A DNA stretch of 64,000 bases, from positions 1,550,001-1,614,000 of the forward strand of contig JAPWJW010000001.1 in the NCBI GenBank assembly GCA_028283825.1, in the 5' to 3' direction. The notes beneath the pieces are model-generated. The model saw only the letters and a program-made list of their open reading frames with translations. It had not been told where the DNA came from and did not search any database. The translations under genes were made by a program, and so were the position numbers. Shown one piece after another: positions 1 through 64,000 of the stretch (position 1 is its first letter; every line of letters starts with the position of its first letter). Origin of the DNA: Azospirillaceae bacterium (GTDB lineage: Bacteria; Pseudomonadota; Alphaproteobacteria; Azospirillales; Azospirillaceae).

Positions 1-1
1 C

Positions 2-1669
2 ACCACCCATTCGGTGACCACGAACACCACGACGACCGGGTCGGCAACGGCGTCGGCCCAGCAGGCCTCCACCTTCGTCGGCACCACCATCAACATCGAC
101 GACGTCTATAAGATGACGGTGGCCGGCACCACGGTGTCGGTGACGGTGACGCCGCAGAACATCGGTTCACTGCAGAACATCTCCGGCGTGGCGCAGACCT
201 TGGCGGCGCAGATCAACGCCAACGCCGGGCTGAACGCCAACTACGTCGCCTCCACCTCCAACGGCACGGTCACCGTGACCGCGCGGGCCTTGAACACGAC
301 CTTCACCATGGGCGCGTCGGTGAAGGACTCCGCCGGCCTGACCAACACGGCCACCCAATCGACCTACACCGGCAACGTCACCGGGTCGAAGGAGGTTGAG
401 AAGATCAGTATCACCGGGCAACCGGGTGACGTTGGCACGACCTACAGCATGACCATCCAGTCGCCGTCGGCGAAGACGGTGGATCCGGTCCAGACGCTGA
501 ATGCGGGCGCGCCGACCACCTATACCTACGACTTCGCGTCGAAGTACCCGACGACGACGCCGGAGGTGGGGCAGCTGTACACGGTGACCCTGGGCACCTC
601 GACCTACAATCTGCAGATGACCAATTCCAACATCGCGAACTATCCGGACGTGGCGTCGGTGGTGACCGACCTGGCGACCAAGATCGCGGCCGACACCAAC
701 TCGCCCTTCTCGGTGACTTCGGGCACCGGCGGTGTGCTGACCCTGCAGACGCGCCAGAACGATGCCACCCTGGCCACCACCCAGGTGCTGCCCACCAGCT
801 TCTCCCAGGCCATCAGCTACACGACTGACGGTACCGAGACCAGCCTGAGCGACATCACCGGCAAGCTGGCCGCCAAGATCAACGCCGTCTCGGGCATCCC
901 GGTGCAGGCGACGGCGTCGGGCGGCACCATCACCCTGACGGGCAACACCGACAGCTCCGCCTTCTATACCAGCATCCCGCAGGGGACCAGCACCGACACC
1001 CCTGGCGTGGTGGTGGGCAAGACGCCCGGCCACATCAACCTGACCTTCGGCGGCACGCTGTCCGATGGCACCACCGCTGCCGCCGGCACGCTGAGCCACA
1101 TGGACACCGGCTCCGTCGGTACCGGCAACGCCACGGTCAGTGCCGACCAGAGCACGGACGCCACCGCGCAGGTCGGCTTCGATTTCGACTTCGGCTACGG
1201 CGCGCAGCACATCGTGCTGAACCTGGGCAACTTCGGTGAATCCTCAGGTTTGACGCAGTTCGACGGCACCAGCATCAACGTCACCTCCAAGGTGCAGGAC
1301 GGCAGCCCGGCCGGCACCTTCCAAGACGTGCAGATCAACGCCGACGGTACCGTGCTGGCCAACTACGACAACGGCCGCCAGCGCACCATCGCCAAGGTTC
1401 CGATCGTGCTGTTCAACAACCCGGACGCGCTGGGCCGTTCCACCGGCAACGTGTTCACCGAAACGGTGGACAGCGGCAAGGCCCGCTTCAACGACACCGG
1501 CGTCAACGGTGCCGGCGACATCGCCTCCAGCAGCCTGGAAGGGTCCAACGTCGACATCGCGGATGAATTCACCCAGTTGATCGTGGCGCAGCGGTCCTAC
1601 ACCGCCAACACCAAGGTCATCACCACCGCCGACGACCTGCTTCAGGACACCATCAACCTGAAGCGCTAA
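2..1669 (+). CDS. flgE: Flagellar hook protein FlgE, 5' truncated by window edge
   Basis: Hook structural protein, exported by the flagellar type III system and polymerised into the hook. The frame is open from base 2, so the conserved N-terminal D0 region lies outside the window; a GTG at 14 is probably internal. The last ~110 residues carry the FlgE C-terminal signature: VLFNNPDALGRSTGNVF, then DIADEFTQLIVAQRSY and NTKVITTADDLLQ, ending in NLKR. The central part is Thr/Ser/Gly-rich and much longer than in ordinary hook proteins (over 550 residues visible). It appears to contain three related ~65-residue units, at about nt 107-320, 577-800 and 811-980. No Cys or membrane segment is seen. FlaF lies 3.4 kb downstream, supporting a flagellar locus. 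Confidence 0.9.
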   Translation, partial: TTHSVTTNTTTTGSATASAQQASTFVGTTINIDDVYKMTVAGTTVSVTVTPQNIGSLQNISGVAQTLAAQINANAGLNANYVASTSNGTVTVTARALNTTFTMGASVKDSAGLTNTATQSTYTGNVTGSKEVEKISITGQPGDVGTTYSMTIQSPSAKTVDPVQTLNAGAPTTYTYDFASKYPTTTPEVGQLYTVTLGTSTYNLQMTNSNIANYPDVASVVTDLATKIAADTNSPFSVTSGTGGVLTLQTRQNDATLATTQVLPTSFSQAISYTTDGTETSLSDITGKLAAKINAVSGIPVQATASGGTITLTGNTDSSAFYTSIPQGTSTDTPGVVVGKTPGHINLTFGGTLSDGTTAAAGTLSHMDTGSVGTGNATVSADQSTDATAQVGFDFDFGYGAQHIVLNLGNFGESSGLTQFDGTSINVTSKVQDGSPAGTFQDVQINADGTVLANYDNGRQRTIAKVPIVLFNNPDALGRSTGNVFTETVDSGKARFNDTGVNGAGDIASSSLEGSNVDIADEFTQLIVAQRSYTANTKVITTADDLLQDTINLKR

Positions 1670-1689
1670 CGGTTTGGGATCGGTAAAGG

Positions 1690-1734
1690 CCCCCGGGTGC
1701 TGCTCATTGTCGCGGCCCCGGGGGTTTTCTTTTG
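1690..1734 (+). terminator. Intrinsic terminator after flgE
   Basis: CCCCCGG (1690-1696) pairs with CCGGGGG (1718-1724) and is followed directly by TTTTCTTTTG. It starts about 20 nt after the flgE stop codon, as expected for Rho-independent termination of the hook transcript. Confidence 0.75.
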
Positions 1735-1826
1735 TCTCAAGGGCTTGGGATGGGACTGTCCGTTTGCGTGGGCGTGCGGCACCGGGCTTTCCCTTGCGTC
1801 GGGCCCGGCTTGGTGCTGGAATATTT

Positions 1827-1845
1827 GCATTATTAATAATAATGC
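1827..1845. promoter_or_regulatory. AT-rich inverted repeat upstream of SprA-like gene
   Basis: GCATTATT-AAT-AATAATGC is a perfect 8-bp inverted repeat in otherwise GC-rich DNA, centred 22 nt before the ATG at 1858. It could be an operator or an AT-rich promoter element. No clear Shine-Dalgarno precedes the ATG, so the transcript may be leaderless or start close to this element. The role is inference. Confidence 0.35.
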
Positions 1846-1857
1846 GATCTTGCTGGC

Positions 1858-2610
1858 ATGTCCGCCACCGGTGGCATTTCCTCCGCGTCGTCCTTTTGGA
1901 CGCGCAGCCTGGGCAGTTCCGCCGCGTCTGCAGCGGGGCAGGGGAAGGCCGCGTCCGGCAGTCAGGCCGCCGCCTCGTCCAACACGGCGACCCAAAGCGG
2001 GAACAGCAACGCCCCGGCCGGCAGCGGGACTGCGGCCGACGGGAGCAAGCTGACGGACGCGCAACGCCAGCAGGTCGATAAGCTGAAGTCCGTGGACCGT
2101 TCGGTCCGTGCGCATGAGGCGGCGCACAAGGCCGCCGGCGGCCCCTATGCCGGGTCGGCGACCTACACTTTTTCCACCGGTCCTGATGGACAGCACTACG
2201 CCACGGCGGGTGAGGTGTCGATCGACACCAGTGTGGTGCAGGGTGACCCACGCGCGACGATCAGCAAGCTGGAAACCGTCCGCCGTGCCGCCCTGGCGCC
2301 GGCGGATCCGTCAGGCCAGGACCGCGCCGTGGCGGCCCAAGCCGCCGCCGGCATCGCCGCCGCCCAGGCGCAAGAGGCCAAGCAGACGAATGCCAAGGAT
2401 GATGGGGCCACGGACGGGAAGGGGGGCGGTGGGAATGCGGCCGACGCGTCCCCATCTCAAGGCTCCTCGGCGGGGGATGGCACAATTGGTGCCGGGGGCA
2501 TCACCAATCGGCAGGGTGCGGCAGCCTATCGCAAGACCCAGGGGGCCGCGGACGCCAGCATCGTGCAGGCAGCACAAGCGGCGGCGCAACCGCTGGCCCT
2601 GGTCATTTGA
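1858..2610 (+). CDS. SprA-related putative metalloprotease (HExxH)
   Basis: A 250-residue protein. A low-complexity Ser/Ala/Gly-rich N-terminus (about residues 1-65) is followed by the core segment of the SprA-related family: [17 protein letters not shown], then YAGSATYTF and [13 protein letters not shown] is an HExxH zinc-metallopeptidase motif near residue 85. The family is described as putative metalloproteases found in many proteobacteria, without an established substrate. The C-terminal ~100 residues are Ala/Gln-rich and probably disordered. It lies between flgE (own terminator) and the convergent small-protein array. No signal peptide is evident. Family assignment is firm; activity is inferred from the motif only. 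Confidence 0.75.
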
Positions 2611-2698
2611 CGGCACCGGCCGGCGACAACACCTTCGCGGGGACAGCCGGGGCGACAACAGCCGCCGCCGGCTTTTCCCAGGTGCTTGACCTCCGCGG

Positions 2699-3049
2699 TC
2701 ACTGGGCGGCGGCGTAACGCAAGGCGCAGATCTTGGTCGCCATGTCGGCCATCTTGGCGCCGCCCTGCTCCTTGGCCAGGGCGCCGGCCTCATCGCACTT
2801 GTGCTGGTCGATCAGGGCATCCACCCGCTGGGCCACGTTGGTCAGACGCGACTTGGTGGCATCGGTAATGCCCGTGGGCTCCGGGGCGCGTATGCCGATG
2901 CTGTTGGGAAAATTGAGCGGCGTATAGGTGGTGACGGGCGAAAAAGTGCTGTTCGGAACGGGAAGGCCGGTTGAACCGCCCTCGGCCGCGAGCGCGTTGC
3001 CCGAGAGGAAGAGCAGGGCGGCGACGGCAACACCGGTAAGCATCTTCAT
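2699..3049 (-). CDS. Small exported protein, tandem paralogue 1
   Basis: A 116-residue protein of unknown function. It begins with a signal peptide (MKMLTGVAVAALLFLSGNALA, cut after ALA). The start at 3049 was chosen because GGAGAT lies just upstream of ATGAAGATG and the signal peptide begins there. The mature part is a variable linker followed by a conserved ~55-residue helical module: TDATKSRLTNVAQRVDALI, then KCDEAGALAKEQ and MADMATKICALRY. The two Cys of the module could form a disulfide in the periplasm. It is the last of three consecutive same-strand paralogues (next at 3114 and 3548). The module is nearly identical to that of the second copy, including at DNA level, which implies recent duplication. 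I recognise no named family. Confidence 0.8.
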   Translation of the reverse strand: MKMLTGVAVAALLFLSGNALAAEGGSTGLPVPNSTFSPVTTYTPLNFPNSIGIRAPEPTGITDATKSRLTNVAQRVDALIDQHKCDEAGALAKEQGGAKMADMATKICALRYAAAQ

Positions 3050-3113
3050 AAAGTATCTCCCATGGTGGGTTCGCGAGTGGTCGGCAGTCGCCCGAACACC
3101 CGCTGGGCGTTGG

Positions 3114-3452
3114 TCACTTTTGGTCGGAATAACGTAAGGCACAGATCTTGGTCGCCATGTCGGCCATGACGGCGCCGCCCTGGTCCCTGGCCAGGGTGCT
3201 GGCCTCATCGCACTTGCGCTGGTCGATCAAGGCATCCACCCGCTGGGCGACGTTGGTGAGACGCGATTTGGTGGCATCGGTCATGCCGTTGGGCCGCACG
3301 TATAAGAAACCTGGCGACGGCGAATTGCTTGGGGCCGGGAACATTTGAGCGCCGGCGCCACCAGAGCCCCAATAGGCGCCGCTGGCGAAGGCATGGCCTG
3401 CCGTCAGGGCTAGTGTGGTTGTGAAAACAACCATACGGATACCTGCTTTCAC
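3114..3452 (-). CDS. Small exported protein, tandem paralogue 2
   Basis: A 112-residue paralogue of its neighbours. The N-terminal signal peptide reads MKAGIRMVVFTTTLALTAG followed by HAFA. A Gly/Pro-rich linker precedes the shared module TDATKSRLTNVAQRVDALI, KCDEASTLARDQ, MADMATKICALRY. Over about 50 residues the module differs from paralogue 1 at only a handful of positions, whereas signal peptide and linker are unrelated, as if the module is under constraint or gene conversion. Both module Cys are kept. Intergenic spacers are about 60-100 bp, so the three genes could be co-transcribed. Function unknown. Confidence 0.75.
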   Translation of the reverse strand: MKAGIRMVVFTTTLALTAGHAFASGAYWGSGGAGAQMFPAPSNSPSPGFLYVRPNGMTDATKSRLTNVAQRVDALIDQRKCDEASTLARDQGGAVMADMATKICALRYSDQK

Positions 3453-3547
3453 CGCTAACCTCCCTACTTTTCGCGATCCATCAGAAATTTGTCCGGATGA
3501 AATCCCCTGCTGGCTCTAAGCGCCGGCCAAGGGGGCGGCGACCCGGC

Positions 3548-3889
3548 TTACTCCGCCTTGGCGTAGCGCAAGGCGCAAATCCTGGCCGCAATGTCGGCCA
3601 TTTTAGCGTTGCCGTCCCTTAGGGCCACCGCGCTGGCCTCATCACACTTATGTTGATCAATCAGGCCATCGACCTCGCGGCCGACCGTCAACAGATGACC
3701 TTTTTCCATCGGTGTGAGGGGCGCGCCGAATGCGGTCTCGCGGGGGGAGTAGCCGCCGTTGAGGCCGGGGTTGGCGGGATACGAAGGTGTTCCAACCGCG
3801 GGTTGGCTCGCCCCGGCCGGCGCCGCCATTGCGGGAGCCGCCAAGCTGGTCAGCATGAAGGACGCCAGAAGCCCAATCACCAATTTCAT
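3548..3889 (-). CDS. Small exported protein, tandem paralogue 3
   Basis: A 113-residue protein starting with a signal peptide (MKLVIGLLASFMLTSLAA, then PAMA). The linker is Pro/Gly-rich. The C-terminal module is the most divergent of the three: VGREVDGLIDQHKCDEASA, then AKMADIAARICALRY. The two Cys and the KCDEA and ICALRY blocks are retained. It is first in the array on the minus strand, so a promoter probably lies in 3890-4050. Upstream on the same strand is the PPC-like protein, separated by a terminator. Function unknown; a periplasmic helical-hairpin protein is the most that can be inferred. Confidence 0.75.
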   Translation of the reverse strand: MKLVIGLLASFMLTSLAAPAMAAPAGASQPAVGTPSYPANPGLNGGYSPRETAFGAPLTPMEKGHLLTVGREVDGLIDQHKCDEASAVALRDGNAKMADIAARICALRYAKAE

Positions 3890-4050
3890 GCCCGATCTCC
3901 CTTTGAAATGACCGCCATGGCCACGTCTCGCCAGAGATAGTCAGCCGCACACAACCAGTAAGATGTGTCGATCATCACACTTATGCAGGCGTCCGCCAAG
4001 CCTTGAAGCGGCAATGGTGTCGCAGTTCCAGGCCGGCGGGCGGACAACAA

Positions 4051-4080
4051 AAAACCGGCCGCGAATACGGCCGGTTTCAG
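4051..4080 (-). terminator. Intrinsic terminator after PPC-like gene
   Basis: AAACCGGCCG (4052-4061) pairs with CGGCCGGTTT (4068-4077). Read on the minus strand the stem is followed by TTTTTTGTTG. It sits about 30 nt beyond the minus-strand stop codon at 4106. Confidence 0.85.
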
Positions 4081-4105
4081 CAAGACGCCCCAACAAGACC
4101 AATGG

Positions 4106-4846
4106 TCAGCTGAACAGATTGATCATGTTGCCTAGCAGCTTCTGCGTACCGGTCTGGCCCGGCGTATAGCTCGCCATCGCGGTGAGGGAGTCCGACAGGG
4201 CGGTGGAGATGGCGGCGGCGCTGGCCGAGATGCTGGCCGTGGTGGAGGCCGCCGTGACGGTGGTGGTGTAATCCTTGGAATAGTCGCCGGCGGCGACCTG
4301 CACGCCGTAGTTCACCTTGTCGGTCAGCTTGGTGCCGGTGGCGCGGGATACCTTCAGCACATAGGTGCCGGCGTCCAGCGACTTGGTCCCGTCGATCATG
4401 TCGTTGTAGGCGGTGTTCAACGCCCCGGTGGTGGAATCGCTGTCGGCGATGACGGTACCGGTCTTGGTCATGACCTGCAGGCGCGCGGAGGTCGGATCCA
4501 GGTTGCCCAGGTTGATGATGGACGAACGTGAGAGCTTGAAGCTCATGTAATCGGCCTGGTCGCCGGCGGCCAGCGATCCGAAGGCATTCACGCGGGTCTG
4601 GCCCTTGGTCACCGTGCCGATGTCGGTGGCGGCAGGAACGGTGTTGTATTGGGACTTGGCGACCGACTTCGTGTAGTCCGTCGCCGTGCCGATGGCGCTG
4701 GACGACTGCGCCGAACCCTTGGCGTCCAGCGCGTCGTTCTGCGCCTTCAGCTTGGCCTGGATCGACGCCAGCTGCGCAAAGACGGCGGCATTGCTCGCGG
4801 CCGTGGTCGTGTTCTGAAGTAGCGAGGTCGCGGTGGAGCTGGTCAC
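4106..4846 (-). CDS. Hypothetical protein with PPC-like beta domain
   Basis: A 246-residue protein with a GTG start at 4846. The N-terminus is Ser/Thr/Ala-rich and helical (about residues 1-60) without a standard signal peptide. Residues ~75-185 resemble a bacterial pre-peptidase C-terminal (PPC) beta sandwich: ADYMSFKLSRSS, then LQVMTKTGTVIADSDS and LDAGTYVLKVSR. The tail is Ser/Ala/Thr-rich and helical. Abundant Ser/Thr and the lack of Cys recall secreted or flagellar-exported proteins, and it lies between flagellar genes, but a flagellar role is only suggested by position. It has its own intrinsic terminator. The PPC assignment is by motif pattern and needs a profile search. Confidence 0.6.
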   Translation of the reverse strand: MTSSTATSLLQNTTTAASNAAVFAQLASIQAKLKAQNDALDAKGSAQSSSAIGTATDYTKSVAKSQYNTVPAATDIGTVTKGQTRVNAFGSLAAGDQADYMSFKLSRSSIINLGNLDPTSARLQVMTKTGTVIADSDSTTGALNTAYNDMIDGTKSLDAGTYVLKVSRATGTKLTDKVNYGVQVAAGDYSKDYTTTVTAASTTASISASAAAISTALSDSLTAMASYTPGQTGTQKLLGNMINLFS

Positions 4847-5072
4847 GGAGGGATATCCCTAATTCGCTGTCGATCCGGAACTTTCGTGATCCGATACGCG
4901 CTTGATCCGATGTTCGAAGGCCTGGAACCGAAACCGTGAGGCGGGGGTGGAACGGACCCATCACCCAATAGTTTGCAACAGTGTGAACGATAGAACGATA
5001 AAATGCAAGATAATCAGTGGGCGTTGCGGAAGGGGTTGAATTTTTCGCGCCCGCTTTTCCGCCGCGGCCCGT

Positions 5073-5591
5073 CTAAATCGATATGTTGAACTTTCCTACC
5101 CCACCGGCGGCCATTCCGGGCCGCGGCGCGACAGGCGCGGACGCCATGGCTGGCGCGCGCGCCGGCATCGCGGCGACGGGCTGTGGGGCGGTGCCCGGAC
5201 GCGGGGCCTGGGCCCCGGCGGCGGGCGCGGTTTCGGCGGGGCGCTGGGACAGGCCGGCGGCGACGTTGCGGTTGATGTCGATCAGCTGGTCCAGCTTAGT
5301 CACGTCCAAGTCCCCTAGCCGCTCGAACGTTTGCCGGTCGACGATCAGCGAGAGCCGCAGGATGTTCTCCCGCAGGTCGCGGGGCAGGGGGCAATCGTCC
5401 TCCGCCATGGACGTCTGGAAGATGGTCCAGAGCCGCTGGTTCAGCGACAGCGCCTGGCGCAAGGGCTCCGGATCGCTGGGATTCTGGGCCGCCGCCATCA
5501 GCCGGCGTGCGGCTTCCGTCAGTCCCCAGGCTTCGATGTCGCGCGGACTGTCCGATGCGGGGCGGTGGGTGTATCCGGCCGAAGGCTTCAT
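5073..5591 (-). CDS. flaF: Flagellar biosynthesis regulator FlaF
   Basis: FlaF is an alphaproteobacterial factor needed for flagellin production and secretion, acting with FlbT. The body matches the family: AWGLTEAARRLMAA, LNQRLWTIFQTSM, then LPRDLRENILRLSLIVDRQT and LIDINRNVAAGLSQR. The start at 5591 gives 172 residues; an in-frame extension upstream to 5720 lacks family similarity. Unlike the usual ~120-residue FlaF, this one has a ~60-residue Ala/Pro-rich C-terminal tail after residue ~110 ending in GGVGKFNISI, probably disordered. No terminator was seen downstream. Its flagellin partner is not in the window. Confidence 0.8.
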   Translation of the reverse strand: MKPSAGYTHRPASDSPRDIEAWGLTEAARRLMAAAQNPSDPEPLRQALSLNQRLWTIFQTSMAEDDCPLPRDLRENILRLSLIVDRQTFERLGDLDVTKLDQLIDINRNVAAGLSQRPAETAPAAGAQAPRPGTAPQPVAAMPARAPAMASAPVAPRPGMAAGGVGKFNISI

Positions 5592-6086
5592 CAGAGCACG
5601 TGATCCCTGGCTAATTCGTTTCCAGTCGGACGGAAGTCCCGCATTTCCCGCCACGGGCGCCGCACCGTCGAAGGTACGGCTGACCGGGGGGACGCACGGG
5701 CGTCCTGCCGCTTTCCACAACCAAACCGGTGGGGGTCATCCGACACCCGCCCGGACCTGAAATCCCGAAGCCGTCCGCGTGGATGGCTTCCCAGCACCCC
5801 GTCCTACCCCCTCCTGCGTACCTCCGAATGGGCGCGGCAAGGGGGATGTATGCCTAGGGTGCGGAACTGCAAGTATCCCATACTCACCTTGGGTCAGCAA
5901 GGACACGCTGCCGGCTGGAAGCCGCCATCCGATCGGTCCGTTGCCACAGGACCGGTGGGGGAGACCCCGAACCTTCGCAATTGTGTTTAGGGCATAAAGG
6001 TAAAGATACCCTGAAGGCACCCTTCTCCACGGCCGGCCGCGGGGTTTCAGGCGGCGGGCAAGCGGGGTAGCGCTTTGGTGGGACAA
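5592..6086. other. Non-coding gap of about 500 bp
   Basis: No convincing coding frame. The interval contains short inverted repeats: CGGTCC/GGACCG around 5933-5955, CCTTGGG...AAGG near 5888-5910, and GAAGG/CCTTC near 6014. Part may be the flaF promoter and leader (minus strand). It does not match the dispersed repeat found elsewhere in the window, and no tRNA or recognisable riboswitch core was seen. Confidence 0.4.
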
Positions 6087-6107
6087 GGCCGGCCCACAGG
6101 CCGGCAC
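6085..6107 (-). terminator. Terminator-like hairpin after efflux operon
   Basis: GCCGGCC (6088-6094) and GGCCGGC (6099-6105) form a compact stem with a CACA loop (5095-type spacing, bases 6095-6098), just downstream of the minus-strand stop codon at 6116. The T-stretch on the minus strand is weak (CTTGTCC), so efficiency is uncertain. Confidence 0.5.
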
Positions 6108-6115
6108 GCGGCTTG

Positions 6116-7327
6116 TCAGGGCGTGCCGTAGGCTTCCACGATGGGGACGCGGGCCGCGCGCCAGGCGGGGAAGAAGCCGCCGATGAAACCCACGATCAAG
6201 GCCAGGACGATGCCTTGCGCCGCCACGGCCGGCGTCAGGTGGAAGGTGAAGACCACCTGGGAGAAGCCGGACAGGGTGGAGGCGGTGAAGCCGTCGAACA
6301 CCGCCCAGGTGACGATGGCCCCCAGCAAGCCGCCGACCAGCGACAGCGCCAGGCTTTCCAGTAGGGTGCCGACGAAGGATGAAAGGCCGCTGAACCCGAT
6401 GCAGCGCAGGGTGGCGATCTCCTGCGCCCGCGCCGCGACCGAGCTGTACATGGTGTTGAGCGCGCCGGCCAGGGCGCCCAGGGCCATGGCGATGGCCAGG
6501 GGCCAGCCCAGCTTCTGGATCAGGTCGCTGGTGCGGCTGGCCTGCTGGGCGTAGTAGGCGGCCTCCGTGCTGACATCCAGCTTCAGCTGTGGGTCGTTGG
6601 CGACGTAATCCTTCAGGGCGGCCAGGGCATCCGGCCCGGTCAGGCGGGCGCGGATGGACTGGAAGACGTTCTGGCGGTGGAACAGGTCCTGCACCACCGG
6701 CGTGTCCCCCCACATCTCGGACTCAAAGACGCTGCCGTCCAACTCAAACACGCCCACCACCACCCAGCTGCTGTTGCCCAGATGGACGGTGTTGCCCAGG
6801 TTCATGCCCACGAAGTCGCGCTCCAGGGCACGGCCCACCATCAGTTCGTTGGTGCCGGGGGCGAACGCGCGCCCTTCCACGATCTTCAGGCCGGGGCGCG
6901 ATGCGATGCCGGCGGGGCCCAGGCCGCGCAGGCTGACGTTGCCCTTGGCCGCCTTCTTCAGGTTACCGTCCGCCGGCACGGCCGATTTCTTGATGGCGTC
7001 AACGATGACGTACAGCTCGGGCGAGACCACGGCCTTGCCGTCGGGCCCGCGCGCCACGCCCGGCGCCTCCTCGATCAGGCGGGCCTGGTCGCGGGAAACG
7101 CCGCTGTTCAGTTCGGCCTCGGCGCCGGCGCGCAGCAGCATGGCAACGTCGCTGGCGCCGCTGCCCCGCATGGTGCGCTGGAACCCGGCGGCCATGGCCA
7201 GGAAGGACAGCAGCACCGTCACCACCAGGGCCACCGCCACCACGGTGGAGAGGGAGGACCAGAAACGCTGGGGGATGCTTTTCAGGCAGATGGTGGTCAC
7301 CGCCACGATCTCGTTCAGCAAACGCAT
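6116..7327 (-). CDS. ABC transporter permease, MacB/FtsX type
   Basis: A 403-residue inner-membrane permease of a tripartite efflux or extracytoplasmic-substrate ABC system. Layout is typical: one N-terminal TM (about residues 20-47, VVAVALVVTVLLSFLAMAA), a large periplasmic domain (about 50-270), then three TMs in the C-terminal FtsX domain, with GALAGALNTMYSSVAARAQE and the coupling motif EIATLRCIGFS. It ends with FFPAWRAARVPIVEA, the usual end of this family. It is the distal gene of a four-gene minus-strand operon (adaptor, ATPase, permease, permease). Two different permeases suggest a heterodimer rather than the MacB homodimer. Substrate unknown. Confidence 0.9.
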   Translation of the reverse strand: MRLLNEIVAVTTICLKSIPQRFWSSLSTVVAVALVVTVLLSFLAMAAGFQRTMRGSGASDVAMLLRAGAEAELNSGVSRDQARLIEEAPGVARGPDGKAVVSPELYVIVDAIKKSAVPADGNLKKAAKGNVSLRGLGPAGIASRPGLKIVEGRAFAPGTNELMVGRALERDFVGMNLGNTVHLGNSSWVVVGVFELDGSVFESEMWGDTPVVQDLFHRQNVFQSIRARLTGPDALAALKDYVANDPQLKLDVSTEAAYYAQQASRTSDLIQKLGWPLAIAMALGALAGALNTMYSSVAARAQEIATLRCIGFSGLSSFVGTLLESLALSLVGGLLGAIVTWAVFDGFTASTLSGFSQVVFTFHLTPAVAAQGIVLALIVGFIGGFFPAWRAARVPIVEAYGTP

Positions 7328-7343
7328 GACCGGTTCTTCCCCT

Positions 7344-8503
7344 TCAGAGGCGGCCCAGGGCCGTGACGATGTTGAGGCGCAGGGCCGTCAGCGCCGGCAC
7401 GAAGCCGGTGGCCAGACCCAGCAGCAGCATGAAACCCACGCCCAGGCCGGCCACCGGCGCCGTCAGCATCATGGGGGGGAATGAGCCCTCCACCGCCTTG
7501 CTGAGCCCGCGCAGCAGCACGGACGCCACCAGCAGGGCCGGCAGGCCGCCCAGCAGCGCCAGCAGGACGGATTCCCCCAGCACCTGCCGCCAGATGCGCC
7601 ACGACGGGAAGCCCAGGGTCTTCAGGACGGCGATCTCCTTGGTGCGTTCGCGCACCGCCATCACCATGGTGTTGCCCACGATCATCAGGATGGTGGCGAA
7701 GGCCGCCCCCACCACCAGGGTGATGATCAGGGCGATGTTGCCCAGCTGGGCCAGGAAGGCCTTGCCGAACGCCTTTTCCGTGCCGGTGTTGGTCTCGGAG
7801 GGGGAGTTGGCGAACAGGGCGTCGATGGTGTCCGACACCTTTTCGTTCAGGGTGGCGCTGTCCGTCTGCAGGATCATCCAGCCCACGGTGTCCTTGCCCC
7901 AGCTTCGGCTTTCATTGAGGTTTTCGTAGGGGAGCAGGACGACGGCGGGGTTCGAACTCGCCTTGACCGGGTGGATGATGCCGGCCACCGTCAGTTCCCA
8001 GGTGTGGGTGTTGTCGCTTTTGTTGGTGAGGATGTTGGAGTTGAGGGGAATGCGGTCGCCCACCTTCCAGCCGTACTTGTTGGCGATGGTTTCGCCCACC
8101 AGCATGCTGTTGCGGTCGTGCAGGAAGGTGTCGCGGGCGGCCGCGTCCACCGCCATGGTGTCGCGATACATGTCCAGGTAGCTTTCCGGATCGACGGCGA
8201 AGGTGCCGATCTGGTTGCGCGGATCCTGGTAATAGCCGCCGAACCAGCTGGCGTGGGTCACCTGCTTCACCCCCTTCACCGCCGCCACCTTGGCGACATA
8301 GGCGAAGGGCAGGGGCTGGATGAAGGTGATCTTGTTGGTCACCACCAGCCGGTTGTCGGCGGCGGCGTCCAGGCCGGCGTTGAAGGCGTAGTTGACGCTG
8401 GCCAGCACGCCGTAGATGAGGAAGGCCACGAAGATGGCCAGCATCATCAGGAAGGTGCGCAGCTTGCGCCGGAACAGGTTGCGCCACAGCAGGTAGAGGT
8501 CGC

Positions 8504-8507
<4 letters not shown>
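7344..8507 (-). CDS. ABC transporter permease, MacB/FtsX type
   Basis: A 387-residue permease, partner of the downstream one. The start at 8507 (MSDLYLLWRNLFRRKLRT) gives an ATGA overlap with the ATPase stop, indicating translational coupling, and the FtsX-type N-terminus begins exactly there. TM1 is at about residues 18-42; a periplasmic domain follows; the C-terminal FtsX domain has three TMs with FATILMIVGNTMVMAVRER and the coupling motif EIAVLKTLGFPSW. The spacer to the next permease is 16 bp. No internal ATPase domain, unlike full MacB. The role is inferred from family and operon. Confidence 0.9.
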
Positions 8508-9199
<692 letters not shown>

Positions 9200-9254
9200 G
9201 GCCTGTGGCTCCCATGGCTGTGGCAAGGAAATGGATGGGGGCGTCTTTCGGTGC

Positions 9255-10274
9255 TCAGGTGCCCTTGCGGTCTTCCTGGAAGGTCACCTTGGCCGCCATG
9301 TTGGGCAGGATGCGGGGATCCTTGGTGCGGATGATCACGCGCACCTTGATGGTCGCCTTTTCCCGGCTGGCAGTGGGGATGATGGCCAGCACCTCCGCCG
9401 GCACCTTCCAGTCCGGATAGGCGTCCAGCACGGCGGTGACCGGCTGCCCGGGGTGGACGCGGGCGATGTTGGCCTCGTTCACCTCTACCTCGAATTCCAG
9501 GCTGTCCATGTCCACCAGGGTGCAGACGCCGGTGCGGGTGAAGCCGCCGGCGGACAAGGGGGAGATGATCTCCCCCGGCTGGGCGTTCTTTTCCGTCACC
9601 ACGCCGGTGAAGGGGGCCCGCACCTGGTGGCGGTCCAGCATCTCCGCGTCATAGGCCACGGTCACCCGGGCGGCGTTGACGTCGGCCTTGGCCTTGATCA
9701 GTTGCGCCCGCAGGCCGGCGGCCCGGGCGTCGGCCTTGATCAGGTCGGCCTCGCTGGAATAATGGTTGCCGGTCAGGGTGCGGGTGCGCTCCAGCGTCTT
9801 TTCCGCGTCCACCAGGTCGGCCTGGGTGACGTTCACCGCCGCCTCCGCCGAGGCCTGGCGGGCGCGTTCCCGATCCAGGTCGTTGCGGGCCAGCACGTCG
9901 TCCAGCCGGGCCAGCACCTGGCCCTTCTGCACCAGCATGCCCTCCTGGACCAATACCTCCTGCACCCGGCCGGTGATGTCGGCGGAAACGGTGGCGACCC
10001 GCCGGGCCACCACATAGCCGGAGCCGGTCAGGCCGCCACCGCGCACGACGGGATCCGGCGGTGCCGCTGGGCCGGACTGCGGCGGGGCCGCGGACACGGG
10101 GGCGGACGCTGCGGTTTGCCCGCCATCGGCAGGTGGTTTACGAAGGTCCAGCACGCCGCTGAACCAGGCGATGGCGCCCGCGATGGCCACCACCAGCACC
10201 CCACCACCCAAGCCCAGGATCAGCGGGCGCGCGCCGCCCTTTGCCGGCGCCGGTTGCGCCCGGTTGATGGTCAT
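9255..10274 (-). CDS. Periplasmic adaptor (HlyD/MacA family) of efflux system
   Basis: A 339-residue membrane-fusion protein, start at 10274 (MTINRAQPAPAK). One N-terminal TM anchor (LILGLGGGVLVVAIAGAIAW) is followed by a Pro/Ala linker, a lipoyl half (SADITGRVQEVLVQEG), a coiled-coil hairpin (about residues 125-200), the second lipoyl half (APFTGVVTEKNAQPGEIIS) and beta-barrel elements (TLVDMDSLEFEVEVNE). It would link the inner-membrane ABC complex to an outer-membrane channel, not encoded here. The frame stays open upstream into the dispersed repeat (10523-10655), which should not be annotated as protein. First gene of the operon; promoter expected in 10275-10470. Confidence 0.9.
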   Translation of the reverse strand: MTINRAQPAPAKGGARPLILGLGGGVLVVAIAGAIAWFSGVLDLRKPPADGGQTAASAPVSAAPPQSGPAAPPDPVVRGGGLTGSGYVVARRVATVSADITGRVQEVLVQEGMLVQKGQVLARLDDVLARNDLDRERARQASAEAAVNVTQADLVDAEKTLERTRTLTGNHYSSEADLIKADARAAGLRAQLIKAKADVNAARVTVAYDAEMLDRHQVRAPFTGVVTEKNAQPGEIISPLSAGGFTRTGVCTLVDMDSLEFEVEVNEANIARVHPGQPVTAVLDAYPDWKVPAEVLAIIPTASREKATIKVRVIIRTKDPRILPNMAAKVTFQEDRKGT

Positions 10275-10470
10275 GGATCGCAAAAGTTCGACTTTGTCCT
10301 GATGCACCCTTGCCCCCCGACTGGTGTCACCTGACCGCCCGATATCGCTACCATCATAGCGTGCGCGGCGTGCTTTAACCACAAATGGTTGACCGATCGG
10401 ACAACCGCAGGGTAGGTCCGCTTGAGCTCGGGCGGCGTGGGGCCAATTTGGGGAAAGGTTTCGGGGCACA

Positions 10471-10509
10471 AAAGCGAAGGGCCGGCGGATCGCTCCGGCC
10501 GGCCCTTCG
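10471..10509 (-). terminator. Terminator downstream of cysNC
   Basis: CGAAGGGCCGGC (10475-10486) pairs perfectly with GCCGGCCCTTCG (10498-10509). On the minus strand the stem is followed by CTTTTGTGCC. cysNC ends at 10678 on that strand, so its transcript would cross the repeat copy before stopping here. Confidence 0.65.
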
Positions 10510-10522
10510 TTCATGGGATATA

Positions 10523-10655
10523 CCAGCGGCATAAGGCTGAGCCTTATGCCGCTGTAGGACGCGACCGCGTCCGCCGCAGGTTTCCGGGGAGCGTTAGCGG
10601 ACTGGAAACCGAGGAAGCCCAAGCCCGCGGATGCGGGCGCCCGGCGCCTGAGGGC
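10523..10655 (+). repeat. Dispersed structured repeat, copy A
   Basis: Four-hairpin element. Hairpin 1 GCGGCATAAG/CTTATGCCGC; hairpin 2 GGACGCG/CGCGTCC; hairpin 3 GGTTTCC/GGAAACC enclosing the conserved loop GGGGAGCG..AGCGGACT; hairpin 4 GCCCGC/GCGGGC with loop GGAT; then CGCCCGGCGCCTGAGGG. It lies between the 3' end of cysNC and the start of the efflux adaptor gene. Confidence 0.85.
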
Positions 10656-10677
10656 AAATGCTGCTGAAAAACCTCAA

Positions 10678-12612
10678 TCAGATGGCGGCGCCGTCCACCA
10701 GGTCGGCATCCTCGTCAAAGCGCGACAGCAGCGTGAAGATGTGGTTGGCCGCCTGTTCGGCGGTCATGGCCTGGGTGTCGATGCGCACGTCGGGCGATTC
10801 CGGCGGCTCATAGGCGCTGTCGATGCCGGTGAAGTTGGGCAGCTTGCCGCTGCGCGCCTTGGCGTACAGGCCCTTCACGTCGCGTTCCTCGGCCACCGCC
10901 AGGGGGGTGTCGACGAACACCTCCAGGAACTCGCCCGGGCCCAGCAGCTCGCGCGCCAGCCGCCGTTCCGCCCGGTAGGGGGAGATGAAAGAGACCAGGA
11001 CGATCAATCCTGATTCCACCATCAGCTTGGACACCTCCGCCACGCGGCGAATGTTCTCCACCCGGTCGGCGTCGGTGAAGCCCAGGTCGCGGTTCAGGCC
11101 GTGGCGGACGTTGTCGCCGTCCAGCAGCATGGTGTGGCGGCCGTGGGCGTGCAGCTTCTTTTCCACCAGGTTGGCGATGGTGGACTTGCCCGCACCCGAC
11201 AGGCCGGTGAACCACAGCACGCGGGGCCGCTGGCCCTTCATCTGCGAGCGGGCGCGCTTGTCCACGTCCAGCACTTGCCATGGCACGGTGCGCACGATGG
11301 CGGAGCGGATGAGGCCGGCGGCCACCGTCTCATTGGTCAGCCGGTCGATCAGGATGAAACCGCCGGTATCGCGGTTGTTGCGGTAGACATCGAAGGCCAC
11401 CGCCTGGTCCAGGCTGAGGGTGACCAGCCCGACCTCGTTCAGGGCCAGGGTCTTGGCCGCCAGCTGTTCCAGGGTGTTGACGTTGATCTTGTGCTTCAGC
11501 GTCGCCACCGTGGCCGGCACCGACTTGGCGCCCAGCTTCAGGATGTAGGGACGGCCCGGCAGTAGCGGCGCTTCCGACATCCAGACCAGCGTGGCCTCCA
11601 TCTGGTCGGCCGCCTCGACCGCCTCATCCAGGGACGACAGGACGTCGCCGCGGCTGATGTCGATCTCATCCGCCAGGGTCAGGGTGACCGACTGGCCGGC
11701 GACCGCCACCTCCAGGTCGCCGTCCTGGGTGACGATGCGCGCCACCCGGCTTTCCTGGCCGGAGGGCAATACGCGGATCAGGTCGCCCGGGCGCACGGTG
11801 CCGGCGGCGATGGTGCCGGCGTAGCCGCGGAAGTCCAGGTTGGGGCGGTTGACCCACTGCACCGGCAGGCGGAAGGGGTGGTTGGCGCGGCTGTCCGACA
11901 CCTCCACCGTTTCCAGGTGGCCGATCAGGGTCGGCCCCTGATACCAGGGCATGGCGTCGGTCAGGGTGGTGACGTTGTCGCCCTTCAGGGCCGACAGGGG
12001 AATGGCCTGGATGTCCGTCAGGTCCAGCTGCCGGGCGAAGGCGCGGTATTCCGCTTCCACCCGCGCGAACACCGCCGGGTCATAGCCCATCAGGTCCATC
12101 TTGTTGACGGCCAGGACGATCTTGCGGATGCCCAGCAGGGACACCAGGAAGCTGTGGCGCCGCGTCTGCGGCAGCACGCCCTTGCGCGCGTCGATCAGGA
12201 TGATGGCCAGGTCGGCGGTGGAGGCGCCGGTGACCATGTTGCGCGTGTACTGTTCATGGCCGGGGGTGTCGGCCACGATGAACTTGCGCCGGTCGGTGCT
12301 GAAGAAACGATAGGCGACATCGATGGTGATGCCCTGTTCACGCTCCGCCGACAGGCCGTCGACCAGCAGGGCGAAATCCAGGTCGCCACCTTGCGTGCCG
12401 ACCTTGCGGCTGTCGGCCTCCAGCGCCGCCAGCTGGTCCTCGAACAGCATCTTGCTGTCGTACAGCATGCGGCCTATCAGGGTGCTCTTGCCGTCGTCGA
12501 CGCTGCCGCAGGTGATGAAGCGCAACAGGCTCTTGGATTGCTGGGCTTCCAGGTAGCGCTCGATCTCGCTCACGCCAGCCTCCCCAGAGGCGGACAGGGT
12601 ATCCGGGGCCAT
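10678..12612 (-). CDS. cysNC: Bifunctional CysN/CysC: sulfate adenylyltransferase GTPase subunit and APS kinase
   Basis: A 644-residue fusion. Residues ~30-450 are the GTPase subunit that drives ATP sulfurylase: GSVDDGKST (from residue 36), DTPGHEQY and NKMDL. Residues ~455-630 are adenylylsulfate kinase with P-loop GLSGAGKST and the family segments [15 protein letters not shown] and ISPYRAERR. Together with CysD it makes APS and then PAPS. The fusion corresponds to NodQ/CysNC known from rhizobia and azospirilla. Start 12612 overlaps the cysD stop (TGATG), so translation is coupled. Products feed reductive sulfate assimilation or PAPS-dependent sulfation; a sulfotransferase gene lies ~8 kb away, but a link is only speculative. 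Confidence 0.95.
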
Positions 12613-13595
12613 CAGAAGTACCCTTCCTGCTTCTTCTGCTCCATGGAGGCGCCGCCGTCGCGGTCGATGACGCGGCCCTGGCGTTCCGATGTGCGGGCCA
12701 GCAGCATCTCGCGGATGATGGCCGGCAGGCTGTCGGCGTCGCTGTCGAAGGCGCCGGTCAGGGGGTAGCAGCCCAGGGTGCGGAAGCGCACGCGGCGCTG
12801 CTGCGGCACCTCGCCCGGCTTCAGGGGCATGCGGTCGTCATCCACCATGATCAGGGCGCCGTCACGCTCCACCACCGGGCGTTCGGCGGCAAAGTACAGC
12901 GGCACGATGGGGATGTTTTCCAGGTAGATGTATTCCCAGATGTCCAGCTCGGTCCAATTGGACAGGGGGAAGACGCGGATGCTTTCGCCCTTGTTCTTGC
13001 GGGCGTTGTACAGCTGCCAAAGTTCGGGGCGCTGGTTCTTGGGGTCCCAGCGGTGCTGGTCGGTGCGGAAGCTGAAGATGCGCTCCTTGGCGCGGCTCTT
13101 CTCCTCGTCACGGCGCGCGCCACCGAAGGCCGCGTCAAAGCCGTAGCGGTCCAGCGCTTGCTTCAGCGCCTCCGTCTTCATCACCTGGGTGTGGATGGCG
13201 GAGCCGTGGGTGAAGGGGCCGATGCCGCGGGCCAGGCCTTCGGGGTTGGTGTGGACCAGCAGGTCCAGGCCCAGATCCGCCACGCGCTGGTCGCGGAAGG
13301 CGATCATCTCGCGGAACTTCCAGGTGGTGTCCACGTGCAGCAGGGGGAAGGGCGGTTTGGCCGGGTAAAAGGCCTTCATCGCCAGGTGCAGCATCACCGC
13401 GCTGTCCTTGCCGATGGAATACATCATCACCGGGTTCTGCGTTTCCGCCACCACTTCCCGCAGGATGTGGATGCTTTCCGCCTCCAACCGCTGCAGGTGC
13501 GTCAATCGCGAGGGGGCGATCGTGCCCACAGTCAGGGCGGCCGGAAGGGGGGAAGGGGTCTTGATGATGCTGTCCAACACTGCCGCGTCTTTCAC
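12612..13595 (-). CDS. cysD: Sulfate adenylyltransferase subunit 2
   Basis: Catalytic subunit of ATP sulfurylase (sulfate + ATP to APS + PPi), PAPS-reductase/N-type ATP pyrophosphatase fold. Hallmarks: [18 protein letters not shown], the PP-loop [34 protein letters not shown] and [13 protein letters not shown], ending in the usual EQKKQEGYF. The GTG at 13595 is preferred because GGAAGAG lies 8 nt before it; a GTG at 13625 would add 10 residues. It has a ~30-residue N-terminal extension relative to the shortest homologues. First gene of cysD-cysNC. An inverted repeat at 13649-13672 is a candidate operator. Confidence 0.93.
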
Positions 13596-13648
13596 GTCTA
13601 TCGCTCTTCCGTCACGCAAACGCACTCAAAGGCCAAGCCGTTCCCGAA

Positions 13649-13672
13649 TATGTCCCCGGGGGTGGGAACATA
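13649..13672. promoter_or_regulatory. Inverted repeat upstream of cysD, candidate operator
   Basis: TATGTCCCC (13649-13657) and GGGAACATA (13664-13672) form an imperfect inverted repeat about 55-80 nt upstream of the cysD start. Position and symmetry suit a transcription-factor site for sulfur control, but no factor is identified. The remaining part of the gap to 13900 is AT-rich (notably 13830-13900) with no gene. Confidence 0.35.
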
Positions 13673-13900
13673 GGTCCCAGATTAGTACGCCCGCCGTTGC
13701 ACGCCAAACGCTTACCCGCGCTGTCGCGGTTTTCCATAAAACCCTGTCAAGCGACGTATAACGGAAACTTTCACAGCGGGCTTTGCGTTTATGGAATTGC
13801 TGCGGCCGCGAAAATTACCTAAGGGTGCGACCCGTTAATAACTTCCAATTTATGTATAATTTCTTAACATCTTTGGCGTTATGGGAAACAAACAATTATA

Positions 13901-16900
13901 TCAATGATCTAGATCCAGGAAACGGGCGCCCAGGGCGTTCCAGGATTGGGGCCCGATGACAGCCACCAGTTTTCCCGCCGTCAGCGCCTGGTCGATGTCG
14001 CCGGCGTCGCAGGCGGCCTGAAGATGCCGCGCCGCGTTTTCCAGGCGCCGTAATCCACAGTTCCCGGATGTGGAAAGCAGGTCGTGGGCCTCCCACCGCA
14101 GGGCGTCCAGGTCCAGGTCGGGGCCGGCGGCGGTCAATGCCGCCACCCGCGCCACCCGACTCCCGCCATTCTCCACGAAATTCTGAATCAGGCCCTGGAA
14201 GGCCGGCCCCCCGGCCACCGCCTCCAGCTTCGCCAGCACCCCGGTATCCAGCAGGGGCGGGTCGTCCGCTTCCGGTTCCGGCATGGCCCCGTCTTCCGCA
14301 TCCGCGGGGGGAAGGGCGCCTTGGGAAACGGCGGTCGACCAGTGCGCCACCGCCTCCAGCATCTGGGATTGGCGGAAGGGCTTGTAGACGCAGTCATCCA
14401 TGCCCACCGCCGCGTATTCATCGCTCATCCCCACCATGGCGTTGGCGGTCATGGCCAGGATGGGGGTGCGGGGCCGGCCGGCGGACACCTCCGCCTCGCG
14501 GATGCGGCGGGTGGCCTCCACCCCGTCCATCACCGGCATCTGCACGTCCATCAGCACGATGTCGAAATGGTCACGCTCGCAGGCCGTGACCGCCTGCATG
14601 CCGTCCTCCGCCAAGGCCACGGTATAACCGGCCTTGCGCAGCATCAGGGCGGCGACCGCCTGGTTGGTGGGGTTGTCCTCCACCAGCAGGACGCGGCGAC
14701 CGCCGCCGTCGGCCGGTGCGGCGGGAAGGTCGGGGGCGCAGGGCGGCACCAGGCAGCCGAAGGCCCGCGCCACCGCCTCGTTCAGCGGCAGGCGGCGCAC
14801 CGGCTTGGGCAGCACGGCGTCATAGCGGACCTCGGTGCCGTCATGGTCGCCCTCGACGGAACTGACCAGGATGATGCGCACGTCGGCGAAGCGGGGATCG
14901 GCACGCACCCGTGCCGCCAACTCCGGCCCGTTGAGCCCCGGCATGCGGTGGTCCACCAGCAGCACGTCGAAGGGATCGGCGCTGCCGACAGCCTCTTCCA
15001 GGCGGGCCTGCGCCGCCTCGCCGTCCGCCGCCTCTTCCACCCGCAGGCCCAGGTCGAAGGACAGGTTGTGGGTCAGGATCAGCCGGTTCATCGCCAAATC
15101 GTCCACCACCAGGGCATGGCGGCCGCGCACGCTTTCCAGCGATATCCGCGGGGCCGTGGCCGCCTCCGCCGGCGGCAGCGGCACCTCGAACCAGAAGGTG
15201 GAGCCCTGGCCGGGCGTGCTGTCCACGCCGATGTCGCCGCCCATCAGATCCACCAGTTCGCGACAAATAGCCAGGCCCAGGCCGGTGCCGCCGAAGCGCC
15301 GGGTGACCGAGGCGTCCGCCTGGGAGAACTTCAGGAACAGGCGCTGCACCTGATCGTCGGCCAGGCCGATGCCGGTGTCCTGCACGGTGAAACGCAGGCG
15401 CCGGGCATTGGGCGTGGCGGCGGGCAGGCAGGTGACCACGACGCTGACCCAGCCCTGCTCGGTGAACTTCACGGCGTTGCCGGCCAGGTTCAGCAGGATC
15501 TGGCGCAGGCGGGTGGGGTCGCCGTACCAATGCCGCCGCGCCTCCTCCACCACCAGGACGCCCATCTCTATGCCCTTGTCGCGGGCGCGGGGCGCCAGGA
15601 TGGCGGCCACCCCTTCCATCAGGTCGCCCAAATCGAAGGACAGGCTTTCCAGCTCCACCTTGCCGGCCTCGAGCTTGGAGATGTCGAGGATGTCGTTGAT
15701 CACGCCCAGCAGGGCGTCGGCGCTGTCGCGGATCGTCTCGGCATAGGCCCGCTGCTCCACCGTCAGGCCGGGCGTGTCCAGCAGCAGCTGGACCATGCCC
15801 ACCACCCCGTTCATGGGCGTGCGCACCTCATGGCTCATATTGGCCAGGAAGTCGTTCTTGGCGCGGTTGGCCTCTTCCGCCCGGCGTTTCTCCGCCGCCA
15901 GGGCGCGGGCGCTTTCGCGGGCGACGGTGACGTCCCAATTCACGCCCACGATCTTCCACGGCCGGCCGGCGGCATCGCGTTCCAGCAGGCCGTTGACCTT
16001 GATGTGGCGGATGCTGCCGTCGGGGCGGTGGATGCGGAATTCGGTGTCCAGCGCGCTTTCGCCCCGGATCACCGCCTGGATTTCCGCCCGCATGCGGCCC
16101 AGATCATCCGGATGGCAGCGCGACTGCCAGAGGCTGAAAACCTGCTGGCGGGGCGTGGCCGGATCCACGCCATAGATCTGGAACATATAGGCGTCCCACA
16201 CCAGGGTGTTGGTCGCCAGGTCGTGTTCCCAGACGCCGATGCCGCCGGATTGGGTGGCCAGCGCCAGGCGGTCGCCGGTGGCCATCAGCTTTTCGTTGAT
16301 GGCGCTCAGCTCCTGGGTCATGCCTTCGGCGATGGCCGTGGCCCGGGCGCGCACCAGGTGCAGGTTGGCGGTCAGGGCCGCCAGCATCAGGGCGATGAAG
16401 GCCAGGCTGGCCGCCGCCTCCGCCGCCCCCGCCTGGCCGGCGGAGGCGAAGGCCGGCGCGCGCGTCCAGGCCAGCGTCAGGGTGCGCCCACCTTCCTCCA
16501 CCCGGCTGACCTGCTCAAACCCGGCGGCGTCCGCCGACAGCACCTGGGTGGGCAACACCGGCGTCGGGGCGGACGGCGTCAGCCCCAGGCGGGCGGCCAA
16601 CCGATCCTCTTCGGCATTGGGGGTGAGGGTACGGTACAGCAGCGCGTCGGGGCGGATCTCCGCGCCGTCAAACACGGCCACGTCCACCTCATCCACCATG
16701 CCGCGCAGGGCCTCGCGGAAGAACACCTCCGATATGAAGGGGGCGTAGATCCAGCACAGCAGCGCCTGGCGCCGCTGAATGGGGCTGTCCAACGGCCGGC
16801 CGGGCGCATAGACGGGGATGAAATAAAGGAAACCGAACCGCCGCTGGGCGTCCTGCACCAGGGTGATCCGTTTGGTCAGCGTGGGCTCGCCCGTGTCGCG

Positions 16901-18328
16901 GGCGCGGGCGGCCGCCTGGCGCCGGCCGGCCTCCGTCGCCACATTCAGGCCCAGGGCGGCGGCGTTGGTCGCCACCGGCTCGACATAGGTGATGATGTCG
17001 TACTCGGGCGCGTCGACCACCCGGTCGGTGTCGGTGCCCGGCGGCGGGGCCGCGGACTTCAGGGCGAAATCCGGCACCCCCTCCGCCCGCGCTTTCTGGA
17101 TGAAACGGTCGAGGTCCGCTTCGGCCACCGGATAGACCACGCCGATACCGTTCACGCCGGGATAGCGGCCATCGATATTGATGGTCTGCGCGAAGGCGCG
17201 CCACTGCTCCCGCCCCACGGGCAGGCCGGTGGCATAAAGGGCGGCACCCGCCTGCAGGGCGTTGGTGTAGGCCAGCATCCGTTCGTGGATGCGGCCCATG
17301 GCGCTGTCGACCAGCTTGGCCACGTGCGCCTCGTCCCGCGACCGGGCGATGTCGGCGCGGTCCAGGAACACGCCGGCGGCAATGGCGCAGCCCACCAGGA
17401 AAACGATGGAGCCCAGGCGCATGGACTGGGCCGGAATATCGGAAAAGACGATGGCGGCCAGCGCGAAGGTGGCCAGCATGGCCTGCACGTTCAGCAGGCC
17501 CTGGTTCAGCCCGGCATCGATGAAGGGCCCGGTGCCGGACGTGGTGCCGATGACGAAGACCACGGCCGCCACCAAGACCACCAGGTTGGCCCCCAGGGCG
17601 CCGTAGCGATGGGCGGCCAGCAGGATGGCGGGGTACAGCAGGAAGATGCCCAGGACGGCGCCGGATCCCAGGGCCTGCTGGGCCTGGGGCACGAAGGACA
17701 GGCCCAGGGCCAGGGCTGTCAGGGCCAGCACCGGCAGCAGGCTGCCCGGCAGCGTGGCCCACAGGCGCGCGGGGGCGTAGTCGCGGGCATCGGCGTCGCG
17801 CAGGGAAATGGCGACGGCGTTGATGATCAGGATGCCCAGCGCGTCGCCGGTCCACCAGGTCAGCCAGACGCCGCTGAGGTTCACGTCCCAGGAAAGATTG
17901 CCGGCCACCAGCAGGCTGGTGACCCCGATGGTGGCGCTGGCGACCGGGGCGATGATGGCGGCGACGCCGTGGGCGGCGGCCCTTGAGACCTGCAGACGCT
18001 CCCGGTCGACACTGTCGATGCGGGCGAACAGCAGGGCGCCGATGACGGCTTCGGCCGTGTTGCCCACGGCGATGAAGGCCGCCGTCAACGGCCCCACGTC
18101 GGGCGTCAGCGCGTTGGCGGCGAAGGCGCCCAGCAGGACGAAGGGCCAGGACGGGATGCCGAACACCAGCAGGCCCGCCACCGCCAGGCCCGACGCCGGC
18201 CACACCGGGCTGGCGCTGTCATTGACGCTGGCCAGGACCAGGCCCAGCCGGGCGGTGCCCAGGTAAAGCAAGGCCAGCAGGATGATCCTGACGCACGTCT
18301 TCAGGGCATGCCCTGCCGGTTGACCCAT
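13901..18328 (-). CDS. MASE1-CHASE-PAS hybrid histidine kinase with two REC and one HPt domain
   Basis: A 1475-residue sensor kinase; start 18328 is preceded by GGAGGAA. Order: MASE1 multi-TM domain (about residues 10-300, with NDSASPVWPASGLAVAGLL), CHASE periplasmic domain (about 310-600, GRYPGVNGIGVVYPV), TM, PAS (about 690-800), HisKA with H-box NDFLANMSHEVRTPMNG, HATPase with DTGIGLADDQVQ and GGTGLGLAI, REC1 (LLVDHRMPGLNGPEL), REC2 (DIVLMDVQMPVMDG) and a C-terminal HPt (EAHDLLSTSGNCGL). All phospho-acceptors are present, so a complete His-Asp-His relay sits in one chain. No response regulator adjoins it. The ligand of the CHASE domain is unknown. Confidence 0.92.
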   Translation of the reverse strand: MGQPAGHALKTCVRIILLALLYLGTARLGLVLASVNDSASPVWPASGLAVAGLLVFGIPSWPFVLLGAFAANALTPDVGPLTAAFIAVGNTAEAVIGALLFARIDSVDRERLQVSRAAAHGVAAIIAPVASATIGVTSLLVAGNLSWDVNLSGVWLTWWTGDALGILIINAVAISLRDADARDYAPARLWATLPGSLLPVLALTALALGLSFVPQAQQALGSGAVLGIFLLYPAILLAAHRYGALGANLVVLVAAVVFVIGTTSGTGPFIDAGLNQGLLNVQAMLATFALAAIVFSDIPAQSMRLGSIVFLVGCAIAAGVFLDRADIARSRDEAHVAKLVDSAMGRIHERMLAYTNALQAGAALYATGLPVGREQWRAFAQTINIDGRYPGVNGIGVVYPVAEADLDRFIQKARAEGVPDFALKSAAPPPGTDTDRVVDAPEYDIITYVEPVATNAAALGLNVATEAGRRQAAARARDTGEPTLTKRITLVQDAQRRFGFLYFIPVYAPGRPLDSPIQRRQALLCWIYAPFISEVFFREALRGMVDEVDVAVFDGAEIRPDALLYRTLTPNAEEDRLAARLGLTPSAPTPVLPTQVLSADAAGFEQVSRVEEGGRTLTLAWTRAPAFASAGQAGAAEAAASLAFIALMLAALTANLHLVRARATAIAEGMTQELSAINEKLMATGDRLALATQSGGIGVWEHDLATNTLVWDAYMFQIYGVDPATPRQQVFSLWQSRCHPDDLGRMRAEIQAVIRGESALDTEFRIHRPDGSIRHIKVNGLLERDAAGRPWKIVGVNWDVTVARESARALAAEKRRAEEANRAKNDFLANMSHEVRTPMNGVVGMVQLLLDTPGLTVEQRAYAETIRDSADALLGVINDILDISKLEAGKVELESLSFDLGDLMEGVAAILAPRARDKGIEMGVLVVEEARRHWYGDPTRLRQILLNLAGNAVKFTEQGWVSVVVTCLPAATPNARRLRFTVQDTGIGLADDQVQRLFLKFSQADASVTRRFGGTGLGLAICRELVDLMGGDIGVDSTPGQGSTFWFEVPLPPAEAATAPRISLESVRGRHALVVDDLAMNRLILTHNLSFDLGLRVEEAADGEAAQARLEEAVGSADPFDVLLVDHRMPGLNGPELAARVRADPRFADVRIILVSSVEGDHDGTEVRYDAVLPKPVRRLPLNEAVARAFGCLVPPCAPDLPAAPADGGGRRVLLVEDNPTNQAVAALMLRKAGYTVALAEDGMQAVTACERDHFDIVLMDVQMPVMDGVEATRRIREAEVSAGRPRTPILAMTANAMVGMSDEYAAVGMDDCVYKPFRQSQMLEAVAHWSTAVSQGALPPADAEDGAMPEPEADDPPLLDTGVLAKLEAVAGGPAFQGLIQNFVENGGSRVARVAALTAAGPDLDLDALRWEAHDLLSTSGNCGLRRLENAARHLQAACDAGDIDQALTAGKLVAVIGPQSWNALGARFLDLDH

Positions 18329-18364
18329 CACGCCGCCCGTTCCTCCGCCGGGCGCGTGTCGAAC

Positions 18365-18399
18365 GCGCCGCCCGTTAGCGAAGTCTAACGGGACGGCGC
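18365..18399. other. Strong intergenic hairpin between kinase and hydrolase genes
   Basis: GCGCCG-CCCGTTAG (from 18365) pairs with CTAACGGG-A-CGGCGC (to 18399) around a CGAAGT loop. It lies after the minus-strand CocE-type gene and before the kinase start. There is no T-run, so it may be a terminator needing other factors, or a leader structure of the kinase mRNA. Confidence 0.45.
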
Positions 18400-18435
18400 G
18401 TCCGAATGAAAGCGGCACGATGAAGCGACCGGAAA

Positions 18436-20400
18436 TTACTCCACCGGCACCACGGGCAGGTCGATGAAGCTGGCCTGCGCACCCTGGTGGTAGATGCGCT
18501 GCGTCGCCTTGGCGTAGTCGCCGGGCTTGGCGAAGAAGATATTGTCCACGAAAGTCTGCGGGTTGCGGTCATAGAGCGGGAACCAGCTGGACTGGATCTG
18601 CACCATGACGCGATGGCCCGGCAGGAAGACGTGGTTGGCGTTGGGCAGTTCGAAGCGATAGCGCTGGACCTTGTTCGCCGGGATGGCGGTCGGGTGTTCC
18701 AGGCTGTCGCGGTAGCGGCCGCGGAAGATGTCCATGCCGATGCCCAGCTGATAGCCGCCCATCTCCGGCTGCGACGGCACCTCGTCCGGGTAGACGTCGA
18801 TCAGCTTGACCACCCAGTCGCTGTCGGTGCCCGAGGTGCTGGCGTACAGGTTCACCACCGGCGCGCCGCTGATCTTCATGGGCTGGGTCAGCACCTCGCT
18901 GGTGTAGACCAGCACATCGGTGCGGTCGGCCACGGCGCGCTGGTCGGTCACCAGCCAGCGCTTCCAGGCATCACCGTCGCGGAAGCGCACGGGGCGGGGG
19001 GTGAAGGGCACGGGCTTGGCCGGGTCGGAGACATACTCGTCATAGGCCGGGCCGCCCTTGGCGGGTGCGGTGAAGCCCAGGCCCTGGCCGGCCTCAAGGT
19101 ACAGCGGCTTGGGCGTGCTGGCGCAACCGGTGGCGCAGGATGTGGGCCAGCGGTTCAGATGCCGCCAGACGTTGGTGCCGCTTTCATAGACCAGCACCGG
19201 CGGGGTGTCGGCCTTGGGCGCGCCGTCCTTCAGATGTTCGTTCAGGAAAGGCAGCATGGTGTTCTGGCGGAAGTCCAGGGCGGTGTCGCCCGCGAACTTC
19301 AGCGGCCCCAGGGTGCTGCCGTCGTAATTGACGCCGCTGTGCCGCCACGGGCCCAGCACCAGGTAGTTCAGGTTGTTGTTGGTGTCCTTGGGCTCGATCG
19401 CCTCATAGGTGTGGACCGCGCCATACATGTCCTCCTGGTCCCACAGGCTGGCGACGATCATGGTCGGCACGGTGGGCGTGCGGGCGGCCAGGATCACGTC
19501 CAGCGCCTGGTTCTGCCAGTAGGCGTCATAGGCCGGGTGTTCGCTGAGCTTGTGCCAGTAGGGCAGCTGGTCCAGGTGGTACTTGTGGGCGAAGTCGCCG
19601 GCGGATCCCGCCTCCAGGAAGGTCTGGTAGTCGTCATAGGCGCCGCGCGGGATGGCCTCGCCGGAGCCCTTCACCGTGGTCTGGCCCTGGAAATAGTCGA
19701 AATTGGTCTGGCGGAAGGCGCCGTTGTGGAACCAGTCGTCGCCCTTCCAGCCATCGACCATCGGGCTCATGGGCACGGCGGCCTTCAGGGCCGGGTGCGG
19801 GTTGGCCAGCGCCATCAGCACCGTGAACCCTTCGTAGGAGGATCCCACCATGCCGACCTTGCCGTTGCTTTCCGGCAGGTTCTTCACCAGCCAGTCGATG
19901 GTGTCGTAGGCGTCGGTGGCGTGGTCCACGTCGGTGTTGTTCAGCGGCCCGCGCAACGGCCGGGTCATGACGTAGTCGCCTTCGGAGCCGTACTTGCCCC
20001 GGATGTCCTGGAAGACGCGGATGTAGCCTTCCTCGACAAAGCTTTCATCGCCCTGCGCCAGCGTCGCCACCATGTGCGGGCTGACGGAGCGCTTGGCCCG
20101 GTTGGTGGCATTGTAGGGGGTGCGGGTCAGCATGATGGGGGCGCCCTTGGCACCCTTCGGGATGACGATGACGGTGTGCAGCTTCACGCCGTCCCGCATG
20201 GGGATCATGACGTCGCGCTTGACGTAATCCGCCCCCTCGATGGTCGAGTCCACGCTGGCCGGGATGTCCGGCGCCATATAGGGCGTCATCGGCGCCGGTG
20301 CCGTCTGCGCCAGCGCCGTGGTCGCCATCAGCAGGCCGGCACCCAGGGCGCACCCCGCGCGGCGCAGGCCCCGGGCCCGCTTCGTCATGCCCAATCCCAT
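18436..20400 (-). CDS. CocE/NonD family hydrolase (X-Pro dipeptidyl-peptidase fold), exported
   Basis: A 654-residue alpha/beta hydrolase. A signal peptide is visible (ALGAGLLMATTALAQ). MRDGVKLHTVIVIPKG and RTPYNA open the catalytic domain; the nucleophile is the Ser of GMVGSSYEGF. Candidate Asp and His lie in LWDQEDMYG and WRHSGVNYDG. The C-terminal jelly-roll (X-Pro_C, about residues 390-650) contains LNRWPTS and VMVQIQSSWFPLYDRNPQT. The family includes cocaine esterase and glutaryl-7-ACA acylases; the substrate here is unknown (an N-acyl or ester amide). AAGGGGATTTTTGG before the ATG at 20400 serves as ribosome site; ATG at 20388 is an alternative. Divergent from the GerW-like gene, with a 227-bp shared promoter region. 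Confidence 0.9.
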   Translation of the reverse strand: MGLGMTKRARGLRRAGCALGAGLLMATTALAQTAPAPMTPYMAPDIPASVDSTIEGADYVKRDVMIPMRDGVKLHTVIVIPKGAKGAPIMLTRTPYNATNRAKRSVSPHMVATLAQGDESFVEEGYIRVFQDIRGKYGSEGDYVMTRPLRGPLNNTDVDHATDAYDTIDWLVKNLPESNGKVGMVGSSYEGFTVLMALANPHPALKAAVPMSPMVDGWKGDDWFHNGAFRQTNFDYFQGQTTVKGSGEAIPRGAYDDYQTFLEAGSAGDFAHKYHLDQLPYWHKLSEHPAYDAYWQNQALDVILAARTPTVPTMIVASLWDQEDMYGAVHTYEAIEPKDTNNNLNYLVLGPWRHSGVNYDGSTLGPLKFAGDTALDFRQNTMLPFLNEHLKDGAPKADTPPVLVYESGTNVWRHLNRWPTSCATGCASTPKPLYLEAGQGLGFTAPAKGGPAYDEYVSDPAKPVPFTPRPVRFRDGDAWKRWLVTDQRAVADRTDVLVYTSEVLTQPMKISGAPVVNLYASTSGTDSDWVVKLIDVYPDEVPSQPEMGGYQLGIGMDIFRGRYRDSLEHPTAIPANKVQRYRFELPNANHVFLPGHRVMVQIQSSWFPLYDRNPQTFVDNIFFAKPGDYAKATQRIYHQGAQASFIDLPVVPVE

Positions 20401-20627
20401 CCAAAAATCCCCTTTGCCTGTTCCATCAAATTGCCCGTTCCAGGGGCCCGATGGTCGCGGGCGCCTGGAACGTAGTTGGGCTGAACGATAACGGGGAGGA
20501 CGCGTGCGTCAAACGACCTTCGGTAACGGAAGTGTTACAACGCCGGTCGCGTTGAATCCTTAAGTAGAGTTATTCCGCACCGATGCGCGTCATGATATTG
20601 TTGCGCCGCAACACGGGAGGCGAAACC

Positions 20628-21038
20628 ATGACGTTCCTCAACCCCTTCACCGTCGACCCCACCAAGGCCTACACCCAGGACCTGATGGAGGAATTCCGCA
20701 AGGCGTTCGACCAGGGCACCCTGGGCGATCCCATCACCATCGACGGCACCACCATCATGACCGTCAACCTGGTCACCTTCGGCGTCGGCACCTATGGCGG
20801 CACCGCCTGGGGGGAGGGGGTGGGCGGCGGCGGGGGCGGCGGCAGCATCCCTTGCGCCATCATCGTGGTGCGCGAGGGCAAGGTGGAGATCCACAAGATG
20901 CCGGATGAACTCACCAAGTCCGCCGCTGAGAAGGTGACGCAGATGGTGACCCAGATGCGCGGCCCCCACGGCAAGACCGAAACCGTGGTCAGCACCGACC
21001 AGGCCGAGGTCAAGCAGTCTGAAACGGTGGTCAGCTAG
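20628..21038 (+). CDS. GerW/YtfJ family protein
   Basis: A 136-residue protein; GGGAGG 7 nt before the ATG fixes the start. The central block YGGTAWGEGVGGGG, the Gly run and IPCAIIVVREGKVEI match the pattern of the spore-protein YtfJ/GerW family, in which a Gly-rich loop precedes a strand carrying 'GKVE'. In Bacilli GerW is needed for lysozyme-dependent spore germination; proteobacterial members have no known role. Residues ~105-136 are Thr/Val/Glu-rich. No signal peptide or TM. The stop overlaps the convergent sulfotransferase stop by 4 bp. Family assignment moderate. Confidence 0.65.
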   Translation: MTFLNPFTVDPTKAYTQDLMEEFRKAFDQGTLGDPITIDGTTIMTVNLVTFGVGTYGGTAWGEGVGGGGGGGSIPCAIIVVREGKVEIHKMPDELTKSAAEKVTQMVTQMRGPHGKTETVVSTDQAEVKQSETVVS

Positions 21039-21814
21039 CCGCCCGCCGCCTCTTCCGCCGGTACGGGATAATAGGCGGCCAGGAAGGCCCAGAAGGCGTT
21101 CTCCAGCAGGGTTTGCGATTGCTCCGGCAGGGTCCGGTACTTGCCGATGGCGCCATCGCCGATGTGTGACTTGTGCCAGTGGGTGACCGGGTCGAACAGG
21201 TCGGGCTTGGCCTGGGTGCCGGCGTTCTCCACGAAGCGGCCGCTTTCCTCCAGTTCCGCCAGGGTCTTGCGGATGGTCCGGGTCAGCAGTTGCTCATGGA
21301 TGCGGGCCAGCACCGCCGGCGGGGCGTCGACGCCGATCAGGTCCGCGATGCGGGCGACGGAGGCCGGGTCGTTGTGGAAGTCCTCCTCATACCGCAGCAC
21401 CATCGTGCGCCGGCCGCGCACGATGCAGGGCTGGATGCGGCGCACGCTGCGCAGGACATAGGCGAAGGCGTCGTTGAAGGGCTGGCCGAAGCGCTGCATC
21501 AATGAGGCGACACAGTCGCGCGGGTCGCGGATGGTGATGACGATGGGGATGTCCTCGTGCGCCAGGCGCAGCTGGGTCATGCTGTCCGGGTGGTGGGTTT
21601 TCAGCACCAGGGGGCGCTCCGCCTTCTGCCCGATGCCGACGTAATGATCCAGATTGTTGCGGTAGTCGGATTTGAAGCCATCGTCGCCATGGACATGGGC
21701 CAGCAGCGCGCGCACGACGTTGAAGGACCAGGTCGAGGCGCTACCCGGCATGCCGACGCAAACAATGACAGAATTGTTGTTAATGGCTTTTAGGTCGCCA
21801 TCTTTCTGCAACAT
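21035..21814 (-). CDS. Sulfotransferase domain protein
   Basis: A 259-residue P-loop protein of the PAPS-dependent sulfotransferase superfamily. The 5'-phosphosulfate loop is VCVGMPGSASTWSFNVV (residues ~18-34) and the 3'-phosphate segment is ITIRDPRDCVASLMQRF. VLKTHHPDS after strand 3 and the C-terminal HWHKSHIGDG (usually W..H/KVG) also fit. It would transfer sulfate from PAPS to a hydroxyl on a metabolite, glycan or peptide; acceptor unknown. No signal peptide, so cytoplasmic. It stands alone on the minus strand, with an AT-rich upstream region (21815-21890) that is unusual for this window and may hold its promoter. Confidence 0.82.
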   Translation of the reverse strand: MLQKDGDLKAINNNSVIVCVGMPGSASTWSFNVVRALLAHVHGDDGFKSDYRNNLDHYVGIGQKAERPLVLKTHHPDSMTQLRLAHEDIPIVITIRDPRDCVASLMQRFGQPFNDAFAYVLRSVRRIQPCIVRGRRTMVLRYEEDFHNDPASVARIADLIGVDAPPAVLARIHEQLLTRTIRKTLAELEESGRFVENAGTQAKPDLFDPVTHWHKSHIGDGAIGKYRTLPEQSQTLLENAFWAFLAAYYPVPAEEAAGG

Positions 21815-22129
21815 CGTAAATCACCCAATCCGCCGATAACTTTTCTTTATTTTTAAAGCTCTATTTTATACAGGCGATAATGGACATTTGGTCGCACCCC
21901 CTTCATGAGAAGGCGTGTGCCCCTAGGCAATTCGGCCAAGGGCGGACTTTTTCATGGATTTGTGCGCCCCCGGCCATTGTATCGGGCGACGCGGCGCCCT
22001 AATTTCCGCCCTGCATGGCGTCCGTTGCGGGGCCAGGCCTGTCGCGCGTCGGGGCGTGGGCGGCCATGGGCTTCCGGGGGATCGGGCGGGCATGCCCAAT
22101 CAAGATCAAGCCATCAGAGAGGGGCTGAC
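21815..22129. other. Divergent promoter region, sulfotransferase / alcohol dehydrogenase
   Basis: No gene seen. Bases 21815-21890 are conspicuously AT-rich (TTTTCTTTATTTTTAAAG run), then GC content returns to the local level. It should contain promoters for both flanking genes. In-frame codons upstream of the dehydrogenase start show no family similarity. Confidence 0.45.
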
Positions 22130-23194
22130 GTGATCAAGACCTTGGGATATGCGGCCCAGAAGGCCAAGGCGCCGTTGGCGCCGTTTTCGTTCGAGCGCCG
22201 GGACCCCCGTGCGCACGACGTCGTCATCGACATCAAGTACAGCGGCATCTGCCATTCCGACGTCCATCAGGCGCGCGATGAGTGGGGCGGCAGCGTGTTC
22301 CCCATGGTGCCGGGGCACGAGATCGCCGGTGTCGTCACCGAGGTGGGCTCCGGCGTCACCAAGTACAAGGTGGGCGACAAGGTCGGCGTGGGCTGTTTCA
22401 TCGACAGCTGCCGCGAGTGCGAGTACTGCAAACAGGGGTTGGAGCAGTTCTGCGTCAAGGGCATGACCCCGACCTACAATGGGTACGAGCGGGACGGCAA
22501 GACGCTGAGCCAGGGCGGTTATTCCACCGCCATCGTGGTGGATGAGAACTACGTCCTGCGCATTCCGGAAAACCTGCCCCTGGACGCTGCCGCCCCGCTG
22601 CTGTGCGCCGGCATCACCCTCTACTCGCCCCTGGCCCACTGGAAGGCCGGACCGGGCAAGAAGGTGGCCATCGTCGGCCTGGGCGGCCTGGGTCACATGG
22701 GCGTCAAGATCGCCCACGCCATGGGTGCCGAGGTCACGGTGCTGAGCCAGTCGCTGCGCAAGCAGGACGACGGCAAGCGCCTGGGCGCCGACCATTTCTA
22801 CGCGACCTCCGACAAGGAGACGTTCAAGAAGCTGGCCGGCACCTTCGACCTGATCGTCAACACCGTGTCGGCGCCCATCGACTGGAACGCCTATTTGGGC
22901 CTGTTGAAGGTCGATGGCGCCCTGGTGGTGGTGGGCGTTCCGGAAGAGCAGGTGCCGGTCGGCGCCTTCTCCCTGATCATGGGCCGCCGCAGCCTGGCGG
23001 GCTCGCTGATCGGTGGCATCCCGGAAACGCAGGAGATGTTGGACTTCTGCGGCAAGCACAACATCACCAGCGACATCGAAACCATCGCCATCAGCCAGGT
23101 GAACGAGGCCTATGAGCGCGTCGTCGCCAGCGACGTGCGTTATCGCTTCGTGATCGACATCGCCACGCTGAAGACGGCGGAAGCTGGATTCTAA
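22130..23194 (+). CDS. Zinc-dependent NAD(P) alcohol/aldehyde dehydrogenase, CAD/YahK-like
   Basis: A 354-residue medium-chain dehydrogenase. The GTG at 22130 with AGAGAGGGG upstream is preferred, giving [16 protein letters not shown], the usual start of YahK/CAD-type enzymes. Catalytic zinc ligands: GICHSDVH (Cys, His) and PGHE; structural zinc loop [15 protein letters not shown] with four Cys. Cofactor motif: [14 protein letters not shown], with S-x-S-x-R-K (SQSLRKQDD) after the second strand, typical of NADPH users. It probably reduces a broad range of aldehydes. Monocistronic; repeat copy B follows. Confidence 0.93.
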
Positions 23195-23209
23195 TTTAAG
23201 TAATAAGTA

Positions 23210-23361
23210 CCAGCGGCATGAGGCCAAGCCTCATGCCGCTGTAGGCCCCGACCGGGGCCGCCGGACCTTTTCGGGGAGCGTCAGCGGACTAAAAAGGGAG
23301 GACAAGCCAAGGGCCCGGATGGGCCCGCCCGGCGTCTGAGGGGGCCGCACATCAGTGCGGC
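23210..23361 (+). repeat. Dispersed structured repeat, copy B, with fifth hairpin
   Basis: Core 23210-23344. Hairpin 1 GGCATGAG/CTCATGCC; hairpin 2 GGCCCCG/CGGGGCC; hairpin 3 CCTTTT/AAAAGG with the conserved loop; hairpin 4 GGCCC/GGGCC with loop GGAT; tail CGTCTGAGGGG. A fifth hairpin GCCGCAC/GTGCGGC (23344-23361) overlaps the 3' end of the DUF3422 gene. The copy lies between convergent genes. Confidence 0.85.
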
Positions 23362-24629
23362 ACGTGCCGCCGCAGCCAGCGGGCGGCGAGGGCGACCACG
23401 CCGGCGCAGACCGGCACGGCGATGGCCACCATGTGGGCGGTGCTGGGCCAGCCCTCCACCTCCGGCAGGCCGTGCATCACCTTTTCCACCAGCGACACCA
23501 GGTAGTAGGTGATGCCCACGATGGACAGGGCCTCCACCGCCTCCTGGATGCGGACATGCATGCGCGAATTGCGGTCCAGCGACGACAGCAGGCTGGCGCT
23601 TTGTGTGGACAGGCCCACGTCCACGCGGGTGCGCAGGATGGCGCTGGCGCGCTCCACGCCGGCCGCCACTTCGCCCTGAAGCCGGGCCGCCGCCTCCACC
23701 GTGCGGATGCCGGGGCGCAGGCGGCGTTCCAGGAACAGGCCGATGCGCTGCAGGCCGGCGATGCGCTCCTCCCGCAACTCCTCCAGCCGTTCGGCGACGA
23801 TCTCGCCATAGGCCAGGCTGGCGCCGAAACGCCAGCGGTTGCGGGTGACCAGGTGGTTCAGGTCGGCCGCCAGGTCGGTCAGGGTGTCCAGTGCCGCCCG
23901 GTCCTCCACCGCGTCGCGGCTGTCGCGGATGCGGCCGACGATGACCTCCAGCCGCGCCTCAAGGGCGGTCAGGTCGGCCATGGTCTCGCGCGCTTGGGGG
24001 AAAGCCAGGAAGGCGGCGGCGCGATAGGTTTCGATCTCCAGCAGGCGCTGCACCAGCCGGCCCAGCCGGTCGGGCGTCAGGCTGCGGTTCTGCACCAGCG
24101 CCCGGCTGTAGCCGTGCTCATCGATCTGGAAGTCCAGGGCGGCCCAGGCCTCGCCCCCGTTCACGATGGCGGCCGCGCAACTGCCGGCGGGAAAGCGCGC
24201 GGTCAGCGCCGCCGGATCCGGCGGGCCGTCCGCCTGCTCCAGGCGCAGGGCCACGGCGGCCAGGCGACCGGTGCCCAGCGGGCCGAAGACGCCGTCCAGC
24301 AGGGTTTCCACCGCCAGGCGGGTTTCATCCCCGTCATGGCCGGCGATGGCCACGGTGGTGCTGATGAATTCGGTGTGGTGTTCCCATTTCACCTGCGCCG
24401 GGCGGCCGGCGATGGCCGTGACCACCACGCCATAACGCGCCGCGGTGTCGCCGGCGGGCAGGGCGTCCAGCAAGGTCAGCAGACGGGTGGCGCATTCCGT
24501 CCCTTCCGCCGGGGTGGCCAGGAAGGTGACATGAAAGATCTCCACCGGCGCCTTCAAGGGCAACGCCATGCGGGAGTGCAACTCCTGCATCAACACGCCG
24601 CGCAACGGGTGATCCGCCGCCGTACCCAT
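23352..24629 (-). CDS. DUF3422 family membrane protein
   Basis: A 425-residue protein of unknown function. The start at 24629 (MGTAADHPLRGVLMQELHS) is preferred because AAGGATG precedes it; ATG 24638 and TTG 24653 are alternatives. The N-terminal HPLR..L..ELHSR block and KWEHHTEFISTT are typical of DUF3422. The middle (about 170-360) is helical and probably coiled-coil (ALEARLEVIVGRIRDSRDA, RRLRPGIRTVEAAARLQG). Two TM helices close the protein (VGITYYLVSLVEKV and HMVAIAVPVCAGVVALAARW), giving an anchored, mainly cytoplasmic topology. The stop codon lies within the fifth hairpin of repeat copy B. No functional partner adjacent. Confidence 0.82.
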   Translation of the reverse strand: MGTAADHPLRGVLMQELHSRMALPLKAPVEIFHVTFLATPAEGTECATRLLTLLDALPAGDTAARYGVVVTAIAGRPAQVKWEHHTEFISTTVAIAGHDGDETRLAVETLLDGVFGPLGTGRLAAVALRLEQADGPPDPAALTARFPAGSCAAAIVNGGEAWAALDFQIDEHGYSRALVQNRSLTPDRLGRLVQRLLEIETYRAAAFLAFPQARETMADLTALEARLEVIVGRIRDSRDAVEDRAALDTLTDLAADLNHLVTRNRWRFGASLAYGEIVAERLEELREERIAGLQRIGLFLERRLRPGIRTVEAAARLQGEVAAGVERASAILRTRVDVGLSTQSASLLSSLDRNSRMHVRIQEAVEALSIVGITYYLVSLVEKVMHGLPEVEGWPSTAHMVAIAVPVCAGVVALAARWLRRHVPH

Positions 24630-24758
24630 CGTCCCCATCCTTAGAATCCGCAAACCGAAAGAGACGGCGATGTTATCACACCGCCCCGTGCGGGCCAGCG
24701 GCCGAACCGTTGCCTCGGCGGGCGGTTCGCGGGGGAAAGGATGGGATGCCGACCCCGG

Positions 24759-26909
24759 TCAGGCGGCAGCCACGCGCTTCTTGTTCAAAATCTCCAGGAT
24801 TTCCGCGGCGGCGACGGGAATGTTGGTGCCGGGGCCGTAGATGGCAGCCGCGCCCGCCTGGTACAAAATGTCATAGTCCTGCGGGGGGATGACGCCGCCG
24901 CACACCACCAGGATGTCGCCGGCCCCCTGGGCCTTCAGGCTGTCGATCAATGCCGGAACCAGGGTCTTGTGCCCGGCCGCCTGCGACGACACGCCGATGA
25001 CGTGCACGTCGTTCTCGACCGCCTGGCGGGCCGCTTCCTCCGGCGTCTGGAACAGCGGGCCGACGTCGACGTCGAAGCCGATGTCGGCGAAGGCGGTGGC
25101 GATGACCTTGGCGCCGCGGTCATGGCCGTCCTGGCCCATCTTCACCACCAGCATGCGCGGCCGGCGGCCCTCGGCCTCGGCGAAGGCGGCCACGTCCTGG
25201 CGGATACGGGCAAAACCCTCATCGCCATCATAGGCCGAGCCATAGACGCCGCTGACGGACCGGATGACGGCGCGGTGGCGGGTGAACACCTTTTCCAGCG
25301 CGTCCGAAATCTCCCCCACCGTGGCGCGGGCGCGGGTGGCCTTGACCGCCAGATCCAGCAGGTTGCCGGTGCCATCGCGCGCACCCTGGGTCAGGGCCTC
25401 CAGGGCCGCTGTCACGGCGGCGGTGTCGCGGCTGGCGCGGATCTGCTTCAGGCGGGCGATCTGGGCCTCGCGCACCGCGGTGTTGTCGATGTCCAGCACC
25501 TCCACCCGCTCAGGATTCTGCGGCCGGTACTTGTTGACGCCGACCACGACCTCTTCACCCCGGTCGATGCGGGCCTGGCGGCGGGCGGCGGCCTCCTCGA
25601 TCATCAGCTTGGGCAGGCCGCCTTCCACGGCCTTGGTCATGCCGCCCATGCCCTCGACCTGGTCGATCAGCGCCTCGGCCTCGGCCACCAGGCTGGCGGT
25701 CAGGCTTTCCACGTAATAGCTGCCGCCCAGCGGGTCGACCACGTGGGGCACGCCGGTTTCCTCGGCGATGATCAGCTGGGTGTTGCGGGCGATGCGGGCG
25801 GAGAAGGGGGTGGGCAGGCCCAGGGCCTCGTCAAAGCTGTTGGTGTGCAGCGACTGGGTGCCGCCCAGCACGGCGGCCATGGCCTCGATGGTGGTGCGCA
25901 CCACGTTGTTGTAGGGGTCCTGCTCCGTCAGGCTGACGCCGGAGGTCTGGCAGTGAGTGCGCAACGCCAGGGAACGCGCATCCTGCGGGTCGAAATGCTT
26001 CTTCATCAGTTTGGCCCACAGCAGGCGCGCCGCGCGCAGCTTGGCCACTTCCATGAAGAAGTTCATGCCGATGGCGAAGAAGAAGGACAGGCGCGGCGCG
26101 AACTGGTCGACCTTCAGCCCTTTGGACGTCGCCGCCCGCACGTATTCCAGCCCATCGGCCAGGGTGAAGGCCAGTTCCTGCACCGCCGTGGCGCCGGCCT
26201 CCTGCATGTGGTAGCCGCTGATGGAGATGGAGTTGTACTTGGGCATGTTCAGGGCCGTGTACTCGATGATGTCGGCCACGATGCGCATGCTGGGGTCGGG
26301 CGGGTAGATATAGGTGTTGCGGACCATGAACTCCTTCAGGATGTCGTTCTGGATGGTCCCGGACAGCTTGTCCTGGCTGACGCCTTGCTCCTCCGCCGCC
26401 ACGATGTAGCCGGCCAGCACCGGCAGCACGGCGCCGTTCATGGTCATGGACACACTCATCTTGTCCAACGGGATGCCGTCGAACAGGGTCTTCATGTCCT
26501 CCACGCTGTCGATGGCGACGCCGGCCTTGCCCACGTCGCCCACCACGCGCGGGTGGTCGCTGTCATAGCCGCGATGGGTCGCCAGGTCGAAGGCGACCGA
26601 CAGGCCCATCTGGCCCGCCGCCAGGTTGGCCTTGTAGAAGCGGTTGCTTTCCTCCGCCGTGGAGAAGCCGGCGTACTGGCGGATGGTCCAGGGCCGGTGG
26701 CTGTACATGGTGGCGCGGGGGCCACGGGTATAGGGTGCGAAACCCGGAAGGGTCTGGACCTCCAGCCCTTCCAGGTCCGCCGCGGTGTAGAGCGGCTTCA
26801 CCTGGATGCCTTCGGGCGTGGTGCGCACCAGGCCCTCGGCATCGGCACCGAATTCCTTGGCGGCCAGGCGCTGCCAATCGGCCAGGGTCTTTTCGGGGAA
26901 GTCGCTCAT
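24759..26909 (-). CDS. mcm: Methylmalonyl-CoA mutase
   Basis: A 716-residue B12-dependent mutase converting (R)-methylmalonyl-CoA to succinyl-CoA. Substrate domain: [19 protein letters not shown] and [21 protein letters not shown]-terminal cobalamin-binding domain (about 585-710) with [20 protein letters not shown], i.e. DxHxxG with the cobalt-ligating His, then [11 protein letters not shown] and [10 protein letters not shown]. Start 26909 (MSDFPEK) is likely; a GTG at 26918 overlapping the pccA stop is the alternative. It is a single-chain (MCM/ScpA-type) enzyme. Third gene of pccB-pccA-mcm; no epimerase or MeaB chaperone gene is adjacent. Confidence 0.95.
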
Positions 26910-26914
26910 GATGC

Positions 26915-28927
26915 TCACTCGAACTCGATGATGATCTGGTCGACGGCGAGGGAGGAGCCCTTGTCCGCGGCGATCTTCTTTACCTTGCCGTCGGCTTCGG
27001 CGCGCAGGATGTTTTCCATCTTCATCGCCTCCACCACCGCCAGTTCCTGGCCGGCCTTGACCTCGTCACCCACGGCCACCGCCACGGTGACCAGCAGGCC
27101 GGGCATGGGCGACAGCAGGAACTTGGACATGTCCGGCTTGGCCTTGACCGGCATCAGGGCCGCGAACTCCGCCGCCCGCGCCGTCAGCACCTGGACATCC
27201 AGTTCCGCCCCGGCGTGGAACAGGCGATAGCCGATGCCTGTGCCGTCCACCTGCACCGCCAGCGCCTGGCCGTCCACGGTGCCGGTCCACAAGGTCTGGC
27301 CCGTTTCCCAGTCGGCGCTGCGCACCGCCAGGGTCTGGCCATCCAGGATGACATCGTGGCCATCGTCGGCGGCGTCAACCTCCAGGGCGTGGTTGTCGCG
27401 GCCCACCCGCACCACCCAGTCGCAGGGCACCACGCGATGATGCCCCGCCATCTGGCCGGAGATGGTGGCGTCACGCTCCACCCGGCGGCGATGGATGCTG
27501 GCCGCCACGGCCAGCAGGCGGGTCAAGGTCTCCGGCGGCAGCTCAAGGCCGTGGAAGCCGTCGGGGAATTCCTCGGCGATGAAGTTGGTGGTCAGGCGCC
27601 CCTCGCCAAAGCGGCGGGATTCCACCAAGGCGGCCAGGAAGCTGATGTTGTGGCCCACGCCGCGGATCTGGAAGCGGTCCAGCGCGTCGCCCATGGCGGA
27701 GATGGCGGTGGTCCGGTCGGGGCCATAGGTGATCAGCTTGGCGATCATGGGATCGTAGAACATGCTGATCTCGCCGCCCTCGTGGATCCCTGTGTCCACG
27801 CGCACCACGCCGGCCTCATGCCCACCGGCACCCGCACCCTCGGCGGGCGGGCGATAGCGGGTGACGCGGCCGATGGAGGGCAGGAAGTTGCGCGTCGGCT
27901 CCTCGGCATACACCCGCGCCTCAAGCGCCCAGCCGGTCAGCTTCACCTCATCCTGGGTCAGGGGCAGCTTCTCGCCCGCCGCCACCCGGATCATCAGTTC
28001 CACCAGATCCAGGCCGGTGATCATCTCCGTCACCGGATGTTCCACCTGCAGGCGGGTGTTCATCTCCAGGAAGTAGAAGTTGCGGTCCTTGTCGACGATG
28101 AACTCCACCGTGCCGGCACTGCGGTACTGCACCGCCTGCGCCAGGGCCACGGCCTGCTCACCCATGGCCTTGCGCGTCGCCGCGTCCAGGAAGGGGCTGG
28201 GGGCCTCCTCGATCACCTTCTGGTGACGGCGCTGGATGCTGCACTCACGCTCGCCCAGGTAGACGCAGTTGCCATGGGCGTCGGCCATCACCTGGATTTC
28301 GATGTGGCGCGGCTCGGTCACGTACTTCTCGATGAAGACGCGATCATCGGCGAAGCTGGACCGCGCCTCATTGCTGGCGCTGCGGAAGCCTTCGCGGGTC
28401 TGGGTGTCGTCCCAGGCCACGCGCATGCCCTTGCCGCCGCCGCCGGCCGACGCCTTGATCATCACCGGATAGCCGATGTCGTGGGCGATGCGCACCGCCT
28501 CCTCATCGTCCTTGATGACGCCCAGGTAGCCGGGAACGGTGGAGACGCCGGCGGCCTTGGCCAGCTTCTTGGACTCGATCTTGTCGCCCATGGCGCCGAT
28601 GGCGTGGACGTCGGGACCGATGAAGGTGATGCCGTTGGCCTTCAGGGCCTCGCAGAACGCGGCCTTTTCCGACAGGAAGCCGTAGCCCGGGTGCACCGCC
28701 TGGGCGCCGGTCTTCAGGCACGCCTCGATGATGCGGTCGGCCACCAGGTAGCTCTGGGCCGACGGGGCGGGGCCGATGGCCACGGCCTCGTCCGCCATCT
28801 GCACATGCAGAGCGCCGGCATCGGCGTCGGAATAAACCGCCACCGTCTTGATGCCCATGCGGCGCGCCGTCTTGATGACCCGGCAGGCGATCTCGCCCCG
28901 GTTGGCGATCAGTATTTTGGTGAACAT
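26915..28927 (-). CDS. pccA: Propionyl-CoA carboxylase alpha subunit (biotin carboxylase / BCCP)
   Basis: A 670-residue subunit. Start 28927 ([17 protein letters not shown]). Biotin carboxylase domain 1-450: ATP-grasp loop [13 protein letters not shown], then [11 protein letters not shown]-type segment [20 protein letters not shown] and [20 protein letters not shown]. The BT linker domain spans ~470-590; the C-terminal biotinyl domain has [11 protein letters not shown] with the biotinylated Lys about 35 residues from the end. It carboxylates biotin with bicarbonate and ATP for PccB. Adjacent to pccB (11-bp spacer) and overlapping or touching mcm, so it is specific to propionyl-CoA rather than acetyl-CoA by context. 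Confidence 0.95.
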
Positions 28928-28938
28928 CGGGGCAGGCC

Positions 28939-30474
<1,536 letters not shown>

Positions 30475-30563
30475 CGCCCGTCTCCTGCCCGGTTATGGAA
30501 GTGCCTGGTGGCTTTGATTGGGAACGGGGCGGGTGCGGCCCACCCCGATTGACAGATGCGATG

Positions 30564-30647
30564 TTTGCAAACAGTGTGACCCCAGTTCAAGCCGATGCCA
30601 CGCGAAATCGTGCGACGCCGGCCACCTTGTTTTGTGAAGTTTGTGAA
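30564..30647. promoter_or_regulatory. Candidate ScfR/PccR operators between pccB and its regulator
   Basis: The palindrome TTTGCAAA (30564-30571, extended GTTTGCAAAC) lies 90 nt before pccB. As I recall, TTTGCAAA half-sites are reported for PccR control of pccB in Rhodobacter sphaeroides. Closer to the regulator, TTTGTGAA occurs twice as a direct repeat (30631-30638 and 30640-30647), 20 nt before its ATG, a possible autoregulatory site. Operator function is inference. Confidence 0.55.
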
Positions 30648-30667
30648 AACGCGGGGTTCGGGCGGCC

Positions 30668-32101
30668 ATGGCGGGCAAGATTTTCGCGGGCGAACGGGTG
30701 CGGCAACTGCGCCAGCAGCGGGGCATGGCCCTGTCCGCCCTGTCCCAGGCCAGCAACCTGTCCATGAGTTATCTAAGCCAGATCGAGAATAATCAACGCC
30801 CGCTCAGCGCCCCGGCCCTGGCCGCCATCTCCGCCGTGTTCGGGGTGGAACAGCACCATTTCGCCGACGACCGCGACCTGCGACTGGGCAGTGAGTTGCG
30901 CGAGGTGCTGGGCGATCCGCTGTTCGCCGACGACGGCTCGGGCCTCAGCGCCATCACCGACGCCGTGCGCGCCGCCCCCGCCATCGCCGGCCAGTTCATC
31001 AAGCTGTACCGCGCCTACCAGCACGTGATGGAGGAGGGGGCGCGCCACCGCCTGGACCAGGATGTGGAGGCCGGCGGTACGGCGCCGTTCCCCTATGACG
31101 ACGTGCGCGACTTCGTGCAGAGCAAGCGCAACCACTTCCCGGCACTGGACGTGGCGGCCGAGTCCCTGTTCGAGGGCCAGGGTTTCGCCTCCACCCGCCT
31201 GCTGGAGGATTTGATCGACTACTTGCGCGACCGGTTTGGTGTGGTCTGCACCGTGTCGCCGGGTTTGGGCGGGGAGGGGGTGCTGTGGCGCTATGACCCC
31301 GCCTTGCGTCAACTGCACCTGTCGGAAAGCGCGCCGCGCGAAAGCCGCATCTTCTTCCTGGCGCAACAGATCGGCCGCCTGCAATTCGCCCCCCTGATCG
31401 AGGAGGAGGTGCGCCGCGCCCCGCTGGGCAGTGCGGAGGCGCGGGCCCTCGCCTATACCGGCCTGGCCAACTACTTCGCCGGCGCCCTGATCCTGCCCTA
31501 CGGCCGCTTCCTGGCGCAGGCGCGGGCCGTGCGCCATGATATCGAGCGCTTGCAGCACCATTTCGGCACCAGTTTCGAACAGGTGTGCCACCGGCTCAGC
31601 ACCATGCAGCGGCCGGGCAACGCCGGCATCCCCTTCTATTTCCTGAAGGTCGACCGGGCCGGCAACATCTTCAAGCGCAGCAGCGCCACCCGTTTCCAGT
31701 TCGCGCGCTTCGGCGGCGCCTGCCCCCTGTGGAACGTGCACGAGGCCTTCGCCCAGCCGGGCCGCATCCTGGTGCAGGTGGCGCGCACGCCCGACGGCAT
31801 CACCTACCTGTGCATCGCCCGCACCGTCACCATGACCGGCGGCGGCCACCTGTCGCGCCCGCGCGAGGCGGCGCTGGGCCTGGGGTGCGAGATCGGGCAC
31901 GCCGGCGACCTGGTCTATGCCGCCGGCCTGGATTTGCAGAACCAGGAAACGGCGGTGCCCATCGGCTCCAGCTGCAAGGTCTGCGACCGCGACGACTGCC
32001 GCCACCGCGCCTTCCCCTCCATCGGGCGCGGCCTGGCCATCGCCGGCCATGAGCGCCACGTGGTGCCGTTCAGCATGATGCCGGCTGGCAGAACGGTATG
32101 A
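30668..32101 (+). CDS. Short-chain fatty acyl-CoA regulator (ScfR/PccR-like), XRE family
   Basis: A 477-residue regulator. N-terminal XRE helix-turn-helix (about residues 6-62): RVRQLRQQRGMALSALSQ, then MSYLSQIENNQRPLS. Then an ImmA/IrrE-type (DUF955) region at ~155-290 and a C-terminal DUF2083 region with Cys-rich GSSCKVCDRDDCRHRAFPS. This architecture is that of ScfR proteins; PccR in Rhodobacter sphaeroides senses propionyl-CoA and controls pccB. Divergent position next to pccB-pccA-mcm supports the same role. The ImmA-like region lacks a clear HExxH, so peptidase activity is unlikely. The stop codon lies inside hairpin 1 of repeat copy C, so the last codons derive from the repeat. Confidence 0.9.
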   Translation: MAGKIFAGERVRQLRQQRGMALSALSQASNLSMSYLSQIENNQRPLSAPALAAISAVFGVEQHHFADDRDLRLGSELREVLGDPLFADDGSGLSAITDAVRAAPAIAGQFIKLYRAYQHVMEEGARHRLDQDVEAGGTAPFPYDDVRDFVQSKRNHFPALDVAAESLFEGQGFASTRLLEDLIDYLRDRFGVVCTVSPGLGGEGVLWRYDPALRQLHLSESAPRESRIFFLAQQIGRLQFAPLIEEEVRRAPLGSAEARALAYTGLANYFAGALILPYGRFLAQARAVRHDIERLQHHFGTSFEQVCHRLSTMQRPGNAGIPFYFLKVDRAGNIFKRSSATRFQFARFGGACPLWNVHEAFAQPGRILVQVARTPDGITYLCIARTVTMTGGGHLSRPREAALGLGCEIGHAGDLVYAAGLDLQNQETAVPIGSSCKVCDRDDCRHRAFPSIGRGLAIAGHERHVVPFSMMPAGRTV

Positions 32102-32219
32102 GCCAGCGGCTCATACCGTAGGCCGCGACTGCGGCCGCCGGAAGTTTTCGGGGAGCGTTAGCGGACTGAGAACTGAGGATAGCCCAAGCCAGCGGATGCT
32201 GGCGCCCGGCGCCTGAAGG
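32094..32219 (+). repeat. Dispersed structured repeat, copy C
   Basis: Hairpin 1 CGGTATGAG/CTCATACCG (32094-32118) overlaps the stop of the preceding regulator gene. Hairpin 2 GGCCGC/GCGGCC; hairpin 3 AGTTTTC/GAGAACT around the conserved loop; hairpin 4 GCCAGC/GCTGGC with loop GGAT; tail CGCCCGGCGCCTGAAGGG. Between convergent genes; no fifth hairpin. Confidence 0.85.
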
Positions 32220-32229
32220 GCTGAAAAAC

Positions 32230-32952
32230 TTAACCTTCCGGCTCCGCCTGTTCCACTTCCCAGCTGACGGCGTAGACGTAGGGCTCCAGGCTGAGGCGGC
32301 CCACCATCTGCTCCAGCGCCGCGTCGTTGCGGGAGGGGGAGACGGCCTTGGCGCTAACATCCACCTTGGTGGTGTCCGGGATATCCTGGCTGTCGATGCG
32401 GTGCAGACCCAGGCCGCCTTGGCTGAGGGCGTGCATGAGCAGGGAGCGGATGTGCGCCTCCTCCGCCCCCTTGCAGGTGACGGAGACCAGGTAGTGCGTC
32501 TCCACGTCCACGGCGACCAGGATGCGGCGGTTCATGCGGCGCACCAGGGGCCGCAGGATCAGGTTGGTCACCACCACGAAGCCGGCCGCCGCCAGGGCGG
32601 GCATCCAATAGCCGCCGCCGGCGAAGGTGCCGACCATGGCGGAACACCACAGGGTGGCGGCGGTGTTCAGGCCGTGGACGTTCACGCCCTCACGCAGGAT
32701 CACGCCGGCGCCCAGGAAGCCGATGCCGGACACCACCTGGGCCGCCACGCGGGTGGGATCGCCCTGGCCGACCATGGCGGAAAAGATGACGAAGCCGGCT
32801 GAACCCAGCGCCACCAGGGCGTTGGTGCGCAGGCCGGCCATCTTCTGATGCAATTGCCGTTCGAAACCGATGGACGATCCCAGGGCCAGCGCCATGGCCA
32901 GGCGCAAGGTGACCTCCAACTGGTCATGAACATCGCCGACCATGATCCCCAT
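32230..32952 (-). CDS. MgtC/SapB family membrane protein
   Basis: A 240-residue inner-membrane protein. The N-terminal MgtC domain has the conserved core LALGSSIGFERQ, GLRTNALVALGSAGFV, GIGFLGAGVILREG and LNTAATLW, with four or five TM helices (residues ~15-160). The C-terminal ~80 residues (VSVTCKGAEEAHIRSLL) form a soluble ACT-like domain, as in full-length MgtC. Family members modulate Mg or membrane-potential homeostasis, for example through F-ATPase inhibition in Salmonella; they are not Mg transporters. Divergent from msrB. No leader peptide or riboswitch was recognised in 32953-33121. Confidence 0.9.
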   Translation of the reverse strand: MGIMVGDVHDQLEVTLRLAMALALGSSIGFERQLHQKMAGLRTNALVALGSAGFVIFSAMVGQGDPTRVAAQVVSGIGFLGAGVILREGVNVHGLNTAATLWCSAMVGTFAGGGYWMPALAAAGFVVVTNLILRPLVRRMNRRILVAVDVETHYLVSVTCKGAEEAHIRSLLMHALSQGGLGLHRIDSQDIPDTTKVDVSAKAVSPSRNDAALEQMVGRLSLEPYVYAVSWEVEQAEPEG

Positions 32953-33121
32953 TTTTTCTTCGCATCCGGCTGTTTTTATGAAAACCCACCGTTTATGGCG
33001 GCGGCCGAACTATAAGACAAGCGGACCCGTGGTCGCGTGGCCATGACGTTCGCGTGACATGGTAAAGGGACCGCCGACCGCCCATATCAGGGCGCGTCGC
33101 CATAGGACGAGGAGCGTTGAG

Positions 33122-33520
33122 ATGGACAGCGAGTTCGAGGTTGTGCGCACCGACGAGGAATGGCGCCGGATGCTGACGCCGGAGCAATACGCCGTCATGC
33201 GCGGCCACGGCACGGAACGGCCGGGCAGCTGTGCCCTGAACCATGAGAAGCGGCCGGGCACCTTCTGCTGTGCGGGCTGCGGCCAGCCCCTGTTCCAGGC
33301 CACCCGCAAGTTCGAAAGCGGCACCGGCTGGCCCAGCTTCAACGACCCGGTGGAGGGCAGCGTCGCCACCACGGTGGACCGCAGCCACGGCATGGTGCGG
33401 ACGGAGGTGCACTGCGCCCGCTGCGGCAGCCATCTGGGCCACGTCTTCCCCGACGGCCCGCCGCCGACCCACCAGCGGTACTGCATCAACGGTGTGGCGA
33501 TGAATTTCGACCCGGATTGA
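33122..33520 (+). CDS. msrB: Peptide-methionine (R)-S-oxide reductase MsrB
   Basis: A 132-residue enzyme that reduces methionine-R-sulfoxide in oxidised proteins. Start 33122 has GAGGAGCG upstream. Zinc Cys pairs are CCAGCG and CARCGSHLGH; FESGTGWPSF is the substrate motif. The catalytic residue is the Cys in RYCINGVAMNF. The TERPGSCALNHEKRPGTF segment is typical. No signal peptide, so cytoplasmic. Single-gene unit, divergent from mgtC and followed by repeat copy D. Confidence 0.95.
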   Translation: MDSEFEVVRTDEEWRRMLTPEQYAVMRGHGTERPGSCALNHEKRPGTFCCAGCGQPLFQATRKFESGTGWPSFNDPVEGSVATTVDRSHGMVRTEVHCARCGSHLGHVFPDGPPPTHQRYCINGVAMNFDPD

Positions 33521-33528
33521 CCCTGACG

Positions 33529-33694
33529 CCAGCGGCACGAGAGTTATCTCGTGCCGCTGTAGGACGCGACCGCGTCCGCCGGAGCTTTCCGGGAAACGCA
33601 GTGGACTGGAAAGCGAGGACAAGCCCAGCCAGCGGATGCTGGCGCCCGGCGCTTGAGGGGGGGCAAAGCGGCCTTTGACCAGTCAAAGGCCGCT
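33529..33694 (+). repeat. Dispersed structured repeat, copy D, with fifth hairpin
   Basis: Core 33529-33660. Hairpin 1 GGCACGAG/CTCGTGCC; hairpin 2 GGACGCG/CGCGTCC; hairpin 3 GCTTTCC/GGAAAGC; hairpin 4 GCCAGC/GCTGGC with loop GGAT. A fifth hairpin AGCGGCCTTTGAC/GTCAAAGGCCGCT occupies 33667-33694. Between convergent msrB and the next gene. The hairpin-3 loop deviates slightly (GGGAAACGCAGTGGACT). Confidence 0.85.
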
Positions 33695-33698
33695 GAAA

Positions 33699-34124
33699 TT
33701 ACCTTCGGCCCAGCTTCGCGGCGGCGGGGCCGGCGGCGTTGACCACCTGGTCGGCGCAGGTGTCGAGGGTGTTTTCCTGGCAGGTGACGCGGGTGAAGCC
33801 CAGCGTCTGCGACCCCACGGTGGTGAAGCGCACCGGGAAGACCAGCTTGTAATGGATGCCGCTGCGCACCGCCTCGGTCGGGCTTTGCACCACGACCATC
33901 AGGGAATTGGCGCGGGCGCCGCTGCTGATCTGGAAGGCGTCGTTTTCCCTGAAGGCGCTGGTCACCGCCTCCGCCAGTTTCAGGGTGACCCCATCATCGC
34001 CGTTACGCCACACCTCGACCTGCGTCTGGGCGCCGGGACGGGCGGCCAGGCCCGGCGTGGCCATTCCCATGGCGGCCAGGCCGGAGGCCACCGCCAAAAT
34101 CCTGGCACGCATCATTCCGGACAT
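33699..34124 (-). CDS. Hypothetical exported protein
   Basis: A 141-residue protein, start at 34124 with GGAGG 8 nt upstream; longer in-frame starts precede the signal peptide. Signal peptide MRARILAVASGLAAMGMATP followed by GLAA. The mature part (~115 residues) has alternating hydrophobic strands (TQVEVWRNGDDGVTLKL, NSLMVVVQSPTEAV) and two Cys (VTCQENTLDTCADQV) likely to form a disulfide. No family recognised. AAGCTTGGGC-type features are absent; repeat copy D's fifth hairpin is immediately downstream and may terminate it. Conserved only as far as can be judged by its good codon pattern and signal peptide. Confidence 0.65.
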   Translation of the reverse strand: MSGMMRARILAVASGLAAMGMATPGLAARPGAQTQVEVWRNGDDGVTLKLAEAVTSAFRENDAFQISSGARANSLMVVVQSPTEAVRSGIHYKLVFPVRFTTVGSQTLGFTRVTCQENTLDTCADQVVNAAGPAAAKLGRR

Positions 34125-34398
34125 GGGGCAGGCCTCCATCGCGATCCCTTGCGGATTTGTCTCATATGGATCGCGGTGCGGTGAAGGCAATTATCCATTG
34201 CAATTCTACCGACTAACCGGCGCCGGGCATCCTGGATAGGCCGTCCGCCCGGACAGCCTATGGCCTTACGTCGATTGCCGGAGTAAGGGCCGGACTTGTA
34301 AAAGAAATTTAGAAGCGCGCGCGGCCGCCGCTTATGGGGAATAATGGCGTCGGGGCGCCGTTGGCGACAATGGCCGCCGGTCGATTTGGGGGAACATC

Positions 34399-36360
34399 AT
34401 GGTTTTGGTCAAAACCTCGCGGCTCGCTGGAGCCAAGAGCCGGGCGCGCACCCGGATAGCGGGTGAGCCCTTGGAGCAGGCGGCCGCCACGCCGGTGCCC
34501 TCCGCCCCTGTGGCGGCGAAACCGGCGCGTCCCCGCCGTGTGGCGTCCGGCACGGCGCGACAGACGGCGGCGGAGCGCATGGGTGCGGCCACCGAGGAAT
34601 TGGCCGGCGGTGTGGCGGAGGCGTCCGCCGCGGCGGAAGAACTGCGCCGGGCGCTGGAGCAGATCGCCAGCGCTGCGGAAGAGGCTGCCAGCGCCAGCCA
34701 CGAATCCCTGGCGGCGGTGATCGGCATGGCCGGATCCTTCACCCAGTCGCGGGAACGGGCGGACCAGTCGCGCATCCACACGCTGGCCCTTCAGACGCAG
34801 TTGACGGAGGCGGCCACGCTGATCGAGGCGTCGGTGGCGGCGGTGACCGCCAGCGCCGAGCGCCAATTGCTGTCGGTCGAGAACATCAACACCCTGGAAC
34901 AGCACGCCGCCGCGATTGGGGAGATCACGCGCACGGTTGCCGACATCTCCGACCAGACCGGCCTGCTGGCGCTGAACGCCGCCATCGAGGCGGCGCGGGC
35001 CGGCGACCACGGGCGCGGTTTCGCCGTGGTCGCCGATGAGGTGCGGGCCCTGGCCGAAACGACGGAAAAGCGGTCCCGCGACGTGCAGGCGCTGGCCGAC
35101 GGCATCGCCGATGAGGTTCGCGCCATAGCCGCCCGCGTGCGGGCCGCCGCCGCCGATGCCGTGGCGGAGGCGGACGAGGGCCGGACCGTCTCCGCCACGC
35201 TGGACGGCGCGCGCGCCGACCTGGCCGGCCTGGTCGAGGGGGCGCAGGCCATCCTGCTGGCCACCGTGGAGGCGGATGCCGCCGCGCGGGAGGCGCAGAA
35301 GGGGGCCGAGAACATCTCCAGCGCCGCGGAGGAACAGTCGGCCGCCGCAGCGGAAGCCCAACGATCCGTGGCACAGCAAAGCCAGTCGCTGGAGCAATGC
35401 CGCCAGGCGGCGGAATCCTTGGCCAGCCTGGCCGAAGGCCTGCAATCGGAAGGACGCCGCGCCAGCCTGGCGGAGGAGGTGGGCGCATCGGCGGAGGAAC
35501 TGTCGGCGGCGGTGCAGCAGTTGTCGGGGGCCGCCGGCGAAATCCTGATCGCCATCAACCAGATCAGCCGGGGTGCGCAGGTCCAGGCGGCGGCCACCCA
35601 GCAGTCCGGCACCGCCATGGCGCAGATCCAGCGCGCGGCGGCGGCGACCGGTGCCGCCGCCGCCCAGGCGCAGGGGCGGGTTCGGGCGGCCCAGACGCGC
35701 CTGGCCGACAGCCGGGTGGCGGTCACCAAGCTGACCAATGGCGTCGGCCGGGCGGTGAGCGAAACACGCGGCGCCATCGACCTGATCGGCAAGCTGGAAG
35801 AGACCGGCGCCCGGATGGAGAAGATCGTGGACAACATCGCCATCATCGCGGTGCAGACCACCATGCTGGCCGTCAGCGGTTCGGTGGAGGCGGCGCGGGC
35901 GGGCGATCAGGGACAGGGCTTCGCGGTGGTTTCCACCGACATCCGCAGCCTGGCCCGCGACTCCTCCGACAACGCCGACCGCGCCAAGGATTTGATCCGC
36001 CTGCTGCAGACCAGGGTCAACCTGGTGCGCCGGGATCTGGAACAGATCGCCACCGTCGCCGAGGGCGAGGTTCAGAAAAACAAGGACATCAATTCCCGTC
36101 TGGGCGCGGTTGAGACCGGGGCGCAGGAACTGCTGGCCGGCAGTGCGGAAATCACCGCCGGTGCCGAAGGGATCGCCGCCACCGTCCTTGAGGTGTTGAG
36201 TGGCGTGCAGCAAATCGCCCAGGCCGCCGAGCTGGCCGGATCCGCCGCCGTGCAGTCCGCCACTGCCGCCCGCCAGCAGTCGCGGGGGGCGGAAGATCTG
36301 GCCGCCGCGATCGAGGAGATCGCCTCCCTGGCCGATGAAATGCAGAAAGCCGGGGGCTGA
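34399..36360 (+). CDS. Soluble methyl-accepting chemotaxis-like protein with two signalling tips
   Basis: A 653-residue, Ala/Glu-rich, almost wholly helical protein without TM or sensor domain. Two separate MCP tips are present: [17 protein letters not shown] with [16 protein letters not shown] (about residues 193-228), and [17 protein letters not shown] with [16 protein letters not shown] (about 490-520). The second replaces the usual NAAIEA by SGSVEA. First ~55 residues are basic and Pro/Ala-rich. It starts an operon of nine genes, each overlapping the next (TGATG with the triple-CheW gene). It likely nucleates a cytoplasmic or membrane-associated signalling array for the CheA encoded downstream. 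Confidence 0.9.
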
Positions 36361-37859
36361 TGGTGGCGCATGCGCCCGGCGCGGACCGGCGACAAGTCCT
36401 GACGTTTCGGGTCGGCACCACCCGCCTGGCCGCCGCCGCCGGCGATGTGGCGGAGGTGTTCCGCCGCCTGAAGGTCACCCGCGTGCCGCACGCGCCGGCC
36501 GGGCTGATGGGCGTGGCCAACGTGCGCGGCGCCGTCGTGCCCGTCGTGTCGCTGGCGCGGCTGCTGGGCGATGAGCCGGCGCCGGCCACCGCCACGTCGC
36601 GCCTGCTGCTGCTGAACGCCGGTGAGCCGGTAGCGCTTGCCGTGGATGAGGTGGGCGCCCTGTCCCGGCTGGACCAGGAGGCCGTGCCGTCGGCGGGCAC
36701 GCTGTACCTGCAGGGCGAGGACGCCGTGCGCCTGGTCGATCTGGCCGGCCTGCTGCAAAAGGATTTCGCGGGCGTGTCCCGCCGTGGGACCGGCAGCTAT
36801 CGGGCGGCGGCACCGGAGGCCGCCCGCAAGGCGGCGGATGAGCGCGCCTTCCTGGCGTTCGACATCGCGGGCCAGGCCTACGCCCTGCCCCTGGTCGAGG
36901 TGGGGGAGGTGATCGCCCCGCCGCCCAAGCTGGCGACATTGCCCCGGACCGACGCCGCCATGCTGGGCGTGGTGGCGCTGCGCGGCGGCCTGCTGCCCAT
37001 CGTGTTGCTGCGGGTGCTGCTGGGCTTCAAGGCCGAGGCCGGCGCCGGCGCCCGCATCATCGTCGCCCACATCGGCGACGCGCGGATCGGGCTGCTGGTC
37101 GACCGCCTGAACTCCATCCTGCGGGTTCCGGCCGATAGCGTCGGCCCGGTTCCGGCGGTGCTGAACCGGGGGCGGGGCGAGGCGCACATCCAATCCATGT
37201 GCCGCCTGCCGGACGGGCGGGGCCTGGTTTCCATCCTGTCGGGGGCGCGGCTGTTCCGCGACGACACCGTGGCCCACATCCTGGCCGATGGCCAGGCCGC
37301 GAACGATGCCAGCAAGGGGGCCACCATGGGCGAACGGGACCGGTCGGCGGCACAGGAACGCGTGGTGGTGTTCCGGCTGGGCGATGAGGAATACGGCCTG
37401 CCCCTGGCGGCGGTGGAGGAGGTGGTGCGCCTGCCGGACACGCTGACCCGCGTGCCCAAGGCCCCGGCCTTCATCGAAGGCGTCATGAATCTGCGCGGCC
37501 AGGTGCTGCCGGTGATCGACCAGCGCGGGCGCTTCGGTGTCGAGGGTGCCGCCCTGGCCGGCCGGCGCCGGGTGATCGTCACCCACATCAACGGCAAGCT
37601 GGCGGGCTTCGCCGTCGACGCGGTGTCGGAAATCCTGAACCTGCCGCCCGACCGGGTGGAGCAGACGCCGGATCTGGCGGCGGCGGAGGGGGAGGGCGTG
37701 TTCAGCCGCATCGCCAACCTGGAAACCGCCGACGGCGCCGGCCGCATCATCCTGCTGATCGAACCGCAGGCCCTGCTGGACCGGGCCGAACGCGACCTGC
37801 TGGCAGCACTGGACGCGGGCGGCGCCTTGCAGGCGGCCGCCGGCAAGGACGCGTCGTGA
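36360..37859 (+). CDS. Triple-domain CheW coupling protein
   Basis: A 499-residue protein with three CheW domains in tandem: domain 1 (~12-135; VLTFRVGTTRLAAAAGDV, GVANVRGAVVPVVSLARLLG), domain 2 (~160-310; FLAFDIAGQAYALPLVEVGE, GVVALRGGLLPIVLLRVLLG) and domain 3 (~335-480; VVVFRLGDEEYGLPLAAVEE, GVMNLRGQVLPVIDQRGRFG). Each retains the N-R-G strand motif except domain 2 (LRG without Asn). CheW normally has one domain bridging receptor and CheA. Start overlaps the MCP stop, and its stop overlaps the cheB GTG. Ordinary single CheW is absent from the operon. Confidence 0.92.
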   Translation: MVAHAPGADRRQVLTFRVGTTRLAAAAGDVAEVFRRLKVTRVPHAPAGLMGVANVRGAVVPVVSLARLLGDEPAPATATSRLLLLNAGEPVALAVDEVGALSRLDQEAVPSAGTLYLQGEDAVRLVDLAGLLQKDFAGVSRRGTGSYRAAAPEAARKAADERAFLAFDIAGQAYALPLVEVGEVIAPPPKLATLPRTDAAMLGVVALRGGLLPIVLLRVLLGFKAEAGAGARIIVAHIGDARIGLLVDRLNSILRVPADSVGPVPAVLNRGRGEAHIQSMCRLPDGRGLVSILSGARLFRDDTVAHILADGQAANDASKGATMGERDRSAAQERVVVFRLGDEEYGLPLAAVEEVVRLPDTLTRVPKAPAFIEGVMNLRGQVLPVIDQRGRFGVEGAALAGRRRVIVTHINGKLAGFAVDAVSEILNLPPDRVEQTPDLAAAEGEGVFSRIANLETADGAGRIILLIEPQALLDRAERDLLAALDAGGALQAAAGKDAS

Positions 37860-38962
37860 TCCGCCTTCTCATCGTTGACGACAGCGCGCTGATCCGCCGC
37901 CTGTTGGGCGATTTGTTCGCCGCCGCGGATGATTTCGAGGTGGCGTTCGCCCGCAACGGCGTGGAGGCGCTGGAACGCGTGCGCGATTTCCAGCCCGATG
38001 TGGTGACGCTGGACGTCCACATGCCGGAGATGGACGGCCTGACCTGCCTGGACCAGATCATGCTGGAACGGCCCTGCCCGGTGGTCATGGTATCCTCCCT
38101 CACCGAGGCGGGGGCCGACGTGACGCTGGAGGCCCTGGACCTGGGGGCCGTGGATTTCATCCAGAAGCCGGAGGGCGCCATCTCCCTCAAGATGGACGAA
38201 CTGGGCCCGGAACTGGTGGACAAGGTGCGGGTCGCCGCCGGGGCCCGCCTGCGCCGCTCGCGCCGCCTGGTGGAAAGGCTGCGCCGCCGCAATGGCACGG
38301 CGGTGGCGAAGCCCCGGCCGGTGCGCCAGCCCAAGGTGGCGCCGGCCCCTACGCATGATGAGCCCGACGCCCCACCCAGCGCCTTGCCGGGTCTGGTCCT
38401 GATCGGCTGTTCCACCGGTGGGCCGCCGGCGCTGGACGCGGTGCTGGAGGAATTGCCCGGCGATTTCCCCTGGCCCGTGCTGGTGGCCCAGCACATGCCG
38501 TCCAGCTTCACCGGGCCCCTGGCCCGCCGGCTGGACCGGCTGTGCGCCCTGAACGTGGTGGAGGTCACGCGGCCCACCCTGATCGTTCCCGGCCGCGTCT
38601 ATATCGGCAAGGGCGATGCCGACCTGGTGGTGGGCATGCGGCCCGCCGGACTGATGGCTGTGCCCATGCCGACCAAGGCTGAATACCGCTGGCATCCCAG
38701 CGTGGACCGTATGGTGGACAGCGCGCTGGCCTATCTCGATCCCCGCCAGTTGGTGGGCGTGCTGATGACCGGCATGGGGTATGACGGCGCCGAGGCCATG
38801 ACCCGCCTGCGCCAGCGCGGCGGCCGCACGGTGGCGGAGGCGGAGGAGACGGCCGTGGTCTGGGGCATGCCGGGCGAACTGGTCCGCGCCGGCGGCGCTG
38901 AATTCGTGGTGCCGGTGGACGGGATCGCCGCCCGGATGATCAAGCTGGTGGGGGGGCAATGA
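37856..38962 (+). CDS. cheB: Chemotaxis methylesterase/glutamine deamidase CheB
   Basis: A 368-residue protein. REC domain (1-120) with the phospho-acceptor Asp53 in TLDVHMPEMDG, acid pair VDDS and the Lys of IQKPEG. A Pro-rich linker (~150-185) leads to the methylesterase domain with Ser in IGCSTGGPPALD, His in AQHMPSSFT and Asp in TGMGYDGAEAM. It removes methyl groups from receptor glutamates when phosphorylated by CheA. GTG start overlaps the preceding stop (GTGA). The gene is followed by cheR with an overlap, so adaptation enzymes are coupled. Confidence 0.95.
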   Translation: MIRLLIVDDSALIRRLLGDLFAAADDFEVAFARNGVEALERVRDFQPDVVTLDVHMPEMDGLTCLDQIMLERPCPVVMVSSLTEAGADVTLEALDLGAVDFIQKPEGAISLKMDELGPELVDKVRVAAGARLRRSRRLVERLRRRNGTAVAKPRPVRQPKVAPAPTHDEPDAPPSALPGLVLIGCSTGGPPALDAVLEELPGDFPWPVLVAQHMPSSFTGPLARRLDRLCALNVVEVTRPTLIVPGRVYIGKGDADLVVGMRPAGLMAVPMPTKAEYRWHPSVDRMVDSALAYLDPRQLVGVLMTGMGYDGAEAMTRLRQRGGRTVAEAEETAVVWGMPGELVRAGGAEFVVPVDGIAARMIKLVGGQ

Positions 38963-39006
38963 GCCGGCGACGCCCGCCACCAATCGCGCGGGAAGGGGAG
39001 GCGCCG

Positions 39007-39861
39007 ATGCTGAGCGCCGCCGACCTGGCGCGCTTTTGCGAGTTCCTGTATCTGCGCACGGGCATGCAGTTTGGCGAGAGCAAACGCTATTACATCGACC
39101 GGCGGGTGGCGGGCCGCATGGCGACCTCCGGCTACGACAGCTTCGCCCTGTATTTCAATCACCTGATGGCCGACCCGGGTGAAGCGGAAAGCCTGATCAA
39201 CAGCTTCACCATCAATGAGACCTATTTCTACCGCGAAGAACACCAGCTGCGGTGCCTAAGTCGCGACCTGCTGCCGGAAATCGTGTCCAGCCGGGCGCCG
39301 GGCGACAAGGTGCGCCTGTGGTCGCTGCCGTGCTCCACGGGGGAGGAGCCCTATTCCATCGCCCTGTGGCTGCTGGAAAACTGGCGCATGGTGGATGCCT
39401 ATAATGTGGAGATCGTCGGTTCCGACATCGACACGCAGGCGCTGGCCGCCGCCCGTGCCGGGCGCTATGGCGCCAAGGCGCTGGCGCGGCTGTCGCCGGC
39501 CGTGGTGCACGATTATTTCGAACCGGCCGGCGAGGGCGCCCCGGAGGGCGAGTATCACATCATCCAGGATTTGCGGGAATCGGTGACCTTCACCAACGCC
39601 AACCTGGTGGACACCAACAGCCTGGCCCTGCACGGCGCGTTCGACGTCATCTTCTGCCGCAACCTGCTGATCTATTTCGATGAGGAATCACGCCGACTGG
39701 CGGTGCGCAACCTGTTCGACCGCCTGGCGCCCGGTGGTTTCCTGTGCCTGGGCCATTCGGAATCGCTGACCCGGATCAGCGACCGCTTCGCCGTGCGGCG
39801 GTTCGACGACGCCGTGGTCTACCAGCGACCCCGAATGGTTCGATCGGGAGGGATACCCTGA
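39007..39861 (+). CDS. cheR: Chemotaxis receptor methyltransferase CheR
   Basis: A 284-residue SAM-dependent methyltransferase acting on MCP glutamates. Helical N-domain (LSAADLARFCEFLYLRTG), then the catalytic domain with INSFTINETYFYREEHQL, LWSLPCSTGEEPYSIA (SAM loop), VGSDIDTQAL and FDVIFCRNLLIYFDEESR, ending GGFLCLGHSESLTR. The ATG at 39007 has GGGGAGG upstream; ATG 38959 overlapping the cheB stop (ATGA) is an equally coupled alternative adding 16 basic residues. No TPR extension. The stop overlaps the cheA ATG. Confidence 0.95.
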   Translation: MLSAADLARFCEFLYLRTGMQFGESKRYYIDRRVAGRMATSGYDSFALYFNHLMADPGEAESLINSFTINETYFYREEHQLRCLSRDLLPEIVSSRAPGDKVRLWSLPCSTGEEPYSIALWLLENWRMVDAYNVEIVGSDIDTQALAAARAGRYGAKALARLSPAVVHDYFEPAGEGAPEGEYHIIQDLRESVTFTNANLVDTNSLALHGAFDVIFCRNLLIYFDEESRRLAVRNLFDRLAPGGFLCLGHSESLTRISDRFAVRRFDDAVVYQRPRMVRSGGIP

Positions 39862-41867
39862 TGGATGAGCTGCTGGAGCAGTTCCTGATCGAGGGGCCCG
39901 AACAGGTGCAGGCGGCCGGCGAGGCCCTGCTGGCCCTGGAACAGCACCCCGGCGACACGGCCCTGGTGGATGAGGCCTTCCGGGCCATCCACACGCTGAA
40001 AGGATCCGTCGGCCTGTTCGACCTGGCGCCCATGGGTCGGGTGCTGCACGCGGCGGAGGATCTGCTGGGTGCGGTGCGCGCCGGCGACCGGGCGCTGGAC
40101 CGCGCGGCGGTGGACGCCCTGGTGGCGGCGACGGGACAGACGGAGCGCTGGCTGGCGTCCCTGGCCGCCACCGAGGGGGACCTGCCGGCCGACGCGGCGG
40201 CGGTCGCCGCGGCGCTGACGGCACGCCTGCGCGCCAGCCTGGATGGCGCCACCGTGGCCGCCGCGGTCGAGCCGGCTCAGGACACCGCCTGGATCGCCGC
40301 CCTGTACCAGGCCCAGGGGCTGGACCCGGCCCGGCACCCCACCGTCACGGCGCTGCGGTACCTGCCCGACGCCGGCTGCTATTTCCGGGGGGATGACCCG
40401 GTGGCGCTGGCCCGATCGGTGCCGGATCTGCTGGCCCTGCGCATCGCGCGTCGGGAAGGGGCACCGCCGCCGGGTCCGGATTACGATCCCTACGCCTGCG
40501 ACCTGGTGGTGGAACTGCTGTCGGCGGCGGCGCCGGAGGCGGTGAAGGAGCCCTTCCGCTTCATGGCCGACCAGGTACGGATCGAAAGCTGGACGCCGCC
40601 GCCCGCCCAAGCGGGGCCTGTACCGGCCGTGCCGGAGGCGGCCGCGCGGGTGCTGCGGGTGGATGCCGGCCGCATCGACACGCTGGCGGACATCGTCGAT
40701 GAACTGGTGGTAGCCAAGAACGCGCTGTCGGACCTGGCGCTGGAAATGGGCGCCGGCCTGGGCGGGGAGGGGGCGGCCCAGGCCCTGGCCGACCGGCAGG
40801 GGGCCATCGACCGCCTGGTCGGGCGCCTGCACCGCACCGTGATGGGCCTGCGCCTGGTGCCTGTGCTGCCGCTGCTGCGCCGTTTCCCCCGCGTGGTGCG
40901 GGAAACGGCGTCGGCCCTGGGCAAGGAGGTCGACCTGGCGGTCGAAGGCAGCGAGGTGGAGGTCGACAAGACCATCGTCGAGGCGCTGTTCGAACCGCTG
41001 ACCCACCTGCTGCGCAACGCGGTCGACCATGGGGTGGAGGGGGCGGCGGCGCGCCAGGCCGCGGCCAAGCCGGCCCGCGCCCGCATCGTCCTGTCCGTCG
41101 CCCGCGACGCCGACCAGGTGGTGATCACCGTGGCGGATGACGGGCGGGGCATGGATCCGGCCGTCATCCGGCGGACGGCCGCCGAACGGGGCGTTCTTTC
41201 CGCCGCCGCCCTGGCGGCCCTGTCGGACGCCGACGCGCTGGACCTGGTGTTCCGGCCTGGATTTTCCACCGCGCGCAGCGTCACCGACCTGTCGGGCCGG
41301 GGCGTGGGCATGGACGCGGTGCGCACCGCCGTGGCGCGGTTGGGCGGCCGCGTGGCGATCACCAGCACCCCCGGCACCGGTACCGCCATCCGTCTTATCC
41401 TGCCCCTGACCCTGGTATTGACTAAAGTCATGGTGGTGTCCGCCGGGGGCGAGCGATATGGCATTCCCATGGACGGTATCGTCGAGACGACGCGGATCGC
41501 GCCGGACCGCCTGGTGGCGGTGCGTGCCGGTCGGGCGTTCGTGCTGCGCGACGCGGCCGTGCCGTTGCTGGAGCTGGGGGAATTGCTGAACACGCGGCAC
41601 ACCATGGGTGATGATCAGGAAACGCCCGTTGCCGGTGGTGGCAACGGCTTGCGGCGGGCCGTGATCGTCCGCGCGTCGGGCGATCTCGTGGCCGTGGGCG
41701 TGGACGCCTTCGTCGACCGGCGGGACGTGGTCCTGCGCCCCATGAGCGGCCTGCTTTCCGCCATGCCGGGGATCCTGGGCACCACGGTGATGGGCGACGG
41801 CCAGGTCATGATGGTGCTGGACGTGCCGGGCCTGATCGCCGGCCTGGCGGCCGAGGGGGCGCCATGA
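39861..41867 (+). CDS. cheA: Chemotaxis histidine kinase CheA
   Basis: A 668-residue kinase. P1/HPt: AFRAIHTLKGSVGLFD with phospho-His44. There is no obvious canonical P2; residues 130-260 contain an Ala-rich region and DPYACDLVVELLSAA. P3 dimerisation ~275-350; P4 ATPase with HLLRNAVDHGVE (N box), VADDGRGMDP (G1), DLSGRGVGMDAV and STPGTGTAIRL; P5 CheW-like domain ~530-665 (LVLTKVMVVSAGGERYGIP). It should phosphorylate the operon's CheB and response regulator. Start ATG 39861 overlaps the cheR stop (TGATG), preceded by GGAGGG. Confidence 0.95.
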   Translation: MDELLEQFLIEGPEQVQAAGEALLALEQHPGDTALVDEAFRAIHTLKGSVGLFDLAPMGRVLHAAEDLLGAVRAGDRALDRAAVDALVAATGQTERWLASLAATEGDLPADAAAVAAALTARLRASLDGATVAAAVEPAQDTAWIAALYQAQGLDPARHPTVTALRYLPDAGCYFRGDDPVALARSVPDLLALRIARREGAPPPGPDYDPYACDLVVELLSAAAPEAVKEPFRFMADQVRIESWTPPPAQAGPVPAVPEAAARVLRVDAGRIDTLADIVDELVVAKNALSDLALEMGAGLGGEGAAQALADRQGAIDRLVGRLHRTVMGLRLVPVLPLLRRFPRVVRETASALGKEVDLAVEGSEVEVDKTIVEALFEPLTHLLRNAVDHGVEGAAARQAAAKPARARIVLSVARDADQVVITVADDGRGMDPAVIRRTAAERGVLSAAALAALSDADALDLVFRPGFSTARSVTDLSGRGVGMDAVRTAVARLGGRVAITSTPGTGTAIRLILPLTLVLTKVMVVSAGGERYGIPMDGIVETTRIAPDRLVAVRAGRAFVLRDAAVPLLELGELLNTRHTMGDDQETPVAGGGNGLRRAVIVRASGDLVAVGVDAFVDRRDVVLRPMSGLLSAMPGILGTTVMGDGQVMMVLDVPGLIAGLAAEGAP

Positions 41868-42130
41868 CGGTCCAGGTCGAGGGCGGGGTAATCCGTTTGA
41901 CCGGCGCATGCATGGCCGAAGATGCGGAGACGCTGGTATCCGCGTTGCAGCTGTCGCCGGATTCTCAAGTTGATCTCGGCACTTGCACTCACCTGCATGG
42001 TGCACTGGTGCAAGTGCTGCTCGCTTTTCGGGCTTATGTACGGGATAGGGCTGAAGATATATTTCTCAAGGACTGGATTCTACCGCTTCTCACGGCGGAC
42101 GGCGCGGACTCCGGCAGACAAGTTTATTAG
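41864..42130 (+). CDS. Small STAS-like protein of the chemosensory operon
   Basis: An 88-residue protein whose ATG overlaps the cheA stop (ATGA). The pattern VEGGVIRLTGACMAEDAETL, then a VDLGTC strand, then LHGALVQVLLAFRAYV resembles a compact STAS domain (as in anti-sigma antagonists or MlaB). The usual phosphorylatable Ser/Thr loop (DSSGL) is replaced by THLHGAL. Hence it may bind a partner without being a kinase substrate. Codon usage turns AT-richer towards the 3' end. The assignment is by pattern only; the gene itself is supported by coupling and position between cheA and the response regulator. Confidence 0.6.
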   Translation: MTVQVEGGVIRLTGACMAEDAETLVSALQLSPDSQVDLGTCTHLHGALVQVLLAFRAYVRDRAEDIFLKDWILPLLTADGADSGRQVY

Positions 42131-42230
42131 GACTAGGCTATATAGATGGGATCGCTGCCGGGTTGTGATGCGCACAACGACTTGCCGGGGGGCAATAGGC
42201 AGATTGGACGACTTGGGCAGGATGGGTGAA

Positions 42231-42614
42231 ATGGGTACTACGGTCTTGATCGTTGATGACAGCAAGCTGGCGCGTATCGTGGTGGCGAAGGCCATCGCGG
42301 CGGCGCAGCCGGGCTGGACCAAGGTGGAGGCCGGCAACGCCGACGAGGCGCTGGCCGTCCTGGCGCAGGGGCAGGTCGATGTGGCCGTCCTGGATTTCAA
42401 CATGCCGGGCCTGAACGGCCTGGAACTGGCGGAGCAGATGCGACAGCGCTTCCCCGACATGCCCATCGCGCTGGCCACCGCCAATGTGCAGGATGAGGTG
42501 ATCGCGCGCGCCAGGACGGTGAACGCCACCTTCGTCAGCAAACCCATCACCGAGGACGGCCTGCGCGGGTTCCTGTCCGGCGCGGCCCTGAAGCTGCGCG
42601 CGGTGCAGGGATGA
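42231..42614 (+). CDS. Single-domain response regulator (CheY-like)
   Basis: A 127-residue REC domain: acid pair IVDDSKLAR, phospho-acceptor Asp55 in AVLDFNMPGLNG, Thr of LATANVQ and Lys of FVSKPIT. No output domain, so it acts through protein contacts, as CheY does. It is the likely CheA target and the CheC substrate, because cheC overlaps its 3' end. ATG 42222 (three codons upstream) is an alternative start. The 100 bp between the STAS-like gene and this start is the only real gap in the operon and may hold an internal promoter. Confidence 0.92.
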   Translation: MGTTVLIVDDSKLARIVVAKAIAAAQPGWTKVEAGNADEALAVLAQGQVDVAVLDFNMPGLNGLELAEQMRQRFPDMPIALATANVQDEVIARARTVNATFVSKPITEDGLRGFLSGAALKLRAVQG

Positions 42615-43258
42615 GCCACACCGCCATCGTTCTCGACCCGCTTGAGAACGACGCCCTGACGGAACTGGTGAACATCGGCGTCAGCCGTGCTGCCGTCAGC
42701 CTGCGCAAGATGGTGGGCGACCAGGTGATCCTGTCCGTGCCCTCGGTTGAGGTGCTGGACCGCCGGGTGGCCGCGGCCCTGATCCGGGAACGGGAAAGCG
42801 ACCAGTTGGTCGCCGTGCGCCAGGATTTCAGCGGCGCGTTCAGCGGGCGCGCCCTGCTGATCTTCCCGGAATCCAACAGCCTGGAACTGGTCCGCGCCGT
42901 CACCCATGGCGAGATGTCCAACACGGAGATGGTGGAGTTCGAGGATGAGGCGCTGGCCGAAACCGGCAACGTCGTCCTCAACGGCTGTCTCGCCACCATG
43001 GCCAATCTGCTGCAGCGGCCGCTGACCATGTCGCTGCCGCAGGTGATGCGCGGCGACGGCACCCTGCTGTTCGAGTTGACGGAACAGGCGGGCGACGACG
43101 GCATCGTCCTGTTCCTGTACATCAATTTCGCCATCAGCGGCCGCGATATCCGGGGGTATATCGCCATGCTGATGGATTTGCCGTCGGTGCACTCATTGAA
43201 GGATCTGGTGGGGGAATTCATCGCGCGCATCGTCGGGACGGACACCCATGCCGGGTGA
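42611..43258 (+). CDS. cheC: CheC-family CheY-P phosphatase
   Basis: A 215-residue protein with both CheC/CheX active-site helices: DALTELVNIGVSRAAVSL and DEALAETGNVVLNGCLATM, each with the catalytic E..N pair, followed by the conserved Pro (LSVP, MSLP). A two-site CheC would dephosphorylate the upstream response regulator. CheC is common in Firmicutes and Archaea and less usual in alphaproteobacterial che operons, where phosphate-sink CheY is typical. Overlaps the response-regulator stop (ATGA) and the next frame (GTGA). Confidence 0.88.
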   Translation: MSHTAIVLDPLENDALTELVNIGVSRAAVSLRKMVGDQVILSVPSVEVLDRRVAAALIRERESDQLVAVRQDFSGAFSGRALLIFPESNSLELVRAVTHGEMSNTEMVEFEDEALAETGNVVLNGCLATMANLLQRPLTMSLPQVMRGDGTLLFELTEQAGDDGIVLFLYINFAISGRDIRGYIAMLMDLPSVHSLKDLVGEFIARIVGTDTHAG

Positions 43259-43296
43259 CGCCCCGCGTCGCGTCGTTTTCTGAGGAGGGGCCGGTC

Positions 43297-46113
43297 ATGA
43301 CAGGCCGTGCGGAGGCTGTGGCCATGGACGCATGCGACGACGCAGGTAACGGCCTTCCATCGGACGTGCGGGCGCTGTGCGGCCCGCTGCTGGATTGCCT
43401 GATCCAATCGGGCTTGCCCCTGACCATCACCGACCATCGCCGCCCGGGGGAGCCCCTGGTGTTCGCCAACCCGGCGTTCGAGCGGCTGACCGGCCACACG
43501 CTGGCCGACCTGGCCGGCCAGCCGTTCGGCTTCCACGCCGCCCCGGACGCCGATCCCGCCATCCTGGCCGGGATTGAGGACGCGCTGGCGGCCGACCGTC
43601 CCTTGACCGCCGACCTGCGCATCCTGCGCCGCGACGGCCCCACCTTCTGGAACCGGGTGCGCCTGACGCCGATGACGGACGCGCAAGGCGCCACCCCCTT
43701 CTACGTCTGGACCCACGCCGACCTGACCCTGGAACTGGCGCGGGCGGAGGTGGAGGCGGAACTGGCCGCCAGCCGCCGGGCCCTCAGCAACGCCAAGGAA
43801 CGCGCCCGCCTGGCCCAGGCCGTGGGCGGCACCGCCGGCGCCTGGGAATGGGACGCGGCCGGCGGCCGCCTCTATGCCGATGCCCGCTTTTCCGAGCTGT
43901 ACGGCCTGGATCCCATCGAGGCCGGCAACGGCCTGCCGACCGAGGCCTTCTTCAACGCCATCCATGCCGACGACCGCATGCGCATGCGCATCGCCGTCGC
44001 CGGCGTGATGCACGGTGCGGACGTGTTCGCCAAGGACTACCGCGTCATCACCCGCGACGGCACCGTGCGCTGGGTGTCGGCGCGCGGTGGCGCCGACCGC
44101 GCGGCCGACAACAGCTTGCGCCGTTTCAAGGGCGTGCTGGCCGACATCACCGACCAGAAGCGGGTCGAGGAACAGCTGCGCGTGGCCCAGACGGCGGGCG
44201 GCGTCGGCACCTTCGAATACATCAATGGTTTCGGCACCGTGTCGGTGTCGGAGCAGTTCTGCCGCCTGCTGGGCCTGCATCCCGCCAGCGCCCTGCCGGT
44301 GCGCACCGTCAACACCGTCGTGCATCCCGAGGACGCGCCCCTGCTGGCGCATCCGGAGGCGGCGGACGGCGTGGCGGAACCCTACCGGGAATTCCGCATC
44401 GTCCGGCCGGACACGGGCGAGGTGCGCTGGCTGGCCCAGCGGGGGGAGCACCGCCGCGACGGCAAGCACGGCACCGGCGGCCGCTTCATCGGTGTCATCT
44501 ATGACATCACCGCGTCCAAGGATGCGGAGGAACGGCTGCGGCAGTTCGCGGAAACGCTGGAACTGCGGGTGGAGGAGCGGACGCGGGAACGCGACCGCGT
44601 CTGGAACAACTCCCGCGACCTGCTGGTGATCGTGGGCGCCCACGGACTGTTCCGCGCCGCCAGCCCATCCTGGACTGCCATCCTGGGCTATCAGCCGGAG
44701 GAGGTGGTGGGCCGGCCCATCGCCGATTTCCTGCATCCCGAGGATGCCGGGCCCACCACCGAGGCGGTGCTGGGCGCCCTGCAGGACGCCGACCTGACCA
44801 ATTTCGAAAGCCGTCACCTGCACAAGGACGGCAGCCTGCGCTGGATTTCCTGGAACACGGCGCAGGAGGACGACCTGGTCTACGCCTACGGCCGCGACGT
44901 CACCGAAGACAAGGATCGCGTCGAAGCACTGCGCCAGACGGAAGAGCAGTTGCGCCAGGCGCAGAAGATGGAGGCGGTGGGCCAGTTGACCGGCGGCCTG
45001 GCGCATGACTTCAACAACATGCTGATGGGCGTCATCGGTGGCCTGGACATCGTGCGCCGCCGCATCACCCAGGGGCGGTTGAACGATTTGGACCGGTTCA
45101 TGGACGCGTCCATGGCCTCAGCCCAGCGCGCGGCGGCCCTAACCCACCGGCTGCTGGCCTTCTCCCGCCGGCAGACGCTGGATCCCAAGCCCATCGACGT
45201 CAACGACCTGGTGCGGTCGATGGAGGACTTGCTGCGCCGCACCTTGGGTGAGCAGATCGAGTTCAGGGTCAACATGGCGGCGGATCTGGCGGCGGCCCGC
45301 AGCGACGTCAACCAGCTGGAAAGCGCCATCCTGAACCTGGCGATCAACGCCCGCGACGCCATGCCCGACGGCGGCATCCTGACCATCGAGACCGGGCGGC
45401 AGACATTGGACCGCGCCTATGCCGCCCGGCACAACGGCCTGGCCGCCGGCGACTACATCATGATCCGGGTCAGCGACACCGGCATGGGCATGCCGCCCGA
45501 CGTGGTGGCCAAGGCCTTCGACCCCTTCTTCACCACCAAGCCCATCGGGCAGGGCACCGGCCTGGGCCTGTCCATGATCTACGGCTTCGTCCAGCAGACC
45601 GGCGGTCATGTCCGCATCGACAGCGAGATGTGGCGCGGCACCGCCATCACCCTGTACCTGCCCTGCGACGGCGGGGAGGACGAACAGGCCCGCGACCTTG
45701 TCCTGCGCGGCGACGCGCCGGAAGGGGCGGGGGAGATCGTGCTGGTGGTGGAGGACGACGAGTCCGTGCGCCTGCTGGTCCTGGATGTGTTGCAGGAACT
45801 GGGCTACACCGCCCTGCACGCGGCCGAGGGCCGGGCGGCCCTGTCGGTCATCGAATCCTCCAGCCAGATCGACCTGCTGATCACCGACGTGGGCCTGCCA
45901 GGGCTGAACGGCCGGCAACTGGCGGAAATCGCGCGTCGCCGCCGGCCGGACCTGCCGGTGCTGTTCGTCACCGGCTACGCCGCCAACGCCGCCGTGCGCG
46001 GCGACTTCCTGGACGACGGCATGGACATGGTGATGAAGCCCTTCGCCATGGACGAACTGGCCGCCAAGATCCGGGGCATCCTGGAAGGGCGGGCGAAACG
46101 GGCGGTTAGCTGA
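43297..46113 (+). CDS. Multi-PAS hybrid histidine kinase
   Basis: A 938-residue soluble sensor kinase; ATG 43297 is preceded by GAGGAGGGG, while GTG 43255 overlaps the cheC stop. Four PAS segments: ~30-145 (VFANPAFERLTGHTLADLAG), ~175-290 (GAWEWDAAGGRLYADARFSE), ~305-420 and ~455-560 (SPSWTAILGYQPEEVVGRP). HisKA H-box is GLAHDFNNMLMGVIGG; HATPase motifs are DTGMGMPPD and GTGLGLSMIYGF. The terminal REC has Asp in DLLITDVGLPGLNGRQ. No TM, so it senses a cytosolic signal. Last gene of the chemosensory operon; it may add a second phospho-input to the operon's regulator. Confidence 0.9.
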   Translation: MTGRAEAVAMDACDDAGNGLPSDVRALCGPLLDCLIQSGLPLTITDHRRPGEPLVFANPAFERLTGHTLADLAGQPFGFHAAPDADPAILAGIEDALAADRPLTADLRILRRDGPTFWNRVRLTPMTDAQGATPFYVWTHADLTLELARAEVEAELAASRRALSNAKERARLAQAVGGTAGAWEWDAAGGRLYADARFSELYGLDPIEAGNGLPTEAFFNAIHADDRMRMRIAVAGVMHGADVFAKDYRVITRDGTVRWVSARGGADRAADNSLRRFKGVLADITDQKRVEEQLRVAQTAGGVGTFEYINGFGTVSVSEQFCRLLGLHPASALPVRTVNTVVHPEDAPLLAHPEAADGVAEPYREFRIVRPDTGEVRWLAQRGEHRRDGKHGTGGRFIGVIYDITASKDAEERLRQFAETLELRVEERTRERDRVWNNSRDLLVIVGAHGLFRAASPSWTAILGYQPEEVVGRPIADFLHPEDAGPTTEAVLGALQDADLTNFESRHLHKDGSLRWISWNTAQEDDLVYAYGRDVTEDKDRVEALRQTEEQLRQAQKMEAVGQLTGGLAHDFNNMLMGVIGGLDIVRRRITQGRLNDLDRFMDASMASAQRAAALTHRLLAFSRRQTLDPKPIDVNDLVRSMEDLLRRTLGEQIEFRVNMAADLAAARSDVNQLESAILNLAINARDAMPDGGILTIETGRQTLDRAYAARHNGLAAGDYIMIRVSDTGMGMPPDVVAKAFDPFFTTKPIGQGTGLGLSMIYGFVQQTGGHVRIDSEMWRGTAITLYLPCDGGEDEQARDLVLRGDAPEGAGEIVLVVEDDESVRLLVLDVLQELGYTALHAAEGRAALSVIESSSQIDLLITDVGLPGLNGRQLAEIARRRRPDLPVLFVTGYAANAAVRGDFLDDGMDMVMKPFAMDELAAKIRGILEGRAKRAVS

Positions 46114-46119
46114 TCTTAC

Positions 46120-46203
46120 GCCCTCAGGCGCCGGGCGCCGGCATCCGCCGGCTGGGCTCGGTCGCGGCCTAAGCGGCACGCGGGCGGTGCCGCATGCCGC
46201 TGG
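46120..46203 (-). repeat. Dispersed structured repeat, copy E, internally deleted
   Basis: Minus-strand copy of only 84 nt. Hairpin 1 (GCGGCA/TGCCGC), the first arm of hairpin 2 (TAGGCCGCGACC) and hairpin 4 (GCCGGC/GCCGGC with loop GGAT) plus the CGCCCGGCGCCTGAGGG tail are present; hairpin 3 with the conserved loop is missing. Located between convergent kinase and STAS genes. Confidence 0.8.
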
Positions 46204-46221
46204 TAGGTGGGTGGAAGGTGC

Positions 46222-46545
46222 TTAACCGATGGCGGCCAGGGCCGCGTCGCGGTCGGCGTGGGCGGCCACGATGTGGGTGAAGCCGCTGATGTCGTAGACC
46301 TCCTGCACCGCCGGCTGCAAGCCGCTGAGGACGAAGGACGTGCCCGCCGCCTTGGCGGCCTTGGCCGCCTTCAGCAGGACGCGCAGACCCGCGCTGCTGA
46401 CGAAACGGATGCCGGCCATGTCCAGCACCACCGGGGCCTGGCCCAGCAGCGCCAGCAACTGGCCCTCCACGTTGGGCGCCGTCTCCGTATCAAGACGGCC
46501 CTCGATGACGGCCAGCTTCACCGACCCGACGTCACTCACCTGCAT
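46222..46545 (-). CDS. STAS-domain anti-sigma factor antagonist
   Basis: A 107-residue STAS protein of SpoIIAA/RsbV type; start 46545 has GAGGAAG upstream. VVLDMAGIRFVSSAGLRVLL holds the phosphorylatable Ser in the FVSSAGL loop; KLAVIEGRLDTETAPNVEG opens the fold. In partner switching the unphosphorylated form binds the RsbW-like kinase and frees its target. The matching kinase gene lies 54 bp upstream on the same strand. A REC-PP2C phosphatase gene is at 51332, completing a plausible circuit. Confidence 0.92.
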   Translation of the reverse strand: MQVSDVGSVKLAVIEGRLDTETAPNVEGQLLALLGQAPVVLDMAGIRFVSSAGLRVLLKAAKAAKAAGTSFVLSGLQPAVQEVYDISGFTHIVAAHADRDAALAAIG

Positions 46546-46598
46546 AACTTCCTCACTCCGAAAAACGCTGTCCAAAATTGCGGCTGGGGTTGCCGGGC

Positions 46599-47015
46599 TC
46601 AGCCCGCCAGGTCCAGCACGATGTCGATACGGTTGTGCGGTTCCACCCGGCGGTAATGGATCTCGCGCGCCAGGCTGCGGATCAGGTGGATGCCCAAGCC
46701 GCCGTCCTGCCGGGTGTCCAGCGGCGATTCCGTGTCTGGCACATCCAGCGACAGCAGGTCGAAGGGGGGGCCGTCATCCTCCACCCGGATGCGCAGTTCC
46801 GTCTCGGTCAGCGCCACCCGCAGGTCGGTGAACGTGGCCGGCGGATAGCCCGCGCGGCCGTGGGTCGCCACGTTGGTGGCCAGTTCCTCGCACACCAGGG
46901 CCAGGCGATGGGAAACCCGCGGCGACAGCTCGGCGGCTTCGGCGAAAGCCTCCAGCCGGTCCAGCACGCCGGGAATGGCGGCGGAATCGGCAGCGACGCG
47001 CAGCTCAAACTCCAT
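46599..47015 (-). CDS. RsbW/SpoIIAB-like serine-protein kinase (HATPase_c_2)
   Basis: A 138-residue GHKL ATPase. N-box ALVCEELATNVATHG, G1 box VEDDGPPFD and G2 box QDGGLGIHLIRSLA are intact. Such proteins phosphorylate a STAS antagonist and hold a sigma factor or other effector; here the antagonist is the next gene. No sigma factor is encoded in the window, so the target is unknown. In several proteobacteria this pair controls output through a STAS partner rather than a sigma factor. Confidence 0.92.
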   Translation of the reverse strand: MEFELRVAADSAAIPGVLDRLEAFAEAAELSPRVSHRLALVCEELATNVATHGRAGYPPATFTDLRVALTETELRIRVEDDGPPFDLLSLDVPDTESPLDTRQDGGLGIHLIRSLAREIHYRRVEPHNRIDIVLDLAG

Positions 47016-47127
47016 CCCAACCCCCGTCGTCTCGGCCCCAATCCATTAACCGACTAGCTAACACGAAACAGGAAGCCGGCGAAATTTAAACAACCGTGAC
47101 GGTTTCCTGCGCCGGATGCGATGGATA

Positions 47128-47231
47128 CCGGCGGCGCGAGGCTCTGCCTCGTGCCGCTGTAGGCCCCGACTGGGGCCGCCGGAGATTTCCGGGGAGCGAA
47201 GCGGACTGGTAAGCGAGGAAGCCTAAGCCAC
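47128..47231 (+). repeat. Dispersed structured repeat, copy F, left part
   Basis: Hairpin 1 (GGCGCGAG/CTCGTGCC), hairpin 2 (GGCCCC/GGGGCC), a degenerate hairpin 3 around the conserved loop, and the first arm of hairpin 4 (GCCAC, 47227-47231). The copy then stops. The matching second arm GTGGC and the tail occur at 48581, so this is the left half of a split copy. Confidence 0.8.
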
Positions 47232-47335
47232 CCAATAGGCACGAAGGCTACCCTCGCAAGTTTTGATCATTGTAAATTCCCGTAATGGTAGTATATTGAC
47301 AACCTGATGCAATTCATTAACGACAGGAAGTCAAG

Positions 47336-48139
47336 ATGCGCCGCCCCGTCGTCGTCACTTTGTTGGCCCTCTTTCTGCCTGTCACCGCCGCCATGGCCCA
47401 GACGGCCCAGATCATCACCAAAGATTTCTGTGACGACCAGTCCGGCGCCTTCGACATCGTCTGGGCAACTGGCCAGAAGGACACAGCGCCAGTGTCCGTC
47501 TTCCTCCTGAAAGATAAATTGCAGCCGTTCGTGCCGGTGGAAAAGGGCAAATCTCTCAATGACTTCTCGACTTTCATGGTCAATTCACACGGAGATTGCG
47601 GCCAGGTCGGTCCCCTGACGGCCGCAGAGTTCGCAGAGAAGTTTAAGAAGGAGAAGAAGGACGCCCCTGGGAAGGTAAACTTCTACTCTTGCAACGCCGC
47701 CAAGGCGCCGCCCATTGGCAAGAGCGTGGTCGCGGCCCTTGCGGCGGAATATCCAGGTCCGCCGAGGGCCGATACCGATATCAAGGTCCTGTCGGGTGCC
47801 AAAGAGGCGGCGGCGCTGAGGCCGCCCACTGACGGCAAACCGGTGAGCAAGATCTCGGAGGCCGTCTACTATAGCGGTGTTTCTTCCACTGGAGATAAAA
47901 TCGTAGAGGGTCTTAAGAAGGACTGGAATAAAGAAAAATATCCTGGATCCCTTATGACATATAAAGACTACTGTGTCCATCACGTGATCCCGAGCATTAG
48001 TAACGATTCCACGTTCGACAAGTTTGTAAAACAGATTAATAGTACATTTGGCGATAGATATATCGAGCTTATAAATACAAATTCAGGTGGCGCTGCGTTG
48101 ACGGTGTGTGGAGCTCAGTCAAATACGGCTTGCCCCTAG
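47336..48139 (+). CDS. Secreted protein of unknown function, clan-CD peptidase-like pattern
   Basis: A 267-residue protein with a signal peptide (MRRPVVVTLLALFLPVTAAM, cut near AQ). FMVNSHGDCGQVGPLTAAEF, followed about 25 residues later by KVNFYSCNAAKAPP and then SVVAALAAEYPG, recalls the His-Gly ... Cys arrangement on consecutive strands of clan-CD cysteine peptidases (caspase/C80/CHAT-like). This is a pattern-level inference. The C-terminus carries paired Cys (YCVHHV, VCGAQSNTACP). The DNA is visibly less GC-rich and has more AT-ending codons than its neighbours, especially after 47880. It lies on a segment that splits a repeat and includes an IS481 remnant, suggesting horizontal transfer. 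Confidence 0.6.
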   Translation: MRRPVVVTLLALFLPVTAAMAQTAQIITKDFCDDQSGAFDIVWATGQKDTAPVSVFLLKDKLQPFVPVEKGKSLNDFSTFMVNSHGDCGQVGPLTAAEFAEKFKKEKKDAPGKVNFYSCNAAKAPPIGKSVVAALAAEYPGPPRADTDIKVLSGAKEAAALRPPTDGKPVSKISEAVYYSGVSSTGDKIVEGLKKDWNKEKYPGSLMTYKDYCVHHVIPSISNDSTFDKFVKQINSTFGDRYIELINTNSGGAALTVCGAQSNTACP

Positions 48140-48146
48140 GCGTTTA

Positions 48147-48182
48147 GAGCGAGATGCGATCACGCGTGATCGCATCTCGCTC
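48147..48182. terminator. Perfect 36-bp palindrome after the secreted-protein gene
   Basis: GAGCGAGATGCGATCACG is followed at once by its reverse complement, giving 18 bp of perfect symmetry, then TTTAAG. It can act as a strong terminator-like hairpin 8 nt after the gene. It resembles the next palindrome (48201-48244). Confidence 0.6.
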
Positions 48183-48200
48183 TTTAAGCTGTTCATGATA

Positions 48201-48244
48201 GAGCGGAACGCGATCAGGTGATGCCACCTGATCGCGTTCCGCTC
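48201..48244. repeat. 20-bp stem palindrome at the end of the IS481 remnant
   Basis: GAGCGGAACGCGATCAGGTG (48201-48220) pairs perfectly with 48225-48244 across a 4-nt loop. It shares the pattern GAGCGRRAYGCGATCA with the palindrome at 48147, so both belong to one family. It interrupts the C-terminal end of the transposase remnant. Confidence 0.6.
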
Positions 48245-48540
48245 CAATCCAGGATTTTGATGAATTGGATCGAGCCTGAATCACTCGTGCTCTTTTGTTC
48301 ATGTTTTGCAGATGAACTGTAGGGCGTCAGGCCCTTTAGGGCCTTGAGCCGCCGGCGATAATTATAGGCGTCGATGAAGACGCAGAGATGAGCTTCGAGC
48401 CGCTGATGGCTGTCGTAGTGATAGCGTTTGGCAGTGGCTTCCTCGTTAGTCCGGTTCATCCGCTCGACCTGATCGTTGGTCCAGGGACGCTTCACCCTTG
48501 TCAGGCGGTGGTCGATGGCTTGGCAGGCTTGTCCCCTTCC
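48245..48540 (-). pseudogene. IS481-family transposase, C-terminal remnant
   Basis: The minus-strand frame encodes only the end of an IS481 DDE transposase: IDHRLTRVKRPWTNDQVERM with the final catalytic Glu of QVERMN, then KRYHYDSHQRLEAHLCVFID and YRRRLKALKGLTPY. The helix-turn-helix and first two Asp are missing, and after GSIQFIKILDW the frame runs into the palindrome at 48201-48244. It is therefore inactive. It marks the region between repeat halves as mobile-element debris. Confidence 0.85.
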
Positions 48541-48580
48541 ACCTCCGGCAGCCTGCTGATGTCGTGTCGCTGAAGACACC

Positions 48581-48634
48581 GTGGCCGCCCGGCGATTGAG
48601 GGGCGGTATTTGAGCGGCCACGATCAAATACCGC
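48581..48634 (+). repeat. Dispersed structured repeat, copy F, right part, with fifth hairpin
   Basis: Starts with the second arm of hairpin 4 (GTGGC) and the tail CGCCCGGCGATTGAGGGG, then a fifth hairpin GCGGTATTTGA/TCAAATACCGC (48603-48634). That hairpin is nearly the same as the one after copy G. The head of the copy is at 47128-47231. Confidence 0.75.
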
Positions 48635-48727
48635 GTGTATGACACCCATAACGGCATGGTGTTTGCCGGGCGGACGCTGCACAGTCGCGGCCGTCATACG
48701 GATGCACAAACCTGGACTGGACTGTTG

Positions 48728-49642
48728 ATGGCGACGACGGCGTCCCAACCCTTGGATCCCGCGGCCCGTGCGCGGGAACGCAGCATGGCGCTGGCCGGCC
48801 TGAGCGACCTGGTCATGATCGGCGTGGCGCTGACCGCCGCCCTCTGGGGCAATTCGCTGATGATGGCGGCGGAGACCCTGCGCGGCACCCTGCTGTGGGC
48901 GCTGGAGATGGTGCTGCTGGTCCTGATGCGCCGCATCCACCGCGGCCAGACCCATCAGTTCGATTACGGCGCCGGCAAGCTGGAGCAGTTCGCCAACCTG
49001 GTGATCGGCCTGGTCATGGGGGTGGGCGGCCTATGGGTCGGGATATCGGCCGCCTATCGCTGGTGGAACCCGCCGGAGCATTCCACCCTGGGCATGGGGT
49101 TCGCGGTCTTCGCCGGTGCCGCCAACGTGGTGCAGAACGGCCTGGCGCTGGTGTCGCTGTGGCGGGCCGGCCGCGACGGCACCTCCCTGATCCTGATCGG
49201 CCAGGTGCGCACCCGCCTTGCCAAGCTGGTGTCGTCGTTTATCGTGCTGGGCGCCTTGTGCGTCGGCCTGGTGGCCGGCGACACCCTCTGGGGCGAGGCG
49301 GCGGAGGTGCTGGGCGCCGGCTTCGTCTCGGTGGTCATGCTGCAACTGACCTTCGCCCTGTGGCGGGAGGCGCTGCCCGCCCTGCTGGACCATACGTTGG
49401 ATGAGGCGCGCCAGGCCTCCATCAACCGGGTGCTGGCCCGCCATTTCGAGGGGTATGAGGAACTGCTGACGGTGCGGTCCCGCCTGTCGGGCAACACCGC
49501 GCTGATCGAGGTGGTGCTGGGCTTCCAACCCGCCCGCCAGATGGGGGAGGTGCAGGCGGTGGTCGATGCCATCTGTGACGACGTCAGCCACCTGATCCCC
49601 GGCGCGCTGGTTTCCGTCATTCCGGTTGCCAGCCGGGCATGA
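48728..49642 (+). CDS. Cation diffusion facilitator-like membrane protein lacking metal-site residues
   Basis: A 304-residue protein with the CDF layout: six TM helices (~20-215), then a cytoplasmic ferredoxin-like domain (DEARQASINRVLARHFEGYE, VRSRLSGNTALIEVVLGF). The RGQTHQFDYGAGKLEQFANL segment after TM2 matches the CDF 'HPYGHGKAE' block. However the TM2 site normally DxxxD reads AETLRGTLLWALE, and TM5 lacks HxxxD (GQVRTRLAKLVSSF). Canonical zinc-for-proton exchange is therefore doubtful. The start at 48728 was chosen where similarity begins; no strong ribosome site is seen. Right half of copy F lies upstream, copy G downstream. Confidence 0.82.
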   Translation: MATTASQPLDPAARARERSMALAGLSDLVMIGVALTAALWGNSLMMAAETLRGTLLWALEMVLLVLMRRIHRGQTHQFDYGAGKLEQFANLVIGLVMGVGGLWVGISAAYRWWNPPEHSTLGMGFAVFAGAANVVQNGLALVSLWRAGRDGTSLILIGQVRTRLAKLVSSFIVLGALCVGLVAGDTLWGEAAEVLGAGFVSVVMLQLTFALWREALPALLDHTLDEARQASINRVLARHFEGYEELLTVRSRLSGNTALIEVVLGFQPARQMGEVQAVVDAICDDVSHLIPGALVSVIPVASRA

Positions 49643-49667
49643 GCGGCCATCGGAAAGCGGAATAATA

Positions 49668-49831
49668 TCAGCGGCACGAGATTTGGCTCGTGCCGCTGTA
49701 GGCCCCGACTGGGGCCGCCGGACCTTTTCGGGGAGCCGAAGGCGGACTGAAAAGGGAGGATAAGGCAAGGCCACGGATGTGGCCGCCCGCCGTTTGAGGG
49801 GCGGTATTTGATCATCACGATCAAATACCGC
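49668..49831 (+). repeat. Dispersed structured repeat, copy G, with fifth hairpin
   Basis: Hairpin 1 GGCACGAG/CTCGTGCC; hairpin 2 GGCCCC/GGGGCC; hairpin 3 CCTTTTC/GAAAAGG; hairpin 4 GGCCAC/GTGGCC with loop GGAT; tail CGCCCGCCGTTTGAGGG. Fifth hairpin GCGGTATTTGATC/GATCAAATACCGC at 49801-49831. Between convergent CDF-like and MCP genes. Confidence 0.85.
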
Positions 49832-49842
49832 GCGTATAAGGA

Positions 49843-51147
49843 CTACCGGCCCCGGATGTCCGCGACGAACTCATGCACCAGGCGTTGCAGGGATGCCGCC
49901 TGGCCGGACAGGCTGTTGACCGAATTGACCATGGTATGCGCGCCTTCGCCGGTCTCCCCGGCGGCAGTGCTGACCTGGGCAACGTTGACGGTCACCTGCT
50001 GCGAGCCATCGGCCGCGTTCTGGACGTTGCGCGCGATTTCCCGGGTGGCGGAGCCCTGCTGGTTGACGGACGCGGCGATGGCGGTCGCGATCTCCCCCAC
50101 CTGGCCCAGGGTGCGGCCGATCTCCTCGATGGCGACCACGGCCTGGCGGGCGGCCTGCTGAATCTGGGTGACCTGTTCGGCAATGTCGTCCGTGGCCTTG
50201 GCCGTCTGGCCGGCCAGGGATTTCACCTCGCCCGCCACGACGGCGAAACCCTTGCCGGCGTCACCCGCCCGTGCGGCCTCGATGGTGGCGTTCAGCGCCA
50301 GCAGGTTGGTCTGTCCGGCGATGGAGTTGATCAGGCCCACCACTTCGCCGATGCGGTTGGCGGCGTCCGTCAGGGTACGCACCGTGGCCTCGGTGCCCTG
50401 GGCCTGCTGGATGGCGTCGGCCGCCACCTGTGCGGACTCGTCCACGCGGCGCGTGATTTCGGCGACCGAGGCTGCCAGTTCTTCCGACGCGGCCGCCACG
50501 GCCTGCACGTTGGTCGAGGTCTCTTCCGACGCGGCGGCGGCGGCCGAGGCCTGCCGGCTGGTGTCGTCGGCGGTGGCCGCCATGGATTCCGCCGTCTCGC
50601 GCGTGCGCGCCGCCTCATCCGCCAGGCTGTGGATCTGCTGGCCCACCTTGGCCTCGAAGGTGGCGGTCACGGCGTCCATGGCCTGGCGCTTCTCCGCCTC
50701 GGCTTTTTCCGTCAGCGCTTCGAAGTAGTAATGCACCACCACCGCCACGTCGGAGAAGATGGAGCGCATGAGGCTGTTGACCAGTTCCGGCCGCCGGCTG
50801 TCCAGGAACTTGCCGCTGTTCAGCATGGCGTTGATCAGGCCGGCGGAATAGGCGGCGTAGCCGCCCGCCAGGTAAGTGTACACGTCCGTCATCTGGCTGA
50901 CGCCCTTGATGATGCCGGCCTGGACGTTGAAATACTCCGGCGTGAAATCACCATGGGAAATCTGCGCGAACTTCTTGGACTCGCGGTCCAGGACTTCGCG
51001 TGGCAAGGCGCGCAACGTCGGATCGACGCCACGGTAGGCCTCCAGCAAGGTGGCTTCCAGATTTTTGGCGATGCGTTGGAAAACGACATCACCAATCTCG
51101 CGCTGCCGTGTGCCCCAAGGAGTGATTTTTTCTTCGACGCGCGCCAT
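49843..51147 (-). CDS. Methyl-accepting chemotaxis protein with globin-like sensor, no proximal His
   Basis: A 434-residue soluble MCP; start 51147 (GGACGG six bases upstream), ATG 51168 possible. Residues ~1-165 fit the protoglobin/globin-coupled-sensor pattern: [29 protein letters not shown] and [17 protein letters not shown]. The helix that should hold the heme-ligating His (between EYF and GGY) contains none, so heme O2 sensing is questionable. The C-terminal signalling domain is classical ([33 protein letters not shown]) and ends ADIRGR with no CheR pentapeptide. Not in the che operon; may join its array. Confidence 0.88.
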
Positions 51148-51331
51148 ATCTGACCGTCCAGGTTGCATTTTCTAGGTTGCCGACCCGTCTTTACTAGGGT
51201 CATCACCGGTCAGATGGCGCAAGGGCAGGACTGGTCAAGGAAGAACGTCTGTACCACTTTAATGGTAGCCCGTTTGGCTGATATGCACGCCGATTAGCGG
51301 CACGCCTACCCCCGGTGGAACGGCTGTACCG

Positions 51332-52573
51332 TCAGCGGAACCTTAGGGCCAGGGCGGTGATGTCGTCCGCCTGCGGGGCGCCGTCGGCGAAATCGACCAC
51401 GGCGTTGAACACCCCCGTCACCATGGCGCGCGGCGTGGTGTTGGCCGCCAGCGTTTCCGTCAGCCGGGCCCGGCCGAAGAAGGCACCGGCCGCGTTCTCC
51501 GCCTCGGTGATGCCGTCGGAAAACAGCAGGACGCTGTCGCCCGGCGTCAGGGTGAAGGGATGGCTGCGGTAGGCCATGTCCTCCAAGGCGCCCAGCGGCG
51601 GCTGCGGGGCGGGGGGCAGCAGGGGGCGCACATCGCCGTCGGCGGTGCGCAGCATGGGCATCTCATGCGCGGCGATGGCCAATTGGCCCTGGCCGGTGAC
51701 CATGTCGATCACGCCCACGGCGGCCGTGACGAAGGTGGCCTCGTGGTTCTCACGCACCAGATCGTCGTTGGCGCGGGCCAGCACCGTGGCGGGATCGACA
51801 CTTACGCCTGGCTGCTCCGCCAGATGGCGGGCGGAGGCGCGGAACAGGCCCAGCGTGCGCGCCATGGTCAGCGCCGCCGGCGCACCCTTGCCCGACACGT
51901 CGGCCACGGCGAACAGCAGGGTGGTGCCATCCAGGCGGATGGCGTCGTAGAAGTCGCCGCCCACCTGGCGGGCCGGCACCATGGCGGCGTGCAGGTCGAC
52001 GCGATGCCCCGCCAGATGGGCGAAGGCGCTGGGCACCAGGGCCAGTTGCGCCAGCCGGGCGCTTTCCAGTTCCGCCTCCAGCCCCTTCAGGCGCTGGGCC
52101 GCCAGGTCACGCAGCCGCTTCTTCTCCAGCACCGCCGACAGGCGGGCACGCAGCAGCGGCAGGTCGAAGGACTTGGGCAGGTAATCCTCCGCCCCCAACT
52201 CGATGCAGCGGACGATGGCCGACATCTCGGTATGGGCGGAAATGACGATGACCGGCGGGTCGCGCCGGCGCTGGGCCCGCAGGCGTTCCAGCACGCCGAA
52301 ACCATCCAGCGCCGGCATCTCGATATCCAGCAGCACGATGTCGAAGCGCGCCGTCTCGATGTTCGCCAGGGCCTGGATGCCGTCGGTGGCGGTGGTGATG
52401 TTGCTGTAGCCCAGTTCGCCCAGGCGCCGCGACAGCAGCAGCCGGTTGAAGGAACTGTCGTCCACCACCAGGATGGCGATGTTGGACTTGTCGTCACCGG
52501 ACGCGGGGGATGTGACCGCAGCCGGAAGGTCGGCCGCGCCAGCCGATGGCAAGGACGTCAGGGTATCGCTCAT
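51332..52573 (-). CDS. Response regulator with PP2C-type phosphatase output (RsbU/SpoIIE-like)
   Basis: A 413-residue protein. REC domain ~30-150: ILVVDDSSFNR, Asp83 in DIVLLDIEMPALDG and Lys of YLPKSFD. Helical linker (~155-190) with LRDLAAQRLKGLEAELESA. PP2C domain ~195-410: PARQVGGDFYDAIRL, FAVADVSGKGAPAALTMA, LLFSDGITEAEN and GAPQADDITALAL provide the metal-binding Asp residues. It should dephosphorylate a STAS antagonist in response to phosphorylation; the STAS gene at 46222 is the only candidate nearby. Start ATG 52573; GTG 52591 is an alternative. Confidence 0.93.
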   Translation of the reverse strand: MSDTLTSLPSAGAADLPAAVTSPASGDDKSNIAILVVDDSSFNRLLLSRRLGELGYSNITTATDGIQALANIETARFDIVLLDIEMPALDGFGVLERLRAQRRRDPPVIVISAHTEMSAIVRCIELGAEDYLPKSFDLPLLRARLSAVLEKKRLRDLAAQRLKGLEAELESARLAQLALVPSAFAHLAGHRVDLHAAMVPARQVGGDFYDAIRLDGTTLLFAVADVSGKGAPAALTMARTLGLFRASARHLAEQPGVSVDPATVLARANDDLVRENHEATFVTAAVGVIDMVTGQGQLAIAAHEMPMLRTADGDVRPLLPPAPQPPLGALEDMAYRSHPFTLTPGDSVLLFSDGITEAENAAGAFFGRARLTETLAANTTPRAMVTGVFNAVVDFADGAPQADDITALALRFR

Positions 52574-52711
52574 GGCGCGCGGCAACTCCACCGGTCTGTT
52601 GGGGACGGCGGTGGCCTGCCCGTCAGTGCTGTCTCACTGTATATAGCCAGCCGCGCGGTGGGCAAAGGCCGTTCCTGCCATCGGCCGCGGTAATTCCGTC
52701 GCCGGAACCAT

Positions 52712-53632
52712 TCAGTCGGGCAGCAGGGCCGGCGATGACCGCCGTGCGGTCAGGGCAGCACCAACCGAGGCGACGATGACGGTGGCCACGGCCAGCCAGT
52801 GCAGCGGCGACAGTGTCTCCCCCAGCAGGACCATGGCGATCAGGGCGCCCACCGCCGGCTCGGCGCTGGTCAGGGTGCCGAAGGTCTGGGCCGGCAGGCG
52901 GCGCAGGGCGTACATTTCCAGGGTGTAGGGCAGGGCGCTGGACAGGGCCCCCACCATCACCGCCGGCAGCAGGACGGCCGGCTGCAGCAGCGTGGCGGCA
53001 CCGGTGTCGGCCACCCCCACGGGCAGGACGATGGCGGCGGCGATCAGGGTGCCCACCGCCGTCGCCTGGGTGCCATGGTCGCCGCCGGCCCGCTTGCCCG
53101 CCACGATGTACAGCGCCCAGAAGACACCGGCGCCCAGGGCATAGGCGATGCCGCGCGGGTCCAGGGGTGGTTCAGCCGCAGACGGCGCCAGCGGCAACAG
53201 CAGGGCCAAACCCACCACCGCCAGCCCGATCCACAGGAAGTCCGCGCGGCGGCGCGACGACAGCAGGGCCAGGCCCAGGGGGCCGGTGAACTCCACCGCG
53301 ATGGCGATGCCCACCGGGATGGTCTGCAAGGCCATGTAGAACAGTGTGTTCATGCCGGCCATGGCCCCGCCATAGACCAGCAGCGGCCGCCAGCTGCGGC
53401 GTGACAGCCGGATGCGCCAAGGCCGCAGCAGCACGAACAGCATCAGGGCCGCCGTCGTCAGGCGCAGCGCCGTGGTGCCGTGCGCGCCCGTCACCGGGAA
53501 CAGCGTCTTGGCGATGGAGGCACCGGTGGTCACCGACACCATGGCGGCGAACAGGGCCGCCATCGGCAGCAGGGCCGACAGGGACGCGGACGCGGCGGCG
53601 CCGGGCGGGGAGAGGGCGGTATCGTGCGGCAT
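52712..53632 (-). CDS. EamA-type exporter, RhtA-like
   Basis: A 306-residue inner-membrane transporter of the drug/metabolite superfamily with ten TM helices in two EamA repeats (residues ~22-150 and ~160-290). GASIAKTLFPVTGAHGTTALR and MYALRRLPAQTFGTLTSAEP (with PAVGAL next) match the RhtA (threonine/homoserine exporter) subgroup. It exports amino acids or related metabolites; exact substrate unknown. The divergent Lrp-type regulator at 53784 fits amino-acid efflux control, as Lrp regulators often sit beside such exporters. Confidence 0.9.
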   Translation of the reverse strand: MPHDTALSPPGAAASASLSALLPMAALFAAMVSVTTGASIAKTLFPVTGAHGTTALRLTTAALMLFVLLRPWRIRLSRRSWRPLLVYGGAMAGMNTLFYMALQTIPVGIAIAVEFTGPLGLALLSSRRRADFLWIGLAVVGLALLLPLAPSAAEPPLDPRGIAYALGAGVFWALYIVAGKRAGGDHGTQATAVGTLIAAAIVLPVGVADTGAATLLQPAVLLPAVMVGALSSALPYTLEMYALRRLPAQTFGTLTSAEPAVGALIAMVLLGETLSPLHWLAVATVIVASVGAALTARRSSPALLPD

Positions 53633-53783
53633 GGAAGGGATCGTCTTGGGCGGTCAAGGCCGCCACTCAAGGAAAAGCCGGTGGCGGCACGGCGCGACAT
53701 TTTAGCGATGAACTTTGTTTATTCGTGTCAAAGATGGTCATTTATCGATAAAATTTATCACTGCCTTGCCATGTGAAGACCAA

Positions 53784-54296
53784 ATGGTATCGCCGCCCAC
53801 CGATCTGGACGCCATCGACCGCAAGCTGCTGGAACAGTTGCAGGCGGACGCGCGCCTGCCCATTCCGACCCTGGCGGAACGGGTGGGCCTGTCGGGCCCG
53901 GCCTGCTATCGCCGCATCCGCCGCCTGCGCGAGACCGGCGCCATCGAGCGCGAGGTCGCCATCGTCCGGCCGCGCACCCTGGGCTGGCCCCTGACCATGG
54001 TGGTGCTGGTGACCCTGGAGCGTGACAGCGGCCGGGGACGCAGCGGCACCAACGACGGCAGCGTCATCGACCAGTTCATGCGCAAGCTGGCCACCGTGCC
54101 CGAGGTGGTGGAGGCCTGGTACGTCACCGGCGACCATGACTTCGCCCTGCGCATCGTCGCCCGCGACATGGAAGGCTACGACGCGCTGACGCGCCGCATC
54201 CTGCTGAACGACGAAAACGTCCGCACCTTCAAAACCCTGGTCGTCATGCGCCACGCCAAGCCGTTGAGCCCGGTGCCGGTGCTTGATGGATTATGA
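53784..54296 (+). CDS. Lrp/AsnC family transcriptional regulator
   Basis: A 170-residue regulator. N-terminal winged HTH: DAIDRKLLEQLQADARLPIP, then LAERVGLSGPACYRRIRRLR. C-terminal RAM/AsnC ligand domain with VPEVVEAWYVTGDHDFALRI and LNDENVRTFKTLVVM. Divergent from the RhtA-like exporter (151 bp between starts), the usual arrangement for Lrp-controlled amino-acid exporters. The AT-rich stretch 53700-53770, with TTTATCGATAAAATTTATC, is a good place for the operator. It also precedes the cupin gene by 134 bp, without evidence of co-transcription. Confidence 0.92.
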   Translation: MVSPPTDLDAIDRKLLEQLQADARLPIPTLAERVGLSGPACYRRIRRLRETGAIEREVAIVRPRTLGWPLTMVVLVTLERDSGRGRSGTNDGSVIDQFMRKLATVPEVVEAWYVTGDHDFALRIVARDMEGYDALTRRILLNDENVRTFKTLVVMRHAKPLSPVPVLDGL

Positions 54297-54430
54297 TTTT
54301 ATTTCCATAACGTATATTATCGGTTTAACGCATGCCGGCGGGTGTAGGCGCAAAGTTAAACTGTCAGCCCTGAGCAAAGCAGAAGTGCCAGGCGCGGACT
54401 GCGCGCGGCTGGAAAGGAAATGGAAACGCT

Positions 54431-54787
54431 GTGACCGATACAACCGCCTCGCCCCTCGGCAACCTGCTGGATGCGCTGCCGCCGCCCGCCGAGGATGAAC
54501 GGTTCACCGACATCCTCCGCCGTCCCGGATGCCGCATCGAACAGATCGTCTCCCATGGCCAGACGACGCCGGTGGATCGCCCCTACCGTCAGCCGCACGA
54601 TGAATGGGTGCTGGTCCTGGCCGGGGCCGCGCGGGTGGCGGTGGAGGGCGTGGAGACGGCGCTGTCGCCCGGCGATCATCTGTTCATCCCAGCGGGGGCC
54701 AGCCATTGGGTCACCTTCACCGATCCGGACACGGCCACCGTCTGGCTGGCCGTCCATATCGGCGAGGTCGAAGCGGCGGCGCCGTGA
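54431..54787 (+). CDS. Single-domain cupin protein
   Basis: A 118-residue cupin beginning with GTG at 54431. HDEWVLVLAGAARVAVEG and LSPGDHLFIPAGASHWV form the two cupin motifs, with metal ligands His, Glu (motif 1) and His (motif 2). The usual HxH is reduced to PYRQPHDEW, that is one His. It may bind a metal for a small isomerase or dioxygenase activity, or be a sensing protein. No signal peptide. Upstream AT-rich 54290-54340 may contain its promoter. Function not assignable. Confidence 0.8.
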   Translation: MTDTTASPLGNLLDALPPPAEDERFTDILRRPGCRIEQIVSHGQTTPVDRPYRQPHDEWVLVLAGAARVAVEGVETALSPGDHLFIPAGASHWVTFTDPDTATVWLAVHIGEVEAAAP

Positions 54788-54909
54788 ATAGCGATGCGGC
54801 CCCCTTTCCTTGCATCAATGTTACCGCTATCAATGTGCCTTGGACTTGCCAACCGCCAACGCGCGCGCGGGCCATTGCCTGAATAATGGAACAGAGGAAA
54901 CCCCAGCGC

Positions 54910-56532
54910 ATGAGCACCCCCACCCGCCGCAGCGTGTTCAAGGCGACGTTGACCGGGGCCGCCGCCCTGCCCCTCTCCCTGGCGCCGGGCGCCATCGGGC
55001 GGGCGGCGACAGGACCGGGGGCCGCACCGCGCTGGGGCCGGGGCATCGAGGGGCAGCGCCGGGCCGACCTGGGCGACGGCACCTATCTCAACCCCATCAT
55101 CGCCGGCGACCATCCCGACCCCACCATCCTGAAGGACGGGTCGGACTATTACATGACCTTCTCGTCCTTCTTCGCCTATCCCGGCATCGTCATCTGGCAT
55201 TCCACCGACCTGGTGAACTGGCAGCCGGTGGGGCCGGCGCTGACCAAGCAATTGGGCACCATCTGGGCGGTGGATCTGTGCAAGCACGGCGACCGCTATT
55301 TCATCTATATCCCCGCCAACCCGGGCGACAAGGGCTGGTCCATCTACGCCATCTGGGCCGACGACATCCGGGGCCCGTGGAGCGAGCCGGTGGACCTGAA
55401 GATCTCCGGCTGCATCGATCCCGGCCATGTGGTGGGGGAGGATGGCAAGCGCTATCTGTTCGTGAACGGCGTGCGCTACGTCCGCCTGACCGACGACGGC
55501 CTGGCCACCGATGGCCAGGTCCAGCCGGCCTACAGCCCCTGGCGCTACCCCGAGGACTGGGTGGTGGAGAATTTCGCGCCCGAGGGGCCGAAGCTGCTGC
55601 ACCATGGGGAGTGGTTCTACCTGATCACCGCCGTGGGCGGCACCGCCGGCCCGCCCACCGGCCACATGGTGATCGCCGCCCGTTCCCGCTCCATCCACGG
55701 GCCGTGGGAGCATTGCCCCCATAACCCGCTGGTGCGCACCCTGAGTGCCGATGAGCCCTGGTGGTCGCGCGGCCACGCCTCGCTGGTCGAGGGGCCGGCC
55801 GGTGACTGGTGGATGGTTTATCACGGCTATGAGAACGGCTTCCGCACCCTGGGCCGCCAGACCCTGCTGGAACCGATGGAATGGACGGCCGACGGCTGGT
55901 TCCGCGCCAAGGGCGGCGACCTGTCGAAGCCCTTGCCTAAGCCGAAAGGGGGAAAACCCTCCCCCGCCGGCTTCGCCCTGTCGGACGATTTCAGCCAGGA
56001 TCGCTTCGGCATCCAGTGGGGCTTCCACGACCCCGCCCCCGGTGAGATGGGCCGCGTGACACGGGCGAATGGCCGGCTGACCCTGGCGGGGCGCGATCGC
56101 ACGCCGGCCGACAGCACGCCCCTGGTCTTCCCCGTGGGCGACCGCGCCTATGAGGTGGAGGTGACCATCACCCTGAGCGGCCAGGCCGAGGGCGGCCTGC
56201 TGCTGTTCTACAACCCCAAGGCCTTCATCGGCATCGGCTTCACCCCCGACATCATCAAGACCTTCGAATACGCCGATGAGCTGATCTGGGCCCGCCAGCC
56301 CAAGGCGACCACCGCCGTGCGGGTGCGCCTGACCAACGACCAGAACGTCGTCACCTGGCACTATTCCCACGATGGCGGCAAAACCTGGACCTTGCTGGGC
56401 ACCCGCATGGAGGTGTCGGGCATCCACCACAATGTCTTCGGCGGCTTCATCAGCCTGAAGGTGGGTGTCTACAGCGCCGGCGACGGCGCCATCAGCCTGA
56501 GCGACCTGACGTATCGCGCGCTGGGGGGCTAA
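54910..56532 (+). CDS. Glycoside hydrolase family 43 (beta-xylosidase/arabinosidase type), Tat signal
   Basis: A 540-residue exported enzyme; start 54910 (MSTPTRRSVFKATLTGAAA) gives a twin-Arg leader. GH43 five-blade propeller (~50-330): general base Asp in GDHPDPTILKDGSDYY, pKa-tuning Asp in GCIDPGHV and general acid Glu in VVENFAPEGPKLL; also WWSRGHASLVEG. The C-terminal beta-sandwich (~355-540) is the GH43 C-terminal domain (FGIQWGFHDP, QAEGGLLLFYNPKAFIGIGF). It likely removes xylose or arabinose from plant cell-wall oligosaccharides in the periplasm. No sugar transporter or partner enzyme adjacent. Codons for ATG at 54886 are an alternative start. Confidence 0.92.
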   Translation: MSTPTRRSVFKATLTGAAALPLSLAPGAIGRAATGPGAAPRWGRGIEGQRRADLGDGTYLNPIIAGDHPDPTILKDGSDYYMTFSSFFAYPGIVIWHSTDLVNWQPVGPALTKQLGTIWAVDLCKHGDRYFIYIPANPGDKGWSIYAIWADDIRGPWSEPVDLKISGCIDPGHVVGEDGKRYLFVNGVRYVRLTDDGLATDGQVQPAYSPWRYPEDWVVENFAPEGPKLLHHGEWFYLITAVGGTAGPPTGHMVIAARSRSIHGPWEHCPHNPLVRTLSADEPWWSRGHASLVEGPAGDWWMVYHGYENGFRTLGRQTLLEPMEWTADGWFRAKGGDLSKPLPKPKGGKPSPAGFALSDDFSQDRFGIQWGFHDPAPGEMGRVTRANGRLTLAGRDRTPADSTPLVFPVGDRAYEVEVTITLSGQAEGGLLLFYNPKAFIGIGFTPDIIKTFEYADELIWARQPKATTAVRVRLTNDQNVVTWHYSHDGGKTWTLLGTRMEVSGIHHNVFGGFISLKVGVYSAGDGAISLSDLTYRALGG

Positions 56533-56538
56533 TTTCGT

Positions 56539-56694
56539 GACCGTTGATCATGGCTGATCAACGGTCCCCTCAGGCGGCGGGCGCCGGCATCCGCCGGCTT
56601 GCCTCATCCTCAGTTTTCAGTCCGCTACGCTCCCCAAAAACTTCCGGCGGCCCCGGTCAGGGCCTACAGCGGCATGAAAATCTCATGCCGCTGT
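56539..56694 (-). repeat. Dispersed structured repeat, copy H, with fifth hairpin
   Basis: Minus-strand copy. Hairpin 1 AGCGGCATGA/TCATGCCGCT; hairpin 2 GGCCC/GGGCC; hairpin 3 AGTTTTT/GAAAACT; hairpin 4 GCCGGC/GCCGGC with loop GGAT. Fifth hairpin GACCGTTGATCA/TGATCAACGGTC at 56539-56566 follows the tail. Between convergent GH43 and NRAMP-side genes. Confidence 0.85.
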
Positions 56695-56697
56695 GCT

Positions 56698-56847
56698 TCA
56701 GCCCAGCCCCTTGATGAAGGCCCAGACCGCCATCACGGTCATCAGGCCCAGCAGCACGCGCAGGGCGATCAGGGCCAGGCGCAGGCCGCGCCCCAGCGGC
56801 ATGGGTGGCAGGGCCGGCGGTTTGGGCCGGACGGCGTCAAAGGACAT
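56698..56847 (-). CDS. Small single-TM protein downstream of NRAMP-like gene
   Basis: A 49-residue frame (MSFDAVRPKPPALPPMPLGR), with one TM helix LIALRVLLGLMTVMAVWAFI and a short C-terminus. It overlaps the NRAMP-like gene by 11 bp on the same strand, suggesting translational coupling; GGTGGGCC lies just before the ATG. It could be a small accessory subunit, but no family is recognised and a chance frame cannot be excluded. Confidence 0.5.
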   Translation of the reverse strand: MSFDAVRPKPPALPPMPLGRGLRLALIALRVLLGLMTVMAVWAFIKGLG

Positions 56848-58189
56848 GAAGGCCCACCGTGTCCAGGAAGGCCACGACAGCATAGGCGCCGCCGGCCAGG
56901 GTCACCGCCACGGTGATGGCGATGCCCGCCATGTTGGTCAGGCGGCCGTTGACATGCGCGCCCATCACCACCGGGTCGTTGGCCAGGATCAACAGGAACA
57001 CCAGGGCCGCCGGCATCAGGATGGTGGCCAGCAGGTTGGCGTTCATGACGATGTCCATCAAGGGCGCGCCGGGGATCAGCACCACCAGGCCGGCCACCAG
57101 GGCGGTGCCCACGTTCACCGCATGGAACAGGGGTGCCCGGCGTGGACCGGCGTCGAAGCTGCACACCGCACCCGCCACCATCTCCCCCACCGCGTAGGCG
57201 CCGCTGGCGGAGATGGTCAGCATGGCGACGGCCCCGGCCTCGATCAGGCCCAGGGCGAACAGGGCCGCCCCCGTCCGACCGATCAGCGGCGACAAGGCCT
57301 GCGCGAAGCCGCCGCCCTGAAGATAGGCCGCCATATCGATATGCTGGGTGAACAGCGGGGTGGCGGCCACCAGGGCACCGCCGCCGGCGATGGCGGCCAG
57401 CACGGCCCCCATGGCGGTGTTCAGGCGGCCGGTGCGGATGGCGGCCTCACCGGACGTCCCTGGGCCCGACAGGCCCTTATCCACCGTGGCGCTCTGCTGG
57501 AAGAACAGCATCCAGGGCGTCACCGTGGCACCGATGGTGGAGGCCACCATCATCAGGAAATCCCCGGCCCCCGCCCCCTTGGGCGCGTCCCAAGATGTGA
57601 GCGCGTGGGTGATGGCGCCGGGATCGGGCCGCGCCAGCAGCGCCACGGCGACGAAGGCCAGGTTGAACAGGGCCAGGCCCGCCGCCACCCGTTCCCAGCG
57701 CGCGTAACGCCCGGTGGCGGCACCGCCGGCCACCAGCAGCACGGCGAAGACCACGGCCACCCAGGCCGGTATCCCGAAGAACCCCATGCCCAGGCGGATG
57801 GCGATCACCTCCGTCACCAGGGTCACCAGGTTGGTCAGGATCAGATCGACGGCGGAGATCCAGCCCCAGCCCCGCCCGAAACGCTGGAACATCAGTTCGC
57901 CGTAACCCCGGCCGGAGGCGACACCCAGGCGCATCGCCATTTCCTGCACACAGTAGGCGGCGGCGAACGTCACCAGGATGAAGGGCAGGAAAAAACCCAG
58001 GCCGTAGCTGGCGCCGCTGGTGGCGTAGGACAGCATGCTGGGCCCGTCATTCTCCCCCAGCATGGCCAGCACGCCGGGGCCCAGCAGCAGGGGCCCCAAG
58101 GCCGCCAGGCGCCGGCGTTTGACGGGGACCGGCGGCGACCAGCGCAATAGGGGGAAATCGGCGGCAAGGGCGGCGGGCGGCGGCGACAT
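56837..58189 (-). CDS. NRAMP-family (divergent clade) metal-ion transporter
   Basis: A 450-residue protein with about 11 TM helices; start 58189 has AGGGACG upstream. The NRAMP fold is evident in GPGVLAMLGENDGPSMLSYA (TM1) and ATVTPWMLFFQQSATVDKG (TM6). However, the DPGN and MPH signature residues of classical Mn/Fe NRAMPs read NDGPS and TPW. It therefore belongs to a divergent clade whose ion is not known. It lies 77 bp downstream of the Mn-type bicupin gene on the same strand with a terminator between, so partial co-expression is possible. A small TM frame overlaps its end. Confidence 0.85.
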   Translation of the reverse strand: MSPPPAALAADFPLLRWSPPVPVKRRRLAALGPLLLGPGVLAMLGENDGPSMLSYATSGASYGLGFFLPFILVTFAAAYCVQEMAMRLGVASGRGYGELMFQRFGRGWGWISAVDLILTNLVTLVTEVIAIRLGMGFFGIPAWVAVVFAVLLVAGGAATGRYARWERVAAGLALFNLAFVAVALLARPDPGAITHALTSWDAPKGAGAGDFLMMVASTIGATVTPWMLFFQQSATVDKGLSGPGTSGEAAIRTGRLNTAMGAVLAAIAGGGALVAATPLFTQHIDMAAYLQGGGFAQALSPLIGRTGAALFALGLIEAGAVAMLTISASGAYAVGEMVAGAVCSFDAGPRRAPLFHAVNVGTALVAGLVVLIPGAPLMDIVMNANLLATILMPAALVFLLILANDPVVMGAHVNGRLTNMAGIAITVAVTLAGGAYAVVAFLDTVGLHVL

Positions 58190-58220
58190 CGGCGTCCCTG
58201 GATCATTATTCGTTGGTTGG

Positions 58221-58260
58221 AAAGAAAAGGGCCGGCCAGGGAGTTGGAATGGCCGGCCCC
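58221..58260 (-). terminator. Intrinsic terminator after bicupin gene
   Basis: GGGCCGGCCA (58229-58238) pairs with TGGCCGGCCC (58250-58259). On the minus strand it is followed by TTTTCTTTCC. It lies 8 nt past the stop codon of the bicupin gene. Confidence 0.85.
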
Positions 58261-58266
58261 CCTCAA

Positions 58267-59523
58267 CTAGGCCGGCAATACGTCGAACCGGGCCTTGTTG
58301 AACTGCCGGATCAGCTTGGGATCCATGTTGGTGTGCTGGGCCACCAGTTCCGGCGGGGTGCAGGCCAGCCACTGGGCCAACGACACCTCCTGGAAGCGGT
58401 CTGCCTTGAAGATTTCCAGGAACACCAGATCCTCGGTGCCGGTGTTCTGGACGTAATGGCCCAGGCTTTTCTTCACATAGCCCAGGTCACCGGGGCGGAA
58501 GTCGGCCGTCTGGGCGCGGGGGCCGGTGTTGAACACCGTCATGCGGCCCTGGCCCTTGATGTAGTACTGCCACTCATCCGCGTTGGGGTGCCAGTGCAGT
58601 TCCCGCAATCCGCCGGGCTTGATGGTGACCAGGGCGGCGGCGATGGTCTTGCTGACCGGGAAGTTGCGGGTGTCCACCACCTTGACGGAGCCGCCCTTGG
58701 TGACCCGGGTTGGCTTCATCAGGCCCATGGAGAAGGTGAACTCATACTCCGGCTCCCCATCCGGGGAGCGGACGGCCTTCTGCACCTCTTCCAGGGGCGG
58801 AATGGGGTCCTTGGCCTGGTAGATCCAGGTGTCGTCGACGGGCAAGTTCTTGAAGGCGCTTTCCGGCAGGCCGAAGTTGGCGGCCAGCACCTCGGGCGGG
58901 GTGTGGGCCATCCATTCGTTCAGCAGCAGGGTGTTGAATTCCGACGCGCGGCCGTTGTCGAACACCAGGACGAATTCGGCACCGCTGGTGCCCAGGCCCT
59001 GCAGGGAATGCGGCAGGCCCGGCGGGAAGTACCACAGGTCGCCCTCCTTCACGTCGCGGACCGCCGGGCGGCCGTCGGCGTCGATCACGGTGACGCGGCA
59101 CTTGCCGTCGGTCATCACCGCCCATTCGGCCTGCTGGTGCCAGTGCAGCTCACGCACGCCCCCCGGCCCGAGGCGCATGTTCACGCCGGACACGGCCTCG
59201 GATATGGCGAAGTCGGCTTGCGTCACCTCACGTGCCCAGCCACCATCCTGGATGCGCTTGTGGGCGTTGTTGAAGGACGACCAGAACAGGTCCATGCCGG
59301 ACACGTCGGTGGCGGGCGGGTCCTGGAAGGACGGGAACTGGCTGGCCAGCGCCGGGTTCTGCGGCCCCGGTTCCTGGCCCGCGATGGGGTTGGTGACGTT
59401 GACGCGGCCCTGGCCGGGGCGGTCGGGGTTGCCGAAGGTGGCGGCGTTGGCGCCCCCCGCGGCGGCGGCCGCCGCGGCCACGGCGCCGGCGGCGATGATG
59501 TTGCGCCTGGAATAGTCGGTCAT
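58267..59523 (-). CDS. Oxalate decarboxylase-family bicupin, Tat-exported
   Basis: A 418-residue protein with a twin-Arg-type leader (MTDYSRRNIIAAGAVAAAAA). Two cupin domains, each with the Mn-binding set: PGGVRELHWHQQAEWAVM plus PPGLPHSLQG, and PGGLRELHWHPNADEWQYYI plus KSLGHYVQNTG. The layout and the PPELVAQHTNMDPKLI-like tail match OxdC/OxdD oxalate decarboxylase (oxalate to formate + CO2). Whether the lid Glu is present cannot be judged, so oxalate oxidase or another activity remains possible. Location periplasmic. GAGGAAAAAG precedes the ATG. Divergent LysR regulator upstream; NRAMP-like transporter downstream. Confidence 0.88.
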   Translation of the reverse strand: MTDYSRRNIIAAGAVAAAAAAAGGANAATFGNPDRPGQGRVNVTNPIAGQEPGPQNPALASQFPSFQDPPATDVSGMDLFWSSFNNAHKRIQDGGWAREVTQADFAISEAVSGVNMRLGPGGVRELHWHQQAEWAVMTDGKCRVTVIDADGRPAVRDVKEGDLWYFPPGLPHSLQGLGTSGAEFVLVFDNGRASEFNTLLLNEWMAHTPPEVLAANFGLPESAFKNLPVDDTWIYQAKDPIPPLEEVQKAVRSPDGEPEYEFTFSMGLMKPTRVTKGGSVKVVDTRNFPVSKTIAAALVTIKPGGLRELHWHPNADEWQYYIKGQGRMTVFNTGPRAQTADFRPGDLGYVKKSLGHYVQNTGTEDLVFLEIFKADRFQEVSLAQWLACTPPELVAQHTNMDPKLIRQFNKARFDVLPA

Positions 59524-59729
59524 GGGCTTTTTCCTCGATCAGGACGTGCGACCCCGCTCCCCGGATGTTGCGTCCGGGGTGATGGGTGATGACTTCGGGG
59601 ACGCCGGTGATCATTTGTGGCGAATTGTCGCCTGGGGCCTGCCGACTGCCTCGGCAACTTGACCCTGGCCCGACCACTATGCGTAAGACTGCACACGATG
59701 AGCAGAAATAACAGTCATTAGCCTGCGGA

Positions 59730-60635
59730 ATGGCCATGTTCGAACTGAACTTGCTGCGCACCTTCCTGGCCGTCGCCGATGCCCGCCACTTCACGGCGGC
59801 GGGCACCGCCCTGGGCATCAGCCAGTCGGCCGTCAGCCAGCATATCCGCCGCCTGGAACTGGCCTGCGGCCGCCAGTTGTTTGAGCGTGACACCCACACC
59901 GTGACCCTGACGGCCGATGGCGCGGTGCTGGCGGAACTGGCGCGCGGCATCGTCGGCATGAGCCAGCAGGCGGTGGATTATTTCGCCGACAGCGCGCCGC
60001 GCGGGCGGGTGCGGCTGGGTGTCTCAGACGACCTGACCCTGACGCGCCTGGCCCGCCTGCTGCGCGAGGTCAGCCGGGGCAACCCGCTGCTGAGCGTGGA
60101 ACTGACCGTGGGCCTGACCAGCGTGCTGTACCAGAAGCTGGATTCCGGCCGCCTGGACCTGGTGTTCGCCAAGCGCCAGCCGGGCGACGACCGCGGCGAA
60201 CTGATCCACCGGGAACGCCTGGTCTGGCTGGCGCATGAGGAATTCGACCTGGGTCCCGACGAGCCCGTTCCCCTGGTGCTCTACCCCAATGCCAGCATCA
60301 CCAGCACCCTGGCGATGGAGGCCTTGAACGGCGCCAAGCGGCCCTGGTTCGTCGCCTGTTCCAGCGAGACGCTGGCGGGCCTGCGCGCCGGCGCCCAGGC
60401 GGGGCTGGGCGTCATGGCGCAATCGCCCCTGCTGCTGACCGAGGCCGGATCCGGCCTGGCGGAGGCGTGCCGCGTGGCGAACCTGCCGCAACTGGGCGAG
60501 GTGGAGTTCGTGGTGCTGGGCCGCTCCAAGCGCCTGGTGGGCGCGCCCGCCGCCCTGGCCGAACTGATCCAGGAAAAGGGACCGGCGCTATGGGGTCGTC
60601 GCTCAGCGGAGCCCCTGGAGCCCCTGGAGCCGTAG
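59730..60635 (+). CDS. LysR family transcriptional regulator
   Basis: A 301-residue LTTR. N-terminal winged HTH: LNLLRTFLAVADARHFTAAG, then GISQSAVSQHIRRLELACG and LFERDTHTVTLTADGAVL. C-terminal effector domain from ~90 with RVRLGVSDDLTLTRLARLL and GLGVMAQSPLLLTEAG. Divergent from the bicupin gene (206 bp between starts), so it probably regulates it. The intergenic region has dyads such as TGC(N8)GCA near 59682. The 3' end overlaps the convergent HAD gene by 33 bp and contains a short repeat (GAGCCCCTG) encoding LEPLEPLEP. Confidence 0.92.
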   Translation: MAMFELNLLRTFLAVADARHFTAAGTALGISQSAVSQHIRRLELACGRQLFERDTHTVTLTADGAVLAELARGIVGMSQQAVDYFADSAPRGRVRLGVSDDLTLTRLARLLREVSRGNPLLSVELTVGLTSVLYQKLDSGRLDLVFAKRQPGDDRGELIHRERLVWLAHEEFDLGPDEPVPLVLYPNASITSTLAMEALNGAKRPWFVACSSETLAGLRAGAQAGLGVMAQSPLLLTEAGSGLAEACRVANLPQLGEVEFVVLGRSKRLVGAPAALAELIQEKGPALWGRRSAEPLEPLEP

Positions 60636-61277
60636 GGCGCCATCCGCATCCACCGTAACGGCCAAGCGGCCGTAATCGGCCACCGTGGGGTGGGTGGTTT
60701 CCAGCGGGTGGTGATGGGTGGCGCTGACTACCACCACACCGCCGCCGGCGGCCTCCCCCGCCGCGATGCCGGCGGGCGCGTCTTCCCAGACCAGGCAGTC
60801 CTGAGGGCGGAAACCCAGGGCGGCGGCGGCACGCTCATACCCTTCCGGCGCCGGCTTGCCCCGGGTCACATCCTCAGCGGTGATGAACACCTCCGGGATG
60901 GGCAGACCGGCGGCCGTCAGCCGCACCACCGCCAGTTCGCGGGGGGCGGAGGTCACCACCGCCCAGCGGTTGGCCGGCAGGGTGGCGATGAAGGCGGCGG
61001 CACCGGGCAGCGCCACGGTGCCGTCGACGTCGTCGATTTCATTCTGGGTCAATGCTGCGGCCTCGGCCTCCACATCCACGTCCGGTCCCACCCAGCGCCG
61101 GATGGTGTCAACCGCGCGCACGCCGTGCATGGTCGCAAGCACGGCGTCCACATTCAGGCCGTGCCGCCTGGCCCAGCGCGTCCACACCCGGTTGGCCGAG
61201 GCGATGCTGTTCAGCAGGGTCCCGTCCATGTCGAACAGGAAGGCGGCGTAAGCGCGGTCAGCGTAGGCGTTGGGCAT
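60603..61277 (-). CDS. HAD-family phosphatase (subclass IA)
   Basis: A 224-residue hydrolase. Motif I FLFDMDGTLLNS with the nucleophile Asp; motif II VVTSAPRE; motif III Lys in TRGKPAPEGYERAA; motif IV VWEDAPAGIAAG. A helical cap lies between ~25 and 90. The pattern resembles sugar-phosphate or glycerol-3-phosphate phosphatases (DOG/GPP). Start 61277 is chosen because the family begins there; the upstream frame overlaps the glutathionyl-hydroquinone reductase gene by chance. Last 33 bp overlap the LysR gene on the opposite strand. Confidence 0.9.
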   Translation of the reverse strand: MPNAYADRAYAAFLFDMDGTLLNSIASANRVWTRWARRHGLNVDAVLATMHGVRAVDTIRRWVGPDVDVEAEAAALTQNEIDDVDGTVALPGAAAFIATLPANRWAVVTSAPRELAVVRLTAAGLPIPEVFITAEDVTRGKPAPEGYERAAAALGFRPQDCLVWEDAPAGIAAGEAAGGGVVVVSATHHHPLETTHPTVADYGRLAVTVDADGALRLQGLQGLR

Positions 61278-61350
61278 CAGGCGGATCCGGCAGGTTGAGG
61301 CGGGAGCCCATCCTGCGGTGCCCGCAACGGCGCTGTCGATGCCCTTTACC

Positions 61351-62352
61351 TCATATCGGCAATGGGTTGGCGGATGACAGGTTTTCCCGCCCATGGGGGC
61401 GGCCAAGGTCCAGCGCGGGCCCCACGGGCACGATGCCCGTCGGGTTGATGGTGCGGTGGCTTTCGTAATAGTGGCCCTTGATGTGCTGGAAATTCACCGT
61501 CCTGGCCACGCCCGGCAACTGGTACAGGTCGCGCAGGTAACCCGACAGGTTGGGGTAGTCGTCGATGCGCCGGATGTTGCACTTGAAGTGGCCGACATAG
61601 ACGGCGTCGAAACGCACCAGGGTGGTGAACAGGCGGATGTCCGCCTCCGTCACATGGTCGCCGGTCAGGAAGCGCTGGGCGGACAGGCGCTCGTCCAGCC
61701 AGTCCAAGGTGCCGAACAGCGGGGCGATCGCCTCTTCATACGCGTCCTGGCTGGTGGCGAAGCCGGCCTTGTAGACGCCGTTGTTCACCGTGTCGTAGAT
61801 GCGGGTGTTCAGGGTGTCGATCTCCGCCCGCAACACCTCCGGATAATAGTCGCCCGGCGTGGCGCCCACGCCATCGAAGGCGCCGTTCAGCATGCGGATG
61901 ATCTCGGCGGACTCATTGCTCACGATGGTGCGGCGCTGCTTGTCCCACAGCACCGGCACGGTGACCCGGCCGGTATAGCGGGGGTCGGCGGCGCGATAGA
62001 CCTCATACAGCCGCCGAGCGCCGTTGACGGTGTCGTGCACCACGCCCGCGCCGTCATCGAAGGTCCAGCCATGTTCCAGCATGCGCCAGTGGACGACGGA
62101 CACGCCGATCATGGGCTCCAGCCCCTTCAGCGCCCGCATGATCAGGGTACGGTGGGCCCAGGGACAGGCCAGGCTGACGTACAGGTGATAGCGGCCGGGT
62201 TCGGCCTGGAAGCCGCCCTCCCCGCTCGGGCCGGCGCTACCGTCGGCCGTTACCCAGTTGCGGAAGGCGCTGTCCTTGCGCACGAAGCGGCCACCGGTCG
62301 ACTTGGTGTCGTACCAGGTGTCACGCCATTCGCCGTCGACCAGCAGTCCCAT
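61351..62352 (-). CDS. yqjG: Glutathionyl-hydroquinone reductase (Xi-class GST, YqjG/ECM4-like)
   Basis: A 333-residue enzyme that reduces glutathionyl-hydroquinones. Start 62352 is preceded by GGAGAGGG. Thioredoxin-like domain with the catalytic Cys in YVSLACPWAHRTLIMRALKG and VPVLWDKQRRTIVSNESAEI; helical domain with TLNTRIYDTVNNGVYKAGFA and GDHVTEADIRLFTTLVRFD. The end HYYESHRTINPTGIVPVGP is diagnostic of this class. It overlaps none of its neighbours; the HAD gene begins 74 bp downstream and could be in the same transcript. Confidence 0.93.
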   Translation of the reverse strand: MGLLVDGEWRDTWYDTKSTGGRFVRKDSAFRNWVTADGSAGPSGEGGFQAEPGRYHLYVSLACPWAHRTLIMRALKGLEPMIGVSVVHWRMLEHGWTFDDGAGVVHDTVNGARRLYEVYRAADPRYTGRVTVPVLWDKQRRTIVSNESAEIIRMLNGAFDGVGATPGDYYPEVLRAEIDTLNTRIYDTVNNGVYKAGFATSQDAYEEAIAPLFGTLDWLDERLSAQRFLTGDHVTEADIRLFTTLVRFDAVYVGHFKCNIRRIDDYPNLSGYLRDLYQLPGVARTVNFQHIKGHYYESHRTINPTGIVPVGPALDLGRPHGRENLSSANPLPI

Positions 62353-62470
62353 GTCCCTCTCCAACGATCCAGCCGAGCAAAGGGCGCCGGCTGCTGGAGT
62401 ACAGATAATCCCCGGCGGGGTTTCCGGACAGGCCGATAATCCTGCATGCACCGTTCAGGAATTGGGACGA

Positions 62471-64000
62471 TCAGGGCGGTGCTACTTCCACCCGATTGCG
62501 GCCCTGGCGCTTGGCGACGTACAGCACCTCATCCGCCGCCACGTTCAGGGCCTGGGCATTCATGTCGGGTTTCAGTTCCGCCACGCCGACGCTGAACGTC
62601 ACCTGGAACGTCTTCTCCCCCTGGCCGTAGCGGATGCCGGCGAACTGCTGGCGCAGGGTGTTCAGGCGTTCGGCCGCCGACTGCGCGTTGGTGCCGGGCA
62701 GGATGACGGCGAATTCCTCACCCCCATACCGGCCGATGATGTCGCTGCGGCGCAGGCGCTGCATCAGCAGGCGGGCCAGGCCCTTGATCACCCGGTCGCC
62801 CATGGCGTGGCCGTGGGTGTCGTTGACCGACTTGAAATGGTCGATGTCGATCATGGCCATGGTCAGCGGCGCGCCGGTGCGGCGGCTGCGCGCCACCTCC
62901 GCCGCCAGGCTGTCCTTGATCATGCCGTGGTTGAAGGCGCCGGTCAGGCTGTCGCGCACCATCAGGCCGCGCAGCAGGCGGGATCGGCTGGCGCGCGCCC
63001 GCACCGTCTCCACCAGCTCATTCACGTCCACCGGCTTGGTCAGCAGGGCGTCGACACCGTTGCGCACGGCCGATCGCGCCGTCTCCTCCGTATCGTCGGC
63101 CGTCAGGAAGACGATGGGCAGGGTCAGCAGATCCTCATGCTGGCGCAGCACGGCGGCCAGTTCAAAGCCGCTGCAATCGGGCATGACCAAATCGCTGACG
63201 ATGATGTCCGGGTCGTGGGCCTGGATGGCGGCCACCGCCTCCAGCGGGCTGGTGACCAGCTTGGCGTCGAAGCCGCCCATCTGCAGGATGGCCTCGTAAT
63301 GGGCGCCGGCCGCCGCGTCGTCGTCGACGATCAGCACGGTCATAGGCTGGGGCCGCTGCCGGCTGGTCAGCACGTCCAGGCGGTCGACCAGCAGGCCGAT
63401 ATCGGCGGGCTTCACCAGATAGGCGTCACTGCCGCCACGCACGGCGGCCAGCCGCGCCTCGAAATCATCGCGGGCCGACAGGAACACGGTGGGGATGGGT
63501 TTGACGTCCGACCGTTCCGCGTCCATGACGCGCAGCCGGCTCATCACCGCCGGCCCGCCCAGCAGCGACGACGGCGTCATGACGTCGACGATGGCGGCGT
63601 CCGGCCGCCGTTCCTGGATGGCGCGGTAGAACGCATCGACATCGCCAAAGGCGACGGCGCGATAGCCATAGGCCGACAACAGCGCCGCCAGTTCCGCCGC
63701 CTGGTCGGGATCATCCTCCAGGTGATAAACCAGGTACTGGCGTTCATCGCCGCCACCGTCGGCCCGGGGCAGCGACGGCGCGTCGTTCATAACCGCGCCC
63801 GTCGCGGCGCGGCGCAGATCATCGATGATGGAGGGCAGCAGGGCCGCCAGGTCGGCGCTGGCCGTCTGGCTGCGGGTCAGGATTTCGATGCGCCGCGACA
63901 CCTCGGTCACAGCCGGCAGGCCGAAGGTGGCGCCGGAACCGACCAGGGAATGGGCCAGCCGCGACAACTGCTCGCGCGCCGCGGCGTCGGTTGCCACCTG
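62471..64000 (-). CDS. HPt-REC-REC-GGDEF diguanylate cyclase, 5' end at or beyond window edge
   Basis: The frame is open to the window end; a GTG at 63997 could be the start or be internal. Domains: HPt fragment with His in LSRLAHSLVGSGATF; REC-like ~90-215 (VYHLEDDPDQAAELAALL, AAIVDVMTPSSLLGG, LVKPAD); REC ~220-335 (VLIVDDDAAAGAHYEAI, DIIVSDLVMPDCSGFEL, LTKPVDV); GGDEF ~345-505 with the active site RYGGEEFAVILPG and the product-inhibition I-site RRSD five residues before it. It should make c-di-GMP. No TM; a phosphorelay output protein. Confidence 0.92.
   Translation of the reverse strand, partial: QVATDAAAREQLSRLAHSLVGSGATFGLPAVTEVSRRIEILTRSQTASADLAALLPSIIDDLRRAATGAVMNDAPSLPRADGGGDERQYLVYHLEDDPDQAAELAALLSAYGYRAVAFGDVDAFYRAIQERRPDAAIVDVMTPSSLLGGPAVMSRLRVMDAERSDVKPIPTVFLSARDDFEARLAAVRGGSDAYLVKPADIGLLVDRLDVLTSRQRPQPMTVLIVDDDAAAGAHYEAILQMGGFDAKLVTSPLEAVAAIQAHDPDIIVSDLVMPDCSGFELAAVLRQHEDLLTLPIVFLTADDTEETARSAVRNGVDALLTKPVDVNELVETVRARASRSRLLRGLMVRDSLTGAFNHGMIKDSLAAEVARSRRTGAPLTMAMIDIDHFKSVNDTHGHAMGDRVIKGLARLLMQRLRRSDIIGRYGGEEFAVILPGTNAQSAAERLNTLRQQFAGIRYGQGEKTFQVTFSVGVAELKPDMNAQALNVAADEVLYVAKRQGRNRVEVAPP

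Follow-up and report, generated by a model that had tools for sequence, protein, structure and literature searches.

A dispersed MITE-like repeat with a covarying three-hairpin core in an Azospirillaceae genome

In a 64,000-nt stretch of an Azospirillaceae genome (contig JAPWJW010000001.1; hereafter the window) the initial annotation described eight dispersed copies of a repeat built of four consecutive hairpins, which raises the question of whether such a repeat is a structured RNA, a DNA palindrome or a mobile element. The copies are read here, with a probability of about 0.75, as short non-autonomous MITE-like elements which would be moved by a DDE-type transposase acting in trans and whose core travels as a passenger, being maintained for its fold.

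Copies in the window and beyond

All eight copies were recovered at their coordinates (Table 1), E with a deletion and F split as described. The core, consisting of hairpins 2, 3 and 4 and the tail CTGAGGG, is complete in A, B, C, D, G and H, while copy E has lost hairpin 3 along with one half of hairpin 2, and copy F carries an insert of about 1.35 kb inside the hairpin-4 loop. The four-hairpin unit stands only in part: hairpins 2–4 form the covarying core, but hairpin 1, which is variable and often absent, is read as the end of a transposable element, and the unit is not free-standing. A further hairpin (hairpin 5), absent from the first description, lies downstream in copies D, F, G and H.

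Table 1. Coordinates of the repeat copies and their parts in the window
Feature	Position	Strand	Evidence or detail
Copy A hairpin 1 (5' terminal hairpin)	10524..10554	+	
Copy A core (hairpins 2-4 + tail CTGAGGG)	10552..10657	+	cmsearch R1 116.8 bits
Copy B hairpin 1	23211..23241	+	
Copy B core	23239..23345	+	R1 118.1 bits
Copy C hairpin 1	32093..32119	+	
Copy C core	32116..32222	+	R1 116.0 bits
Copy D hairpin 1	33530..33559	+	
Copy D core	33557..33662	+	R1 112.3 bits
Copy D hairpin 5 (3' terminal hairpin)	33667..33694	+	
Copy E core with deletion (hairpin 4 + tail, preceded by half of hairpin 2)	46121..46171	-	R1 34.1 bits
Copy E hairpin 1	46172..46201	-	
Copy F hairpin 1	47129..47159	+	
Copy F core, 5' part (hairpins 2, 3, left arm of 4)	47160..47231	+	R1 61.4 bits
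Copy F core, 3' part (right arm of hairpin 4 + tail)	48581..48603	+	
Copy F hairpin 5	48603..48634	+	
Copy G left TAA target duplication	49663..49665	+	sequence
Copy G full-length element, 171 bp	49666..49836	+	hairpin 1 49669-49698, core 49699-49800, hairpin 5 49801-49831
Copy G right TAA target duplication	49837..49839	+	sequence
Copy H core	56567..56666	-	R1 115.0 bits
Copy H hairpin 1	56667..56693	-	
Copy H hairpin 5	56539..56566	-	

The expectation of hundreds of copies per genome agrees with the at least 150 covariance-model matches obtained. The 400 kb sampled outside the window held 17 matches (one truncated by the stretch end), with 1 in 200 kb of contig 1 and 16 in 200 kb of contig 3. 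Among 103 own copies the median nearest-neighbour identity was 87%, the best long match was 94% over 105 nt and no near-identical recent copies were present; the strands of 150 matches, inspected by eye, gave no clear pattern of replichore orientation bias.

When the covariance model was applied to other Azospirillaceae, as the initial annotation had proposed, copies were present in the family, and the homologous core was found in 38 of 385 alphaproteobacterial genomes and 31 of 277 genera, genus g12 having from 10 to 144 matches per genome. A model trained on 55 sequences from other genera (none of those nameable is from this genus, titles being lacking for 13 of the 55) retrieves copies in this genome with E 1.9e-12. 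Sixteen Azospirillum plasmid records carry the form of the element seen in the related genome G033, and no plasmid record matches copy G. In Sphingomonadales the copies often stand as inverted pairs and show no terminal repeats visible by eye, so another mode of spread must exist there.

Covariation of the core and the nature of the folded strand

Compensatory stem changes together with conserved loops had been reported, and both were seen as described. In 28 own copies the covariation score was 0.389 against 0.109 ± 0.011 in shuffles and fell to 0.030–0.075 when partners were slid by 1–3 columns, while 97.0% of the cells were paired (81.4% in shuffles) and 108 cells were changed on both sides (31.9 in shuffles). 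Two weaker measures gave 13 both-side-changed pairs against 10.3 shuffled, reached in 19 of 500 shuffles, and 29 further pair types against 26.2, reached in 63 of 500. This alignment (A2) was selected by the loop motif GGGGAGCGNNAGCGGACT, hence its invariant loop, and leaves out two of the 30 loci that carry it, L002 and L015; the motif occurs 47 times exactly in the genome and its reverse 0 times.

A set of 29 model matches not selected by the motif, taken from the window, from 400 kb of the same genome and from sister regions and aligned by fitting to the model, had 98.1% of cells paired, both-side change in 18 of 28 pairs against 11.7 shuffled (0 of 500) and a covariation of 0.390 against 0.118 shuffled. 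In the 55 sequences from other genera 15 of 20 pairs were changed on both sides, and the score of 0.484 compares with 0.121 in shuffles and no more than 0.079 after sliding. The outer GCC/GGC stem of hairpin 4 is present and covaries too; the folding energy of six copies is not unusual by itself (z −0.3 to −2.9).

The same kind of change is visible at one inherited copy (L131:4966), where hairpin 4 reads GCCCGC/GCGGGC, GCCAGC/GCTGGC or GCGGCC/GGCCGC according to species, one hairpin-3 pair is G-C, G.U or A-U, and hairpin 1 is no longer alignable. The compensatory change behind the proposed selection for RNA or single-stranded DNA structure holds, also at an inherited site. The preference for RNA over single-stranded DNA is weakly supported: the fold is probably recognised in single-stranded form, with roughly even odds for RNA and distinctly smaller ones for single-stranded DNA. 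Pairs of G.U type outnumber A.C by 20 to 6 in own copies, show no clear excess in the other sets (20 to 16 and 9 to 7) and stand at 49 to 29 when pooled (P 0.03, the copies being not independent).

It is conceivable, though rather doubtful, that the core is a DNA-level palindrome, extruded as a cruciform or exposed as single-stranded DNA, whose arms are matched by template switching or by a DNA-binding protein and which has no role as RNA. Such a palindrome would agree with the rarity of wobble pairs, which in hairpins 2 and 4 account for about 1% of cells, with the lack of a clear G.U excess outside the genus and with the 15 sense and 14 antisense copies in same-direction gene gaps (a larger set selected by motif and score, one cut copy omitted). 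However, the same loops and linkers recur across orders (partly fixed by the search pattern), and arm correction by itself would leave loops unconserved; moreover, one hairpin-3 G.U pair persists in 81 of the 93 copies from this genome and its congeners (about 30 of them selected by a motif containing both bases) as well as in 19 of 24 that the motif did not select, and the inherited site passes through G-C, G.U and A-U. It is very unlikely that each copy, or a few of them, encode a small RNA acting in trans, despite the small RNAs derived from MITEs that are reported for Coxiella in PMC10969869.

Element ends and mode of movement

In related genomes the ends read TACC.../...GGTA and are flanked by a 3-bp TNA target duplication, the terminal inverted repeats being TACCAAT.../...ATTGGTA and TACCGCCGAGCG.../...CGCTCGATGATA. 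The complete element, in relatives and in copy G, measures about 146–171 bp without duplications, i.e. under 300 bp; copy G is still bounded by hairpins 1 and 5 and by a TAA duplication, and the agreement between its termini is partial. In G026 24 of 27 facing end pairs, drawn from the 100 of 138 places listed, agree at the N of TNA (chance 0.289 per pair, P about 1e-10; reversed control 0), while visual inspection of seven G026 copies in which the two ends could be read gave three matches and four mismatches. Of the best-scoring G033 copies (19, three without one end) 13 of 16 readable ones have matching duplications by eye, and further TNA-flanked cases in other families came from a scan that demanded matching duplications. 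Within this genus the element ends rest on few copies; a hairpin of the hairpin 5 type was seen by eye in 12 of 103 own copies (a script flagged 20, the remainder being other hairpins), and hairpin 1 was flagged by script in 45 of 103.

Comparison of 12 sites with sister species found 8 empty in every collinear congener. Among these are site A, empty in 4 of 4, site D, empty in 6 of 6, and six of the nine sites compared in a second 60-kb region, where each site could be set against 5 or 6 collinear congeners. The position of copy C is occupied by a full copy in G003, whereas G002 and G006 have remnants of hairpin 4 there. At positions 19919 and 52322 of L130+L131+L132 relatives carry another hairpin-3 subtype, and these were counted neither as ortholog nor as empty; no orthologs of the copies were found among the 11 best-scoring loci of relatives.

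The element would thus run from a TNA duplication through a TACC-type repeat folded as hairpin 1, the core and hairpin 5 (the GGTA end in relatives) to a second TNA duplication. Loci L377 and L378 hold derivatives of 88 nt with both duplications, which share one deletion junction and differ in their duplications, and L385 and L387 hold core-less palindromes flanked by TGA/TGA; repeated deletions at one microhomology could also have produced the 88-nt forms. Because such core-poor and core-less derivatives lie between matching duplications, while in most own copies the core is retained and no hairpin 5 is visible, the sequences suggest that the core is cargo dispensable for movement, a passenger presumably maintained for its fold.

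The mover is probably a DDE-type transposase acting in trans, since IS5-type elements of this genome, which we take to be of the IS1031-type subgroup, leave the same 3-bp TNA duplication, although their ends differ. These IS elements were rejected as direct parents, as the multi-copy IS ends begin GAG and those of the element TACC, and no autonomous element with the ends of the repeat was found in G033, in the listed G026 matches or in 2.2 Mb of collected sequence. Movement as a repeat of the REP/BIME type, with a GTAG-tagged hairpin guiding single-strand transposition by an IS200-like RAYT transposase, is highly improbable: of the 28 copies of alignment A2, 19 do carry GTAG at the base of hairpin 2, most copies are located at gene ends and inverted pairs occur in Sphingomonadales, but GTAG is not conserved in other genera, and the complete elements are bounded by inverted ends and by a duplication of the target, which IS200-type movement is not known to produce. 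RAYT/IS200 was rejected as mover, the transposase domain Y1_Tnp (PF01797) being absent from all 7 genomes of the genus and from all 5 of genus g12, while 5 of 14 control genomes were positive.

Gene ends and comparison with known families

Of the 21 copies that could be classified, 12 lie in convergent gene gaps, compared with 45 of the 213 gaps in the background (Fisher P 0.0007), and 1 lies in a divergent gap, compared with 48 (P 0.09). These figures, and one copy that four species have preserved whole between a pair of genes running in the same direction, would fit a domesticated cis-acting 3' UTR element serving transcript end protection, attenuation or processing and spread and kept by selection at gene ends. 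Such a role is unlikely, as sense orientation is not preferred (15 to 14), sister species lack a copy at 8 of the 12 sites, the tail has no following T run in the copies inspected and the gene-end bias could come from promoter avoidance alone.

In our judgement a mobile repeat with a structurally constrained interior, the constraint being evident in several orders and in the matched stem changes of an inherited copy, is unusual in comparison with ordinary MITEs. It may tentatively be proposed that the core is a portable, selected structured-RNA cassette older than its carriers and conveyed by more than one vehicle. In Azospirillaceae, Acetobacteraceae and Telmatospirillum the vehicle would be a MITE that targets TNA, and in Sphingomonadales a repeat that lacks terminal repeats and often occurs in pairs. 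A host protein might read the loops, so that the hundreds of copies would provide RNA binding sites at gene ends throughout the genome. Should the core act as RNA, it would represent a common unannotated structure at hundreds of gene ends in these bacteria.

No named family had been claimed for the repeat and none matched; in kind, however, it falls among MITE-like elements. The structured single-strand models of Rfam are applicable to the element, yet no family fits: the window gave no match at gathering score, ten related loci gave one tRNA only at that score in Rfam 15, and below the cut-off there were weak matches for copy G only. Annotation therefore overlooks the element in the sequences tested. 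The literature searched, consisting largely of papers outside subscription and including the accessible parts of PMC3733652, PMC12306157, PMC10969869 and PMC7685610, yielded no description of it.

According to PMC3733652, REPs are high-copy extragenic palindromes of 20–40 bp hairpins, mostly downstream of genes, the CGTC type, common in Alphaproteobacteria, having CGTC at one end, one stem of 8–9 bp and a loop of 4–5 nt. GTAG- and CGTC-tagged REPs resemble the element as high-copy extragenic palindromes mostly downstream of genes, whereas the CGTC tag and the 8–9 bp stem misfit it and RAYT is missing from the genus; a CGTC REP was rejected on structure, the sequences being read by eye against that definition. 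The IS5 family shares the TNA target duplication (by eye, IS copies L199, L202 and L205) and differs in its ends.

Bacterial MITEs are described, in PMC10969869 and PMC3733652, as short and intergenic, with terminal inverted repeats and target duplication, and as folding when transcribed. By description, without alignment, the element is like NEMIS, RUP, ERIC and QMITE in size, inverted ends, target duplication, intergenic site and folding. It differs from them in that a partner IS was not found and that its core, which also occurs without visible terminal repeats, is a covarying unit of three hairpins common to several orders.

Copies and core structure

Re-examination of the sequence found all eight copies (A to H; E deleted, F split by an insert) where the initial annotation had placed them, and its expectation of hundreds of copies agrees with the search by R1, a covariance model built from 28 copies, which detected at least 150 in the genome, and with a rough extrapolation to about 300. 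Exact matches to the hairpin-3 loop motif number 47 across the 7.16 Mb of the genome, and its backward reading is absent there. Density is uneven: of 17 copies in 400 kb sampled apart from the window, contig 1 contributed a single one and contig 3 the other 16, each over 200 kb.

What is conserved is a three-hairpin core (hairpins 2, 3 and 4); of the four-hairpin unit proposed earlier this part stood, while hairpin 1 proved to be the terminal hairpin of a transposon-like element. The compensatory stem changes described from the window were recovered in two copy sets. In the 28-copy alignment, which was selected by the loop motif so that loop invariance is there by choice, 97.0% of 779 cells were paired, both sides had changed in 108 cells against 31.9 after shuffling, and covariation was 0.389 against 0.109 shuffled and 0.030–0.075 with partners slid; the contrast was weaker for doubly changed pairs (13 versus 10.3) and pair types (29 versus 26.2). 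The second set, 29 model-found matches from the window, the 400 kb of genome and sister regions, was 98.1% paired with covariation of 0.390 versus 0.118, double changes in 18 of 28 pairs versus 11.7 shuffled (reached by none of 500 shuffles), and G-C replaced by A-U in the hairpin-3 inner stem of six copies. Single-sequence folding stability was not exceptional, and therefore the structural argument is carried by covariation.

On the question of an RNA or a DNA fold, a strand-specific sign was sought as an excess of G.U over A.C. Across hairpins 2 and 4, the outer stem of hairpin 4 and the six outermost pairs of hairpin 3, own and congener copies gave 20 versus 6 (P 0.009); the excess was absent in two other copy sets (20 versus 16; 9 versus 7), and pooling all sets gave P 0.03, all on alignments fitted to models.

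A second hairpin-3 subtype, with GAGCACCGCAGGGCG replacing the GGGGAGCG loop, was seen in three of four copies examined in two congeners (G004, G006); its sites match 19919 and 52322 of the second compared region (L130+L131+L132), where the own genome carries the common subtype.

Core elements and other features (window positions unless a genome is named)
Feature	Position	Description
Hairpin 2		6 bp, loop GACN
Hairpin 3		7-9 bp, then GGGGA/GGACT around inner GC-capped loop
Linker, hairpins 3 to 4		GAGGA
Hairpin 4		outer GCC/GGC stem; AA opposite GCCC; 6 bp; loop GGAT
Core tail after hairpin 4		CTGAGGG
Insert, hairpin-4 loop of copy F	47232-48580	
ORF in insert	47336-48139	267 aa; no Pfam match
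Other palindromic repeat family	48140-48240	ends GAGC...GCTC
IS481-like part of insert	about 48248-48517	76% identity to gene annotated IS481 family transposase
Three direct repeats	2697-3728	183 nt, 63-87% alike, spacing 415 and 434 nt
Core array (L173)	G026:C20:21900-23100	five head-to-tail units, 108-nt period; three nearly identical
IS5-type element in hairpin-1 arm of a copy (L135/L156)	G033:C1:1448402-1449414	TTA both sides

Mobility, ends and target duplications

The element is mobile. Regions matching the window in six sister species are collinear, yet lack most copies. Among the window sites resolved (A, C and D), A is empty in 4/4 sisters and D in 6/6; at site C one sister has a complete copy whose stems differ in sequence yet still match, and two keep hairpin-4 remnants. 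A second region of 60 kb was compared with a neighbouring pair counted as one site and with long gaps screened by just the model and a relaxed motif search. Of its nine sites, six have no copy in any of the 5 or 6 sisters collinear there, one is shared, and at two the sisters carry another hairpin-3 subtype. In both regions together, 8/12 sites lack a copy in all sisters compared.

The complete element in the related genome G033, bounded by reading near-identical copies in different surroundings, consists of TNA, the TACCGCCGAGCG hairpin 1, the core, hairpin 5 with the end CGATGATA, and TNA. By eye, the same three bases flank 13 of the 16 copies with both ends readable (TGA 9, TCA 3, TAA 1). 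The end pattern matched 138 times in G026, another relative, and never when reversed; among 100 of these matches listed, 24 of 27 facing pairs less than 4 kb apart carry identical TNA (28.9% expected by chance, P about 1e-10). Acetobacteraceae and Telmatospirillum loci contain elements of 152-165 bp, both duplications included, in a scan that required matching duplications, and copy G of the window spans 171 bp between TAA and TAA. Because of these bounded elements, hairpin 1 is recognized as a terminal hairpin and hairpin 5 as its counterpart, which by eye is still visible in only 12 of 103 own copies.

The Y1 transposase (IS200/RAYT) is absent in 7/7 genomes of the genus and 5/5 of another genus with copies. 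Given the target duplication, a DDE transposase acting in trans may move the element. IS5-type copies in this genome have the same TNA duplication; as a source they were rejected, their ends beginning GAG, unlike the TACC ends of the repeat. No coding element with TACC ends was found in G033, among the G026 matches listed, or in the 2.2 Mb of sequence searched.

Core as probable cargo, and genomic placement

The element probably carries the core as cargo. Two 88-nt derivatives in G026 share one internal deletion but lie between different duplications, and G033 has core-less palindromes flanked by matching TGA; repeated deletion after insertion could also produce such core-poor derivatives. One inherited site lies between genes matching Pfam PF01048 (nucleoside phosphorylase-like) and PF04227 (pseudouridine-phosphate glycosidase-like); there the core is intact in four species, truncated in one and reduced to a tail remnant in two, and hairpin 1 and the surroundings are no longer alignable. 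Hairpin 4 there differs between species by matched changes, and one hairpin-3 pair is G-C, G.U or A-U depending on species; this pattern could also have arisen by gene conversion between paralogous copies. The remnant of G004 at this site contains a palindrome like the GAGC...GCTC repeat, and a similar one occupies the hairpin-1 place in another stretch (L003).

With a crude gene caller (copies within predicted genes, 3/24 and 6/71), 12 of 21 copies lay in convergent gaps versus 45/213 in background (P 0.0007) and one of 21 in divergent gaps versus 48/213, a deficit that is not significant (P 0.09); a larger selected set showed no orientation preference in same-direction gaps (15 sense, 14 antisense). 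Placement and orientation together argue for harmless insertion more than for a 3' UTR role on the sense strand.

Spread and relation to known repeats

The exact pattern of the core 3' half was found in at least 118 stretches, the 80 titles listed including Erythrobacteraceae, Sphingomonadaceae, Acetobacteraceae, Azospirillum, Telmatospirillum and Terasakiella. A wider model, trained on 55 sequences of other genera (source titles known for 42), with 15 of 20 pairs doubly changed, matched 38 of 385 alphaproteobacterial genomes, or 31 of 277 genera, the matches per genome being lower bounds (at least 11 at highest). Beyond the genus hairpin 3 is short, and 34 of 125 copies carry tandem G.A/A.G at two of its pairs, with one of the two only in 4; the tandem copies may be one inherited subfamily.

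No description of the element was found in the literature searched. The copies are judged to form a new family of MITE-like elements whose core is unusually constrained; the general kind is already known, and what is new is a covarying cassette shared with and without transposon ends. In Sphingomonadales copies no terminal repeats were seen by eye, and these copies often stand in inverted or tandem pairs, of which the inverted ones, about 140-165 bp apart (L240, L251, L266, L275), resemble REP pairs.
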